DNA from: Bimastos eiseni
Lineage: Eukaryota > Annelida > Clitellata > Crassiclitellata > Lumbricidae
Length of the DNA: 64,000 nt
Reading direction: 5' to 3'
NCBI GenBank assembly: GCA_959347315.1
Contig: OY365813.1
Location: 12,376,829-12,440,828, forward strand
Part shown: positions 1 to 64,000 of the stretch, piece after piece
How positions within the stretch are numbered: the first letter of the stretch is position 1
How the letters are laid out: each line of letters opens with the position of its first letter
Translations under genes and position numbers: made by a program
The notes under the pieces: generated by a model
Database searches by the model: none
What the model was told of the DNA's origin: nothing
The model's input: only the letters and a program-made list of their open reading frames with translations

Positions 1-17
1 GCAGCTGTCGTTGATTG
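1..17 (-). CDS. R1 tail exon, first 17 bases (partial)
   Basis: A CTGTTAG acceptor precedes CAATCAACGACAGCTGC, read Q-S-T-T-A. This aligns with the tail-exon start Q-P-T-T-T of R2 behind a nearly identical acceptor context. The exon continues past the window edge, so its tyrosine motifs cannot be seen. Confidence 0.6.
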
Positions 18-2384
18 CTAACAGGACGAGACTTCATACCCTATATAACTGAGAGGTTATAACGCCCAATATCATACTGGCCAAGTGGATAGTGAAATGG
101 TCGTCAAGAGATCAATGGTTCGAAACTCCATAAAGAATTTGGATCGATACATCAGCTCAAATTGCGCATCATAACCAACTCGGTTATAATGACCGTATAC
201 TGTAATTGGTAAATAAGACGCCAAGGTAGAGATATGGTCACGCGCACTGTTATGCCAAGGATAAGAAAATTGAAGTTGATTATTCTCGTGCTGTACAATC
301 GGCTGATTCAATTTCAAACCCTTGCTCATCGCCTGTGTAGTCTGAGGTTGTGCCAAATAGTTCAGTACTCTGGCTGGCTAATATGATCATCTTTGTGCTA
401 TCTTAATGGTTATTTTGTCAGAAAATGCTTCATCGTGATTGTGATTATGAATATGACAAACTTAAACACGCGGTGGCGCAGTGGTACTTTCCGTACCTTT
501 CTACCGAAGGATTGCCGGTTTGAACCCACCTCAAGTCACTTGGACAAGTTGGTCACCCATAATTGTCTGCGAGGAAGACGACGGGAGACCGCCTCACTCA
601 CCTCATCCCCGGGTGACGAAAAACCAAATGAATCTGCCCTTCGGGCACAAAACACATAATCAAAGACGTTTCATGTGCAGTAGTTCGTTGAACCGAACAT
701 TTTGGCTTCAAGCTTTCTTGAGCAATAATTTATGCAATGCTTCTAGCGTGCTCAATGATCTATGAAGTTCATAGACAAATATAAGACCTTAATATAGTCG
801 TTGGTCTATGAACTGTAGCAGATTTTTTGCAGCAGTCCTACAATAATAATTTGATGACACAGCGGCTAATGATCGCACTCAACCTCCCTAAAGTATAATC
901 GATGTCTATTTATTAGCTTGCTATGGACGTTGTTGACATAATATTATTTTCTTTATTTCATAAATGTATGTACATATATATATACATAAATGTTTCTGCT
1001 TAATCTACTTTAAACCAAATTAATTTCAACTGTTTCTAATTTCAACTGTTGGTAATTCAGGGTTTTATATCTTATAGCACAATTGTCCATGCTGTAACCG
1101 AAATAGCATATGCAAATACTGATTAAAACGACAAAGACTGTCTCTGAAGATACAATAATTATACCTGATGTGAGTTGTTCTGACGACTTCTGCAGACAAG
1201 AAACGTGATACAGCAACCGAGCAACACCAAGAGAGCGATTCCCAAAAGGACGGCCAGAACAATAACTGCGGCGACCAGGTTCTCTTTACCGACACATTGA
1301 ACCTGGTCACCATCCGGCGTATAACATTTCGTCTGGTCTACGTAGCCTAAATATTATATATTTATAGAGTACGTGTTATAGGTCAGACAGAATGACATAA
1401 GGAGAACAAAACGATGATTCGAATGTTGTCAAGGGTTGCGTGTGATTTACGTACGCTTCAGGCCTAAAGCTGTTCGTCAGACAGAGGTATAGTCGATTCA
1501 GTTGGAAGATTAATATTAACAGACTCACGCTATAATCCTTCTAAAACAAATGGTATAACGTAAAATAAAATGTTTTCCTGACAATACATGGAACAGAAAT
1601 CTTCGGGAAATATTAACGTGCGATTTTGGCAAAGTTACATAATTCAATGAACAATGGAACCATAACAGAATAGGCTTTAGTATTGCTTATGATTAATAGA
1701 GAGCTTCGTTGCATCACATCGCATTTTGCAGTCTATTGAGCATAATATTACTGTCATCTCTCGTTGCTATAGACTCACCCGCTCTTGACACTCGCACACC
1801 TTTCAAAATCGCCAGAGCGTACGTGTAGGTATAGCCATCACCACCGTACACAACGAAGTCGAATACAAACTTATGTCCAGTTGGTAAGATATCGTATGTA
1901 ATTTGGTTGTCAGTGTCGGCTATGGTGTAAGATTTGTTACTGCATTGAGTCATTAACTCAACGCAACACGTTACATTTAGCCACATCATGTCGTCACTGG
2001 AATCTGTAATGCTAAAATTAATCTTAGCCCGGTTTCCTTTAACTGATATGTCAACGGGAGAAGTGTCAAAGATGAGTCTTTTGGTAGTACTGAATGTCAA
2101 CGCACGGACACCACTGGACCCAAATGTGTTGACTGACCAAATACTGGCCTCGTTGTCTGTCTCTGGTTGAATGTTGCTCTGAAACAAGGCGTTACAAATC
2201 GAATTGTAGCAAGCTGTTGCAAGAGGAGCAGCTTGCGTTTCCACTTCAAAGTCGCTTTTAGCATCCATTAGTCGTATGAAGACTGTTTGTTGAACACCAT
2301 TAAACCACGTGCAGCGCCATTGAAGCGAGACGAGGGCATGTGTCACAAATTGTACACTGAAATTCGTTGGAGTATCAGGCGATC
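1..2384 (-). CDS. R1: 3' part of an Ig/FN3-family receptor gene (FN3, TM, start of tail)
   Basis: Visible exons are FN3 (1779-2384), stalk plus transmembrane (1165-1346) and the first 17 bases of the tail (1-17), which runs off the window. Splice sites are canonical and phases match R2, R4 and R5 (1 into FN3 and TM, 0 into the tail). No signal-peptide or Ig exon is found between 2.4 and 6.1 kb, although 5'-flank sequence like that of R2 lies at 6.06-6.48 kb. The homologous intron stops at about 4.01 kb, just before a 200-N gap. Either R1 has lost its Ig head or the assembly is wrong there. All visible exons are open, so the 3' half is not obviously decayed. By analogy with the intact paralogues it would be a single-pass membrane protein. 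The family function is unknown; receptor-like is inference. Confidence 0.72.
78..142 (+). repeat. Possible old tRNA-like (SINE-type) segment in R1 intron
   Basis: TGGCCAAGTGG resembles a pol III A box and GGTTCGAAACT a B box about 30 bases later. A diverged equivalent lies in the matching R2 intron at about 11626, so the segment predates the R1/R2 duplication or is simply homologous intron. Confidence 0.35.
466..545 (+). repeat. tRNA-derived SINE-like head
   Basis: GTGGCGCAGTGGT at 472 matches the A-box pattern, and GGTTTGAACCC at 517 is one base from a B box. The spacing is tRNA-like, but no full cloverleaf is evident. Confidence 0.45.
1165..1346 (-). CDS. R1 stalk and transmembrane exon
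   Basis: 61 codons after adding the split G. The stalk has two cysteines (around KCYTPDG and VQCVGKE). A hydrophobic helix built on [19 protein letters not shown] follows, then a short basic stretch (CRSRQNNSHQ). Acceptor ATATTTAG and donor CAG|GTATAA; phase 1 in, phase 0 out. It is almost identical in DNA to the R2 exon at 12087-12268. Confidence 0.85.
1779..2384 (-). CDS. R1 double FN3-like exon
   Basis: 606 bases, phase 1 both ends (acceptor TTTGCAG|GA, donor GCGG|GTGAGT). The first module (about residues 1-100) runs from SPDTPTNFSVQF through VSLQWRCTWFNG and IQPETDNEASIWSVNTFG. The second, more divergent module carries the [10 protein letters not shown] motif and ends [18 protein letters not shown]. 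Paired cysteines WRC and TACYNS are present in module 1. The close relative is the R2 exon. Confidence 0.85.
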
Positions 2385-2506
2385 CTGCAAATATTTACAA
2401 AGGATAGGACCCACTGCAGAAATTTCAACAATTTCAGGGTCCAGTGATCTTCAAAAGCTCTTCAACCTTTAGAGTGCAGCATTAGTTTAACTTTACCTAT
2501 GGCCTG

Positions 2507-2581
2507 TCATGATAGTTTTTTGGCGATAAAAGCAATCTGTAATATTTACAGATTGCTTTTATCGCCAAAAGACTATCATGA
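2507..2581. repeat. Near-perfect 36-bp hairpin
   Basis: Arms 2507-2542 and 2546-2581 are reverse complements with one mismatch and a 3-base loop. The corresponding R2 intron (13600-13670) carries only one diverged arm, so the second arm in R1 looks like a local inverted copy. Confidence 0.9.
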
Positions 2582-3049
2582 CCAATCATGCGGCAACCTC
2601 CTTAAAATTGTATTACTTAATTTATTCAGGAATCACCGATTCCTCTCTTTGCTCTGCTAAGAATGTCAAACATTTGAGTGACTATAAAAAAAATTATATC
2701 CACGCCCGGTTTCAAGTTTCGAAGTCTCACATGGTCATCACTTATTCATACGAGTAATTAAATTACTAAAGCCACAATTAGGTGGATGAGACAAGTCGAC
2801 AACAATTTGATCACGAGTAATAACTGTCAAATATACTGCTTGAAGCAGAGAATAGTGTAGGACGGGACGAACACAGGATAGGTTAGTCAATTATCCAGAT
2901 TAACTACCTTCGAATTATTTTGGGTCATATAGACTAATAATGAAATCCTTATATGTATTAGGCCTACCTTTCTTTAAAAGAAGACGCAGATCAAGACTGA
3001 TCGGTAGTCAAACCTATTTAAATTGTCCTGTCAAGTTCTGAATTCGTTG

Positions 3050-4010
3050 TAGTCTGTCTACACTATGGGAAGAGTGTGAAGTGGGTGAAGAATTGAAGTA
3101 GGACAATCAGACATCATTATCTCCAATAATCAATCGTGTGACATAAACATCATTTTGTCAGATCGCATCACTGATGGGGTTTGCTATATAGAAATTGTCC
3201 TGTCACGTTCCGCATCCGTTCTAATCCGTTTACACTATCAGAAGAGTGTGAAATTAATTCAATTCGAAAATTTATATAGCGCTCCTTTAAGAAACCTACT
3301 GCGGCCAAACAATAATTACTTGAGGATAAACGTTTATAATAACAGTGGATTAACCGCAGCCGACTAGAGTTCACACGCCGGAGGCGCCACTCGATCATAT
3401 AATAGTGTAAATCTGTCCTGATGTGCCAAGACCACCAGCAGTTGAAGCAAGAATATCGTCGGTATGAACACTTTTGGACAGGTCGTAAAAGTCGCAAGGC
3501 TCGGAGGACAGGTTTTGGAACAGCAGATAAATATTTCTCAAAATTGAGAGTGGGGGGGGGGGGTAAAGTATTCCGAGAGCTTTACTTTTTTCGGGCACAT
3601 TAGGAAAGTATTTTCCATGCTCATCGCCTTGATTTGGATAGCACAAAGAAGAGAATTAAGAGCCAAGCGACCGAGTTCGATTCCCGTATTCCCGCAAGGC
3701 TGACTATTATGGTTCAGTAGGTTGATCATAGTTCGGTAGGCTGCGGCATTGTTTAAATTATATAACATAATGGGCGCTGTTGCATGGCTGCCAACAGCTA
3801 AACTCGACTCCTTTACTAACTTGTCGTCATCCGTTCAACGGGTCCACTTTGTTCGTAATCATACTGCGGTTTTCCAGTTTGAATTTAAACGATAAGGATT
3901 ATTATTATAAAATTCAATCTTATTCTTCATGGTCGGATAGCTTTGGTCTCAACTGCATCGACATAAAAATGCTTTATAAATCTGTATCGAGTTGACTGGG
4001 TCGGTATTTA
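3050..4010. repeat. R1 intron block homologous to R2 intron (14030-14825)
   Basis: Shared landmarks in the same order include GTCAGATCGCATCA (3158 and 14158), the GAGTTCGATTCCCG segment (3674 and 14513), CATGGCTG followed by TTTACTAACTTGTCGTCAT (3783 and 14620), and TCGAGT..ACT..GTCG near 3987 and 14792. It therefore represents the FN3-Ig3 intron of R1. The match ends just before where Ig3 should begin. Confidence 0.75.
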
Positions 4011-4046
4011 GGTTTCTTCCTGCTCTTGCTCAAGAGGTCGCTGCTC

Positions 4047-4246
4047 NNNNNNNNNNNNNNNNNNNNNNNNNNNNNNNNNNNNNNNNNNNNNNNNNNNNNN
4101 NNNNNNNNNNNNNNNNNNNNNNNNNNNNNNNNNNNNNNNNNNNNNNNNNNNNNNNNNNNNNNNNNNNNNNNNNNNNNNNNNNNNNNNNNNNNNNNNNNNN
4201 NNNNNNNNNNNNNNNNNNNNNNNNNNNNNNNNNNNNNNNNNNNNNN
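4047..4246. other. Assembly gap, 200 Ns
   Basis: Exactly 200 Ns, the same length as the other gap, so the true size is probably unknown. It sits at the point where R1 intron homology to R2 breaks, and could hide the R1 Ig and leader exons. Confidence 0.98.
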
Positions 4247-4528
4247 CCTGAAGCCAGAGCATACAAGGATTTAGAATTAGCACACACTGTTGTTTGCCAA
4301 TATAATAAGTCACAATGTCTTTTTATGAAACTGTGTAAATTGAGTCTCCCAGCCGACTACGACCTACTTTACTCCAAAAAATTTGGTTCGTTTGTTGATG
4401 TGTCCCCTTATTTATATTCAGACGAGAGATTTTTCTTAGGCTTTCAGAACATTTCACCAAAGACCTTTAGATATGGTCTTGATTTAACTATACTTGTATC
4501 CGACTTGGACTATCACACAAAAGTGTGA
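4247..4528 (+). CDS. Unrecognised open frame downstream of the gap (partial)
   Basis: An open plus-strand frame of about 93 residues after the gap, ending in TGA at 4526-4528. It contains LCKLSLPADYDLLYSKK and SFVDVSPYLYSDERFF. No start is visible because of the Ns. I do not recognise it. It could be the end of a transposon ORF or a chance frame in AT-rich DNA. The frame shown on the left side of the gap cannot be assumed to connect. Confidence 0.25.
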   Translation, partial: PEARAYKDLELAHTVVCQYNKSQCLFMKLCKLSLPADYDLLYSKKFGSFVDVSPYLYSDERFFLGFQNISPKTFRYGLDLTILVSDLDYHTKV

Positions 4529-5846
4529 AACACTTATATAATGTTGCACACTCAAACTTTCTTGCACAAACAATCACCAAACATTTAGAAAAAATTTCAG
4601 GAACGTTGCTCGTAAGTTAATTGCGGGTACAGCCAGGCCCCTAGAATTCGTCGAATTCGTGGACATTTAAAAACAATGAAAACAATGGGCTCAGGTTTCA
4701 CGGCATGTCATCGGTCATGGCAGTCGATTGATCGACTGCTTTATCATTTCGACGGATTTTTTCATCAAAATGCAGAATTTGCTCATCATGCTCGAACATG
4801 TTAGAGTATTCTAGTACCAGGTTTTCGTACCGGATTTATTCGTTGACTTTCCAAAGGATATTGTACGTTCGATAGGTATTTGTTCGCAAATTGCCTTAGA
4901 CATGTAACTGGTCTCAACCAAGCGGACCATGTACATGTACGCCCCCTGTAGCCGCGCGTTTACGTCTCGGTGGAAGGCTGCTGGCGCTGCCATTGGAGTA
5001 AGCTCGACCGATAGTCACGGGTGGCTCTTGAATCGACCAACCAATGCCGTTTCTAATTTCCTCCTTATGCCTCGGCGAATATTCGGGCATGCGTCATCTT
5101 CCAAAAGTGAGAGACTGCTTGTGGACATCATCCCTTGTCTGCTATTGCTTTTGTCAGTCGTCGCTCTGCCCAAAGACTCCTAACATCCATGCCACCTAAT
5201 TAGCTGCTGACAGGAATCTGTTGGTTTGTTCACGCTTTTGCGTGTACCCATCGATGGTGACACTTTTAGATTGCTGTGCGATGTTTTGCTAATTGTTGTG
5301 GCACTATACGTCAACATGACGCTTAACATCATAATAGGTCAGTGCAGAGAGCGCTTCTGAATAGTTATTCTGTGAGAGGCACCACATAAAGCTAGAAATA
5401 TAAAACAATTCGGTAGACTTTAAACCATGCTCCCAGACGAAACAGCACAGGATTTAAATATAATTTGTAAGAATGTCTGGAGAGAAAACATAAAAGAGTT
5501 GGGAGGCCGCTCAAGCTCACAGCAAAGGACTTAAATGCCACATGTCAGAGCCTTCTGGAGTAGAGGCTCAGAGAGCTCAGCTCTTTGAAACCAAGTTTTA
5601 AGCCGGTTACGGCATATGGAACATTAGAATTCTGCACATCCCGTCAGTTTTTGAAGGAACTGAGGATACACACTAAGCAGACCGCGAGATAAACAGAATA
5701 GAGCGTGGATAATTTTGTCTGATTTCACAACAACTATTTTATTTGGAGGTTAGAAGAACGAAGGAGATCTGTGATTCAGCTCACCTGGTTAACAACGCAG
5801 TTAAAATTCGTTCGAGAACCGCTGCGTAATAATCAAATAATCAAAT
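4529..5846. other. Intergenic sequence, nothing recognised
   Basis: No exon of the receptor family, RNA gene or transposase motif was identified on either strand. Short open frames at 4811-4993 and 4929-5183 overlap on opposite strands and lack support. Confidence 0.5.
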
Positions 5847-5866
5847 ATAATAATAATAATAATAAC

Positions 5867-5905
<39 letters not shown>
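5847..5905. repeat. (TAA)n microsatellite
   Basis: An almost pure TAA array with one C interruption. Confidence 0.95.
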
Positions 5906-6059
5906 TTTTTTAATATGGTCAGATTAGGCACCGTGAGGGTCGGTTTTGGTCAGGTCATGCGTTATGAGGGTCATTTAGGGCTAGTGCTAGGGTTAGTGTC
6001 ATTTTTATACATAATATTATTTGCACGAAGATCTTATAATACTACTAATAATAATAATT

Positions 6060-6480
6060 TGAAGGCTGATGACAAGGTTCTAAAGCCAGTACATTTTGGT
6101 AGCATTGCAAGACACGCACCGGTCCTGGTTGTCATTTAACAATTGCCGTCCAGGGAGTTGTAACTATTGTTCCGTCACATACGTTCACTGCTATTTCTCT
6201 TACTGTATACATGTATGATCTTGCATACAAAGATAAGAATGCATGTCTATTTGCGAGCAGCTGTGCTGCGTTCTGCCTGAAGTCACGAGTTGTGCCAAAA
6301 GGATCACGACGATAGAGTTAAACGATGAACGAATTGTCAGTTGAGAAGAGGCTATGAAAGAGATGGCTGATTATATAGATCGCTGAGCCTTTCAAGCAGC
6401 AAAAATCCAATGTCTGAGCTTCTTTCAACATCGAAGAATACGTTTACTCTTATAGACTTCACCTGACGGTAATAGGCTAC
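6060..6480. repeat. 5'-flank block shared by R1 and R2
   Basis: It aligns with 20770-21250: for example GACAAGGTTCTAAAGCCAGTACATTTTG versus the matching words at 20782, the GATCGCTGA word, and a segment resembling the R4/R5 5' UTR region (TTCTTCGATG on the minus strand near 6430). This suggests R1 retains promoter-proximal DNA even though its leader exon is not seen. Confidence 0.65.
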
Positions 6481-6619
6481 TATCACTTAGGTAAATCACA
6501 ATAGGCAGGTGTGGATCTCATTATTGAAATATCATTGATCCCACATCTATCTATTGTTTCATAGGCAAGTGGTATACTACTGGTCCAATTAAAAAACTCG
6601 AAATTGTGACTACGCCAGT

Positions 6620-6990
6620 AAAAGGCACTGCATGTCGAATAAGGACCAATTAAGAACGAAGCAAGTACAGATGGCATCAAACGTAATGAATTATGTATAC
6701 TGCATTAATCAAGTCAAATGAGAACTGCTCCATTACTGCCTCTGATTTATTGACGTTCAAGGACTTTAAAAGGTGATGTTGTATCATAAATTCATAATGA
6801 TAAAAGTTTATCGGTGCTTATGTCAGGGAATAATACGACTGTTGTGAAATTTTAAAAACGAATATAATTTTTAGTGCATCAAGTGTGTCTGCATCAATCA
6901 TATCGGTTTAGGGCGAAGTTTGCGTTCTTTATTTAATGATAATTTTTAACAAGTTTCTTATTTCCCTTATCCTACTGAATGCCGGTGTTG
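6620..6990. repeat. Intergenic block shared with 27090-27500
   Basis: Colinear matches include CATGTCGAATAAG.ACCAATTAAGAAC, CAGATGGCA, ATAAATTCATAATGAT and GCAAGTGTGTC-type words. It marks the boundary between successive duplication units. Confidence 0.7.
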
Positions 6991-6999
6991 GCTTTTTCT

Positions 7000-8800
7000 T
7001 ATAATTTGTATTTGGCTGATGTTATTCATTGCACACAGTCGGGATTGTGATCAAGCTGTAGTTCTTCGGCTGATTAATGAACATTTGTAATCATAGTTTC
7101 ATAACTATTCTGAACATGGTCTATAGGTCTATATGTTTAATTTAGAAAGAGTTTTTAAGAAAGATAGGTTCCAGCGTTGCATCGAGACCACTCGATCTTT
7201 CCTCTCCAAGTCTTGATTCCTAAGGTCGATGAATTCAATTAATAAAAAGCAAAGAGAGAAATAATTAATTAAAAACAAGATGACATAGGAATTTAAAAAC
7301 AATTTCGCCAAAGAGAAATTTGCCTTAATTTGCATCTGAATATTGGATAATGTTCTATCTGATGCAAGAAGTCTGGGTTATCAGCAACTTACAGGTTTGT
7401 AACAAACCAAACTTGTTTTAGGAGAAGTTGTTAATGATGTTGTATAGATTTGTGGCTGCGGAAATGGATCTAGCGTGTCTGAAGTCAAATTGATCTGGGA
7501 TTAGGGATTGAGTGAGGTTTAGCATTGGTAATGATTTTATAAGTCTATGAACTCTTGTTTTTCGGCTCAAAGAAGATATCAATTGGGCAAAAGTCAGAAT
7601 TGCGAGATAAGAAATTATATTTTTGTTTTTATTTGTGTAGAGTAATTGCCTTCAGAGTCTCTGTTCATAAAAAATTTCACTTTATCTCAACGAGATTTTG
7701 ATGTAATTATTTCAAGGTAGATGTTTTGAAGTCCAATGAGATTTCTTTTGATGGATAGAGAGGAGACATTGTCGGATTAATTGAGCTGCAGTAAATGGTC
7801 TTATGATGTAGCATAAATGACAAGAATTCCAGATTGACGCTGATATTCTTTGGGTCGTCCACATATTACGTGCGCAGCTACCGAGCGGGGGTTTCAGATT
7901 TCGGCGATTTTGCGTACGGGTGCGTGCGGTGGAGGTAGGGTGTCCCGAAAATATGTACGCATGCAAATAAAATTGTCTAATTATGACGTTCACAATACAG
8001 AATATGAAAATCAGAACTGTAAACCCATTCACAGACTATATTCCTGTTTAATCAATTTTATGTAGCATTAAAACTGTTTCAAATGCAAGTGTTGTTAGTG
8101 TTTTAATTCTTCATGACTATTAACAAATTTAAGCTGTTACTTACATATGATGCTTAACAAAAATAAATAGCCTATGGTAAAATCAATATCTTATAGATGT
8201 TTTTAGCTACTTAGTCTTCACAATGAGAGGGTAGAGCTCAAATGTACGTACGCATGGGAGAGAGGGTCCACGAAATACACGCGATGCAACAGGGGGATGG
8301 GGTCCGAAAATCAGAATTTTTAGCACGTACTATATGGATGGGCCCATAACGGACAATCAGCAACTCTCGTGGCGTTTTATTGGCAACGAATGAATAGCTC
8401 CATTGCATTAAAAATAATCATTGTCAAATATTTTTGTTCCAAATAAGGCGATATATTTTAATTAACAATATACATATATGTAGTGTAATAAAGGACACTA
8501 CAAGTTGCGCAATCGACGGAGGCTTTATGATTATTATGTATTATTATGTATTATTTAGTTTAAATGAAATTGTAGCTATTAGTTTTCATGTGAACATTCG
8601 AATCAAGCTGGACTACAGAATATTCAGATCTGCTATGCACTTAATGAACTTTACATGTACTGACAGACCAGTAGCCGCTGCTAATCGCTTCTGTAATTGG
8701 CTTAATTAATACAACTCCCAGCGCATTACCAGATTCACGCATCTGACAGCAAGAGATAGAGGGTTAAATAGAGAGACAGGAAGGAGACGTAGAAAGACAC
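7000..8800. other. Intergenic sequence with repeat-like pieces
   Basis: Pieces at about 7850-7970 and 8215-8345 (GTCCACATATTACGTGCG; a GGGGGATGGGGTCCGAAAAT type tract) look like degraded copies of one transposable element. No gene seen. An inverse pair of short open frames at 7712-8065 comes from these pieces. Confidence 0.4.
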
Positions 8801-9085
8801 ATTATGGGAGATTATGGGCAAGGGCACGGCGACGTAAGCGAGGGAGTGACGAGAGATGGGACAGATAACTCGGAAGGAGGACGGTCCAGACGGACGATGG
8901 AAGCAAGCGAGGCAGAGGCGACAGGTGAAGAAATTAAGCAGACATCTGACAAGGGAAGAGAGGAAGGATATAAATATGGGACGCGGGCAATAAGGAAGGA
9001 TTCGCCCAAGAAGGAGTCAATAGGCAAGGAGAGTGCGGAGTGCTACAGACGAGATTTGCTGAGCATCTCTAAACGCATGACCTGA
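8750..9085. repeat. Purine-rich tract
   Basis: The plus strand is strongly A/G-rich (GAGAGACAGGAAGGAGACG and similar). The open frames over it on both strands reflect low complexity, not a gene. Confidence 0.6.
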
Positions 9086-9600
9086 TGCCGGAGTTGTTTG
9101 ACTGAGGGCGAATCGAGAAATCTACAATTATGATAGAAACCAGTTTGCTGTAAATATACGTCTGCATTTTAATATAAATCGTTACATCAAAAAGTCTTCG
9201 CTGATTCCGTGGCTAAACGAACATACACCTACCGAAGAGAAAAGCCAGCTACCACAACGACTTATCACCGTTCGCCACCATATACCTTTGGAAGAGACGA
9301 TAGACAAAAATCATCTCTTCCAGTATAATATACATGTAAGCCGTGTTAGACTAATAGATATGTATCTGAATAACGACAAAGATCAACTACCGTTTTTAGC
9401 CTAAAACCTAGCAAAGTTAATTGTCATTTTAAAATAAAAATTGTTAAAATGGATTTTCTGTTAGAATCTTTTCTCGCATGTTATAATCTTCGTAGTCATT
9501 TTTATTCTTTACTTCCCGAATCAGTTGAATTTTCATTCATTGCGATTTCTCTGAGAAAAGGAGAAAAATAGAATTTATATATAATTTTAATTTAGGCGCA
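9086..9600. other. Intergenic sequence, nothing recognised
   Basis: No coding, RNA or repeat feature could be supported. Confidence 0.5.
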
Positions 9601-9639
9601 ACATGAGAAACGATTTTCAATATTTCCTATCCCTGTTCC

Positions 9640-9900
9640 GCTCGCTCTTTGTCCTTATCTCTCTCCTCTGCTGCCCCTTCTTCATTTTCTTCTCCAACAC
9701 CCCCTTCCTCGTCCTCTTCGTCCTATTCTACACCATTTTCCTTTCATCATTGCCATCAACGCAAACAGCACAAACATCAGCACAACTGTCGTCGCCGTTA
9801 TCATCACCATCATCGTCCTCTTCGTCGTCGTCCTCCTGTCGTTGTTGTTTTCTTCTATCTTCTCTTAATATCATTTTCATTATCACCCTCATCGTCGTTA
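9640..9900. repeat. Pyrimidine-rich (CTT/TCC/TCG) low-complexity tract
   Basis: The plus strand is C/T-rich with TCGTCG and TCATCA runs. The long overlapping frames here encode only Ser/Leu/Phe or Asp/Glu strings. Confidence 0.7.
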
Positions 9901-9959
9901 TCAGCACTACTATTAGAATTGCAATTTTGTATTGGTCTGTAAAATGTGAATAAAACATC

Positions 9960-11168
9960 TATAGTAATATGGCCTGTGAATAAGCTAGTTACCGCGACTT
10001 CAGTTTTGTATGCGCTGTAGAAATATTGTGTTTACGATTACAATTAGTTGTTACCTTTGGTCTGTCCAGAGTTCCATTTGGTTTTGTGTGGAAAATAGTA
10101 TTCCTCACTTGCTCATAGTTATCTTCTTGCTAGGAAAAAAAGAAACATTTTATTACTATCGTCACAATAGCCACTGCCTTTGCATCAGCCATCACCACTG
10201 ACCAGGCCGACCTAGTCGCTTATTGACCAGAACCACGTTTATTAACGTAGCCTATATTATGAATCTCCGGTTGTCAACCTTCATTTAAATTCCTGACGTT
10301 CTCGAAAATATCTTCGACTTACCAAAATTAACTCACTATAGAGCTTGTTTTCGTTTTTTTAGTATATTACCCCTAGACGCCATCAATTGACTTCAAATTG
10401 TAAATATAATTATAAAATATATGTTTCGAGTTACACAGTGGTGGAAATAATTATTTATTGCATCACCCTGCATTAAGCTTAAAATCGAAATAATACATTT
10501 AAGGTCAGTATTTTTAATAATGAAGCTCAAATTATTCTGTAAACCCGCATAAAATCATTCGTTTACATATTTTCAGAAATGTCTGTTTGTCGATGCAAGG
10601 TGCAATATAAGAAAAATTCATTGATTCTACTCATTAGCTTACGTCCTAATATATCGTTGTACCGCCTGTGGCTTTGATCATAGATGATGCAACAATTATA
10701 ATTATATTCAATATCAGCGGAACATAAAAATTTCCGGAAATTGTCATTTTCAAAATTTGGATGTTTAGCTTAAATTTCTTTTGTTCACGATGATACTAAT
10801 CGTTTATTTAGAAAGATAACAGTCTGACAAAAAGCAGCAATGCTAACACGAGGAACAGTGAACAATAAAGCTAGAATACTTAACATGCTAGCAAATATTG
10901 AATGAACTGTTATGACAATTTTTATTTTGGTGTTTAATTCCGGATCATTTCAAAGCATAACGCTCTAGATTTTTTAGGCTTAGCAAGTATGTAACTTACA
11001 AAAACTGCTGATATTAATTTATACTTGTTTGCAGGGTTAGTCTTTCGCTGAAGTAAGAGCACGCAATATTGCAACAATGACATGCAGTTCATTGACGTAA
11101 ATCTTCTTAATAATGGGGCCTCTCAGACAATAGCAAGTGTAGCTTTTATTAAAGTCTCAATATCTAAC
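9960..11168. other. R2 3' region, no exon recognised
   Basis: The last R2 exon and poly(A) site should lie here or further left, because the tail exon ends in a phase-0 donor. No convincing short terminal exon was identified. Confidence 0.4.
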
Positions 11169-11318
11169 CTTATGCGCACCAGTTGGTGACTCGAGCGCTT
11201 TATAATAGGCGTTTTCCTTCGTCGGAGCAAAGTCGACTACAGGTTCGTAGATATCATCTCCATTGGTACATTCCGACGGCTCTCTCGGTCTAACATTCGG
11301 TCTTGTAGTTGTTGGTTG
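11169..11318 (-). CDS. R2 cytoplasmic tail exon with paired tyrosine motifs
   Basis: 50 codons, phase 0 both ends (acceptor CTGTTAG, donor CATAAG|GTTAGA). It starts [11 protein letters not shown]. An acidic stretch is followed by DDIYEPV, 11 residues, then YKAL inside NAYYKALES. YxxV-x11-YxxL resembles an ITAM but with long spacing and Val at the first +3 position. SH2-type docking after phosphorylation is inference. Confidence 0.8.
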
Positions 11319-11410
11319 CTAACAGAACAAGACATCATATATATATATAATATATATAATATATAATTTTATATATGTATATATATATGATGAAGAGGCA
11401 ATAACACCTG

Positions 11411-11480
<70 letters not shown>

Positions 11481-14400
11481 TTCCGACGGCTCTCGGTCTA
11501 ACCTTCGGTCTTGTAGGTGTCGAGAGAGTTATATATATATATACATATATATATATACATATATATATATACATATATATATATGTATATATATGAAGAA
11601 CAGGTAATAAAACCTGAAATCAGGGTGGCTAAGTGGATGAAGGTTTGAACTGGCATTCTTCAAGAGATTGATTGATTATCGACGTTTTAAATAAATCAGT
11701 TAAACCTCATATGAGCCCGCCACTGCTCTCACTTTGGGAGTGCCAGAACATACCCTTGATATAAAAGGAAGACAAAGCTAATGACCTTGTCATTATAATA
11801 GTGTCGTTAAACTGTAACTGCTAAACTTCGCCAGGTCAGAATTTGCCTTGAAATATCAGCTCTTCCCATGCAATATAAGCCAATTTCTGAGCTTGCAAAA
11901 GGTCTATAGTTCATGCTCAATCCACTTGAAATGGAGTTAATTTAAAATTCTCGTACATCAGGAAAGTATGCCTTATAACGCAAGTGTAACGGTTAAGGGC
12001 GAAGGTCTGCAACCAAATCTGTTTAGGAAAATACTGACTAAAACGACGGTAACTGTCTTTCAAGAGGCTATAATTATAGGGCCTACCTGTTGTGATTTGT
12101 TTTGACGACTTCTGCAGACAAGAAACGCGATACAGCAACCGAGCAACACCAAGAGAGCGATTCCCAAAAGGACGGCCAGAACAATAACTGCGGCGACCAG
12201 GTTCTCTTTACCGACACATTGAACCTGGTCACCATCCGGCGAATAACATTTCGTCTGGTCTACGTAGCCTAAATATTCAACACATAATATTCAAAACATA
12301 ATATACAAGTAGGCCTACTCTGTATTATAGAGTAGGCTTACGTGTTATAGGTGAAACAAAATTGCCCCTTAAACGTTATGTGGATGCACATGACTAAACA
12401 ATAGAAATAATATAATGAGGTTGAGAGAAAACCAGATGACGTCATTTTGTCTACTTGTCCACTGCATCGTAATTAAGGCAATTAGAATGAAAAATGATGT
12501 TTATTTTTACTGAACTACAAACTCATTGATTCAGATTAAACAATTAGCGATTTAAATTAAAATAAAGTGTGTCGAGGGGACGTTATACGCTCATGTTTCG
12601 CCTCTGAATAAGTTTCTGGAAGATGCGCCATTTAATGAATGAATGAATGAAATGAATGAATGATTCATAAAGGTGACCACTCATGGAGTTAATGTCGAAT
12701 CTACATGTATGTGAGTTGTTCTCCTTGCTTGCAAAGTGCGTGACAAAATTTACTTGACATGGAGCAAGAACAGATTAGTATTGGTTATGTTTTTTTCGAC
12801 ACCGTCATTCATTGCATCATATTACATTGCCCCAGAGTCTATTGTGCGTAATATGGCTGTCATATCTTATTGCTATAGACTCACCCGCTCTTGCCACACG
12901 CACGCCTTTCAAAATCGCCAGAGCGTACGTGTAGGTATAGCCATCACCATCGTACACAAGAAAGTCGAATACAAACTCATTTCCAACTGGTAACATGTCG
13001 TATGTAATTTGGTTGTCAGTGTTGGCTATGGTGTAAGATTTATTACTGCACTGAGTCGTTAACTCAACGCAACACGTTACATTTAGCCACATCATAGCAT
13101 CACTGGAATCTGTAATGCTGAAATTAATCTTAGCCTGACTTCCCATCACCGATATGTTAACTGGAGAAGTCTCAAAGATGAGACTTTTGGTAGTTGTGAC
13201 TGTCAATTTAAGGACACTAGTGGACCCGTATGTGTTGATTGACCAAATGCTGGCCTCGTAGTCTGTCTCTGGTTGAATGTTGTTTTGAAACAGAGTAGAA
13301 TACGCTGAATTGTAACAAGTTGATGAAGGAGAAGAAAATTGTGTTTCCACTTCTAAGTTGGTTGCCACATCTGTTAGTCGTACAAAGATTGTTTGTTGAG
13401 CTCCGTTGAACCACATGCAGCGCCATTGAAGCGAGACGAGGGCGTGTGTCACGAACTGTACACTGAAATTCGATGGAGTTTCAGGACGTCCTGTCAATAT
13501 TTACACACATACTGCAGATATTTTCATAGCTCAGTGATCTTAAAATCTTTTACCTCCTTTTGATTGCACGTGTAGCTCATCTTCACCTATAATATTATAT
13601 GGCCTGTTATGACAACCCTCTAGCTATACAAGCAATCTATGAATTTGATCAGCCATGTGGGGACTTGCTTAAAACTTTATTACTGAATTAATTCGTAGAT
13701 CACCAAACCCTCCCTTTACTCTGCTGATTATTTCAAACATCTAAGTGACTACTCACGCCCCGATGAAATCTGACATGTTCACCTCTCATCATTCCTTCAC
13801 TTAAATTACCAAAGCCAAATTTCGAAAGATAGAACAACTAGACATTTATTTGATCCACGAGTCAAGGTTGTCAAATAGATTGCTCGAAATAGAGAAGAGA
13901 ATAGTCATGGATGGGACGCCAACAAGGGATAGGCTAACCAGTAGCCTATTCCAGACAAATTACTTCCGGAACATTTTGGGTTAGGTGACTTTCCAGTAAA
14001 GGAACACTCAGATCAACACTGAACTTGTCCTGTCAGGTTCTGCACCTGTTGTAGTATGTTGACACTATCAGGAGAGTGGGAAGTGGTTGAGGAATCGAAA
14101 CAGGGCAATCAGATATTATTATCTAAAAAATTAGTCGTGTGACATAAGCCTCATTTTGTCAGATCGCATCACGAATAGAGTTTGCTATCAGGGCTATCGA
14201 ATTTTTCCTGTCAAGTTCTGCTTTGTTGTAGTCAGTTTACGCTGCCAGAAGAGTGTGAAGTGGGCGAAAAATTGAAATTGTGTAAATCTGACTTGACGTG
14301 GCATGACCACCAGCAATTTAAGTAGCAATATCGTCAGTATGGAAAGGTCGCAAAAGGACAGGCTTTTTAGTCAGCAGAAAAATACTACTGAAAATTGGGA

Positions 14401-17400
14401 TTGGGGTCAAGTATTCCGAAATCTTTATTTTTTTTGGACTCATTCAGAATTCTATGTTCCATGGTCATTGCCTTAATTTGGACAATACAAAGGAGAGAGG
14501 AGCTGAGCAACCGAGTTCGATTCCCGTGTCCCCGCAAAGTTGACTAGTCCTTCGTTCTGTATGCTGCGGCTTTGTTTAAATTATATATATATATATATTA
14601 GATATATGTAGGCGTCTTGCATGGCTGCAGACTGTTAAATTCGACTTCTTTACTAACTTGTCGTCATACTGCGGTTTCCAGTTTGAAATTAAACGAAAAT
14701 TATTATTATTACAAAAAAACTAAAATTTCTTATTCAGGGTCGGATTGCGTTGGTCTCAACTGTGTAGACACGATAATCAATGAACCGGTGTCGAGTCTAC
14801 TTGGTCGATAATTAACTGTAGTTTCAGTTTAGCGACATTAGGAGGTGGAGGAGGAGAAGGAGGAGGAGTAGAGCTTCGAAGATATTTACCTTGCGGAAGA
14901 ACTTCGAAAGTCTCTGTTCTTGATCCGTTACTATTGGTTAGGGTGATCGAGAAATTTCCATATCGGTTAAGGTAAACTGATGAAACTTGAAAATAAGAAT
15001 TGACTAAAGGATTATATGTCATTGGGTATTCAGTTGTACCTCCCAAAGCGTCTACGAAGCTCCAATTGGTATATGACGTTAGCGGAGGATTTGATTGATA
15101 GTAGAAGTACATAGTAACGTATGCATTAAGCGCTATATTCAACTTTCGGCTCGCAGGAGTAAAGTTATACGTGTAGGGTTTACCTAAAACACAAACAAAT
15201 GCATTTCAGACAATAGAAAGTCGAAAAGCATTGTGCATAATGATGTATTAGCAAACGAAAGAAGAATGGCAATTAACGTGTGTCATATAGGAAATACTCA
15301 CATGAAGAAAATAAGACTACATGCAGTTCTTAGTCTTAATTATAATTAGGCCTATATACGCCTATTTATGCCAGGTTTTGCATGTTTATAGCGTTATCAA
15401 ACCGGTAGTGAAACTAATATGATGGAAGTGTCGCGTCGCAGCAATTAAATAAAAGACGCTCAGGTAAAAAAAAGTTTCATGTGTGATGATGGCCTACGCG
15501 AAGTACGATCTGCAAGGCTCATTGTCGTTCCTTTGATGCCCTATCTGGTTGGATGGCCTCAAATCGATTACTTCTGAACCCATCCAAAAACCAGTTCATT
15601 TGACTCGGTGGTCGTAGGCAGTTGGCGGTTTGGACCTTTGCCGGTTGACTGAAGCTTTCCCTCATGTTACTTTTTCACTTGCTGTTCGTGACCTTGGTGT
15701 GACAATTGATCACGAGCTCAGTCTTTCGTAGCACGTTAACTCGGTTACGCGAAGCTGTTACTATCAGCTTCGTCAGTTGCGTGTTGTTGTTCTGTTCTCT
15801 CCCATGGTGCTGCTGTAAACCTTGCTCATGCCTTTGTAGCCAGTAGGGTTGATCACTGTTGTTCTGTTCTTGCAGGTCTTCCTGCTGACTTAATAGGGCG
15901 CCTTGAGTTCCTTAACCGGGTCCTTCGCTCTACTGCCAGGCTTATTGGTCATATTTCTAAATATGCCCCAGTCACAGCTTACATGCGTGATGCCCTGCAT
16001 TGGCTTCCTGTCTCACAGTCCATTAGCTATAGGATAGCAGCGCCTGGTAGCGCTCGTTGGTAGCGCTCCGTCCTATTAATTTTAAGTAGTCTTTGTTGCA
16101 TGGTTTCTCACATATCCGACTGTCGGGCTCTCCGTTCCTCGAATAGGGGGAGCTACTGGTCTCACGAGCTCGATCCTCGATTAAGCAGCACCAAGCCGTC
16201 TCGGTTGTGGGCCCCTTTATTAGGAATGGATTTCCGCTAGCACTTTGCATGCTCCAAGGAACAATCTGCCAACCTTCCATCATATACTCAAGCAGCCTGG
16301 CTGAGAGCGCCTCTGAGTAGGTTTCTTGAAGTGGCGCTATATAAATTTTTGAAATGAATGAATAAATACTGCCAATAAACATCAAATAATAAATCGTTTA
16401 TAACTGGGTTCAACGCACCTATCATAAAAGCACTGATCTTCACAATTCAACTGCAAGGTAGTCAGAAAATTAATAACATTGAATGGTTATAAAAACATTG
16501 GTACTCACTATAAATTATAAGAGGGGAAGGATTATAAGAGCCATATCTGTACGGCGAACCTTCTTCTTGTACCGAACATGAGAAACTGGTATCTGTAAAT
16601 TTAGCTGAAGCAATAACGAGAGTTTTTCCGTTATTTTTTAAACTGCATCCAGGAAGGACGTCGCCATTTTGAAGCACTGCAGGTCCACTAGAAATATTCC
16701 TGAGATTGCCAAGCCTTGTATTGGACCAGAAATAGTAGATTCTAGTTCGAAACTCAGCTGGAACTGAATACGAAGTGGCGGAACAGTTCAGTTCGACATA
16801 ATCACCCTCAAAACAGGGATTTTTTCCAACAGCTAGAGTTGCGTATGCGCTAGGATTGCCTGAAAATATTGTAAAAGCGCATTTGGCATTAAGCTTAATT
16901 TGGTAAAATTTTTAGCTAGTAGCCAGTTATGCAGTTTACTGTTATTCATATGCCTATTAATGAGTCGTTCAGATGTATCCTTGATTATTCATTCAGATGA
17001 GTCTCCGATGTCGTATCTTAATCTCATCCTTCTATTATGTAGCGCCTCTCAAAAAATAATTGTTCAGCACGGCAGGGAAATCCTGAGGAAAAAGTAAAAC
17101 CTTTGAAGAGAGTGAGAAGCCGGCAGTTAGTTTAGCCCTTAATGGCGAAGGAAGGTTCCTTCAAGGTATACATTGACCAACAACTGCAAACGCCCAGTGT
17201 TCTCTCTACGAAAACTGGATCAAGCCGATAACTTATAAACAGTGCACAAGGAAAGAGGTGAAATTGCCAGATGACGACAAGTTTTATTTATATTTAATTT
17301 CATTAGATGAGGAACGACAGTTTTATTTTGGCTGAATTGGACATTTATGATTGAATCCATGAAATTAATCTTGAACAGAATATATCATATTAATCATTGA

Positions 17401-18724
17401 GGTCGAGTTTGTCATGTAGGCCCATCATTCTGAGGAATAGCACAAATTAATACACACGCTTCGGACCACTTACTGTATACAAAGAGCGCCGCAGCCGAGT
17501 TTACATCCGTCGAGGGTCCCGTGGGAATTGACAGTGAGTAATATCCAGCATTAGATATCTGTATGTTCCAAATGAACAATGTGACCACGCCTATTCTGCT
17601 ATGGAACGTGTAGTCAGTGTTTGAACCCAAGGTCGTAGGGCTTGAAAGAAGTTTGATGGAGTAAGTCGTAAAATTGCCTGTCACGTTCCACCGAAATGTG
17701 CAACCTTCTCCTAGGTTTTTCCGTTGCATTGCAGGTGTCGATACTGTTACTAAAAGATGAAAAACGAGAAATCCATGTTCGCACATTTATAAATATGATG
17801 TTTAAATTGTGGCCACATTGTTTCGTTATCAAATTATGTCAATCATCTTGGGTAATAGCCTAAGCGTATTATTACTTAGATCTCCATAATGTGCATCTTA
17901 CAGAGCGTGATAGTGCCACTGCTGGACCTATTGATGTGCTCCATAGACTGCCTATTTATCAGCGCACAAATTTTGGTTTGGGTTTGGCGGTTTGAGCTGG
18001 GGATTGCCTCAGACTATGTTTGACATCTCTATTGGCCTCAAGTTTGGCAAGCCACGGAATTCTGCATTCTGCGTCTCGAGCTGAACATAATTATTGTGCC
18101 CGTGGCTCGATCTTCCAAGGCGTGATATCGTGACTATTCAGCGTTTGGGCCGTCACTTTCAATAACTGTCGTGCAACCCGGACGGAACGCGTTTATTATC
18201 AGGATTATTATATGCATTTAAACACCGCTCTATCGCTGGGGCTGGGCACGCCTAAACGCATATGTCTTTGTGGAGTGTAAGATAAGTTCTGCTGTTATTG
18301 AATGAGCTAACAATGTGTGTATATCATATGATACAAGAATGCAACACATTTGAAAGGCTAGCCATTGAGACGTAAATGTCGGCAGGTAAGATAGCTGCGG
18401 CCTTGGCGGCTTTGCGTGACACTTTTTTGACCTCGCAGGTTGCGTCGCATTTGTCAATGTTAGTCTATGCTAATTTGAGTAGAAATAAAATTCACGCAAT
18501 AATGGCATTACGCAAGTTACAACGTGAGGCGCTCACAGCGATATCTGCTGGTCGTATCAATGAAATTTGAATTTTCGCTGAGGAGAACTGGCTATTCTGA
18601 AACCTTAAGTATTGTAATGCGTGTCACAATATGCAAATCAAGAAAATATGTGACCTATGCACTTACTTGAAAAAGCCTGGCTCACACACAATACCAGAGA
18701 GCAATAAAAGATCACCACATTCAT
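11169..18724 (-). CDS. R2: three Ig-like and two FN3-like domain transmembrane receptor with tyrosine-motif tail
   Basis: Seven coding exons: signal peptide 18667-18724, Ig1 17474-17749, Ig2 16509-16859, Ig3 14890-15183, double FN3 12885-13490, TM 12087-12268, tail 11169-11318. Every junction has a usable AG acceptor and GT donor, and the frame holds throughout. The predicted product is a type I membrane protein with a glycosylated ectodomain (many N-x-S/T sites) and a short cytoplasmic tail with two tyrosine motifs, DIYEPV and YYKAL. The tail exon ends at donor GTTAGA in phase 0, so at least one more 3' exon should exist; I did not find it between 7 and 11.1 kb. A LINE fragment sits in the Ig3-Ig2 intron. 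A role in recognition and signalling is inferred from architecture only. Confidence 0.85.
11337..11595. repeat. AT microsatellites with a captured copy of R2 tail-exon sequence
   Basis: Three AT-rich arrays (about 11337-11390, 11413-11475, 11531-11592) flank 11481-11528, which repeats part of the R2 tail exon (on the minus strand it reads [11 protein letters not shown] against [11 protein letters not shown]). The following intron words (GAAGA.CAGGTAATAAAACCTGA) also occur twice, at about 11391 and 11594. Confidence 0.8.
12087..12268 (-). CDS. R2 stalk and transmembrane exon
   Basis: 61 codons: a two-cysteine stalk (KCYSPDG, VQCVGKE), one hydrophobic helix ([19 protein letters not shown]) and a basic stop-transfer end ([10 protein letters not shown]). 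Acceptor ATATTTAG|GC, donor CAG|GTAGGC, phase 1 in and phase 0 out. Confidence 0.88.
12628..12666. repeat. (GAAT)n microsatellite
   Basis: A short imperfect GAAT array in the R2 FN3-TM intron. Confidence 0.85.
12885..13490 (-). CDS. R2 double FN3-like exon
   Basis: 606 bases, phase 1 both ends (acceptor TTGACAG|GA, donor GCGG|GTGAGT). Module 1 begins [13 protein letters not shown] and has the FN3-like [28 protein letters not shown] and closing TTTKSL segments. Module 2 contains [14 protein letters not shown] and [18 protein letters not shown]. Two domains in one uninterrupted exon is a feature of the whole family. Confidence 0.88.
13491..14889. other. R2 FN3-Ig3 intron
   Basis: Noncoding; homologous to 2400-4010 of R1. 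It contains a B-box-like GAGTTCGATTCCCG at 14513 and a copy of a dispersed CATGGCTG repeat at 14619. Confidence 0.7.
14600..14790 (+). repeat. Dispersed CATGGCTG repeat, copy in R2
   Basis: It shares CATGGCTG..AC.G.TAAA.TCGAC..C.TTACTAACTTGTCGTCAT and CATACTGCGGTTT.CCAGTTTGAA with 3775-3960 (+) and, reversed, with 24690-24880 (-). No protein is recognised; the unit is probably a short nonautonomous element. Confidence 0.6.
14890..15183 (-). CDS. R2 Ig-like domain 3 exon
   Basis: 98 codons, phase 1 both ends (acceptor TTTTAG|GT, donor CAAG|GTAAAT). It starts [14 protein letters not shown], has the C-strand-like [12 protein letters not shown], an F-strand-like [15 protein letters not shown] and ends FEVLPQG. 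It has no cysteine at all, so the usual Ig disulfide is absent. Confidence 0.85.
15590..16365 (+). mobile_element. L2/CR1-like LINE 3' fragment in R2 intron
   Basis: Broken plus-strand frames read [15 protein letters not shown], then [52 protein letters not shown] and, further on, [18 protein letters not shown] and [10 protein letters not shown]. These are typical of the C-terminal part of L2/CR1-clade reverse transcriptase ORFs. It ends near GGCGCTATATAAATTTTTGAAATGAATGAATA, a typical LINE 3' end. Frameshifts and stops make it inactive. It lies in the Ig3-Ig2 intron, opposite to the gene. Confidence 0.85.
16509..16859 (-). CDS. R2 Ig-like domain 2 exon
   Basis: 117 codons, phase 1 both ends (acceptor TTTTCAG|GC, donor TACA|GTGAGT). 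It is a canonical Ig fold: [10 protein letters not shown] (B-strand Cys), a Trp in [25 protein letters not shown] (F-strand Cys). Two extra cysteines, in NPCFEGD and LPGCSLKN, are unique to R2 and could form a second disulfide. Confidence 0.88.
17474..17749 (-). CDS. R2 Ig-like domain 1 exon
   Basis: 92 codons, phase 1 both ends (acceptor TTTTAG|TA, donor TACA|GTAAGT). Key segments are [33 protein letters not shown] and AALFVYS. The D-x-G-x-Y-x-C signature of Ig F strands reads N-A-G-Y-Y-S-L: the Cys is replaced by Leu. The B-strand position appears to hold Trp (FRWNV). Confidence 0.85.
18667..18724 (-). CDS. R2 start codon and signal peptide exon
   Basis: The ATG lies 20 bases inside the exon, after acceptor TTGACAG. 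It encodes [19 protein letters not shown], a short N-region, a hydrophobic core and small residues near the likely cleavage site. The exon ends TCAA|GTAAGT in phase 1, exactly like the R4 and R5 leader exons, which supports this start. Confidence 0.82.
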
Positions 18725-20765
18725 TCTGAGTATCAAACAAGGACCTGTCAATTAAACATGCAATTCTTGGTTCAGTGCTTATCATTTACAATTCATTGAG
18801 AAGGAAGAGTGGTGATGAGGTGGTCGCCTAACTATTATAGCAAGATATATAATTTAAATTAGCCAGCCCTTACGTATACGCCGATGTGTTTCATGCTTAT
18901 CTCGTATACCAAGAGATGCTGCACTCCATCATTGGAAAAAAATTATGTTACTCTCCATTGCTGCACCTCGTATCAGTAGATTATTAGGTCGACACTCGCG
19001 AGATATATCCTTTAAAAGTATATCTATAAATTATTACAATTTTGAGCTCAATTTATAGCATGGCAATAATTATAGTGACGGTGATAATTTTTTATGCAAT
19101 GTCATGTGATAGTGTAAGCTTAATGAATGGTCAGTCACGATCAACGTTTCAGCGGCTAGATATTGTTAAATTTAATCAGCGCTTCATAAATATAAATGTT
19201 TGTGGTAGGGAAAGTTGTGGAAGTGGTATTGAAAGCAGCAACAATGTAACATATAATATAAAAAAATAAGTGCCTGGGGTGATGTATAGGCCTTCACTCT
19301 GAAGGGAAGATCCGGACATTGAGCGCGAAGTCTCGTTACCCCCGTAAAGATCAACTCGGTCTTCAACTGACTTGGTGAAAACCTAAAGTTATCAGTAGGA
19401 CTGTTGAGCGCGTTGCATGGCTACCTAATCAGAGTCATATTTTTTCCTGTAACACTTGTTGTAATCGGTTAGCAATAGGACGTGTAATGCTACTTTGGTT
19501 TGTCAGTTGGATTTAATAAGCAAGGATTTTAATAACTAGTAACTATAATATGAATAAAAAAGAGGATGCCGATCTAAAACAAAACAATTTGCTACAGCCT
19601 AATGCTTATCGATTCCTTAGAACGCGGTATTGGGGTCTATCATGTTAACAACAGGTTAAGAAATTACAAAGGTACAATTGACTGACTACTTACTTTGGTT
19701 AAATCCTCTTTTAAGACAACCCTCACGATTCTAACGAGTAGGACCGAACTGCAGCACGCGAATAAGACCGTATTGTATCTCGCGCGTTATTGGTGGTATG
19801 AAGCCAAGTTACTCGTCAAATTTAGCCTTAAAGTCTTTATTATATGGATGAGCAAAGCAACGGCGATTACGATCCGTAAACGTTGGCCGGCACTTGAATT
19901 CATGAAAGCCAGCCCTTAGCCTCTGATGGCAAAGTTGTGCAATGTATATGAGATCAATTACCGCAACGTTGGCCGACACCTGGGCGTGTACCTGCATATA
20001 CTTGACAAAAGATGCCCAGTGCGAAAGTTTCTTCCTGCTCTTGCTCAAGCAGTCGTTGCTCATAAAAATATGTAACCTACATTGAAGTGAGCTAACGATG
20101 CATAAACATATATAACCTCCTCTTAACTTGTTTCCAAAACAGTTCACTGTGAAGGTAAGCAATACGTTATGGGTTTAGGCCACATGCATTGCATGTAATT
20201 AATTACGCACCATCAAATGCTCAACGAAAGAGAAATGGAAGTTAAGAACACAAAAGGAAAGTTCAGAGAGTTGGTTCAGATTGCACAACATCAAGCGCTG
20301 CAAAAAACTGCGAGAGGAGGCACAGCAATGCTTAGAATGTGCTATAGAATCTAGCAGAAGGCAGATGTTTTGAATTAAAAAAGCAGGTCAGCCATTTAAC
20401 TGTGGCTAAAACAATGGAATTGTAACTCCTCATTAAACATCCATTGCAACACTTTATGAAAAGATTTTTCTAAATTAATGTGCTTCAGCCAGGTTACTAA
20501 TATAATGGATGCATATTTAGGGGTCTACAACACCTCAAATTGCCTCAACATTAAGTGTGAGAGTGTTGTAAGTTCAGGGTTCGCTACAGAAAATCAGGGC
20601 CCTAAGCAGAGTAGTCACGGGCCTCAAATTGGGTCTAATGGCAAAGCAACACTTTATTTCGGCGGTAAGAGGGACGACGGAAATCTAGGATTCTTCTCAC
20701 CAAGTTGGCAATGCAGTCAAAATTTGTTCGGGGACAGCTACTTGTTAATTAAGTATATTAATTAA
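18725..20765. other. R2 5' region without recognised exon
   Basis: It contains a potential donor-like AAAGTAAGT on the minus strand near 19692, and a 36-base word beginning GTTTCTTCCTGCTCTTGCTC at 20028 that recurs next to the first gap at 4012. The open frames on both strands between 19.7 and 20.16 kb are not recognised. Confidence 0.4.
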
Positions 20766-20769
20766 TTGG

Positions 20770-21700
20770 AAGAATGAGGACAATGTTCTAAAGATAGCAC
20801 ATTTTGACAGCATTGCAAAGAGCGCATCGGTCTTTTTGTCATTTGATAATCGTCTCACAGGTAGTTGAAGGCTGAGTTGACCTTTGTGTGAGTAGCAGGT
20901 AATGATCTTGCTTAATATTATACTCTTAACGTCAAAGTGCTACCGTATTGTTCCGTCACGTACTCTCACTTATCATATGCATCGTTGTTGCTGTTGTTCA
21001 AATGTATCATCTTGCAGATGCAGCCGATGACAAAGAAAATGTTGTACCGGTATGTATATCAGCGAGCAGCTGTGGTGAGATCCGGCTGAGGTCACGAGGA
21101 CTCGTGACAAAAGTATCACGCCGATAGATTTCAATGAATGAATTGCTAGTTGAGAAGAGGTTATGAAAGGGATGGCGTAGGGTGAATGACCTGACGATAA
21201 AGATCGCTGAACCATTTAAGCAGTTAAAATTTAAAGTTGAAGACCAGTACGTGCTGTCTGACAGCCTATGAGTCTATTGTTGTCAAAAGACTAATTAATA
21301 TGTGCTTCTAGCTTCTTTTCAATTCAGGAAGTTGCTATGAATTCTAACATGCTTCGCAAACACTCGATATGTAAACAACTGATGCTTGTCTAATAGCTGC
21401 TTTAAAGAGTCTAGTGTTAATGTATTAGTCTGCGAACACACGTAGATAAGTTCCTGAGAGATGAATGTGTTTAAGTGTGCTTGTCAAACGTGTTAAGTTT
21501 CTGGGACAGGATTAGCATGTCATGCCACTCGCAAACGGCCAGAGGTTTGGCGGCATGCCAAACCTCTGGCGCACATGCTAGTAATCACCAGGATTTAAAT
21601 ACAGTGTTTGTGGCGTCTTATGGCTGCAAGAGATGTTTGAGTTTCGTTCAACATTAACTCTTATAGACGTTACCTGTCAATCAGATAAATCCCCATAGGC
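20770..21700. repeat. R2 5'-flank block shared with R1 (6.06-6.48 kb) and R4 (47.74-48.02 kb)
   Basis: The left part matches the R1 flank. The right part (from TTCAATTCAGG at 21321 to about 21590) matches 47812-48020 of R4 through CACACGTAGATAAGTTCCTGAGAGATGA-like words. It probably includes the R2 promoter and 5' UTR exon, by analogy with R4. Confidence 0.65.
21539..21569. repeat. Perfect 13-bp hairpin
   Basis: CCAGAGGTTTGGC and GCCAAACCTCTGG, separated by GGCAT. The homologous R4 flank (about 48001) has only one arm-like copy. Confidence 0.9.
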
Positions 21701-22559
21701 AGCTGTGGATATAATTGTTGGAACCTCAGATAACCCAGATAGTAGGAAAGATCGAGACTAAACTGGCAAAACTACAACAAAAGAATGAGATAATGGCTCT
21801 AATTATTTTATATATGGCCGGCGCTAAAGCAAACGAGATTCGAGTACAACATTTTAACCTAGAATTATAACGCAAATTTAATGTCTTCGAGAACTGTGAA
21901 GATGTGGGTGAGGCCAAAATTGTGTACGGGGATTCGGAAATGGATAATATAGGATATCACAGTCACAAAGGCCGAAGGGAACGGTTCTGGGTCTAAGGAA
22001 GATGAATTATATAGGAACCATAAATCTCCGCATTTATCTTCTATCCGGGTTAACGGACCTGCTGAAAAAATTTACACAGAAATAATTGCGATCTACCTGC
22101 TGGATTAATCCTCAGATAAGGAGAAGACTTCAATCTGGGAGACCCATGGAACATGGGTCTGCTTTTGTTTTTACTGTTTTGTTTTTACTTCATGGAAGTA
22201 GAAAGTCGGCTACGTTCCCAAGTGGAATGAATATACTGGATGACCTTTTAGAAAGCGTATTGCCTTCACGTCTGTCTTCTCGGTGAGTTAACCGTTGCAT
22301 AATTATCTACATAGTCACTTACATAAGCGCATGACAAGGAGCCAACATAAAGCTTCTGGCTTCTTTGATTTATCATTTACGGCGTTGGTATACTATAGGG
22401 TACATACGAAGATCAGAGCGCCCTAACAAAACGGAGCAGACAATACGGCGCAGTACAAAGATTATGTATGATACCCGTCTAGTGAATGTTTACTTAGTTC
22501 TACCATAGACTCGCTCGATTCAAATGTAAGTAAGTGAGACCCCCTTTTAAAGAGGACTT

Positions 22560-22932
22560 TCTAACAGTTATTTTCACAGCGTCTACAAATGTTCCTTATT
22601 ATGTTATCGCATTGTTTTATGTTACTGGTATATACGTGAAGATGCTACTGGCTTTAGCCTTCCTTCCAGTTGCTGATGTTCCGGCTGCGTTTGACTTGTT
22701 AGTTGAAAGCATTCCACCTATTCTGGCACCTTTAGCAGACTTGTTCATCACTTCCGTCAAGCGCAAAAGCTCACTACGAATTGAAGATTACGAGATATCG
22801 TTCCGGATTCCAGGGGCATCCAAGTCAAAATACATTCGTTTAAATCGACATTTTCAGGCTTTAACTCCAACAATTGCAACTGTATCATTGGGTGATTACT
22901 TGCGTGGTATCGCTAACAAAGTTAACATCTAG
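22560..22932 (+). mobile_element. MULE-type transposase relic
   Basis: The open frame contains YYVIALFYVTGIYVKMLLAL, FLPVADVPAAFDLL and ILAPLADLF, the pattern of the C-terminal part of metazoan MULE (Mutator-like) transposases with a conserved (L)PALAFVPVxDV..AF block. N-terminal catalytic regions are not seen. About 130 residues remain open. Confidence 0.6.
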
Positions 22933-23084
22933 ACTTGCTTTATAATGTCAACGTATGTATAATTATATTTCACCATATTTTTTGCTTCAACTATTATGAC
23001 AATGTATGAACTATAAGACTTGATGATATTTTACTTCATATTTTTGCAGCTTCACTATTAAACTACTATAAGCTATTGTTCTTT

Positions 23085-23190
23085 AGTTCAGTTTTGCGCC
23101 GTTTTGTCTGCGCGGTTTGGTACTGCGCCGTTTAGTTTCTGCACAGTTTTGTCTGCGTCGTTATGTCTGCGACGTTTTGTCAGCGCACCG
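23085..23190. repeat. Degenerate minisatellite, GCGCCGTTTTGTCT units
   Basis: Several tandem variants of TGCG(C/A)CGTTTTGTC(T) occur in about 100 bases. Confidence 0.75.
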
Positions 23191-23219
23191 AAGGTCAAAC
23201 CTTCCTAATCATTCACACT

Positions 23220-23475
23220 GCATACTAAGCACATAGCGCAGAACGCATGGTTGAACCTTTACAGCTTACACAATGTCACGCATGGATCAACATCATGTTT
23301 GCGTATATCCTATACAACATCTCACCCAACTTACGTAGCGTTTCTCTATTTCATTGGCAGGGACATGAAAATACTTTGTGTTCCTTGCATGTGTAAGTTA
23401 AGTTGCCTCGAGCACAGGTATCGGTAGGTCATACAATATTACTTCGCTTCCTTTTCATCCCATTGTTATGATCTA
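23220..23475. repeat. Duplicated noncoding block (matches 35860-36110)
   Basis: Colinear matches include GCATGGTTGAACCTTTAC, CATCTCAC.CAAC.TACGTA.CG, TTTGTGTTC.TTGCAT and CCATTGTT. No gene recognised in either copy. Confidence 0.6.
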
Positions 23476-23779
23476 TATCTTGTCCGCATACTTCAACCAT
23501 TTGTTCCGTCCTTTCGTTTAGAAATGTCACTCGTAGACTATGCAATAATATTCAAGTAGCTTAATCATCGCACTTATCTAAACACTACATCGTCTTCAAC
23601 CAGATCACCATCGCACTGGCAACACCGTATTCGTGCCATGTATGCGGCTACACTAATTGTAGGCCTATACGTGTAGAGATATTCAGAGCACTACTTAAAC
23701 AGTAACCAATAACACACGCTCTCTATGTAGGCCTACGTTACACGTAACCTTCTTCTGGTTCTCTGCCTCAGAGACAGGT

Positions 23780-24200
23780 TCAAATTTCGACGTCGTCGCT
23801 CCTATTATTGTTGTGCCTCTTCTTCAAGCTTTCCATGTCCCGCTGTAATCATAAAATCCAGCATTTTCTGTCTTTGTCTTCCTCTTGTCCACCTTCCCTT
23901 CATTCTTTCTTCTATGACCACTCATAGTAGTGATTCTCCTTTCAGTGTGTTACCAATTCATTTGCTATGTCCCTTTCTTAATGTGTATATAAGGGCTCTT
24001 TCTTCTTCAATACCTTGCATCACTTCTTCATTTGTTTCATGCTCGATCCAGCTGATTATCTCTCCATTCTTCACCATGTCCACGTTTTGAAAGCCTCTGC
24101 ATTTTTTATTATGTCCGTTATTCTCATGCATCTGTTCCATGTAGTACCACACACCACATCAGTGTCTATATCATTCTTCTCCTCAGATTCCTGTTTGTGT
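23780..24200 (-). mobile_element. LINE ORF2 C-terminal relic
   Basis: The minus-strand frame reads MWYYMEQMHENNGHNKK and ISWIEHETNEEVMQGIEEER, ALIYTLRKGHSK, followed after breaks by WIGNTLKGESLL-like and KVDKRKTK-like pieces. The order MW..M..ISWIEH.TNEEVL...ER.LI.TIR..Q..WIGH.LRG..LL is typical of the tail of non-LTR reverse transcriptase ORFs. Decayed. Confidence 0.7.
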
Positions 24201-24362
24201 TGCTCTCAGAAGAACTCTTTTTTTTGATGACGCCTCGTTCCCAATTACTATTATTCTTTTAATTTCTCTTTTCTTTTCCCTGTGACATTTGACATCTGTC
24301 GTGATCATACTCCCAAGCTAACAGAGTTCTTTCATCTCTGCTCATATTTCCTGATTCTGAGT

Positions 24363-24372
24363 ACTCTCTCTC

Positions 24373-24415
<43 letters not shown>

Positions 24416-24486
24416 GTCTGTCTGTCTCTCTCTGTCTGTCTGTATCTCTCTATCTCTGTCTGTCTCTCTGTCTCTCTGTCTCTATT
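24363..24486. repeat. (TCTG)n/(TC)n microsatellite
   Basis: Pyrimidine-rich TC and TCTG repeats; the Ser/Leu and Arg/Glu frames are low complexity. Confidence 0.93.
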
Positions 24487-24689
24487 CCTATTCATATCGA
24501 GTGACACAAGTACAAGCTTCCTAATTATTCTTCTTCAACCGCCACAATGCATGCAATACCCTTTTCAATGCACTCTACGCTTTAAGATGCTTTTTCAAAA
24601 TCCACGAAGCATAATTATATGTACGTGGCCTACATCCTGACCGTTTTGGCAACTCCTTTCTGATAGTAGACCTATAGACTATAAGTGCT

Positions 24690-24882
24690 CGTATCGCGCC
24701 TAGTCCCCATACCGTTGCTAGCATGCTAGCATAGAAATGTGAAATGTGAAATACAATTAAGAACAGACTGTTTTTTAATTTCAAACTGGCAAACCGTAGT
24801 ATGATTACAAGCAGGCCAATAGTTTGAACGGGTGATAACAAGTTTTTACAAGGTCGAATTTGGCTGTCGACAGCCATGCAAG
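24690..24882 (-). repeat. Dispersed CATGGCTG repeat, minus-strand copy
   Basis: The reverse complement reads CATGGCTGTCGACAGCCAAA, then AACTTGTTATCACCCGTTCAA and GTAATCATACTACGGTTTGCC, matching the copies at 3775 and 14600. The open frame over it is not a gene. Confidence 0.6.
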
Positions 24883-25197
24883 GCGCTCATCTGATTTTGC
24901 AACGCTTCCGCCTATCGAATGATGGACTGGGAAGGACTGTAGACCTCCACCCATTGATAATGATGAGGACGCTACTATAGATAGTGAAGTCTCTGCGAAG
25001 TGATCAGAGTGCCATGTTAGGCTTAGGCTACGTGTCTTTATAATATCATAGTAATATTACAGATTATTAATAAAACTGGGTGTTGAAAGCCAAATAAATT
25101 ATCTTCACAAGCATGCGGTATAAAAATTTGGCTTGGAGTCTGCACGAATACAGAGAAAGAGTGGCGTAGCGAGAGGGCGAGGGGGGCGAACCCCCCA

Positions 25198-25775
25198 GGC
25201 GGCACTTGTCCTAGGGGCGGCATTTTCGGGGGAAAAAATTAGTTTTGTATAACTTGCACTCTTCAAGATTCTTGCTGCTGTTGTCTGAACTTAAAGCTTT
25301 TATGCTATTTCTCGACTTAAAACTAACATTTACGACATACCGAAGGACCATCGAATGGCGCCTAGTGTCCATAGACACGCTGCAAAATATCAATGCCGCC
25401 CCTGTCTATCTTGCCATGACTTTTGCACCTATCAAATGAAATAAATTTTGCAATAGCAATAATGCGCAACATGGCCTCAGGCGGCACTTGTCCTGGAGGC
25501 GGCATTTTTGGCAAAAAATAAATAAAAAATTCTTGTTGTATAAATTGCACTCTTCAAGATTCTTGCTGTTCTTGTCCAAACCAGGCAGGCACCATATGCT
25601 TTCTTGCTTCTTCTCGACTTAAAACTAACATATACGATAGGCCTATACAGAAGGACCATCGAATGGCACCTAGTGTTAATAGACACGCTGCAAAATGGCA
25701 ATGCCGCCCCTCTCTATCTTGCCATTACTTTCGCACTTATAAAATGAAATAAATTTTGCAATTATCATAATGCGC
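25198..25775. repeat. Two tandem 280-base repeats, hAT-associated
   Basis: 25198-25470 and 25484-25775 align over GGCGGCACTTGTCCT, TGCACTCTTCAAGATTCTTGCTG, TCTCGACTTAAAACTAACAT, GAAGGACCATCGAATGGC.CCTAG, AATGCCGCCCCT and AAATGAAATAAATTTTGCAAT. A further GGCGGCATTTT piece is at 26928. The downstream frame at 26140-26277 is hAT-like, so these may be parts of one rearranged hAT element. Confidence 0.75.
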
Positions 25776-26139
25776 AAATTCTTAGATTGATGAAAAATCA
25801 TTTTTCCTAAGTAAAAAATTGGATTAATTAAGGACAATCTCTGATTAAATATGAATTTTATTTATGATAAAACTTGCAAAATGCATCATGTATTGAGGCA
25901 AATAAAGTTATCCGAAACAGAAGTTTGAGTAATGAAAGACGTTTTTACCTTCTTTGAGTGATGAAAATATTAATGCAAAGTTGGATTCACAATCGAAATC
26001 TAACTTAAATAGAAGTTGAATTTATCAAAAAATCTTTCTTAATTAGAATCTGTGTTGATGAAAGGGTTATTGCCTAAACAGAATTTGGACTTTCAAAACT
26101 AAAACTAATTAAAATAAACTAATTAAAACCTACTTAAGA

Positions 26140-26277
26140 CCCACAGTTAGAGAATCACTACATTCCAATTTAGCAATTCTTTCAGTTGAACGCTCTTTGA
26201 CAGGCACAATTAACTTTGACAAGATTATTAGTAATTTTGCTGCAGAGAAAGCTAGAGAGCAAGAAAAGCACATTTAA
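26140..26277 (+). mobile_element. hAT-family transposase C-terminal relic
   Basis: The frame ...LRPTVRESLHSNLAILSVER, then INFDKIISNFAAEKAREQEK, ends in TAA. The L(S/T)NLA(I/M)LSIE...FD..I..FA..KAR pattern is the C-terminal dimerisation end of hAT-type transposases found in many invertebrates. Confidence 0.75.
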
Positions 26278-27500
26278 AAAATGTAACAGTTAACAGGTAT
26301 AATGAAAGTATGAGATCGTACCGTATCCGTAATCCGTATGATAAATTCATTCATTCATTACGAAAATTTATATAGCACCCCTTCAAGGTTACTACTCATG
26401 AGCGCTCCAATTAGTCAAAGTTATCAGTTACTAATCCATTCTAAGTACCATACTTACTGTGGTCTCATTATGATGAAATTATTATTTAGGCCTAGGACTT
26501 TCTTTTCAATACGTATAGAGAAAGAATAGGCCCTATGATTTGCATTGTTTTATTTTTATTTTATTTTCATAATTTTCGCCTCTAAGACGTTTAGTAACTT
26601 TATTGTGAGGCTTGCTTTATTTGTTTGTTTTATAACTGGTTAATTTCTTAATTAATACAATCTTATTCTCATTTCATATCTTTACATCTAATGATAATGC
26701 ATTTTAATTAGTCAAAGGACATACAGCTTTAATTTTGAAAGTGCATGCTGATGCTGTTACTAACTGTAGGCCCTACAATTATTTCAATTCTGAATAGAAT
26801 AATCATAATGTTTATAAGAGCTTAATGAAAGCACTCAAAACAGGCGCCGTATGCCAATCTCCGTGTGCATATCTCGGGGTAGGCCTATATATGCAAGAAC
26901 GAAGTGATGAACAAATAGGCAGAGGCGGCATTTTGTACCTTCGCCCCAGGCGGCGCTTTGCCTCGCTACGCCACTGCCGAGAAAGAAAGTTTGATGCATT
27001 TTCGCGTATAAGTTATGCCACGGCACATTCATCTACTATTTCATATGCACCTAGTACACTACTAGTCCGTTACAAAAACTTCGCTAGGAAAATGGGCTAC
27101 ATGTCGAATAAGAACCAATTAAGAACAGCCATCGGTTGTATCTGCTGTGCAGAACAAGCACAGATGGCACAAAACGTTATGAATAATGTATACTACATTA
27201 ATGAAGTCAAAGGTGACTGCCCCATCACTGTCTTTGATTTATTTACTTTCGGATGCTTTAAAGAGTGCAGGTGTATCATAAATTCATAATGATTGAAGTG
27301 TTGTAGACAAAATACGTTAAAACATTTAAGATTCACAGACGGTAGGCGACTATCGCTTCGAATCAGTGGAAAAAGCAGCGACTGCCAAAGAAACTTCGAA
27401 AAAATGTACTCTTAGAAGCATAAATGTTGCTTTATCGGCTTCTGTTATGGAACTTTTGTGAAACTTTAATAACGAATATTATTTTTAATGCAGCAAGTGT

Positions 27501-28098
27501 GTCCGCATCGATCAAAAGACAGTCAGTCCTCTTAGTACGTCTGATATCCATTAGGATGGACGAGTTCATTGTGCTGTGCTGGACATAGGTACACCAAACG
27601 TCAAAACAACCATAAACAAGGGTAGAGATACATAATTTCAAGAAAGCATAAATATATCATTATAGTAGTTCGAAAGAACTAATATCATTACCATAATTAT
27701 AATAGACTGTGTTGCACTGGTTATGATTCTCAAAACGTGATCCATAAACTACATATCTGATTGTCGATCAACTTCATGCCTGACATGTACACATGTGAAA
27801 GATATTAGGGCCTATACGTGGAGGGCAAGACTGCGATCAATAAATTACTAATTCACCCTACAGATCATCACTAACACGCAATAAGTAATAACTTATCCGA
27901 GTCACTGTTTCAGTTTAAATAACGTTTCGAACGTGCCAGTTGCTATAAAAAAATAATTTATAAGTTCTATTGTTTGTGCTCTACAAGCGATTTCTGGCAT
28001 AACATTCAATTCTCGTATCAGGTCATAATGACTAGGATGTCGTATAAAAGCTGTCGTCGTTGATTTTCATAATTATATTCGATGATTACATACTCGCC
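27501..28098. other. R3 3' flank, no TM or tail exon recognised
   Basis: The region was read for the VIVLAVLLG helix motif and the conserved DNA word CCCAAAAGGACGGCC seen in R1, R2, R4 and R5; neither is present. No canonical AATAAA on the minus strand immediately follows the R3 stop. Confidence 0.5.
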
Positions 28099-28715
28099 CT
28101 AAATTACTTCGTTCCGCGGCACTCTTACGCCTTTTACCATGGTCAAGTAATAAATTATATTTCTATTTAGATCACCGCCATACACCATAAAGTCGAAAAC
28201 GTACACATCTCCTGGTAGTAAATTATCACATGTTATCTGGCCGGCCGTGCGATTTACATTGAAGTAATAATTTGTGAAGCAAAATCCAATTGATTCAATA
28301 CAATACGTCACATCAAGTCTTGCTATTCTGTCCTCAGTGGCGCTAAAATTCACAATGGCTTGATTTCCGTTAAAAGATATGGTCTTCGGAGAAACAAAGA
28401 ACTTGAATATCTTAGGTGTTTTCACAGTTACTTTGACGACATCACTGGAACCAAGGTAATTAAATGACCATATGCGAACTTCGTAATTCGTCTCAGGCTG
28501 GATGGCTTTTCTAAACTGTGCGGTGAGACTAGAATTGTAACAATCGGCTTTTAACGTAGTATTCCTAGTGTCGATAACGCGATCATCGTACGTAGCTTTC
28601 AGTTGCAAGAAGGTCTTTTGTTGACATCCATTAGCCCACATGCAGTTCCACGCTATCACAATGAGGTTATGTGAAATCAATGCCGCTGTCACGCTCGATG
28701 GTGCATCAGGCGGAC
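28099..28715 (-). CDS. R3 double FN3-like terminal exon with stop codon
   Basis: Acceptor CTCATAG|GT, phase 1. It starts GPPDAPSSVT, with IAWNCMWANGCQQK, IQPETNYEVRIWSFNYLGSS and a second module ending YVFDFMVYGGD. The last residues are GVRVPRNEVI and stop. The GGGTGAGT donor found here in R1, R2 and R4 (GGTGGGT in R5) is replaced by unrelated sequence. Confidence 0.8.
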
Positions 28716-31700
28716 CTATGAGCAGAAAAAAATAACCAATTAGACATTGATTAAGTAAGCACTTTATTAAGGAAACGATTTTTATCTAAATGGTTGTTCT
28801 TACATAGCTTGTCGTTATTGTGAAGGTGTTTTAAAGCTATTAGCATTTGCATATGTTTAACTGCGCTCCTTCAATGTCTACAACGATCGCCACATTAAGA
28901 TGACGCTCAAATTTCTTTTGCGTCACGGAAATTACCCATGTCGACAAGCGCTGCAGAGCAAGAAATTGGAGAGCATGTGTCCTCAATAAATGATGTCCCT
29001 TGTTTCTCTGGTCTTATTTCTCTGGTCGTAATCGTGTACCAAATGTTGTAGTCACAGATATATATCTGCTACATGTAAGTAAGTAGGTTAGTACGCAAAT
29101 AAGTAAGTAAGTATCTTCTTTAATAAGAATGCAATCGCACGACACGTGCACAATCAGATTATACATGTAGATATGTATGTGTAAATGGGTAAATGGTAAA
29201 TTGGTAAAATATCGATCAGAACAGTTGTCTAAGGTATACGGGGGCACAGTAAAGTGATGTACAACATACTGGCGTGAAGAGCAGCAGGATGCCAGATAGA
29301 TTCCCCCCTATACCCTCCATAAGGTTGACTAGTCCTCTATTCGCTAGGCGCTACGTTGGTTAAATTTATCATATAATGTGATGTAATAACCGTTCGTGCC
29401 TTATTTGTTATCAAACCCCTGCTTTGTCAGCTTGAATGTCATTAAACGGCCGGAGGTTACTTATCATTATTAACATTAATAAGTGGAGCTAGTAATGGAA
29501 AGTTATGAACAGCTTCATGGTTTATGTGGAAGATTAACATTAACACATATCCACTCTAAAGAACAAAAAGCGCATGCTGAACGTAGCTTAGCTAATCAAA
29601 GAAAGATGGCCCGCACAAACTCATAGAAAATTATATTTATTTGAGTTAATATCTGACACTTAGTGATGTCTATTATACCGTACCACTGATGGTTTGTGTG
29701 CAATCATTTGAAAACCGCTGTGCTGTAATCGTATTTATAAGATGCAAACTTACCTGGAGGTAGAACTTTAAAAGTCTCTGTTGTAGTGCCGACGGTGTTG
29801 CTCAAAGTGAGTGAATAATTTCCGTAATATGCCTCTGATGCGAATTTAAAATTAAGGGAATAGTGAGAATGTGAATGCGCATTTGAAAATCCGGATGGCA
29901 AATCCTGAATGAATCCTGATATGTTTATAAAACTCCAGTTTGTTGCATAGGTCAATGCAGGAAATGCCTCGAAGGAAACTGAGAACGAGACAGAATCGCC
30001 TAAATTCGGGTTGCATTTCTTGCTGGCAGGATTCCTTGAAAAGATATAGGGGCGATCTGAAAAAGAAAAAATCTCGTCGATGTCATGAATAGGGAATCAT
30101 CAGAATTAATATTAGGGATACAAATGGAACAAAATAAATTTCGAATAAAAATTAAAATAGGTACATTTTCAGCTAAATCTGAAGCGAACTGATTTCAATG
30201 ACATATTTTAAGTCTAATTAGCTAATAATTGTTAACTATTAGTTAATGTGGTATCATATTTACTATTTTACTATATTTAATATTGTACCAATGTTACATT
30301 ATTAGTAAGTATACTACTGATTTATTGGCACATTGATCACCAACTTCCATCATTCTTCCGCACTACGACTGCAGAACCAAGACAAGCCGCATCATTGTTT
30401 ATAGAGTTTCAGAGACAAGAAGCTGAACGGGTAATTTATGCAATTATATTCGGTTTAGCCTCAGATGCGCATACTCAAGAGTTCGATAGCTATATATAGC
30501 TGTGCATCACTTGGAGCAGATATAATATTCTCTCGCGCATAAACAGTTGCAGGACATCCTGTTATGCAATGCTTTGTCCATTTAAGTTTTTAAATCTTTA
30601 ATCCAATATCCATCCCAATGTTTTTAGGAAGAACAGCTTGTCACCTCAACATGTTGATTTAGCAAGTTTCTACAAGGATAATCGTTTTGGGAAGCCCTAG
30701 GGCGACCAATAAAAATTTTATTGCAATAAATTACCGGTGATAAATATATTGAATCACGGGTATTGCCTGGGATTGAACGCATTTGTCTGGATATAGCAGC
30801 TTGCTGCCAATTAGCACTGAAAGGCATTTTAAGACTGCACGGCCAAAGAGCCAAGAAACGTATCTTTTTGTCAGTAGTCTTAGCCATTCTGTGCTGTATT
30901 TTCATGAGCTGAACGCAGTATTTGTACATGGAATTATTATCGATTATGATTACGCGCGACATCAAGGCACGCATACTGCGATGAGAACTTTCAGACATGC
31001 CAAAATGCTTTGATGATTGACATTTTTACCTAGACCCAATGGTAACACAATACTAACAGTTTAACGGCAAGTATAACCAAGGAGAGATGTCGGAATCGTA
31101 TGGTGACCAGTGTTCTTGCCCATAGCAGTAGATCCCATGAGTATCACGATACTGAGCCGATGCAATCACAAGTGTTTTTCCATCGTCTTTGATGCTGTAG
31201 CCAGGGACTGGATAGCCAAAGTTGGAAGTTTGTGCTGGTCCACTGGAAATATTCTGAAGATATCCAATCCATGATAAATACCAATGATAATATATCCTAG
31301 GTTGATACGCCACTGGTAACGAAGTCGATATCACGGCACAAGCCAGTTCGACTGTATCGCCTTCTGTTGCTGTTTGATGCCTATTTCCGGCAGACGCTTG
31401 ATTCAGAAAACTCCTAGAACGCCCTAGAGGTCAAGACTGGTTTAGTTTGCTGATTGTCATCAGTAATTTCATCTAGAAATAGTCTTAGTGCACTCGAAGA
31501 CATTTACAATACATGTACAAATGGGATGCATGCCTGCAATCAGCTAAATTAAAGGAGCTATATTAAATGCGTGTATTTGAACTTAGATGCGTAATTGACC
31601 GAACCCCACACATTTGCAACGCACTATATATAGCAAGAAAAGGAAACAAAGGCAGACCTGGACTACGCTGGATAATCGTGATCGTAATCTCAACATTTCT

Positions 31701-33838
31701 ACAGTGACCACAAAAGCGAAGTCGCGGGAACCATCTTATTCACAGGCGCTTAATCAAAACAGAATCGATAGGCAGGGGGTCGAATCCTGAAAGTCAGGCA
31801 TGCAGACAAGTAGACGGCTAAGGTGGATGGTGTCTGGAGTTGAAACGGCGAGGGAGATAAGAGGAAGAGCAGGAATCAGGATAGAATTTGCGAAAGAGCA
31901 GTGCTTTGAGTTGTGAGTGAAAGACCTTTGGGGAGGATAGCAAGAGGTGAGGTGTTTGTGAGTTCGTAGGACGGATTGGATATTTATTTATCTTAAGGCT
32001 GGAGGGAGTTTGTTCCAAAGAGGCGGGACAGCAATGGCTATGGAGCGATTTGCAAATTTGAGTAATGATGTGATGGGAGAGCGAAGTAGTGTGAGGGTGG
32101 AAGAGGAACGGGTTGAACGATTTGGCTGAATCGTGAACAACTGACCACTGAACAATATGTGGGCTGTGAGGATTGCAGTGTGTTGATTTTTTGAGCCAGT
32201 GCATGGAGTGTTTGAGGACAGGAGTGATATGGTGATGCCTTGGGGTCTTGGTGACAGCACGGGCGAGAGCATTATGAATGGCTTGGATGCGGTTTAATTG
32301 GGTGGTGTCTATATTGGTGAAAAGGGAATTACAGTAATTAAATTTAGCGTGAACTGTTGATGTGGCGATCGTGGATGCAGTTTTGAAGTCAAGCATAGGG
32401 CGGATTCTACGAAGATCACGGATGTGCATAAAGCAAGAGCGAGAAAGATGGGTAATGTGATCAGCGAAGCTAAGGTTTTGGTCAAAGATTATGCCTAGGT
32501 TGCGGACAGGAGAATTTGCAGTGAATGCGTGGATGGATGCAGGATCAAGGTTGAGGCAAATAGAGGGATCAGGACTTTTGTTCAGTTGCTCACGGAGGCC
32601 AATTAGGATGAATTTGGTTTCGGAGGGGTTCAGGCAGACGAGGTTTTAAGTTAACCAGGATGAGATTTGGGTGACGACATGGAGCAGATTATCAATGGAG
32701 TTGGAGAAACTGGTTGGAGAGAAAGAAATGAATAACAGCGTGTCATCAGCGTATAGATGATGGTCAACCGAGGATATGTTAATGAGTGAACTGAGGGGGT
32801 AGTATAGAGGATGAACAAGAGGTAACAAGAGATAATTGAATGAGGAAAATCTTTTATTTGTCCTAGCACGAAAGGCAGCAATAGATTTACCAAATGACCA
32901 AGAACAATGGGGGTCATCTATGACCACCCACCAATCCCTGATGAATGACGTCAGGAACTGCTGATGAGGGTGACGACGACGGCGATGAAGGCGAAGAGCG
33001 ATGATGATGACGACGACGACATATGTATATATACATACACTGACTCGTAGATACATATATCTGCATCTATGTATACATGCTTACATTCGCAGGCCTGTAT
33101 ATAGGCCTGTGTATGCAAGTATGTATGCATAAATGCATATACATACAGTATAAATATATATATATATATCGTAAGAATTATGATGGTGCACACTTACCAT
33201 ATACGAAAAGCAAAGCACTAGCATCTGTCAGTACAGTCCTTCCTATGGTTACTGATAATGAATAGTTGCCAGCATCCGATAATTGGATATTCCATATGAT
33301 GAGTGTCACTACTCCACTTTGGCTGTCCAGTGTATGGTTGGTGTTAGTGTTCAACTGACCTGGAGACCCAAGCGTGAGATTGTGGACAGAATAACCTGAC
33401 AGTGGTCCTGCCACTGACCAGTGGAATGTCGCTCTTTCCCCTTGATACTTTCTTTGCATTCCAGGTGTTGTAATGATCCCTTCAAACGAGACAAAAGCAA
33501 AGAATATCTGAGCATGAACTATTTATGCCCTCGAAGTACTGAGGTCTCCTTTCTTACCACTAACCATCCGTCCATTTATTTTCATGCTTACGCTGGTGTC
33601 ACTTTAACTTAAAGCGCTTTAGCAACATAGTACGTGTAACAGTGCTTTGTATTTTATTGTAGAATTGCAAATCAAGTTAAGCACTTCACAGTTAAACTTA
33701 TAGAATGGGGTTTCTAGACTAATTTTGAAATCTGCTGAGCCAATTTGAAGTGCGATTCTACAGTTCATAACCACCTTTTGGTTGATTCCGGAGCGTAATA
33801 TTGACGAGGATGACCAATACAGCAAAGCGAAGTGGCAT
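28099..33838 (-). CDS. R3: three Ig-like and two FN3-like domain protein without a visible membrane anchor (probably secreted)
   Basis: Five exons: signal peptide 33775-33838, Ig1 33198-33479, Ig2 31058-31396, Ig3 29754-30056 and FN3 28099-28715 ending in TAG. All frames are open and phases are 1 throughout. The donor that the paralogues use at the end of the FN3 exon is gone, and the frame reads ten residues from GVRV to NEVI, then stops. No transmembrane or tail exon homologue was found between 22 and 28.1 kb. The predicted product is a soluble glycoprotein with the receptor ectodomain. It is the most diverged copy: FN3 module 2 lacks the NVTCC motif and Ig1 has no cysteine. It could instead be a recent pseudogene, but open frames over five exons argue for constraint. 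An L2/CR1-like LINE relic lies in the Ig1-Ig2 intron in the same orientation. Confidence 0.75.
28716..29753. other. R3 FN3-Ig3 intron
   Basis: Noncoding, with a short AAGT-type repeat near 29074-29112. Nothing else recognised. Confidence 0.6.
29754..30056 (-). CDS. R3 Ig-like domain 3 exon
   Basis: 101 codons, phase 1 both ends (acceptor TTTTTCAG|AT, donor CCAG|GTAAGT). Segments are RPYIFSRNPASKKCNP, ALTYATNWSFINISG, YYGNYSLTLSNTVGT and FKVLPPG. There is a single cysteine, so no canonical intradomain disulfide. Confidence 0.8.
31058..31396 (-). CDS. R3 Ig-like domain 2 exon
   Basis: 113 codons. It is canonical in its cysteines: GDTVELACAV and DTHGIYCYGQ, with WYLSW in the C-strand region and [12 protein letters not shown]. 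The donor at the position used by the paralogues (after the final Tyr) is mutated. The next phase-1 donor, AACT|GTTAGT, lies 12 bases further on and keeps the frame into Ig3. The acceptor AATCAAG is chosen because earlier AGs give stops. Confidence 0.68.
31800..33060 (-). mobile_element. L2/CR1-like LINE reverse transcriptase relic in R3 intron
   Basis: Minus-strand frames read in order DHHLYADDTLLFISFSPTS (the YADD catalytic box of reverse transcriptase), VCLNPSETKFILIG, SPVRNLGIIFDQNLSFADHI, HLSRSCFMHIRDLRRIRPML, KFNYCNSLF, NRIQAIHNALARAVTKTPR, ITPVLKHSMHWL, and a 3' LWNKLPPALR. This is the RT C-terminal half of an L2/CR1-clade element. Stops after SSWLT and a frameshift near 32270 disable it. 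It lies in the Ig1-Ig2 intron in the same direction as R3. Confidence 0.9.
33000..33175. repeat. GAC/TATA/CATA low-complexity tract
   Basis: (GAC)n followed by TATA and TACA repeats, directly 5' of the LINE relic and next to R3 Ig1. Confidence 0.8.
33198..33479 (-). CDS. R3 Ig-like domain 1 exon
   Basis: 94 codons, phase 1 both ends (acceptor TTTGAAG|GG, donor TATG|GTAAGT). Segments are GERATFHWSVAG, SGVVTLIIWNIQLSDAGNYS and ALLFVYG. It has no cysteine. Trp occupies the apparent B-strand Cys position. Confidence 0.82.
33775..33838 (-). CDS. R3 start codon and signal peptide exon
   Basis: ATG followed by 20 codons: a basic N-region (MPLR), hydrophobic core FAVLVILVNITL, then RNQPK, ending AAAG|GTGGTT in phase 1. 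The position upstream of Ig1, the phase and the hydrophobic profile match the other leaders, but the core is followed by polar residues, so the cleavage site is less clear. Confidence 0.62.
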
Positions 33839-35100
33839 TTTCGTGTAAAATCCTGGTAAAACGGATATAGCGTTAGTAGGTTTTATCATTATTAACAACT
33901 AGACAATTATAGACATACATCAGGTAGCATAACAATGCAGAGTAAATAAGAAATAAGTAATCAGTAAAGAAGCAAAGTACATATAAGTTAGAGATATTAA
34001 ATTTAAGTAAATAAGAGGAAATACGAGTTCAATGGCGGGCTTACACACACACTATCAATCCAAATAATTATTAATGTAATGTTTGTCTGACGTAGTTTTA
34101 TCATCCGTCACAATTTGATGTGAGAAAACTCAGAGTAAATAAGAACTATTATTGTCGAACTTAAGATATTGAGAATGTATGAAACGCAAGAAAGAAAAAT
34201 GAAGAAACAGCTAGCTTATGGTAACTTTCATAACCTTTCAAACCGTGAGGTGCACGGGCTAAACTGTCTGCCTAAAAGTAGCTGGTGGTTCAAATTCTGA
34301 CCGAGGCAGAAAGTTATTTGGAGATTTCTGCTCCCGTATCGGTATAAGATACAATGATCCCTACGACCGTACCCTGTCGGCGGTGGAGATGAAACGGCGA
34401 GAAAGAGTACTGACCATCCAATAGACGCCGACAATACTCCAAAATGCCGATGACAAATGAAATCACAACATGTTATATCCCGGCTGCCTGTCAAGGCTAA
34501 CTTAACGGACAGTCTTCTTCTATTCTTTTGCTTCCGTAAAATCAATCATGTGTATTGGCGTGAAAGACTATATGACGGTGCTCTGCCTATAATTCTTTGA
34601 ATAGCGTGTGTTCATTGAAGGTGGAAAAGCTCACCTGTGTGATCAAAACAGCCTACATATTTACACTGTATGTATCTAGGTCAATGTCCTTGTTGCAGTC
34701 ACCAATGCGTTGAAAACTGTGAGCTTAGAGATTAGAGCCTGCACTCTGGCTGACAAAATTCATTAAACTTTATTTATTCACGCAGGCCCGACGATAGAGA
34801 CCGGTGCAAATACCCAGGATACCGGAAACTTTTATGGACCCCGGCAAAGTCCGCAATCAACTTATAAAGATATCATAATCAGTTAGAGTCTACTAAGCTT
34901 ATGATTAAATCATAAACTTCGTATAATTGATCATAATATTCTAGTTAAGCATCAGTTATATCATTTATTTATTTATTCTGATATCGCCTTTCTTCAAACA
35001 TTTTTTTGCTCAGAAGTGCACACGCTCGACGGCGCAATTGCAGTTGTACTGCAGAGCATTATTGTGCGCGAAGGACTTGCTCAAAGTCCCTATACACAGT
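33839..35100. other. R3 5' flank, no recognised feature
   Basis: No 5' UTR exon like that of R4/R5 was recognised. Open frames at 34228-34545 have no support. Confidence 0.4.
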
Positions 35101-35101
35101 G

Positions 35102-35185
35102 ACGCCTTGGATGAGGGTCGAATCCGCTCGCTCAGCACACACTGAGCGTTACGGGCAACCTCTCTAACCACTTGGCCACCGTGCC
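35102..35185 (-). repeat. tRNA-derived SINE head
   Basis: The minus strand begins GGCACGGTGGCCAAGTGGTT, an excellent A box (TGGCCAAGTGG), and has GGATTCGACCC as B box about 50 bases later, with a long variable-arm-like hairpin (ACGCTCAGTGTGTGCTGAGCG) between them, as in Leu/Ser tRNAs. The acceptor stem does not pair, so it is a SINE head rather than a functional tRNA. Confidence 0.7.
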
Positions 35186-37535
35186 ACACAAATATATATT
35201 ATTGCATACATTTTAGGCATTTTTATATATAATATAACTGACGCTTAACTACATACAATTGGTATAAACTGTAAGCATCCGAATATTGCCGTAGTTGTCA
35301 CTTTTTGCTATCGAGCTCTCGTCTAAGAGCATACAATATACGACATATTCACAAATGAGGGGGGGGGGTCATACGTGAAACACATGAGTATGATCATAAA
35401 TATTATTATTTTGCAATGTATATGTGAAATTCTTTTTTACACCTCTCGCTGGAAGAAGCTGAATTAGTTTCTGACATTCCTCACGACGTGTTTCTTTGAC
35501 AGATTCTGAGATGATTTGAGCTTGAATAAATATTCATTTGACCGTTCATCTCTGTAATTGTAAAAATATGGAATATTGCATTTAGACGGCTGTAATATTT
35601 GAAGCAGCGAAAAGTTTTCAATGAAAGTTCAGGGATTGTTCTTTTGTAAATTGTAAAATTTGGTAAAGATATCTCTATCGGTAGTTGAGAAATTGCATTT
35701 CTTCTGGTGGGGTATTTTTTAATTGAACCACTCTGTACATGTACATTGCACAACATAGACCCATATGACATCAATTCATGTCGAGAGGCGTTTATTAAAC
35801 AACGCGTGAGTTAAATGCCTTATACTAAGACCACGCCAGCTTTAGAATTAAGACAACGACACGTACAGCAAGCATGGTTAAACCTTTACTGATGACACGA
35901 TATCACAAATAAATCCAGATCATGCTCGCGTATACGGCATCTCACACAACCTACGTAACGCCTTTGTGAGGGTCAATGAGGTGTTATTAAATTGGCAGAG
36001 AAGGTAATATTTGTGTTCTTTGCATCTGCGAGCTGACTCAAGCATATCAATCGGTACAATATTATGTCACCTTCTTTGTTACTCCATTGTTGTGGCAAAA
36101 TTCTAACATTCCTACTGTACAATTTTACTGGGGTCAATTGGTTCAAGTAATCAGATGCGATTAAGACTCGCCATTTTGAAACAGGCCAATCAATGTATTT
36201 AACCAGTCACCGTTGGCTAATAAAGCAGTAATGGGATGGGGGAGATTTCTATTTAAACTGGGCAAGATGAATGGACTTCGCCGGTTAAGTTTTAAAGATT
36301 TGGTAACTAAATTGTTATTTCAGTGCAAATAGGCGGCAACATTTAACCATTAGCCTTCACAGAATTTGACCTTGACCGTGGAAAATATTGCATCGATTAT
36401 GTAGTTATTTCGTAGAAGCCGACAAAGATCCCGTCAGTATAAATGTAATTCAAGAGGAGTGCAGTCAATATTTGGTTTAAGTCGATTATCACACAACAAT
36501 TTATAATCTAAAGACAAACTTGTAAGAATAATACATGGCTTTGGGAATGCATTGACTAAGTTTATACAGGAGAGTTGTTGACGAAAATTATCTTACTAAT
36601 AAGGATCGAGTGGGTGTTCGCATAAATTGGTCTCACATTATAATGATTCATGCACTCGCTTATAATACAGTGTATAGCAGGGTCTACTTTAGATGTTTCT
36701 GCCCGAGCCGTGTCTCCAATTTTATGGTTGAAAAGCTGCAGGCTCCCTATCTCTGCTCGTATACAATTCTCACTTATATTGTCAAGTCTCAACAGGGTCT
36801 TGACCTGAAGGATCTATATCAGCGTTTCTTAATCTTTTTTGACCGTGGAACCCTTTGACCTTACATCTAAATTCCTTTGTCGGTATCCGGTCCAAAACTA
36901 AACATATTATGCGGAAGGTATAAACGCTTGAGAATGCTGACGATTATAGGCTTAGGTCTAGATTAGAGTAATAATAGCACACATTTTGATGACAATGACA
37001 TAATTGGGAATTCTTCTCTTTCATATAAAGTTATGCACAATGTGACCGATAGAGAAAATTAGAATTTTTTTCACACTGAATGTTTTCCGCAGAACCATTG
37101 CAATCATCAGAACTCAGTTTGGAACAGTTTCTGCCACCCCGCTTCCCACTTTGATCGTCAGACTGGTTTGAGCACTTTGCTTCCTCTTCTCAGAGCCGTG
37201 TTGCCTCAATTCAGTTCCATTGCCTGAATGGGTATCTCTCTGTGAAATGAACTTCCGCCGCCTTCAGATTGACTATCCTCTTTGGTAAAAGTAAGTAAGT
37301 ATGTCTGTACTTCAAACGCACTGCGAGCACATCATAATATGAACAATCAAAGAATGTAGCCTACACTAAAAAATGATCATAACAAGCAATTACATAACAA
37401 ACATCCTCAGAGTAGTTAGAGTAAAATAGTGTACACTCACAAAATAATCATAACAAGCAATATTTATTACTCAACAGACGAATTAGGAGAAGCTAGAGCA
37501 AACAGAAAGCAAACAATAGTAATTACACTCACAAT
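35186..37535. other. Intergenic sequence
   Basis: It contains the duplicated block at 35860-36110 (matching 23220-23475). A LINE-like piece may lie at 37140-37260. No gene supported. Confidence 0.45.
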
Positions 37536-37539
37536 AGAA

Positions 37540-37893
37540 ATAGATTCAATTGTATAGCATTCGGGTGATAAAACCACACCGAGTTAGTGCATCAGCACGT
37601 GGGATCTCTCAATTGTGCGGTCGAGGAGGAAGTGAATACATTACATTCTTTAAAGGAGGCAAGAAACAACTTAGAGCAAGGCAAGTGTTGTGTAGCACAG
37701 AAGAGAAAAGAAAGGAATCTGTACGACCACAGAGGTCGTCAAAAGTCACCTGGTCAAGAGGTAGAAACTTGAGCTGTAGCAGTTTCTTTACAATTGTGCT
37801 GAAACGCCTTCTCTGACCAGCGTTAGCAAGGCCTGACCATGCAGGGAAGCATAGAGGAGGCGGTCCAAAGAGGTAACCCGAACGTCTCTTCAT
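37540..37893 (-). mobile_element. LINE ORF C-terminal fragment
   Basis: The open minus-strand frame has LCFPAWSGLANAGQRRRFST, DQVTFDDLCGRTDSFLFSSV, LHNTCLALSCFLPP, and SLPPRPHNCEIP. The spacing and words (PAW.G....R.R......F..L....D..LF..I..N..H.L...LPP....Y.LR.R.HN...P) match the C terminus of a common marine-invertebrate non-LTR element. Open for about 94 codons. Confidence 0.8.
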
Positions 37894-38442
37894 CGATCTC
37901 TCAACTCAAATCTTGCATTTTCTCTTGGAGCGCTCGCATTGGTAGCAAGTCTGAACATTTCGTGTCTGAAGAGGCTCTTTAGAAATGGCCAAGCACAACA
38001 CAATATAATACTAATGTTGGAGTGTGCATCTTATTTGCATTTTATCAGCGCAAAATGTATTCAATTAGCATTGAGCTACATTGTATCTTTCAAACTGTAA
38101 TGATTATAGGCAAATATTGTTAGTATATGAAAAAAAATGCAATAATATTTTGATAACGTGAGTCCTAGTGGAATGACGTAGGCCTACGCTATTCGTTGAC
38201 CTCAGTAACGTATCGAGTTAACAGCTTCTCGGGAGTAACAAAGTTCCTCTTGGTTTTAAGAGGTTACAAATGTACTTATTCGAAAAATACTTCTGTCAAG
38301 AATGAGCAGAAGAGTCGGTGTCCCTGTTGCTGTTTTAAAAGGGTCATATCCCTCTGATCTGACTTCGGTGAAGGCAATAAACCGAGTGCATGTTTTAACA
38401 CTCTGGTCGCACTTACTGGCTTATAAGTAGTATAAAGCTCTA

Positions 38443-38500
38443 TGCCTGGCTTGAGATGTTCTGACGATATTTGGAGACAAAAATAACTGACCAAGCATCA
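38443..38500 (-). pseudogene. Orphan fragment of a receptor transmembrane exon
   Basis: The minus-strand frame reads WSVIFVSKYRQNISSQ against GSLVSKYRQNNSHQ at the end of the R4 TM exon. Nucleotide identity is clear over TCCAAATATCGTCAGAACA. The donor position has GC instead of GT, and the helix upstream is gone. It lies between R3 and R4 and is evidence for a lost array member. Confidence 0.7.
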
Positions 38501-40290
38501 CGCTTTACTCGTTAAATCCTGTACAAATGGCCGATCGATTGGTGTCCTCATCGATCTAGCAGCAGCCGACACGCACGCAAGAAACGTCCACAACGGAACT
38601 GTGGCTGAAAGTTTTAAATATATGTGCCACTAACGTAATAAACTTAATTGATCTTAGTTTAATTGCACTTGAAAAAACCGTGCATTTTTTACTGCTTCTG
38701 CAACTGTGGGAGAGGTATACCAAATAATCTGCCTCTGTATTAGCGCGCTTTCCATCAACGTATTGAAGTTTAAAAAATCAATTCCACATTGACTTACATA
38801 AATGTACACACGGAAGTACCTATGTTTTTCATCATAAACGCTTTTTAAATGTAGCCAGATGCATACATACATATACATACATGCCATATAAACATAAGTA
38901 AGTACGCATACATTGTACGCCTTTGCATATTATACACCTGACATGTTGAGCGCCTTGAACATGTTTCTTGAGCTGTCTTAGGCAATGTGACAAAATGGCA
39001 CATACTGTTTATAAATTATAGGCTATTGACTAAGTATGTACAATTTTTATTCAATCCAAACTTCTCGAGGTCTGTCCACTCAATTCAATAAAATGTCCGC
39101 CATTGTTCACTATCATAAATAATAGAGTTTAAGCCAACGGTGAATGTAATTTAATGAAGTGTAGGTTCATCATATCGTCAGTGCAATTCAATGTCAACTT
39201 AGCAGAAAGTTTAGTCAGCCAAGTCTCTAGAATAACCAGGATCTGTCATATTTAAGATCAATTTATTGGGTCCCGGACATTACCCCCCTGCTTTTACCCC
39301 GTAGGATATTACCCCCCTGCCATTAACCACTGGAATTATGCCTTTGTATTTTACCTCTGCCATTCACCTCTGAATAGTATGTGTTTGAGATTTGTTAGTT
39401 TTATCTTGTGTGTCCATATACAGCCTACCATGATGCATGCAACTAAACAAAGTAAATATCACTGTTTGACTTGTTTGTACTATTGTAAATATCGCCTGTG
39501 AACACCTCTCTTGCTCAGCGACTTGGTGGACATATCGTGACAGTAATGACCGAATTGCTAACATTGCCAATGATTTTGCAAATAGAGACGTTTGTGAATA
39601 TCTGTAAGAACGCTGAGGGTTCTACTTAAACTAGCTCTACTATTATATTAGATGCTTAATGAATTAGATTATGTTAGGGGAAGCTCCACATGAAGAGACA
39701 GTTCAGATGCAAACTATCTTTATTAAACACGGAATAGCTGTAGTAATAACATATATATTGTTGTCCCTGTTGTCTAAATACAGAACGATACAAATACTCA
39801 CGAAGTGATAACGATGTGAGAGGCTAGAGGTTGAACATGAAGCTAAGTTATTAATAAATTATGTATATATTATAACAGACAGATCTGACGTACTAAGATA
39901 CCTGATGATTTCTAAAGTCAGACTGCCAAGTTCCTAACAGTGCTGTAGCTTATAAGTCACTTTCCTCAGCCAAAGAGGAAACTGGCCTATCCTAGAACAA
40001 ACTACTTTGATTTGTCAGCTACTGACCACTCTAGCAATGAGGGCTGACTGTAAGTGCTAGTTACAGTAGAGCCTATGCGAGTGATTGAAAGAACCTATCT
40101 TGTCTGTAATAGCGAATGTTCAGCTAAACCTAATGTATAATAATGATCTATATATATAAATTGTTCAAGCCTATCTATTGTAATGTAATGTTCAGAATAA
40201 TCACGGTTAAATATCTACGCGCAATTGCTTCGTAAATATTGTAATAAGATCATGTAATGCAACAATTACATAAACTATTATAATTTCACA
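38501..40290. other. R4 3' region, no exon recognised
   Basis: The last R4 exon was not found. At 39262-39320 the words ATTACCCCCCTGC repeat twice in a degenerate tandem. Other short frames lack support. Confidence 0.4.
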
Positions 40291-40294
40291 TAAT

Positions 40295-40510
40295 GTAATG
40301 CAATATAATGTAATGTAATGTAATGTAATGAAGCACATAGAATTATATAGCGCCACTCAAATCAGAGGCGCCCACGAATCAACACACAGCTAAACAGAGA
40401 ACAGAAAAGTCTTTAGGCGCCTTCGGAAGGCAGAAGGGAGAGAGAGCAGTTCCTCCCGAAGAGGAAGGCGGAGGCTGTTCGAGCTGGTGAGACCCTGGTT
40501 TGGAAGAACG
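40295..40510 (-). mobile_element. LINE 3' end with TAATG-type tail
   Basis: The minus strand has SLRLPLREELLSLPSAFRRR and LKTFLFSV, then stop, followed by a GGCGCTATATAA-like word and an (ATTAC)n tail. This is the typical end of L2-like elements in this window. Confidence 0.65.
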
Positions 40511-40673
40511 AGCAGCTTTTTATATACAAGTATGTATGTTAACCGTGATCCGATGACGAATAACAAAACACAGCATTTCATTACGTTGTTCATTGTAGCG
40601 ATCCTCTCCTTCTACGAGTTTAGAAAATTCTCCTCGAACGCAAACTAGCATTCGCAACGTATCAGCGTCTAAC

Positions 40674-40844
40674 CGTAGCTTTACCAGAGGATTCTCTCAG
40701 CTCTGTATAATTAGCGTCTTCCTCCGACGGATCCGCTTCCTCCATTGACTGATAGTTATCTTCTGCATTGGCGTTTATCGATGAGTCTCTTCCTACTCTC
40801 TGGGCCTCGTTTAGTGTTGAAGGCTGAGCTGCCTTCTTCGTTTG
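40674..40844 (-). CDS. R4 cytoplasmic tail exon with paired tyrosine motifs
   Basis: 57 codons, phase 0 both ends (acceptor TTTGCTAG, donor GCTACG|GTTAGA). It starts QTKKAAQPSTL, then an acidic segment with EDNYQSMEEADP and EEDANYTELRESS. Tyrosine spacing (15 residues Y to Y) is the same as in R2 although the intervening sequence differs. Confidence 0.8.
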
Positions 40845-43800
40845 CTAGCAAAGCAGAGAAGTTCATACATTAAACGATACGCCATGGCCATCCTGAGTTG
40901 GCATAAACGATTTGTTTCACAACAATTGCAACACTATCACAACAACCCATTTCGTATTAGAGGTAGTTATTGGTCTGGTACATTTTAAATTATTTAAACC
41001 GACATTACTTAAATCATTTTAAAATGATTCTGAATCTCTATTTGCTGCATGTTCGAGCGCTGGGTTTGACATCAACTCTATTTCTGAAAAAAATGACTTA
41101 TACACATGTTATCATTAGGCCTATATTCATTCGATCATCTTAACAGCTACACCCCGCACATAGTGCCTCCTCATAAAGTCTACTCGCAGCCGAAGGCGCT
41201 GACCAGCCCGACCACGGCGATGCAAATCAGATTGAAGCAACTCTAACAAAGGGGCAACAATACTTGGCAACAGTCGCATCTCTAAGGGTTCAAATAAGTG
41301 TTCTTACGATATTATCTCCTGTAAGTATTGTATATCTATACATGTAAGCTATACATTAACTGCTTGAAGCATAGTTTACTTTAATTGCAAGTAGTTCCAT
41401 ATTATACTGCGTTGGATATCTTTCAGAGTCAATGACGAACCCACCTTTCGTACTGAATTACATGGCCAGTAAAATACTCTTTACCTGATGCGAGTTGTTC
41501 TGACGATATTTGGATACAAGAGAACCGATCAAGCAGCCAAATAATGTAACAATAGCGATTCCCAAAAGGACGGCCAAAACAATGACAGCGATGACCAATG
41601 AATTGTCTTTTTCGACACATTGAACGTTACTCACACGCGGAAGACATTTTTTGGGATCTGAAAAATTTTCAATATTTGCAATTACAGTGGGACTATATAA
41701 CGTCTAACCGAGTGGCATATTTATTAGCAAGAGGACGGTTGCTACGTGAACTATTAACACCATAAAAATTAGTTAATGATACGACTTCACAATGGTCGTT
41801 TATTTTATTATTGCAATTAAAATAGAATCAACATTGTTAATTGTCCAAAAATTGCCCAGGTCAAGCAATGTATATAGATGTGTTTACAATTCTCTGTTGT
41901 CTTTATTCTTCTAAGTCAGTTGTATACTAGGAGTAAACTGGTATAGTATATTGGGAGTAAACGCTCCAATCTGAATTTTTATTTTAGGTAGGTGAACATT
42001 TAGCAAACTAGGCATATGTAAATGCGAACAAGCCTGCAAAACAGTTGACTCCGGGCCCCAACGGGGCCAACGTAGAGCAGACTCAGGAATCCTCGCCCCT
42101 AGGCAGGGCAGTCAATCAAACTTTACTTGAAAATTATTAGCATATGCCTATCTTAGTAGATAAATTGTTAACTACCGTTCGATACATGTTAATCTTTAGA
42201 ATATTTATATAATATGTTTTGCTGCAACTCTGCTTTTGTCTGGATTTAGAGTTGTAGACTCACCCATTGTTCTTGACACTGGCAAGCCTTTAATAATCGC
42301 CAACGTAGTCACATAGGTGTAGACATCAGTATCGTATACGATGAAGTCGAATACATACTCAGTTCCAGCTGGTAACATATCGAAAACAATTCGGTTTTCG
42401 GTGTAGGATATGTTATATTGTTTATTGTTGCACCGAGTCGTTAACTCAACGCAACATGTTACATTCAACAACATCAATGTCTTTGTGGAATCTATTATGC
42501 GGAAATTTATTGCAGCTTTGGATCCCATGATTGATATGTGCGCGGGTGAAATGTCAAAGGTGAGTTGTTTCGGAGTTCTGATGACTAACTTGACGACATT
42601 ACTTGTGCCAAGTGTATTGTATGACCAAATGTTGGCCACGTAATCTGTCTCAGGTTGAATATTATTTTCAAACAGAGTATAATAAGGTGAGTTGTAGCAA
42701 TCTGTTGCAAGGATAACAATTTTAGTTTCTACTTCCACGTCAATTGCGACACCCGTTAGTCGTATGAAGACTGTTTGCTGAGCCCCATTGGACCACGCAC
42801 ATCGCCATTGAAGCGAGACATCGCTGTGTGTCACGAACTGTACACTGAAATTCGACGGAGCGTCCGGAGGTCCTGTAAAATATTTGCAAAGAGAGAGAAT
42901 GAGACTGCAAACTTTCAATCTGCAATATAAGCACAGAAGCTAACATGCTATGAATGTAGTTAACATTCACGAATCGGACTCTAATGCGCAGTCATTCAAT
43001 GTTTTATATCGACCTGTAACCAGAACGATTTTACTGGAAAATATAAACTTAATAGACTATACAGTGTGTATGTGTGTGTATGTAGGTGTGTGTATGTGTG
43101 TGTATGTAGGTGTGTGTGTGTAGGTGTATGTGTGTAGGTGTATGTGTGTGTATGTATGTGTGTGTAGGTGTATGTGTGTGTATGTGTGTATATGTAAGTG
43201 TGTGTGTAGGTGTATGTGTGTGTAGGTGTGTTTGTGTAAGTGTGTGTGTGCATGTGTGTTGTTGATTGAATGCTTTAAAGTTTAAAAGATTAAAGTCGGG
43301 TCATGAATGCATCGATAACCCAGAGTTTGCTTACACACCCAATTTGTCTGTGCCATCGAACAGTTACTACTTGATTATGCGATTACTGTATTTACTTCTC
43401 CAACGATAATCTGGCAGTAAATTTCCTGGATCACTGACTAAATTATTCATCCCGCATTGTAAGATCTGTTGAATACGACTTTATGCATCAGACGACGCAA
43501 TTGATGAACTACGCGCATATTTCTCTGGAGCAAGCAACTCTCTCGATGATGATATTTGAAAAATGTATATTTTTATTTTTCTAATTATTATTATTATTAT
43601 TATTGTTATTATTATTATTATTATAATTATTATTATTATCATTATCATTATCATTTATATTATTATTACTATTATTATTACTTTTATTATTATTACTATC
43701 ATTATTACTATTATTATTCATATAATTACTCTTATTATTATTATTTTATTGACATTTGTAAAGCGAGTTGCCTAGAAAGCTATTCAGCGGTGCTCTTAAC

Positions 43801-46800
43801 GTGGCAAGCCCGTCGAAGGAAGGTTTTTAAGCAACTGGGATATGCACACAAGAATCCTAATCCAGACTGCAGGAGGAAGTTCATTCCATAGTGAGAGACC
43901 CACTGAAGCAAAAGACCCGGTGCTCGAATAAAGAAGTACAAGAAGTTCAAGTCGGTCCAGTTGCAGATATATTTATGCGCTAAACCCTTCTGAGACAAAA
44001 CCGTAGATCATTAGTTATGTAAATGAAGACATATTTATGAGACTCGCAATCAGCCTGACTACAACAAAATAATATTTTGCACTGGTTACAGTTTTTCATC
44101 TGACAAATTCTATCAGATTTACCTGTTGGAAGAACTTGGAAAGTTTCTGTTCTTGATCCGTTACTGTTGGTTAAGGTGACGGAGTAATTTCCATACGAGT
44201 TCACTGAGGTAAGTGTATGTGAAAGTTCAACTTGAGAGGTGATCATAGGATTGGTCGGTAATGGGTATTCTATTTCATTTCCTGAGGCACCTACGAAACT
44301 CCAATTGGTGTATGATGTCAGTGGAGGATTTGCCTGGTTATGGAATGACAAATATATTCGGGAATTCAACGCTGCATTGTATTTTCGGCTAGCTGGAATG
44401 ATGGAATATGTGTAGGGTTTACCTGAAACACAATCACATGCAATTTAATCGAATTAACTAAAAAAGTCATTTAACCTCTGAAATATTGACATCTTGAAAT
44501 TGGCAGTAAATAACATAATTAATTAGCATTCCTAGGGAAATCGAATTTATCTTTGCTTGATCTCCCAGGATTCGCACCGAACATCAGAAAGGACTAAGTG
44601 ACCTGGAGACTTGGTTTTGGAGATTTGATTTGGTATAGCGGACGGCGAGTAAGCTGGCCTCTCTCACGTGGCTCGTGTGGGCGCCGAGAAATTTAGTATT
44701 TTAAAACGACAAATCGAAATATGATTACAAACATGGAAGCGCAGTTGGCACTGGGCTTAAAGAATCGTGTTTTATTAATTGAGAGGATGGTCAGTTAGGC
44801 TATTGTTGAGTTGCATGCTAAAATTGAGAGAAGTTTAAGTTATTTGCCAATATCTTAAAGTACTTTTTTCAGCTCTATTTAACGTGCTTAGAGTTTTGAA
44901 TCTTTGGTACTCACTGTAGACTATTAAGCCGGGAAGACTTTTGAATGATCTGTAAGGCGATCCTTCCTCCTGGGCTGAGCAGTAGAACATGTTATCTGTG
45001 AACCGCACTGATGCTATGACGAGAGTTTTCCCCTCATTCTTGATACTGTATCCAGGAAGAACGTCGCCATTTTGCAGCACTACTGGTCCACTGAAAGTGT
45101 TCCGGAGAGAACCATACCAGTCATTGTGCCAGGCGTATTGGTGCATTTGGGTTCGATACTCCGCTGGTAACGAAAGTGAATTTGCTGAACAGTTTAATTC
45201 GATTCTATCGCCTTCGAAACTTGGATTCCTTCCAACAGCCAAAACTGTATCGGCGGAAGGTCTGACTGAAAATAGTATTAAGTTCGAAATTCGTGGATCA
45301 ATTAATTTATTGAGCTAAATGAATGTTGGTTACATAGACACAATCAATTCAATCAATGTGTAGTACGATCTGCTCAATGTGAAATAGAATAATATTATGT
45401 CAGACTTGAAACATATCGCTGGTCAGTCAAGTTATATCGGACATTTTGAGCTTGGAGTAAAGCAGAAAATCGCTGACCCGTGATGATGATGATTATAATA
45501 ATAATAATTATAATAATAATAATAACGCCGATTTATAAGGCGCCGTAAACGTGGCCCTAACCACTACAAGGGCGCCGTACAACATAGAACGAAAGTCAGC
45601 AACCGAGCTGACTTTCACGAGCAGCAACAAGCGGCGTTCCACTGAACAAACATGATGATGGCGGTTGATTGGCTACTTTGAGAAGGCGGGATAAAGATCG
45701 AAGACTATAGCAGACAACAAGGTTCTAAATCGAGAAGAGTGTTGAGTACAGGAGAAAAGCAAAAGAATCGGCATGGCGGGAAACAAATCCCGGAGTCTCT
45801 AGCCTCAAGGTTAAATTATATAAGACCCGTTCAGACAATTCAGGCTAGCATACTGTTTCGATTAAATCAATACAACTAGGGCCTAGACAAGACTGAAATC
45901 TGAACGGATTATTAAAATGTTCAATGAGCCACTCATGTATCCTTCTAAAGTAGACCGACAAATAGTGGCCAATCAAGTTATATAGCGCCTTCTTAGAAAT
46001 AATCGATCCTCTATCTATGCGACGATAGTATGAGTACTATGTTGAGAAATCATGCGAAATGATCTTGGCAGTTGTTTATTGAAGATGCACTTACCATAAA
46101 GGTAGAGCACTGCGGCCGAATTAACTTCAGTTAAGGGTCCCGTGCTGACTGACAAGGTATAATATCCAGCATCAGATGTCCATATGTTCCAAATGTAAAG
46201 TGTGATGACGCCTTTGTTCCTATTGAATGTGTGATTGGTGTTTGGACCCAGCGCAGTAGGGATTCCGGTTGAAAGAAGATTGATGGAGTAAGCTGTGAAA
46301 TTTCCGGTGACGTTCCAGCGAAATGTGCAAGTTTCTCCATAGCTCTTACTTTGCATATTGTCAAGTATTGATATTGTTACTACAATTATTATACAGTATA
46401 AGCCTAAAGAGAATGTATTAATATATATAAAGTGCTTCAAAGCTAAGTAACTGCCGCATGTATTAATGCCGATTTCGCTCTTCAACATCTGACAGTGGGC
46501 ATAGATAAATAGATCTTTGGTATTATTTGACTGATTGAATGTGTGTATATTATTTGTGTATAATGTGTTTTACCAGATTTACCACAGCTTATATCGACTC
46601 TAATTGCCTCCAGAAAAGCTACTACCAACGCTGTTCTGATTGTTCTGAACTTCTATTGACCTCGCACTATTGGGTAAATGTTTCATGGTGAGTACATTTT
46701 GAATGGGCTAGTGCTTGGATTAAGTTGAATTAATCACCTAAATTACATCACGAAATGCTTCAGCTACATTTTCTTTCTCATGTCGACAATTAGTTTTACG

Positions 46801-46999
46801 AAATAAGTTGTTTCAACTGCTAATAATTTTTTCAATTGATATTTCAGATTGCGAATAAAGCCTCACTGCAAGCTTGCATTGTAGTTCATGCTGATGTGAA
46901 AAAATATATGAGACAAATATGCAGCGTTATGCACTTACCAGCCGAAATACTGATGGTCACACATTGGACCAGAACGCAGCAAAGGATCACAGCATTCAT
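40674..46999 (-). CDS. R4: three Ig-like and two FN3-like domain transmembrane receptor with tyrosine-motif tail
   Basis: Seven coding exons: signal peptide 46939-46999, Ig1 46095-46379, Ig2 44915-45265, Ig3 44123-44422, double FN3 42264-42872, TM 41485-41657, tail 40674-40844. Junctions are canonical and the reading frame is unbroken. A 5' UTR exon is inferred to end at 47679. The predicted protein is a type I membrane receptor with a glycosylated ectodomain; the tail carries DNYQSM and, after 11 residues, YTEL. YxxM is the PI3-kinase-type SH2 docking form, and the pair resembles a stretched ITAM. The tail exon ends at a phase-0 GTTAGA donor; if that donor is not used, a stop follows three codons later. 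Introns contain TG- and TTA-microsatellites and a short LINE end. This is the most compact complete member of the array. Confidence 0.86.
41485..41657 (-). CDS. R4 stalk and transmembrane exon
   Basis: 58 codons: DPKKCLPRVSNVQCVEKD stalk with two cysteines, helix [20 protein letters not shown], then a basic SKYRQNNSHQ. Acceptor TTTTTCAG|AT, donor CAG|GTAAAG, phase 1 in and 0 out. Confidence 0.87.
42264..42872 (-). CDS. R4 double FN3-like exon
   Basis: 609 bases, phase 1 both ends (acceptor TTTTACAG|GA, donor ATGG|GTGAGT). It begins [14 protein letters not shown]; module 1 has VSLQWRCAWSNG, TDCYNS and IQPETDYVANIWSYNTLG. Module 2 has [13 protein letters not shown] and EYVFDFIVYDTDVYTY. The cysteines in WRC and TDC are candidates for a disulfide. 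Confidence 0.87.
43055..43256. repeat. TG-rich (GTGTAT/GTAGGTGTG) minisatellite
   Basis: Imperfect TGTGTA and TGTAGG arrays in the R4 FN3-Ig3 intron. Confidence 0.93.
43583..43750. repeat. (TTA)n microsatellite
   Basis: TTA/TCA trinucleotide array, followed to about 43970 by a LINE/SINE-like segment. Confidence 0.93.
44123..44422 (-). CDS. R4 Ig-like domain 3 exon
   Basis: 100 codons, phase 1 both ends (acceptor TTTCAG|GT, donor ACAG|GTAAAT). Segments are [46 protein letters not shown] and FQVLPTG. No cysteine is present. Confidence 0.86.
44915..45265 (-). CDS. R4 Ig-like domain 2 exon
   Basis: 117 codons, phase 1 both ends (acceptor TTTTCAG|TC, donor TACA|GTGAGT). Canonical cysteines are in GDRIELNCSANS and TDNMFYCSAQEEGS; Trp is in QYAWHNDW; the E-strand-like KTLVIASVRF is present. 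Confidence 0.88.
45491..45800 (-). mobile_element. Non-LTR element 3' UTR with (TTA)n tail
   Basis: An (ATA)n tract at 45491-45525 is followed on the plus strand by CGCCGATTTATAAGGCGCCG and several GCGCCGTAC words, the arrangement of a minus-strand L2-like 3' end. No coding part recognised. Confidence 0.45.
46095..46379 (-). CDS. R4 Ig-like domain 1 exon
   Basis: 95 codons, phase 1 both ends (acceptor TTGTAG|TA, donor TATG|GTAAGT). Segments are [40 protein letters not shown] and AVLYLYG. The F-strand Cys is replaced by Leu, as in R2, R3 and R5. Confidence 0.86.
46939..46999 (-). CDS. R4 start codon and signal peptide exon
   Basis: It encodes MNAVILCCVLVQCVTISISA and ends CTG|GTAAGT in phase 1. 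An acceptor TTTATTCCCAG lies 16 bases before the ATG, so the exon also carries a little 5' UTR. The leader resembles that of R2 (MNVVIFYC). Confidence 0.84.
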
Positions 47000-47678
47000 T
47001 TGAATTATCAGTCACCTGGGAATAAATGCGCAATGTCTCTATAAGTAGGCCTAGGCCTAAGGTTGGTGACGAATCAAACGAAGAAGTGATCAAATGAAGT
47101 GTTCCGCAGCGATAGAATTAGTCTTCCTACGTTTAGCTCTCAAACTCTAACGCAGAACGTCGTAATTGTGTTAATTGCTAATAATTTGGAGTCCTATTGT
47201 AGCGGTGCAGTGTTCGCGTTTGTACCTCGTCCAAGGATTGACTAAGGACGCTCCCCATGTGTATCCCTTGCGACTCGTAAAAGGGTTTTATGCTGCATAA
47301 CTTTTTACCTTCATACCGTTCGGTTGATGGAATATTGAATCACGGGTTTTGTTTAAAAGTTTTAATTGCTTACTTTATGCCAATGGAAGGGTTTCGGATG
47401 ATAAATGGGCGCCGTACAACCCACGTATTAATGTTTTAAATATGCAATAAAGTTCAGATGACCGGACTTGGCACTAACAAGTCTGCACGTAGATGCTTTA
47501 CTATAAAAAATGGGCTCCACATGGATTGTGTATCCATTCGACTATAAACCTAGAAGGAATTGTTGTTCTCATTCAGTGTTACGGGTAAAATATTCGTTCA
47601 GCCAAACACCCAAAGCGTTCGGTTGATTAAATTTAATGTCAAACAGTAAAGAAATTATTTTACCGCTTAAATACTTAC

Positions 47679-47760
47679 CTCAATTTTTAGAATTATTAAA
47701 ATATCTCGCACGGTCTGATAACGTCTGCTTCATCGAAGACTAATGCTGTCTGGTAAGCTA
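47679..47760 (-). promoter_or_regulatory. Candidate 5' UTR exon of R4 (5' limit unknown)
   Basis: On the minus strand a segment containing ATTAGTCTTCGATGAAGC ends with TTGAG|GTAAGTATTT. It aligns with the R5 upstream segment ending at 62469, including ATTAGTCTT and the GTAAGTATT donor, although both are noncoding. It would splice to the acceptor just before the R4 leader ATG. No clear TATA box was identified, and the start of transcription is unknown. Confidence 0.5.
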
Positions 47761-48298
47761 TAAGTCTATACCATCCAAAGGGCAAACAATCATGTACTTC
47801 CTAGTTCATTTTCAATTCAGGTAGTTTCTGCAAGTTCCAAATGTCTTTCTTAGAGCTCTAGAACTCTAAGAGTTCAGCGTTAATGGATTAGCAAGTGAAT
47901 ACACGTAGGTAAGAGCCTGAGAGATGAGTGTGTTTCTTTGTGTTTGTCAAACGTGCTTCTGAGATCTTAGGCATGAACTGCATGGCATTCCTACCGCTTA
48001 CGGCCGAAGTTGCCAAAATCCTTGAGCACATCCCTTTGAACCAAGGTTTTAATCAAGTGTCTAGTGACGTCTTTATGACGGCAAGAGCTGTTGATTCCAA
48101 TCTTGTCTTAACCGTTGTGAATGGACTGCACTGACATAGCCTACGAATAGCCCCGACTATGCCAATGCCATTATTTTTGCAGCATCTATCCACCCTCTGA
48201 AAAGCTATTTGCAAAAAGACGTTTTACTTAACCGAATATAGGCCTGACTCAGATTCAGTTCCTACCTCATTGCATGCGTAATCCTATGAGACATAGCT

Positions 48299-48430
48299 CC
48301 TACTGTTGAGCCAACCGTTGAGCCAACTGTTGTGCCAACTGTTGAGCCAACTGTCGAGCCAACTGTTGAATCTACTGTTGAGCCAACTGTTGAGCCAACT
48401 GTTGAGTCTACTGTTGAGCCAACTTTTTGG
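48299..48430. repeat. 12-base tandem repeat (ACTGTTGAGCCA)
   Basis: About ten units with GAGCCA/GAGTCTA variants. Translated in one frame it gives TVEP repeats, but there is no gene context. Confidence 0.88.
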
Positions 48431-48559
48431 CCAACTTATTCTATCTGGAATAGGCAGAGGCGTGATAGTATTCAGACCATCGGCTGCCATTTGAATATCA
48501 TGATCACAAATTTCAAAATGTCTAAAGCGCTAGACTATTGTAAACCTAAGTGAAGGGCA

Positions 48560-48880
48560 CCAGTATATTCAGAAGCGGTGTATTGTGGCAGAGGGGCTGT
48601 CCAGAGATTCATGTCCAGTGGGGGTGAGAGTAAACATGACGGAGAAACTACAGAAGCAGAGCAGTTGCTACGGCAAGACTTGAAGGCGGATGATCGGACG
48701 TATTATTGTAAGCATAATTATTGAAGAAAGGAATTGTCTTTTGGAGTGGAAAGCTTTGGGCGATGATTGAAGATGACTAAGGCAGATGACGGTGAGTAAG
48801 CGGCGATATTGGTGGAGGAATTGAAATTTTGTGAAATTCATGCAGAGGGGAGAGTTCTTTCCAAATGAAGTATATCGTAG
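48560..48880 (-). mobile_element. L2-like LINE fragment
   Basis: The minus-strand frame FTKFQFLHQYRRLLT, then LQSSPKAFHSKRQFLSSI, matches LLLSSPKVFHSQLKALLFRKF of the LINE at 31.8 kb. Decayed. Confidence 0.6.
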
Positions 48881-50850
48881 AAAATGCATCTGTCGGCGAC
48901 TTTATGAGGAGTACAGACTGGATCAAGTGGAGTGTTATATTTAGAGGTTTGGTTGGGTAGACAAGGCTGGCTTGAGGGTTAAGGGCTGACTGTACTGTAG
49001 GGAGTTGTCGCTTTGCGATAGGGCTTTGAAGCTAACGCGTTCAACTATTTTCAGCCAGTGGGTTAATTTAATCTACGAGAGTGGTAGACCCTATATAATG
49101 ACATTTATTGAAAATTGATTATCTCAGTTCAGTTAGGCTAAAATACAAAGTTGAGGACATGTCAGCTCACTAGATCTTTAAATTACGGAATCAGCACATT
49201 TCGCGCACTGAGCACTGCTTTGATCCATTACGGGGATGGATGTTCCATTTCTTCCAATATGCATCCTACAACAAACTTAAATACATGCAGGTGACTGACT
49301 GATCCTTATGTACATTGGAAACTGAACTGTAGAGCTGGCTGAACATGGGGTTTAATTTACAGCAACTATAAGCTTACTAGCATTGGTAAAATACGCTTAG
49401 AAATAACGCTAGGTAGCCTATATGGCTACTATAATGTCAGCAAGCAAATGGCTTCTAGAAAGTCTAATCGTAATCGCAATTGATCTCCAATTTCTAAACC
49501 GAAACTCAAAAGCCAAGCGCAAGTCACAAGTTTACTAACGAGCATCGCATAATATGTAGTTGTAAACTCTACCCAACGCAAGCAAATAATTGGCTAAATA
49601 ATAATCTATTCCAAGACAACAATAGAATTTTAATGCAATGTTTGTACGATATATGCACCAGTCTGTGATACATAGTCAATTAATAAAAGCAAACCTTCCG
49701 AATATGTCGGTTACTAAGATATGTACAAAGTCCCATGCAAGTCTGCAACCGTAGGTTCTTTTCAAGACACTGACCAGTCTGTCAAACTATACTGATTTGG
49801 TTTATTTAGACTATGACCAATCAACGTAGACCTATCATCGTCGTGTTTAACTAGGTAGTTACCTTTCGTGTTTATTTACATTATGAATTAAACTTTAATC
49901 ACTGATCGTTATTAAATAAAACATTGACTAAAGTATTCCTGTTCATGATAAAAATTTCTTCTCCATCTTGCTCTTTAGAGGCTTTTCTCTCTCCTCCAAA
50001 GCTGTTGCGCTGATTTTCGCTCAATTACGATGATTCTATATTTAAAAGATGCAACATAATCATTAATCAGGCATCATTAGGCCTACATTTCTACGTGAAT
50101 TGTTATCCCACGTCAAAAGCGAGCAGATAAGCTACCAGAAAATAAAACAATCCTGTATATTCCAGATTACCATACAGGACCCGTCTATTAGGCCTATATA
50201 AGAATCTTGTAATAGCCATTGGCCTAGTAGTATGTGTCAAGTTTTATCATGTTTATTACGGTTAATATTAAATTCGCGTGTTAAAGCTGCATTTTCACTT
50301 TGCTGTCAAATGATCACGCGATTACAACGATATCAATCCATGTCCGGTATCATAATAATCGATTACAATAAAGTACAATATGATATAATATAGCTGTAGT
50401 TGTTATTGTCCTCCTCCCAACAGTCAGAAGTGCACACGACCATACGATAAGCCTATATATAATTATATATATAAATATATATGAGTTGCAAATTGTCATT
50501 TTTAGAAGCAATATAAACTAATGTTGCAAACTTGACATAGAAGTAAATGAGACAGAAAATGAGACGCGGTTTGAATTAGATATATCTGCAACTCACTGTA
50601 CAGCCCTAATAACAGACTTATGTCACACAGTATGCTCGCATTGTAACACTGACTCAGAGGCAATTATCATTAACCTAGACAATGAAGCAGCTCACAATAA
50701 AAATCACAACTGCAGCAATTACTCAGCCACTTGAAATAATGCCGGAAATGATGTTCGCTCTGCTACGGTCGAAAGCAATGGCAAAGATAGAGTATGTCTG
50801 GCAGCTTGGCACTTCTGAAGCCTTTCAGCAACGACGATTCACTATCTTAC
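48881..50850. other. R5 3' region, no exon recognised
   Basis: The terminal R5 exon must lie here or be shared elsewhere, since the tail exon ends in a phase-0 donor. I see no convincing candidate, RNA gene or transposase. Confidence 0.4.
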
Positions 50851-51003
50851 CTTGGGCTTAGCAACCTGAGGAAGCGTATCAAGCGATGCGTAATATCCAT
50901 CGTCGAATGGTGGGTTAGTTGGAAGTTCGTAGGTACAATCTTCCTCGTAATGATTTGCTGCATTTGTGGCATTGGTAGGTCGAGTTATAGCTGGTTGTTG
51001 GGG
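50851..51003 (-). CDS. R5 cytoplasmic tail exon with tyrosine motifs
   Basis: 51 codons, phase 0 both ends (acceptor GTTGGCAG, donor CCCAAG|GTAAGA). It starts PQQPAITRPTN. Tyrosines lie in NHYEED, CTYELP and DDGYYASLDTL. YASL fits YxxL; the upstream YELP has Leu at +2 rather than +3. Confidence 0.78.
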
Positions 51004-54000
51004 CTGCCAACGCAGAAAGTAATGAAGTCATTAAGACTGTTGTAAAAATAGCAGCGTCAAAAGATTGCATCTCAGTTATTTAGCGGGATGATTATGTTCG
51101 GTTTCATCTCTCAAACCACAGTACAAATCATATACCCTATTCCTTTGCTTAAAGATTAGACCCTACTAAAGCTGCTTGTTGTATTTACTAAACGAAATTT
51201 ATCTTTGGCACTTTTCATATTTTATGCGGCATATATGAAGAAGAGGAGTATTTGCTAATGTGTGGTCTTATAGTGTGAGCCTTAAAAAAGCTTTACCTGA
51301 CTTGGGTTCTTTGATTGTGACTTTTTACGACGATCGTTGACAATGAAAGCTATCAGGCATCCAATTAGCCCAAAGACAGCGAGTCCCAAAAGGACGGCCA
51401 GAACTATGACAGCGACTTGCAGAGAATTGTCTTTTCCAGTATCTGAGATGGGTGTCGTGGAAGCTGTGAATTTTAATGGCATGCACTGAGCTTAACGAAA
51501 AACATTAATGGGAAGAGCATTTGCATCAATGGATTTCTTTCAAAATGCATAGACGACTATCATTTAAATACCAATGAACAGAGTATCATCATCATTTCAA
51601 ACAAGCGAATGAGCATGAAACTGAATCCTATCATTACAGAAATTTTCTCAAACCACGATTTGCTCATGAAGCAAAGTAACAGAAAATATATTCATTATCA
51701 TATTATTTTTTCTGTACATAAGTAGGCCTATATTTAACATAACATAAGTTTTAAGTTGTTTCGAAGTGTTGGAACTACTGCAAATACCTTGGAACGCTTA
51801 TTAGCCCAACTTTCAAAGAATCTTCTTTAAAGGTGTGATGGTGTCCACCAAGGCCATTCCACAAATCAATAACTCAACTCCTGCATTAAGAATTTCTGTC
51901 CCAATGTTCTTTTCGGTTTCTTAAGGTATTTATACCCACAATATTCGTCTTCGAGACGCCTTGTATGGTATTTAATATAAAGAACCTCTCTCACTGAATT
52001 TCACTGTAGATTTAATCGTAGTGCTTCCGTTTTATTGATTATAATCTTGTAGGCTTCGATTAGATCTTATCTATTCCTGCTTCTCTCTAATGTTGTTAGT
52101 TAACTCCTTTTCAGACATCTTCAGTACTGAAATCCTTGCATCGCCAACTCATTTTCTAGTTCTTCATTTTACCTTCTTTAGTTTTGTAGGTGTGGGATTC
52201 CAGCTCTTAATGTAGTATTCCAACTACGGTCGATTTAGTCAATCTCAGTATTTATTCTTGTCTGTGGTGACTATTATCCAACTTATCATATCTGAAGTTC
52301 CGTTAGCAGTATCTAATGTTTTAGCACTTCACACTGAAGATATAGATAGTGCTCTCTTGCACAATCACTACCAAGTTTCTTTCTTCCTCGCCTTGTTTCA
52401 ATGCTTTTTCTCCCATTTCATATGAACACATAAGGTTTTCTACTTTCTAAACATAATTTTAACAAATGAATTGCTGCTAGTTTTTACTTTGCAAAGTATG
52501 TAAATATTTTCAACAATTTAATCAGATATTTGTTTCTGTTAAATTACCCCCAGTCATCTCAGAAGTTAGAACGCTTTTATATAAATTTTATGGCTTATAC
52601 AATGGATCTATCCCCATAAGTTTGCTTGAGCATGAAACAAATTAGATTTAATTGAATTTCTATCTTTATTTGATTGACTTTTTAACTATGATTTTGTTAC
52701 AATGACATAAGTTTTCGGGTTTAAGTGCGTATTCAAAGACAAATCCTGGTGGTACTATAAATGTTTTCAAGAGGGATCTTTTGAGCGTCAATCAAGTCTA
52801 GTTTGCATCATATGACGAAGATGCTATTAAATCACACCTTGTTCTCTTCAGGATAGTACCCGTATCACTCCAATGCTTTTCATGCTCCCCATTACACCCA
52901 CCCATAGGATTGACCTATTTTAAAGTAATCATACTATTACAATAATAGCAGCAGACCCACCAGGTATTCTTGATATTTGTACGCCCTTCACAATCGCCAA
53001 AGTATACGTGTAAGTGTAGCCATCACTCACATACACATTGAAGTCGAATACGTATTCATTTCCTGTTGGCAAAGCGTCATATACAATTCGGTTGTCAGTT
53101 TTGTATATGATGTACGACTGATTACTACACTGAGCTGTTAACTCAACACAGCAAGTAATATTTAGCCACATTGCATCATAACTGGAATTAGCAATGGTGA
53201 AATTGATTGTAGCCTGGGATCCTTCAATCGATATGTCAGCTGGAGAAGTCTCGAAGCTGAGTTCTTTCGGAGTTCTGACAGACATTTTGACGACATTACT
53301 GGAACCAAATGTATTGACTGACCAAATGCTGGCTTCGTAGTCTGTCTCTGGTTGAATGCTGTTTTGAAACAGAGTAGTAAAGGCTGAATTGTAAGAATTT
53401 GCTGCAGGAGTCATGATCTGCGTTTCTACTTCAGTGTTGCTCATGACATCAGTTAGTCGTACGAAGACTGTTTGGTCAGCTCCATTCGACCCCATGGACA
53501 ACCATTGAAGCGAGATGAGGCTTTGAGTTGCATACTGTAGACTGAAATTCGACGGCACATCAGGTGGTCCTGTAAAAATCCACTTAAACACTTCATTCCT
53601 CGTGCTATAGCTATAATTTACTTAAATGGCAGACGATTGACTCGATGCACTTCATCTATGAGAATTGGAATTGAAGCATGATATAATATGCTAGCTCAAG
53701 TACCCGGCTTCGCCCGGGTTGAACTGCGTAAGGTAGTCATTGCAGTTCTTAAATGTGCTGAACATTGCTTCCCCATGCTCGCCTATAAGGAGGCATTTAC
53801 AATATGTGCACATGACTGGCCACTTTTGGCAGGTATTTGCACATATTGTAAATTTCTCCTTATAGGCGAGCATGGGGGAATGGGCAGCATTATGGGATCG
53901 GAACAACCTCCCTCTTTGTTTTTCCTCGGCTGCTAAAAAGTATTCGTGGAAAACTTGGGAAGAGGAGGAGGAGGTGGCGTTAGAGGGAAGGGCGGAGTAT

Positions 54001-57000
54001 CTGGAGAAAGAGAGGAGAAAATAACGAGGTGAAGGAGGTAGGGGAATATGAGGAGGGTAGCGATTGGGGTGGGGATGGAAGTATAGAAAGGGATTGACAG
54101 GAAGGAAGTTGGAGGTAGAGGTAAATGGTTAGGGGAAATAGAAACGGAGAGGGGAGCAAAAAGGGGGCCGAATAGGGTGATGAGGGAGCCGATTAAGAGT
54201 GAAGGGGATAGGTGGGGAGAGAACAGATGTGGGAGAGGTGGGGAAGGTGAGAAACTAGGGGAAATAAAATGAGAACGGAAAGAGGAGGGCAAATGAACTA
54301 AGATTAACCTTCTACAACGGGCAAATAATACAATGCAATACAATACAGTACAGTGTAGAGTTAAATGTGCTGAACATTACTTCCCCATGCTCGCCTATAA
54401 GGAGGCATTTACAACATGTGCACATGACTGGCCACTTTTGGCAGGTATTTGCACATATTGTAAATTCCTCCTTATAGGCGAGCATGGGGGAATGGGCAGC
54501 ATTATGGGATCGGAACAACCTCCCTCTTTATTTTTCCTCGGCTGCTAAAAAGTATTCGTGGAAAACTTGGGAAGAGGAGGAGGAGGTGGCGTTAGAGGGA
54601 AGGGCGGAGTATCTGGAGAAAGAGAGGAGAAAATAACGAGGTGAAGTAATGCAGTAATGTACAGTATTATACAAAATATCACACCATAAAATGATATAAG
54701 GGTATAATACTGTAGGCGCATCGATTGTCAGCTGTTTAAGGTTGCCTTCGAGTCCAGTATAGTCGTTCTTTGAGTAGAACTTAGCTTTAAAGGGGAAAAT
54801 TCGTCTATTTGTTCCAAGTAATGCACACGAACTGGCGATAAGAAAATCTTTACAAAGTTCCCATGCGAATTTCTAGGTCAACCGGACTATTTTCATCACA
54901 CAACTTACTTTAAATTTCGATATTTGAACATCTTTCGTTTCGTATTGCATGATTCGCTGACATTCGATATAACAACAATTATTGTATTTGCATTTGCATC
55001 ATCTTAAGACTGAGCCAATTTCAATTTGTAAATTCAGGCGCGTTAGTTATAATGCCACGGCCTCACTCAAAGCGCTCGCAAAAATGAAACAATTACGATT
55101 GTGTAGACCTACAATGTACTGGGAAACAGAGTCGATGTAAAGCACCAGCTGAGCTTAAAATTCAATCCCGGGCTAAACTGGTTTATTTGACAAGTCATGT
55201 ACTAGGGAATGACAATGGTAAAATGTATGCCTGTATGTATACCTGGAGGAAGCACTTTTAATGTTTCTATTCTTGAACCGTTGCTATTGGTCAAGTTGAC
55301 AGAGTAAGCTCCATAAGAATTCGACGAGGAGAGCCTAAAATTCAGATAAACAGTACCACTGGTCACGCCATTGATAGTCAGCGGCAATTGAGATGTGTAT
55401 CCTGATCCATTTATAAAAGTCCAATTGGTCCACGACGTCAGTGGAGGATTTGCGGCAAACGAGAAATAGCAAAAAACGCTGGAATAAAGAGCTGCGTTGC
55501 ATATTTTGCTTGCTGGGTTGAAGCCATATGTATAGGGTTTACCTAAAATGACAAAACGTGCACTGAGTTGATTGATTGAATACACTCAGACGAAGTTTAT
55601 TTATGAACCATCCAGCCTCTCTGCTCTATGTACGTGTGTATGAAGCACTTCAACTAAGCAGATCGATCTTCCGAATTGTACACATACAATGTATTAGTAC
55701 ATTCAGAATGCCGTCGCTTACCACATCATCGCACAAAAACTGTACAAAACATACAAGATGACAACCAGAAGTCCTCCTCTGAATGAAGCTGCGCTCGTTA
55801 ATAAACCGGTGCCCTGCGATTGGCCTTTGAGTAGCGCTTTATAAATTCGGAATTTACCATAATGATTTACCAATAAGGTTAACAATGTAAAAGGTCAGAT
55901 AAGGCGCTTACACAACGTTAACACCACACTCAGCGACAATGACACTACTTCATACATCATCCTTCGACAAATACCTATTAATCAGTCTGCATTCTTTCTA
56001 ACTACTCTTAAGACTGCTCTGTTCGGCCGGGGTTGAGCTGGGAGCGATTCTGAGTAGGCAAACTTGAAAGGGCGCTATGTAAAATTACTGTAATAATAAA
56101 AAATAATAAAAAAACTGTATATAACATTATATTGTTTATTTCACCCCAATGTACTTCTTTGCACTGCGCTGAATGTGTTGCACACCAGTGCAGATTTTTG
56201 TAGAAGCCCATGCAGTGCACATCTTTAAGAGCCTTTGTGCCTTGATGAGACAGTGCAGAGTAGTATACATCATTCTACTGCAATTTTATTAGCATTGTGA
56301 ACATTATTGTAGAAAAGCATTTCTACTGCTATTCTTAAGAGCCCATCAGAATGCATGCCTCATTTCGGGACAGAGTTTACAAAGTGTTCAAGCCCATCCC
56401 CTCTTTAACATTACTATTAGGACGGTCAATCGAGATTAAAAACATCGCTCAGTTGGATATATCCTTAGTTTTCACTCAGTAAGCAGTCTTATCCTAACTG
56501 AACATACAACAATATAAATAGACTTTCATTAAATGGTTAAATTATGATAATTAAGCTTGGTACTCACTGTAAACCTGTATGCCTATCGAATAACCATATT
56601 TGTTAGGTGATCCTTCTTCCTGACAATAGCATATAATATTGCCTCTATCTTCATACTGAACTGAAGCGATAGCAAGGGTCCTTCCGTCATTTTTAAAACT
56701 GTATCCAGGAACTACGAATCCATTTTGTAATACCGCAGGTCCACTGGAAATGTTCCGGAAGTAGCCATTCCCGCCACTGAACCAGATGTAGTACCAGATG
56801 TAGTTGATTTTAGGTCGATAGGTGGCTGGTGCTGAATTGGAATTGGCTGAGCAATTGAATTCGATAGTATCGCCTTCGAATGCAGGATTTCGTCCTACTG
56901 CCAGTGTTGAGGTGACGCTAAGTATGTCTGAAATAAGTTGTCATAGAATGCCGTATTAAAGATTAAACAAAAAAGTTAAAAGAATATCACTAGGCCAGTA

Positions 57001-60000
57001 TTCTGTGTCAATTTATGAAACCTCTCTTATCATGTTATCATACCTTAGTAATTTCGTCGTTGCTCTGGCTGTCTGCCGTTGGTGTATGCGTCTTTTGTAA
57101 CTAACCATGCTCTGACTATAGCTCGCTGATTATCTGATTATCTTGCAAGAGGCGTCACAGATGCCATATATAGAATCAAGAATTTAAGCTCACTTATTAT
57201 TCCGTGGAGTCAACTCAAAAGCGTCGTAGTAGATTACTGTAATTGTAATTTCAACCATATAAATATACAGCACATTTCAAGAGACTTCTTAGATGCGCTG
57301 TCTTGTTCTTGTACGCCGTCCCCAGATGTTGAGCCGGTTACAACTAAGACTATTCGCGCCGGGGAATAACTGTACATGTATATATCCAGGTCACCATGTG
57401 CAAAGCGAAAACACCCATGCCCAGAATTAGACCAGACCACCTCATTCTCCAACCTCCATCGCCGCTTCAACTCAAAATACCACCCGCTTTAGACGTCTGA
57501 ATATCTGTCTGGCTGGTTCCATGAATCTCGACCCTCTACCTCCTATCGATTCTTTCTTAATTAGGCACCTGTAAATTATCTGGTTCCGGCGACTTCACTT
57601 CTTTATGCTCTGTAGTATTTTGAGGTTGCGATTAAAAAGACAACTGTTTCAAATAAGATGAAGCAGAACTCGTGAGGAAATTGTTCATATGCACTGGAGA
57701 CGTTACTATCGATGCGTTTGTGCAACGGAAGCCAGCGCAATTTCTCTCGCATGATGCCCGACATACATGTTGACACAAAAGATCGTTCACCGTTTTCAAA
57801 GTGCGTTTTCTCAGTAACGGCTTGATATTATGATATGATATTTTGTCTGTGCATACACTAGTCAGTTGAAATATATTGCTACAAATTTATTTTGATATGG
57901 TCCGTGCCATGGTCGCCATTATCATTATTTATTACAGAAATCGAAGGGGCCAGTTTCCCGAAAAATCTGCAATGCGATACGGTTTTCTCATCATATCATC
58001 ACTGTAAACAAAATCTTTGGCATACTAGAAAATAACAGAATATTATTACGCTACATACTCCACAAGTTCTCAACTTAGGATAGGAGAGGAGTCCGGTTGT
58101 TAAGTGACCAATCCTTAGGATGCAACAGGAAGTTGTCATCCAGCCACTTCGTCGTCATGGCTGAGGTATGACAACCTGCATCATCCTGCGGAAATAACCC
58201 CAAGATCATTGTCATCAAATAACTTTCCTGGCATATGAGTACTGCTGTCTGATTGTCTCTCGAACGCTGACTTTACGATATGCTCGAGAATATTTGTAAT
58301 GAAGTTCGGGACTGTACTGCGAATTCAGTCTGGTACCAATTGCCACAAAGTGAAGGCCGTCATCCCACCCCACACCATCACTGACAAACGAAGCGTCATC
58401 TGTGGAGGAGACGGAACGTTCTCCTCCAGTGAACCCCAAACTGCATCGTTTTGTGCATTCGGTACATAAAACACCTTGAATGTCGATTCATCGGTTAACA
58501 TAACATTAGACTACTCTTTCACTGAATCATTTTGATCGAGATATTTAAGTTGAAAACGGTGAACGAACTTTTGTGTCACCTCATATACATAATTATGGCC
58601 AACTACTCTCAAGTTGACCATTGTATTCAAGATGGATAGTAGCTGATTGATGCCGGAAAGTGTTTGCTCATCATAGGCCTACATAGCATCGCCATAATCA
58701 ATCCATGTACAGATAAATGACGATGAAAACGTCAAATTCCACAACGCCGTTAGTTACACAGCACATGTCGTTACAAGGGTGCTTATAACGGCATGCAAAC
58801 ACGCGTGAATGCACGGGTAGCGGTTGTGACGAATTTAGTTGTTAGCCAATCTTGTGAAAAACACTNNNNNNNNNNNNNNNNNNNNNNNNNNNNNNNNNNN
58901 NNNNNNNNNNNNNNNNNNNNNNNNNNNNNNNNNNNNNNNNNNNNNNNNNNNNNNNNNNNNNNNNNNNNNNNNNNNNNNNNNNNNNNNNNNNNNNNNNNNN
59001 NNNNNNNNNNNNNNNNNNNNNNNNNNNNNNNNNNNNNNNNNNNNNNNNNNNNNNNNNNNNNNNNNCAATCGTGAAGCTAAGCACCTTGAAATCCACTTGT
59101 AACTATACAACAGTATGACACTCAGCTATATTGCTGTCACACACTGACTAGTTTGCTCAACTAAAACTTGAAGAGTGCCCCTCATCTACGTATGGATGGT
59201 TCTGTTTCAATGGTTAGGCCATTAACCCGGACGAGTCTGAGGCAATTCTGTCCGATGCATGCCTACCCTGCATTCTTTCAATTTACTTCCTAACATCGAC
59301 TTATCAAACATTGGCTTACCACTTTTCAGACACTACCAAAACACTTGGGGTAAGACTGGACAGCAAATTCGCATTTCGATCACGCAGAACAAGCTATAGA
59401 CGTAAATCTTCTTTATCTCACCTCCTCAAAGTCTACCAAAACTCAGCGTGGTGATGGGTGAAAATTGGACCAGAGGAGTGCCTACCGAGGCTATGCCAGC
59501 CATGGTAAAGGCTTTGGCTGATCACCACATACGCGAGGTGAAAAGGCTCAGCAGGAACCATGATAAAGCTGGCTAACGTGAGAATTAACGCCGCCTCCGA
59601 CACTGGACAGTATCAGAGCCAGTCCCAAGCCTGGATATCCCCCAAGGGCGAAGTGCGGGGGTCGAGCGATGGGTGTAGATACTCCGTTTATACAAAATAA
59701 AATTATACGACAGAAATCCAATGCAACGACACTTCAGCGGAAAACCCTGGAAACGGGGATCGGGGTTGCAGGAACACTAACGGGTCATCGGTCCATGGAC
59801 CAGACAGCAGCAGGTTTGGTAACTGCATGGAAACAGATGGCAAGATAGATTTTGACCAAAGAAAGTTTAGTAAATTAGACTCTCCGACTGGGTCACTTCA
59901 AAGTTCAACTGGTATTTGATGGATTATTGACCTAGGCTTAAAATGTGCCGATTTCAGAGAAAAGCTTCTAATTATTCTTGCTAACTGAACCTATTGTCCA

Positions 60001-61168
60001 TAGAACTATTGTACAGCGATAATGTTGTGACTAAGTATATGTAATTTAAGAAATGATATTCTTTAAGCTTAAGTTATATTTAGTTAGTGTTGTATTAAGT
60101 GGAGACTTACTGTAAATAAAAAGCACGGCAGAAGAGCTCACGGTCGTCGAAAGTCCAGTGCTGATGGATAAGGAATAAGATCCGGAATCAGACAGCTGGA
60201 TATTCCATATCATGAGTGTTACCACGCTTTTTCCACTGTCAAACGTGTGATTGGTGTTTGGACCCAAAGTCGTCGTACTTCCTGTCCTTTGGATGGTATA
60301 ACTTGTGAAATATCCATCCACGTTCCACTTAAATATACAGCTATCTCTTAGAACTTTTCTCTGCATAACTGCAGTCGATATTGTTACTAAATAACACAAA
60401 CAAAAGTAACACATATTTATTGGCCATCAAGTTGCTAATATCGCCCAGATTTTCTCTAGGTCTGCGCTAATGGATCTTTGTTGAAGGACTTTACTTCAGT
60501 ATTGACTGTTAGTAATAAGAAGGCGACATGTCTTTAAAGCGACATCGATGTTAAACTTTAAAAATAAAATAAAAAAGGAGATATGCCAATTCAAAAATAA
60601 CGTGACATTTGCATAACCAAGGCTCAAAGCAGAGTTTCAGCTTATTAAATTACTTACAAACATCTTGATCAGCTTGCCACATGCCAAAAGTTAATTCAAC
60701 AACTTTGTCGATAAATATTGTAGCATGGGACTTAATCACAGTGTATTTTCGCAGTGGGCCTATATTTATTCACTTTGAAAGTCAACACTTTCCATTTATC
60801 GGAGGTAGGAAGATAGAAGCATTTATAGTTTCTGACGTAACTGATTTGGATTTATACATGAATGCATAGGCATTCATTAGAAAGACACATGTAGGGATGT
60901 TATTTGCTTTTAATGGTTTGAAACTCATAAGTCGTTCAAATTTTGGTTTAGATTTAAACATAATCTACAATCGAATGATGAAACTCAATAAACTATTGAC
61001 TAACAATAATACTATTATATAGAGCTGTTTTTAAATTCAACGTGACCTCGAATAATTATTCCTACAAGTCTACTTGAAAATCCATGACTGAATTGAACTT
61101 AATATGAACTCACCTGACAAGGCCTCGGTGATGCACAGGGCCATCAAAAATGTCACGAAATACTTCAT
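50851..61168 (-). CDS. R5: three Ig-like and two FN3-like domain transmembrane receptor with tyrosine-motif tail
   Basis: Seven coding exons: signal peptide 61114-61168, Ig1 60111-60386, Ig2 56568-56927, Ig3 55243-55542, double FN3 52961-53569, TM 51297-51490, tail 50851-51003. All splice sites and phases agree with R2 and R4. Introns are longer because of insertions: foldback repeats (53.75-54.65 kb) in the FN3-Ig3 intron, and a Tc1/mariner relic, a 200-N gap and a LINE piece in the Ig2-Ig1 intron. The predicted product is a type I membrane protein. The tail has CTYELP and GYYASL; Tyr-to-Tyr spacing is 13, not the 15 of R2 and R4. FN3 module 1 has lost both of the cysteines conserved in the other four genes. 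A phase-0 donor closes the tail exon; the last exon was not found in 47.8-50.8 kb. Confidence 0.85.
51297..51490 (-). CDS. R5 stalk and transmembrane exon
   Basis: 65 codons: stalk AQCMPLKFTASTTPISDTGK with one cysteine, helix [19 protein letters not shown], basic NDRRKKSQSKNPSQ. Acceptor CGTTAAG|CT is the AG that gives the right phase; donor CAG|GTAAAG. The stalk differs strongly from R1, R2 and R4 while the helix core VIVLAVLLG is conserved. Confidence 0.82.
51820..52200 (-). mobile_element. LINE C-terminal relic in R5 TM-FN3 intron
   Basis: The minus strand reads DLIEAYKIIINKTEALR, SVREVLYIKYHTRRLEDEYC, then QKFLMQELSY and FVEWPWWTPSHL with stops. This resembles the LRGDLIEAYKI ... FF..R..N.WN.LP end of RTE/CR1-type ORFs. 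Heavily broken. Confidence 0.5.
52961..53569 (-). CDS. R5 double FN3-like exon
   Basis: 609 bases, phase 1 both ends (acceptor TTTACAG|GA, donor CCTG|GTGGGT). It begins GPPDVPSNFSLQYA; module 1 has ISLQWLSMGSNGADQ and NSYNSAFT, so both usual cysteines are gone. Module 2 keeps WLNITCCVELTAQC and EYVFDFNVYVSDGYTYTY. Confidence 0.87.
53750..54034. repeat. Foldback-containing repeat, copy 1
   Basis: Inverted arms 53771-53810 and 53838-53877 (CCCATGCTCGCCTATAAGGA and complement) are followed by a G/A-rich segment. The entire unit recurs at 54362-54646 almost unchanged. It may be a MITE-like foldback element. Confidence 0.88.
53940..54290. repeat. Polypurine tract
   Basis: The plus strand is G/A-rich with AGGAGG runs, between the two foldback copies. 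Confidence 0.75.
54362..54646. repeat. Foldback-containing repeat, copy 2
   Basis: Near-identical copy of 53750-54034, offset 612 bases, including the hairpin arms (54383-54422 and 54450-54489) and the GGAGGAGGTGGCGTTAGAGG segment. Confidence 0.88.
55243..55542 (-). CDS. R5 Ig-like domain 3 exon
   Basis: 100 codons, phase 1 both ends (acceptor TTTTAG|GT, donor CCAG|GTATAC). Segments are SKPYTYGFNPASKICN, NPPLTSWTNWTFINGSG, SYGAYSVNLTNSNGS and LKVLPPG. Two cysteines (SKIC, VFCYF) both lie in the N-terminal half, so they do not form the usual B-F pair. Confidence 0.86.
56010..56110. repeat. LINE-like 3' end
   Basis: GGGTTGAGCTGGGAGCGATT, then GGGCGCTATGTAAAATTACTG and AATAATAAA: a plus-strand L2-type terminus in the R5 Ig3-Ig2 intron. 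No ORF remains. Confidence 0.45.
56568..56927 (-). CDS. R5 Ig-like domain 2 exon
   Basis: 120 codons, phase 1 both ends (acceptor TTTCAG|AC, donor TACA|GTGAGT). It has GDTIEFNCSANS and DRGNIICYCQEEGS cysteines, a Trp-rich C-strand region and RTLAIASVQYED. A six-residue insertion-like stretch before GNGYFRN makes it slightly longer than R2 and R4. Confidence 0.85.
57765..57815 (+). mobile_element. Inverted fragment of the same transposase
   Basis: GACACAAAAGATCGTTCACCGTTTTCAA at 57770-57797 is the reverse complement (one mismatch) of the segment in the transposase relic near 58551-58578. On the plus strand it reads LTQKIVHRFQ. It indicates a second, head-on copy or a rearranged end. Confidence 0.7.
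58080..58600 (-). mobile_element. Tc1/mariner (IS630-like) transposase relic
   Basis: The minus strand reads FVHRFQLKYLDQNDSVKE, stop, MLTDESTFKVFYVPNAQND, VWGSLEENVPSPPQMTLRL, SVMVWGGMTAFTLWQLVPD, stop, then FPQDDAGCHTSAMTTKWLDD and NFLLHPKDWSLNNRTPLLS. DE in TDES and D in QDDA fit the first two catalytic acidic residues of a DDE transposase, and SVMVWGG is typical. Two or more stops make it inactive. The third acidic residue and the ends were not identified. Confidence 0.85.
58866..59065. other. Assembly gap, 200 Ns
   Basis: Exactly 200 Ns inside the R5 Ig2-Ig1 intron, between a Tc1/mariner relic and a LINE fragment. Confidence 0.98.
59170..59430 (+). mobile_element. LINE RT fragment in R5 intron
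   Basis: The plus-strand frame INPDESEAILSDACLP, then FSDTTKTLGVRLDSKFAFRS, follows the NPDKSE(A/V)xLFG ... VKxLGVxLDSxLxF pattern of L2/CR1-type reverse transcriptases. It starts near the gap and is decayed. Confidence 0.7.
59440..59880. other. GC-richer insertion of unknown type
   Basis: The segment (CCCCCAAGGGCGAAGTGCGG, AAACGGGGATCGGGGTTGCA, GGTCATCGGTCCATGGACC) differs in composition from its surroundings. It may be the 5' part of a retroelement; no coding similarity recognised. Confidence 0.35.
60111..60386 (-). CDS. R5 Ig-like domain 1 exon
   Basis: 92 codons, phase 1 both ends (acceptor TTATTTAG|TA, donor TACA|GTAAGT). Segments are RDSCIFKWNVDGYFTSYTI, VVTLMIWNIQLSDSGSYSL and AVLFIYS. 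There is a single cysteine; Leu is at the F-strand Cys position. Confidence 0.86.
61114..61168 (-). CDS. R5 start codon and signal peptide exon
   Basis: It encodes MKYFVTFLMALCITEALS and ends TCAG|GTGAGT in phase 1. The acceptor TTTACTAG lies 16 bases before the ATG. Lysine, hydrophobic core and A-L-S near the exon end make a good secretion signal. Confidence 0.86.
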
Positions 61169-61304
61169 TCTCGTTTACAATCGCCTAGTAAACATCAACC
61201 AGATTGAAAATATAACGATTTGATTATAATATACTAATATAGCACTGTGATGTATTGTATCTAATAATTAATCAAGGGGAGAGACATATAGCCGATGAAG
61301 TTAT

Positions 61305-61500
61305 TTAACAATAAATGTACATAATGTGACAGAAACGAGGCGGGCGAGCTACAAATCTTGCAGCAGAATTCAGTAGAGACTGAAGAGAAGATAAAAGAAC
61401 CAACAAGAAGTGAATTGCAATAGTCGATGCGAGTACAGACAAAAGTATGGACATATGATGTAAAGATAGAAACTGAAACATATTTGCGAATGACCCTGAA
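61305..61500 (-). mobile_element. L2/CR1-like LINE fragment in R5 5' UTR intron
   Basis: The minus strand has IDYCNSLLVG-like words in one frame and LLNSAARFVARPPRFCHI in another, the Y.NSLL.G ... LQ..LN.AAR.V...R..HI motif. A related noncoding piece continues to about 61800 (GAGTTCCAAAAAGTAGGTCC). Confidence 0.7.
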
Positions 61501-62289
61501 ACGCTCAATTTGGAAGTATGAGGAAACTTTTCAGAGAGTCAAGTTTAATAAGTTGCTTACAAATACCTCTCTGATCAAATATTAATACCTGCACTCAAGA
61601 TACTTTTAAACAAGATTTTCTTTCCGCAAGACAGTGGATGAGCTATGTGACAGAGTCGCTTTAAGTCAAGTAAAGAAATCGCACAAGCGACTGATCGGAA
61701 CTAGAAGATACAGAGGACGGATAGAGTTCCAAAAAGTAGGTCCAGCAGCTGAAAAAAGCTCAGTAACTGTAGCGCTACAAGACTTTTTGAATATGTTGAA
61801 CTGATCTCCAGAAGACTTTTAAATACTATTCTGAATTAGAAAATAGTGTATTTAGATTCAATCTGGAGGAAGAAATCCATTTTCCACATACTATCGTACC
61901 CATCATAGTCGAACAGAACTTATGACAAAAGATGTGGGCCAGTCAGATAGTGAGGGCTTACAAATATGTACTCACCAGTGGAAGATGCATGGAGCCTACT
62001 AAAATAAAATTATTACAGTCCATGCTATGATGAGGCTGAAATATATCGCGCTCAAAATCGGAATACTATCAAATCAATACTATAGAAATACGTAGGCCTA
62101 TATGAATTTGCATCGAACCATCGTATGTGTATAATAAATCATTTGCAATTCACTTTTAATCCTTCCAATTGTGCTATGATGAAGTCGCATTGATCGGAAT
62201 GTTATAGGTACATTAATTTGCATCATTTACACCTGTAGTACCGTAGTCAGCCAATGCAATGAATGCATGAACGTCCAGATATTAAAACT

Positions 62290-62337
62290 AAAGAGTCTGA
62301 ATATATTCAGTTCATTTTGAATATATTCTGACTCTTT
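62290..62337. repeat. 20-bp hairpin in R5 5' region
   Basis: Arms AAAGAGTCTGAATATATTCA (62290-62309) and its complement with one mismatch (62318-62337), 8-base loop. Confidence 0.9.
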
Positions 62338-62468
62338 ACCTGCGACAGCAGCTAAGCGTCTGTGTATTATAATATCTTACAGTAATATGTTAGGGTGTAT
62401 AATTTTTATGACTAGACTGTTAAACTAATGATGAACAGTAGAGAAACAATTCTCACACGAATACTTAC

Positions 62469-62575
62469 ATCCGGCACAGAAATCTTGAAATATTCTGACA
62501 CAGTCTGCTGGTCCTAGCTTCGCGTAAGACTAATTTTTATTACCTTGTTGACATTTTCTTGAGGATCTATTATCC
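62469..62575 (-). promoter_or_regulatory. Candidate 5' UTR exon of R5 (5' limit unknown)
   Basis: On the minus strand, AAATTAGTCTTACGCGAAGC leads to GCCGGAT|GTAAGTATTC. It aligns with the R4 segment at 47679-47760, with the same donor hexamer and a similar distance logic upstream of the leader exon. Transcription start not identified. Confidence 0.48.
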
Positions 62576-62579
62576 AGAA

Positions 62580-64000
62580 GTTACTACCTAGTATTGTCAC
62601 GTAGGCAAAACTACCTAGTTACATGCATATTTGAATCATAGATGTTCAATAGCATGTGCATACAGTATATATATATACGAACAATCATTTTTAATGTTTT
62701 CAGAATTGCCTGCGATATTAACAAGTTTGCTCAGATCTCTCATCATCTGTAACTAACCACGACTTTTAGTCGCAGTCCTGTATAGACATGTCCTTTACCA
62801 TTAGCCTCTTGAGTTGAACTGATTTTCTATCTGAATAGTTCTTGAAAGTGTGTATTGAGCAAAGTTAGAAGACCTTGACAGTTTTAGCATTACTTGAGGG
62901 AATATCAACATCAGCGTATATATTCTCCTCGCTCAACCATATCTTCCCAAGTGGTGGGCCTAAGCTAAAACTTGATAGGCCTATAAATGTTATAGGCCTA
63001 TCACATGACTTTATGGCCACAAAATAATTTTCTAGACCACGTATTAACTGGGAATGAATTAACTAAAATGTTATCAGATTGCATCCATCAGATTGCTTCA
63101 ATGCAAGTTAAAGATGTCTGATTACTTGCCAGGGTTGATTTTGGAATTAAGAACTCTCTCTGTTTGATGAGCGACTTACAAATGTTGAAATAACATCATT
63201 TAGATAGATTTACAATACAATTATCTTGCGTAAATCACTTGATTTCATGCCAAACGGATATTTAGTTTATAGCCATGTTTACTACATACCATGCATAATG
63301 GCGTAGATCTAATAATAATAATTCGATCACAGCCGATCAATATAATTCAATTGAATTAGCCCTTAAACCTCCTGCAGATTTATATAAGTAGGGACCTATA
63401 CTTGATTGACTCGCCATAAATGACTAAGAAATATAAATGACTAAGAAATGTAATAACGTGGGTCTTAGTGGGGAGTGACAATGTGACATAAATTATAGTC
63501 TGTCCACAGAGCACAATACTCTTTTGAGTGGACAGCTTCTCGAAAATAGTTCAGATGCTTCTCGAAATGCGGAAGTGGGATTTACACTCTTGGCCACTCA
63601 GTACTAATAAAATTATGTTTGGACTTCTTAAACTTCTCTGATACAATGTAGTAGCTTATCCGACAGTTAGACTAAAAGTGAATGATCCTAACGCAGTAAT
63701 TTTACAAACAGGACCATCCTTGACAAAAATACCAATATATTCGTGGGTCTGCGTGTCTGTCTGTGTATCAGTCTGTGTCTATGTTTGTGTATCTATCTGT
63801 CTCTATCTCTGTGTGTCCAAAGTCAGTCATTTTGTTGTTGTTTAACGACACTGTGTCATGTCAAAAATTAGCGTCGCCCTACTCCTATCCCCAGACTTGG
63901 GACTGGTCCTGACAGAGTATAAGCAGTGGAGGAGCTATGTGTCAAAAGCGACATCTGTCCGTTGATATAACTCCCTCTTTGTTTCTCTGTCTTTGCTGTT
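62580..64000. other. R5 5' flank
   Basis: A segment near 63450-63545 (AACGTGGGTCTTAGTGG, GACAGCTTCTCG) matches 38155-38235 upstream of the orphan TM fragment. A TCTG-rich tract lies at 63745-63815. No gene supported. Confidence 0.45.

Follow-up and report, generated by a model that had tools for sequence, protein, structure and literature searches.

Tandem Ig/FN3 receptor-like genes form a single-chromosome cluster in the earthworm Bimastos eiseni

What kind of genes are the repeated Ig-like and FN3-like exons on one chromosome of the earthworm Bimastos eiseni, and could their products act as recognition receptors? The question is raised by the stretch of DNA analysed here (the window, 64,000 nucleotides, contig OY365813.1, positions 12,376,829 to 12,440,828). 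The preliminary description of this window proposed five minus-strand gene copies with the same exon order and exon phases, in a domain order not assignable to a named family. All five copies (A to E) exist and align with one another, but the array is not limited to them, and nine more copies flank the window. On balance, and by a modest measure, we favour the reading that the window covers the central part of a tandem array whose genes encode one family of type I transmembrane receptors, of the clustered IgSF/FN3 immune type.

The FN3-FN3 exon is present in all five window copies, the Ig1, Ig2 and Ig3 exons in four (B, C, D, and E) and the transmembrane (TM) exon also in four (A, B, D, and E), at the positions listed in Table 1. 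Mutual matches between the FN3-FN3 exons have E values from 3e-114 to 3e-42, far beyond chance, and those between the Ig exons from 4e-49 to 6e-16. Each Ig domain is encoded by its own exon, both FN3 domains share a single exon, and the set is repeated as separate genes. Genes B (642 amino acids) and D (653 amino acids) read through without interruption between ATG and stop codon, their splice sites being intact, and their layout is that of type I membrane proteins, with a signal peptide, three Ig domains, FN3-FN3, TM, and a tyrosine-containing tail. Gene E, whose start codon coincides with position 61168, assembles as an open frame from the signal peptide through the TM exon, and reaches the full type I layout only with a tail exon that is a proposal from a scan, made without a transcript of this gene. 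With that exon, the Ig-Ig-Ig-FN3-FN3-TM-tyrosine tail order first described is borne out by the assembly of B, D, and E, each of which has its own signal peptide and tail. In these three genes, the internal introns are of phase 1 and the intron between TM and tail is of phase 0.

Table 1. Exons of genes A to E in window coordinates
Feature	Position	Strand	Remark
Gene E signal-peptide exon (MKYFVTFLMALCITEALS), donor phase 1	61114..61168	-	
Gene E Ig1 exon, Ig-like, without canonical Cys pair	60111..60386	-	
Gene E Ig2 exon, with canonical Cys pair	56568..56927	-	
Gene E Ig3 exon, without canonical Cys pair	55243..55542	-	
Gene E FN3-FN3 exon	52961..53569	-	
Gene E TM exon	51297..51442	-	
Gene E proposed cytoplasmic-tail exon and stop (CTYELP..GYYASL)	50842..51003	-	scan
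Gene D signal-peptide exon	46939..46999	-	
Gene D Ig1 exon	46095..46379	-	
Gene D Ig2 exon	44915..45265	-	
Gene D Ig3 exon	44123..44422	-	family-alignment AlphaFold2 model, pLDDT 93.3
Gene D FN3-FN3 exon	42264..42872	-	Pfam fn3 barely above cut-off, exon alone; model pLDDT 88.8
Gene D TM exon	41485..41657	-	
Gene D cytoplasmic-tail exon and stop (NYQSM..NYTEL)	40662..40844	-	
Gene C Ig1 exon	33198..33479	-	boundaries by hand
Gene C Ig2 exon, approximate	31092..31400	-	donor not clear
Gene C Ig3 exon	29754..30056	-	boundaries by hand
Gene C FN3-FN3 exon, 3' end uncertain	28110..28715	-	
Gene B signal-peptide exon	18667..18724	-	
Gene B Ig1 exon	17474..17749	-	
Gene B Ig2 exon	16509..16859	-	
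Gene B Ig3 exon	14890..15183	-	
Gene B FN3-FN3 exon	12885..13490	-	
Gene B TM exon	12087..12268	-	
Gene B cytoplasmic-tail exon and stop (IYEPV..YYKAL)	11157..11318	-	
Gene A FN3-FN3 exon	1779..2384	-	boundaries by hand
Gene A TM exon, 91% DNA identity to B across 249 bases	1165..1346	-	boundaries by hand
Gene A tail exon, initial bases; remainder left of window (LYEPV..YYKSL)	1..17	-	

The proposed identity of exon order and phases holds for B, D, and E, but does not extend to the other two copies. In gene C, neither signal peptide, TM nor tail was detected, and the ends of its Ig2 exon are indistinct. A convincing TM exon was sought for C and for gene F of the cluster and none was found, F having one weak candidate unlike the TM of the family. 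Gene A is represented in the window by the FN3-FN3 exon, the TM exon, and the opening bases of a tail exon that continues beyond the window edge, and it lacks the Ig exons. The homology of A to B ends 36 bases before a gap of 200 N at 4047-4246, so the Ig exons of A may have been lost in the assembly and still be present in the genome. Two pairs of matching segments considered as tail exons, 47868-48092 with 21405-21637 and 35866-35960 with 23239-23340, were set aside as probable repeats.

The window is part of C8, a 35.49-Mb chromosome in the 660.45-Mb genome. A genome census, whose counts are lower bounds, found 14 copies of the FN3-FN3 exon, all on the minus strand, at 12.286-12.519 Mb of C8, so that the cluster comprises at least 14 gene copies over about 232 kb; the nine copies flanking the window belong to the same cluster as A to E. 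Three further FN3-FN3 copies lie at 15.19-15.22 Mb, 2.7 Mb from the main cluster, and a single degenerate one at 8.44 Mb. Across all chromosomes, the 19 FN3-FN3 matches and the 16 Ig2 matches are all on C8, and none was found elsewhere. The TM exon was matched in 12 of the 14 cluster genes and the tail exon in 10. Four tails, those of B, D, E, and P0001 (a protein of another species described below), served to build the tail model and so match it by construction, while those of g3, g4, g5, g6, and g13 have weak scores (E 0.016-1.0) and were accepted on position and order.

The names Ig and FN3 are putative assignments made from sequence, strand pattern, and weak Pfam matches. With E values up to 1 allowed, all four scanned members have Pfam I-set matches, the best at 1.2e-5; in the member shown they fall short of the cut-off. 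The fn3 model scored 25.3 bits against a cut-off of 25 in the D exon alone, the other three scanned exons having no match, and 16.3 bits, under that cut-off, when D was scanned as a whole protein, with no match in the other three members. The canonical cysteine pair is missing from Ig1 and Ig3. AlphaFold2, run separately on FN3-FN3 and on Ig3, gave all-beta models with pLDDT of 88.8 (two beta domains) and 93.3, respectively.

A single protein match, P0001, was found among 5.8 billion proteins, and the lineage specificity first proposed for the family would hold only as far as that database reaches into the animals. P0001 has 604 amino acids and comes from a 2,722-bp contig of another species, in which the same exons are joined, with 58% identity; along the cluster its matches follow the order Ig1-Ig2-Ig3-FN3-TM, single exons reaching as much as 69% identity, and its tail is of the same kind as the cluster tails. 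The joining of these exons is seen on a short contig, though in another species. Sequence matches to solved structures are all weak and generic (Titin, CEACAM6, Tie2, Contactin-4, and others; FcRL5 at E 0.064). In the protein database and among the solved structures, no described family matched one-to-one, and the view that the domain order belongs to no named family stands.

Eleven cytoplasmic tails were scored, ten from B. eiseni and that of P0001. A relaxed ITAM-like pattern, YxxΦ-x(6-12)-YxxΦ, occurs in seven of them, while 2000 shuffles gave a mean of 0.07 and a maximum of two, and YxxL occurs in ten (shuffles: mean 1.1, maximum 7). The strict ITAM, YxxL/I-x(6-12)-YxxL/I, is found in one tail, by eye that of P0001, and so in none of the ten B. 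eiseni tails. The spacing between the tyrosines is 13-15, which exceeds that of most ITAMs, and one tail tyrosine has been lost in each of g4 and g5. Strict ITIM was rejected as a description, with two tails matching and 260 of the 2000 shuffles equally good. We hold that the tails may work in the manner of an ITAM, and do not count the genes among the ITAM-bearing receptors.

The copies are diverse and mosaic. Gene C shares 84% identity with g3 in Ig2 and 70% in FN3, and 82% with g6 in FN3 and 72% in Ig3. The tandem diversification first proposed is upheld by the 14-copy cluster and these mosaic paralogues; we infer that the family diversified via tandem duplication, and exon-sized blocks were probably exchanged between copies. 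In every listed paralogue comparison (17 of 91 FN3 pairs, those with FN3 pN up to 0.28), dN is lower than dS, which is often near or above 1 and then near saturation, and exon-wide positive selection was not found among these pairs. Mean pN over the available genes is 0.30 for Ig1, 0.33 for Ig2, 0.37 for Ig3, and 0.36 for FN3, means that come from different gene sets (A and B are missing from the TM set), and the greatest divergence across paralogues is not in Ig1.

We read the cluster as new as a family, though of a kind already known, the nearest systems being compared by description. Vertebrate ITAM-type Fc and NK receptors are alike in that their short tails carry a spaced pair of YxxΦ sites, and the tyrosine spacing of Fc gamma RIIA is similarly wide; these receptors are not known to have an FN3 stalk, and sequence matches to them are weak only (FcRL5, as above). 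Dscam, a single long gene, has arrays of alternatively spliced exons and about 10 Ig and 6 FN3 domains, whereas the earthworm array consists of many short separate genes with three Ig and two FN3 domains each. Dscam likewise combines Ig and FN3 in a surface protein; splicing makes it hypervariable, and in arthropods it has been linked to immunity (PMC6851185). The Hydractinia complex has 40 Alr and Alr-like genes on chromosome 3 (PMC11876637). These tandem IgSF receptors are reported to include potential pseudogenes, to have Ig domains of V-set and I-set type, and to bear ITAM/ITIM motifs (PMC11876637, PMC12065747, PMC11999971). The earthworm genes, which show the same single-chromosome tandem clustering as the Alr family, differ in their stalk of two FN3 domains and belong to another phylum, a comparison by description. 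Botryllus FcoR are IgSF members located together in one locus, 520-610 amino acids long, with V-Ig, sushi, two C2-Ig, and TM; their tails bear motifs of the ITIM, hemITAM or core Yxx(I/L/V) type, and FN3 is not mentioned for them (PMC12065747). The earthworm layout is Ig-Ig-Ig-FN3-FN3, and a sushi match was absent at E up to 1 among the Pfam families listed for four members.

For the favoured receptor reading, a recognition role of the cluster is inferred. In an intact copy, a signal peptide is followed by three Ig-like domains, a stalk of two FN3 domains, one TM helix, and a short tail with two spaced tyrosines. In the most likely mechanism, the membrane-distal Ig domains would bind a surface ligand or a microbe, clustering of the receptor would lead a Src-type kinase to phosphorylate the tyrosine pair, and a protein with an SH2 domain would dock and signal, one resembling Syk should both sites be occupied. 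A census of SH2 gave 120 matches, which show only that SH2 exons exist, with no Syk identified. Non-immune receptors of adhesion or guidance in nerve, muscle, or epithelium (Dscam-, Tie2- or contactin-like), whose tyrosine tails would serve endocytosis or adaptor binding, are an unlikely alternative. YxxL is also compatible with endocytic signals, and the weak structure matches to Titin, CEACAM6, Tie2, and Contactin-4 and dN below dS in the listed pairs fit such a function; against it, those matches are generic, the spaced tyrosine pair is retained in most tails, and a large mosaic array on a single chromosome with some decayed copies would be unusual for conserved guidance genes. Two narrower possibilities are special cases of the receptor reading, so the confidences overlap. 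Pattern-recognition receptors for microbes, which a soil worm would encounter in numbers, are a tentative suggestion that we hold at low confidence. The oyster CgIgIT2, a lophotrochozoan IgSF receptor with TM, ITAM, and five Ig domains, is reported to recognise microbes, and FN3 is not mentioned for it (PMC11999971); compared by description, the earthworm genes differ from it in carrying three Ig and two FN3 domains.

It is improbable that the second special case holds and the cluster is an earthworm histocompatibility complex, in which polymorphic IgSF/FN3 proteins with ITAM-like tails would decide graft acceptance. Copies would then engage in homophilic or pairwise binding from one cell to another, and a mismatch of alleles would trigger, or fail to inhibit, rejection. 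Were this so, and we think it quite doubtful, the cluster would underlie, at the molecular level, the graft rejection that has been reported in earthworms from 1969 onwards, and would be an independent counterpart, among lophotrochozoans, to Hydractinia Alr and Botryllus fuhc. Mosaic paralogues suit this idea, as does the likeness of a tandem one-chromosome IgSF array with unusual Ig domains and tyrosine tails to the Hydractinia complex and Botryllus FcoR (PMC11876637, PMC12065747); the exon-wide dN/dS, not above 1 in the listed pairs, and the ranking of Ig1 speak against it. Among the listed matches of a literature search naming earthworms or annelids and allorecognition, no title pointed to a worm receptor. 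The cluster is a concrete, mappable candidate for such a receptor, and the family may contribute to the distinction of self from non-self in worms. Should it prove immune, it would be directly testable through haplotype comparison and grafting, and the combination of clustered Ig receptors and phosphotyrosine tails, present in cnidarians, tunicates, and vertebrates, would extend to annelids. Very improbably, the copies are mostly decaying or silent and the tail pattern reflects mere shared ancestry. No TM is detectable in C and F, stop codons occur in Ig1 and Ig2 of g3 and in some of the copies outside the main cluster (15.2 and 8.44 Mb), and g4 and g5 are each short of one tail tyrosine; the intact frames of B and D, that of E open to its TM exon, dN below dS, and the exons joined on a short contig in another species argue against general decay.

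The best-supported reading of the family on contig C8 is that of clustered immune-type receptors with predicted phosphotyrosine signalling. The genome searched has 660,451,143 bases in 118 contigs, and the FN3-FN3 exon of gene B, one of five minus-strand copies in the window (lettered A, the leftmost, to E), gave at least 19 matches, all of them on C8. The Ig2 exon of gene D gave at least 16 matches, also all on C8 and in the same three places; both counts are lower bounds.

Coordinates of the receptor family on contig C8 and of single exons in the window
Feature	Position	Strand	Remark
Window in genome	G000:C8:12376829-12440828		
FN3-FN3 matches	C8 12.286-12.519 Mb	minus	at least 14
FN3-FN3 matches	C8 15.187-15.222 Mb	both	at least 3
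FN3-FN3 matches	C8 8.439 Mb		two pieces
Candidate cytoplasmic-tail exon, gene E	51003-50842	minus	proposed
TM exon, gene A	1165-1346		
TM exon, gene B	12087-12268		

Exon-by-exon tblastn of the window located the FN3-FN3 exon in every one of the five copies, Ig1, Ig2 and Ig3 exons in all but A, and the TM exon in all but C. A scan for hydrophobic ATG exons gave signal peptides for B, D and E. Complete open frames, ATG to stop codon, were assembled for B (642 aa) and for D (653 aa); in both, all internal junctions have AG/GT, the extracellular exons are joined in phase 1 and the tail is entered in phase 0. E was assembled from ATG to TM, with splice sites and phases as in B and D. Signal peptide, TM and tail were sought in gene C and none was detected, and a clean Ig2 donor is absent; this gene may be decayed or secreted. 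Its Ig1-Ig2 interval holds LINE-type reverse-transcriptase fragments, identified by eye (window 31818-33080, minus strand). The Ig exons of gene A were not found in the window, and the tail of this gene falls immediately beyond the left edge; homology between A and B stops at C8:12380838 and an assembly gap starts at 12380875. The gaps of 200 N at window 4047-4246, which adjoins the truncated gene A, and 58866-59065, within an intron of gene E, are the sole ones in the 250 kb of cluster read.

A set of 5.8 billion proteins was queried with D by itself, with B, D and E together with P0001, and with five other copies and P0001 (where only candidates sharing most words were scored); P0001 was the single protein returned by each query set. 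This protein of 604 aa lies on a contig of 2,722 bases (source 'lgn'), which is compact against the 6.3 kb genomic span of D, so its exons are joined, and from this compactness we infer that P0001 is a transcript product. No exon shares more than 69% identity with the cluster genes, and P0001 is therefore taken as the protein of another species. Matches to P0001 place Ig1 in 9 genes of the 14-gene cluster, Ig2 in 12, Ig3 in 12 and FN3 in 14. A separate search placed TM in 12 genes and tails in 10. In this search neither TM nor tail was detected in C and F, and no tail in g2 and g14 (F and the g-numbers being copies of the wider cluster). Stop codons occur in 3 of the 58 matched stretches, of which g3 has two and F has one; since the Ig2 of F was free of stops in the genome-wide search with the D exon, the stop of F probably sits in an intron flanking Ig2. 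An extra family TM exon at C8:12471187, between g4 and g5 and outside the window, lacks a nearby FN3 exon of its own and is perhaps the remnant of a lost copy.

Pfam detects Ig and FN3 domains weakly. Among the exons scanned, Ig_3 matched the Ig2 exon of E at 3e-5 and fn3 matched one of four FN3-FN3 exons, that of D, at 25.3 bits against a cut-off of 25; neither of the two Ig3 exons scanned gave a match. In the assembled D protein fn3 went down to 16.3 bits, under the cut-off of 25, and it was absent from the other three members scanned; all four gave I-set matches with E no higher than 1. The AlphaFold2 models, built on family alignments (15 sequences for FN3-FN3, 11 for Ig3), have mean pLDDT of 88.8 and 93.3, respectively, and are all beta save short helical turns. 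In four of four window copies, both Cys and the Trp of Ig2 are conserved. With strands assigned by eye, Ig1 has the F-strand motif D/N-x-G-x-Y-x-L in all four copies and Trp apparently replaces its B-strand Cys, while no F-strand Cys was seen in Ig3 of the four copies, which therefore lacks a canonical Cys pair.

Eleven tails were compared, those of 10 cluster genes and P0001. Ten of them contain YxxL and seven contain YxxΦ-x(6-12)-YxxΦ, counts that none of 2000 residue shuffles reached; the shuffles disregard shared ancestry, thus the pattern is shown to be kept, not to have arisen repeatedly. Tyrosine spacing is 13-15 in tails with both tyrosines, and a strict ITAM is found in one tail, by eye that of P0001. 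The tail search model was trained on B, D, E and P0001, which match by construction. Among the seven other tails, four (g1, g3, g6 and A) follow the relaxed pattern; in g13 the two tyrosines are present and Φ is missing at the first site, g4 is without the first tyrosine and g5 without the second.

Among invertebrates, Hydractinia Alr, Botryllus FcoR and oyster CgIgIT2 are comparable systems (PMC11876637, PMC12065747, PMC11999971). The likeness to Alr is one of described features, and the domain content described for FcoR and CgIgIT2 rules out membership in either. Dscam is ruled out by domain content as well. No paper on the C8 family was found among the open-licence PMC papers listed.

In the 17 paralogue pairs listed, dN is lower than dS in every domain given, with ratios of about 0.14-0.63, which argues for coding and constraint, and nothing in them points to positive selection across whole exons. 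Identity between copies, compared in nine pairs, varies among domains: against four copies, C is closest to g3 in Ig2 (84%) and to g6 in FN3 (82%), and g4 and g6 share 85% in Ig3 vs 72% in Ig2. Exchange between copies would be the simplest reading of this mosaic, of which A and B are another instance: they are 91% identical in the DNA of the TM exon and 72% in the FN3 region, and the 42-base TM core of both matches that of E at 88%; this high TM likeness could come from gene conversion or from strong constraint on the TM helix. The FN3 of L016, an FN3-FN3 copy at 15.22 Mb, is by eye nearly identical to that of g5, which marks it as a recent copy.

Apart from the C8 family, an FN3-rich cluster of ~84 kb on one strand (C3:50021685-50105112) accounts for 58 of 150 scored FN3 matches, which also include smaller groups at C2:36.17-36.25, C5:38.31-38.37, C5:30.96-31.02, C7:17.95-17.97 and C2:55.27-55.31 Mb. 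In the mitochondrial contig C118 (15,339 bases, 4,338 read), the order is ND3, tRNA-Ser(tct), ND2, COX1, tRNA-Asn, COX2, tRNA-Asp, ATP8, tRNA-Tyr, tRNA-Gly and COX3, which is the annelid order; tRNAs were found by ARAGORN and protein genes named by eye from translation. Six near full-length COX1 copies, besides many fragments, are present in nuclear chromosomes (C15, C16, two in C6, C5 and C4), have TGA as their sole 'stops' and are apparently recent mtDNA insertions. A pair of these fragments at C8:15236818-15238154 adjoins the second receptor cluster.
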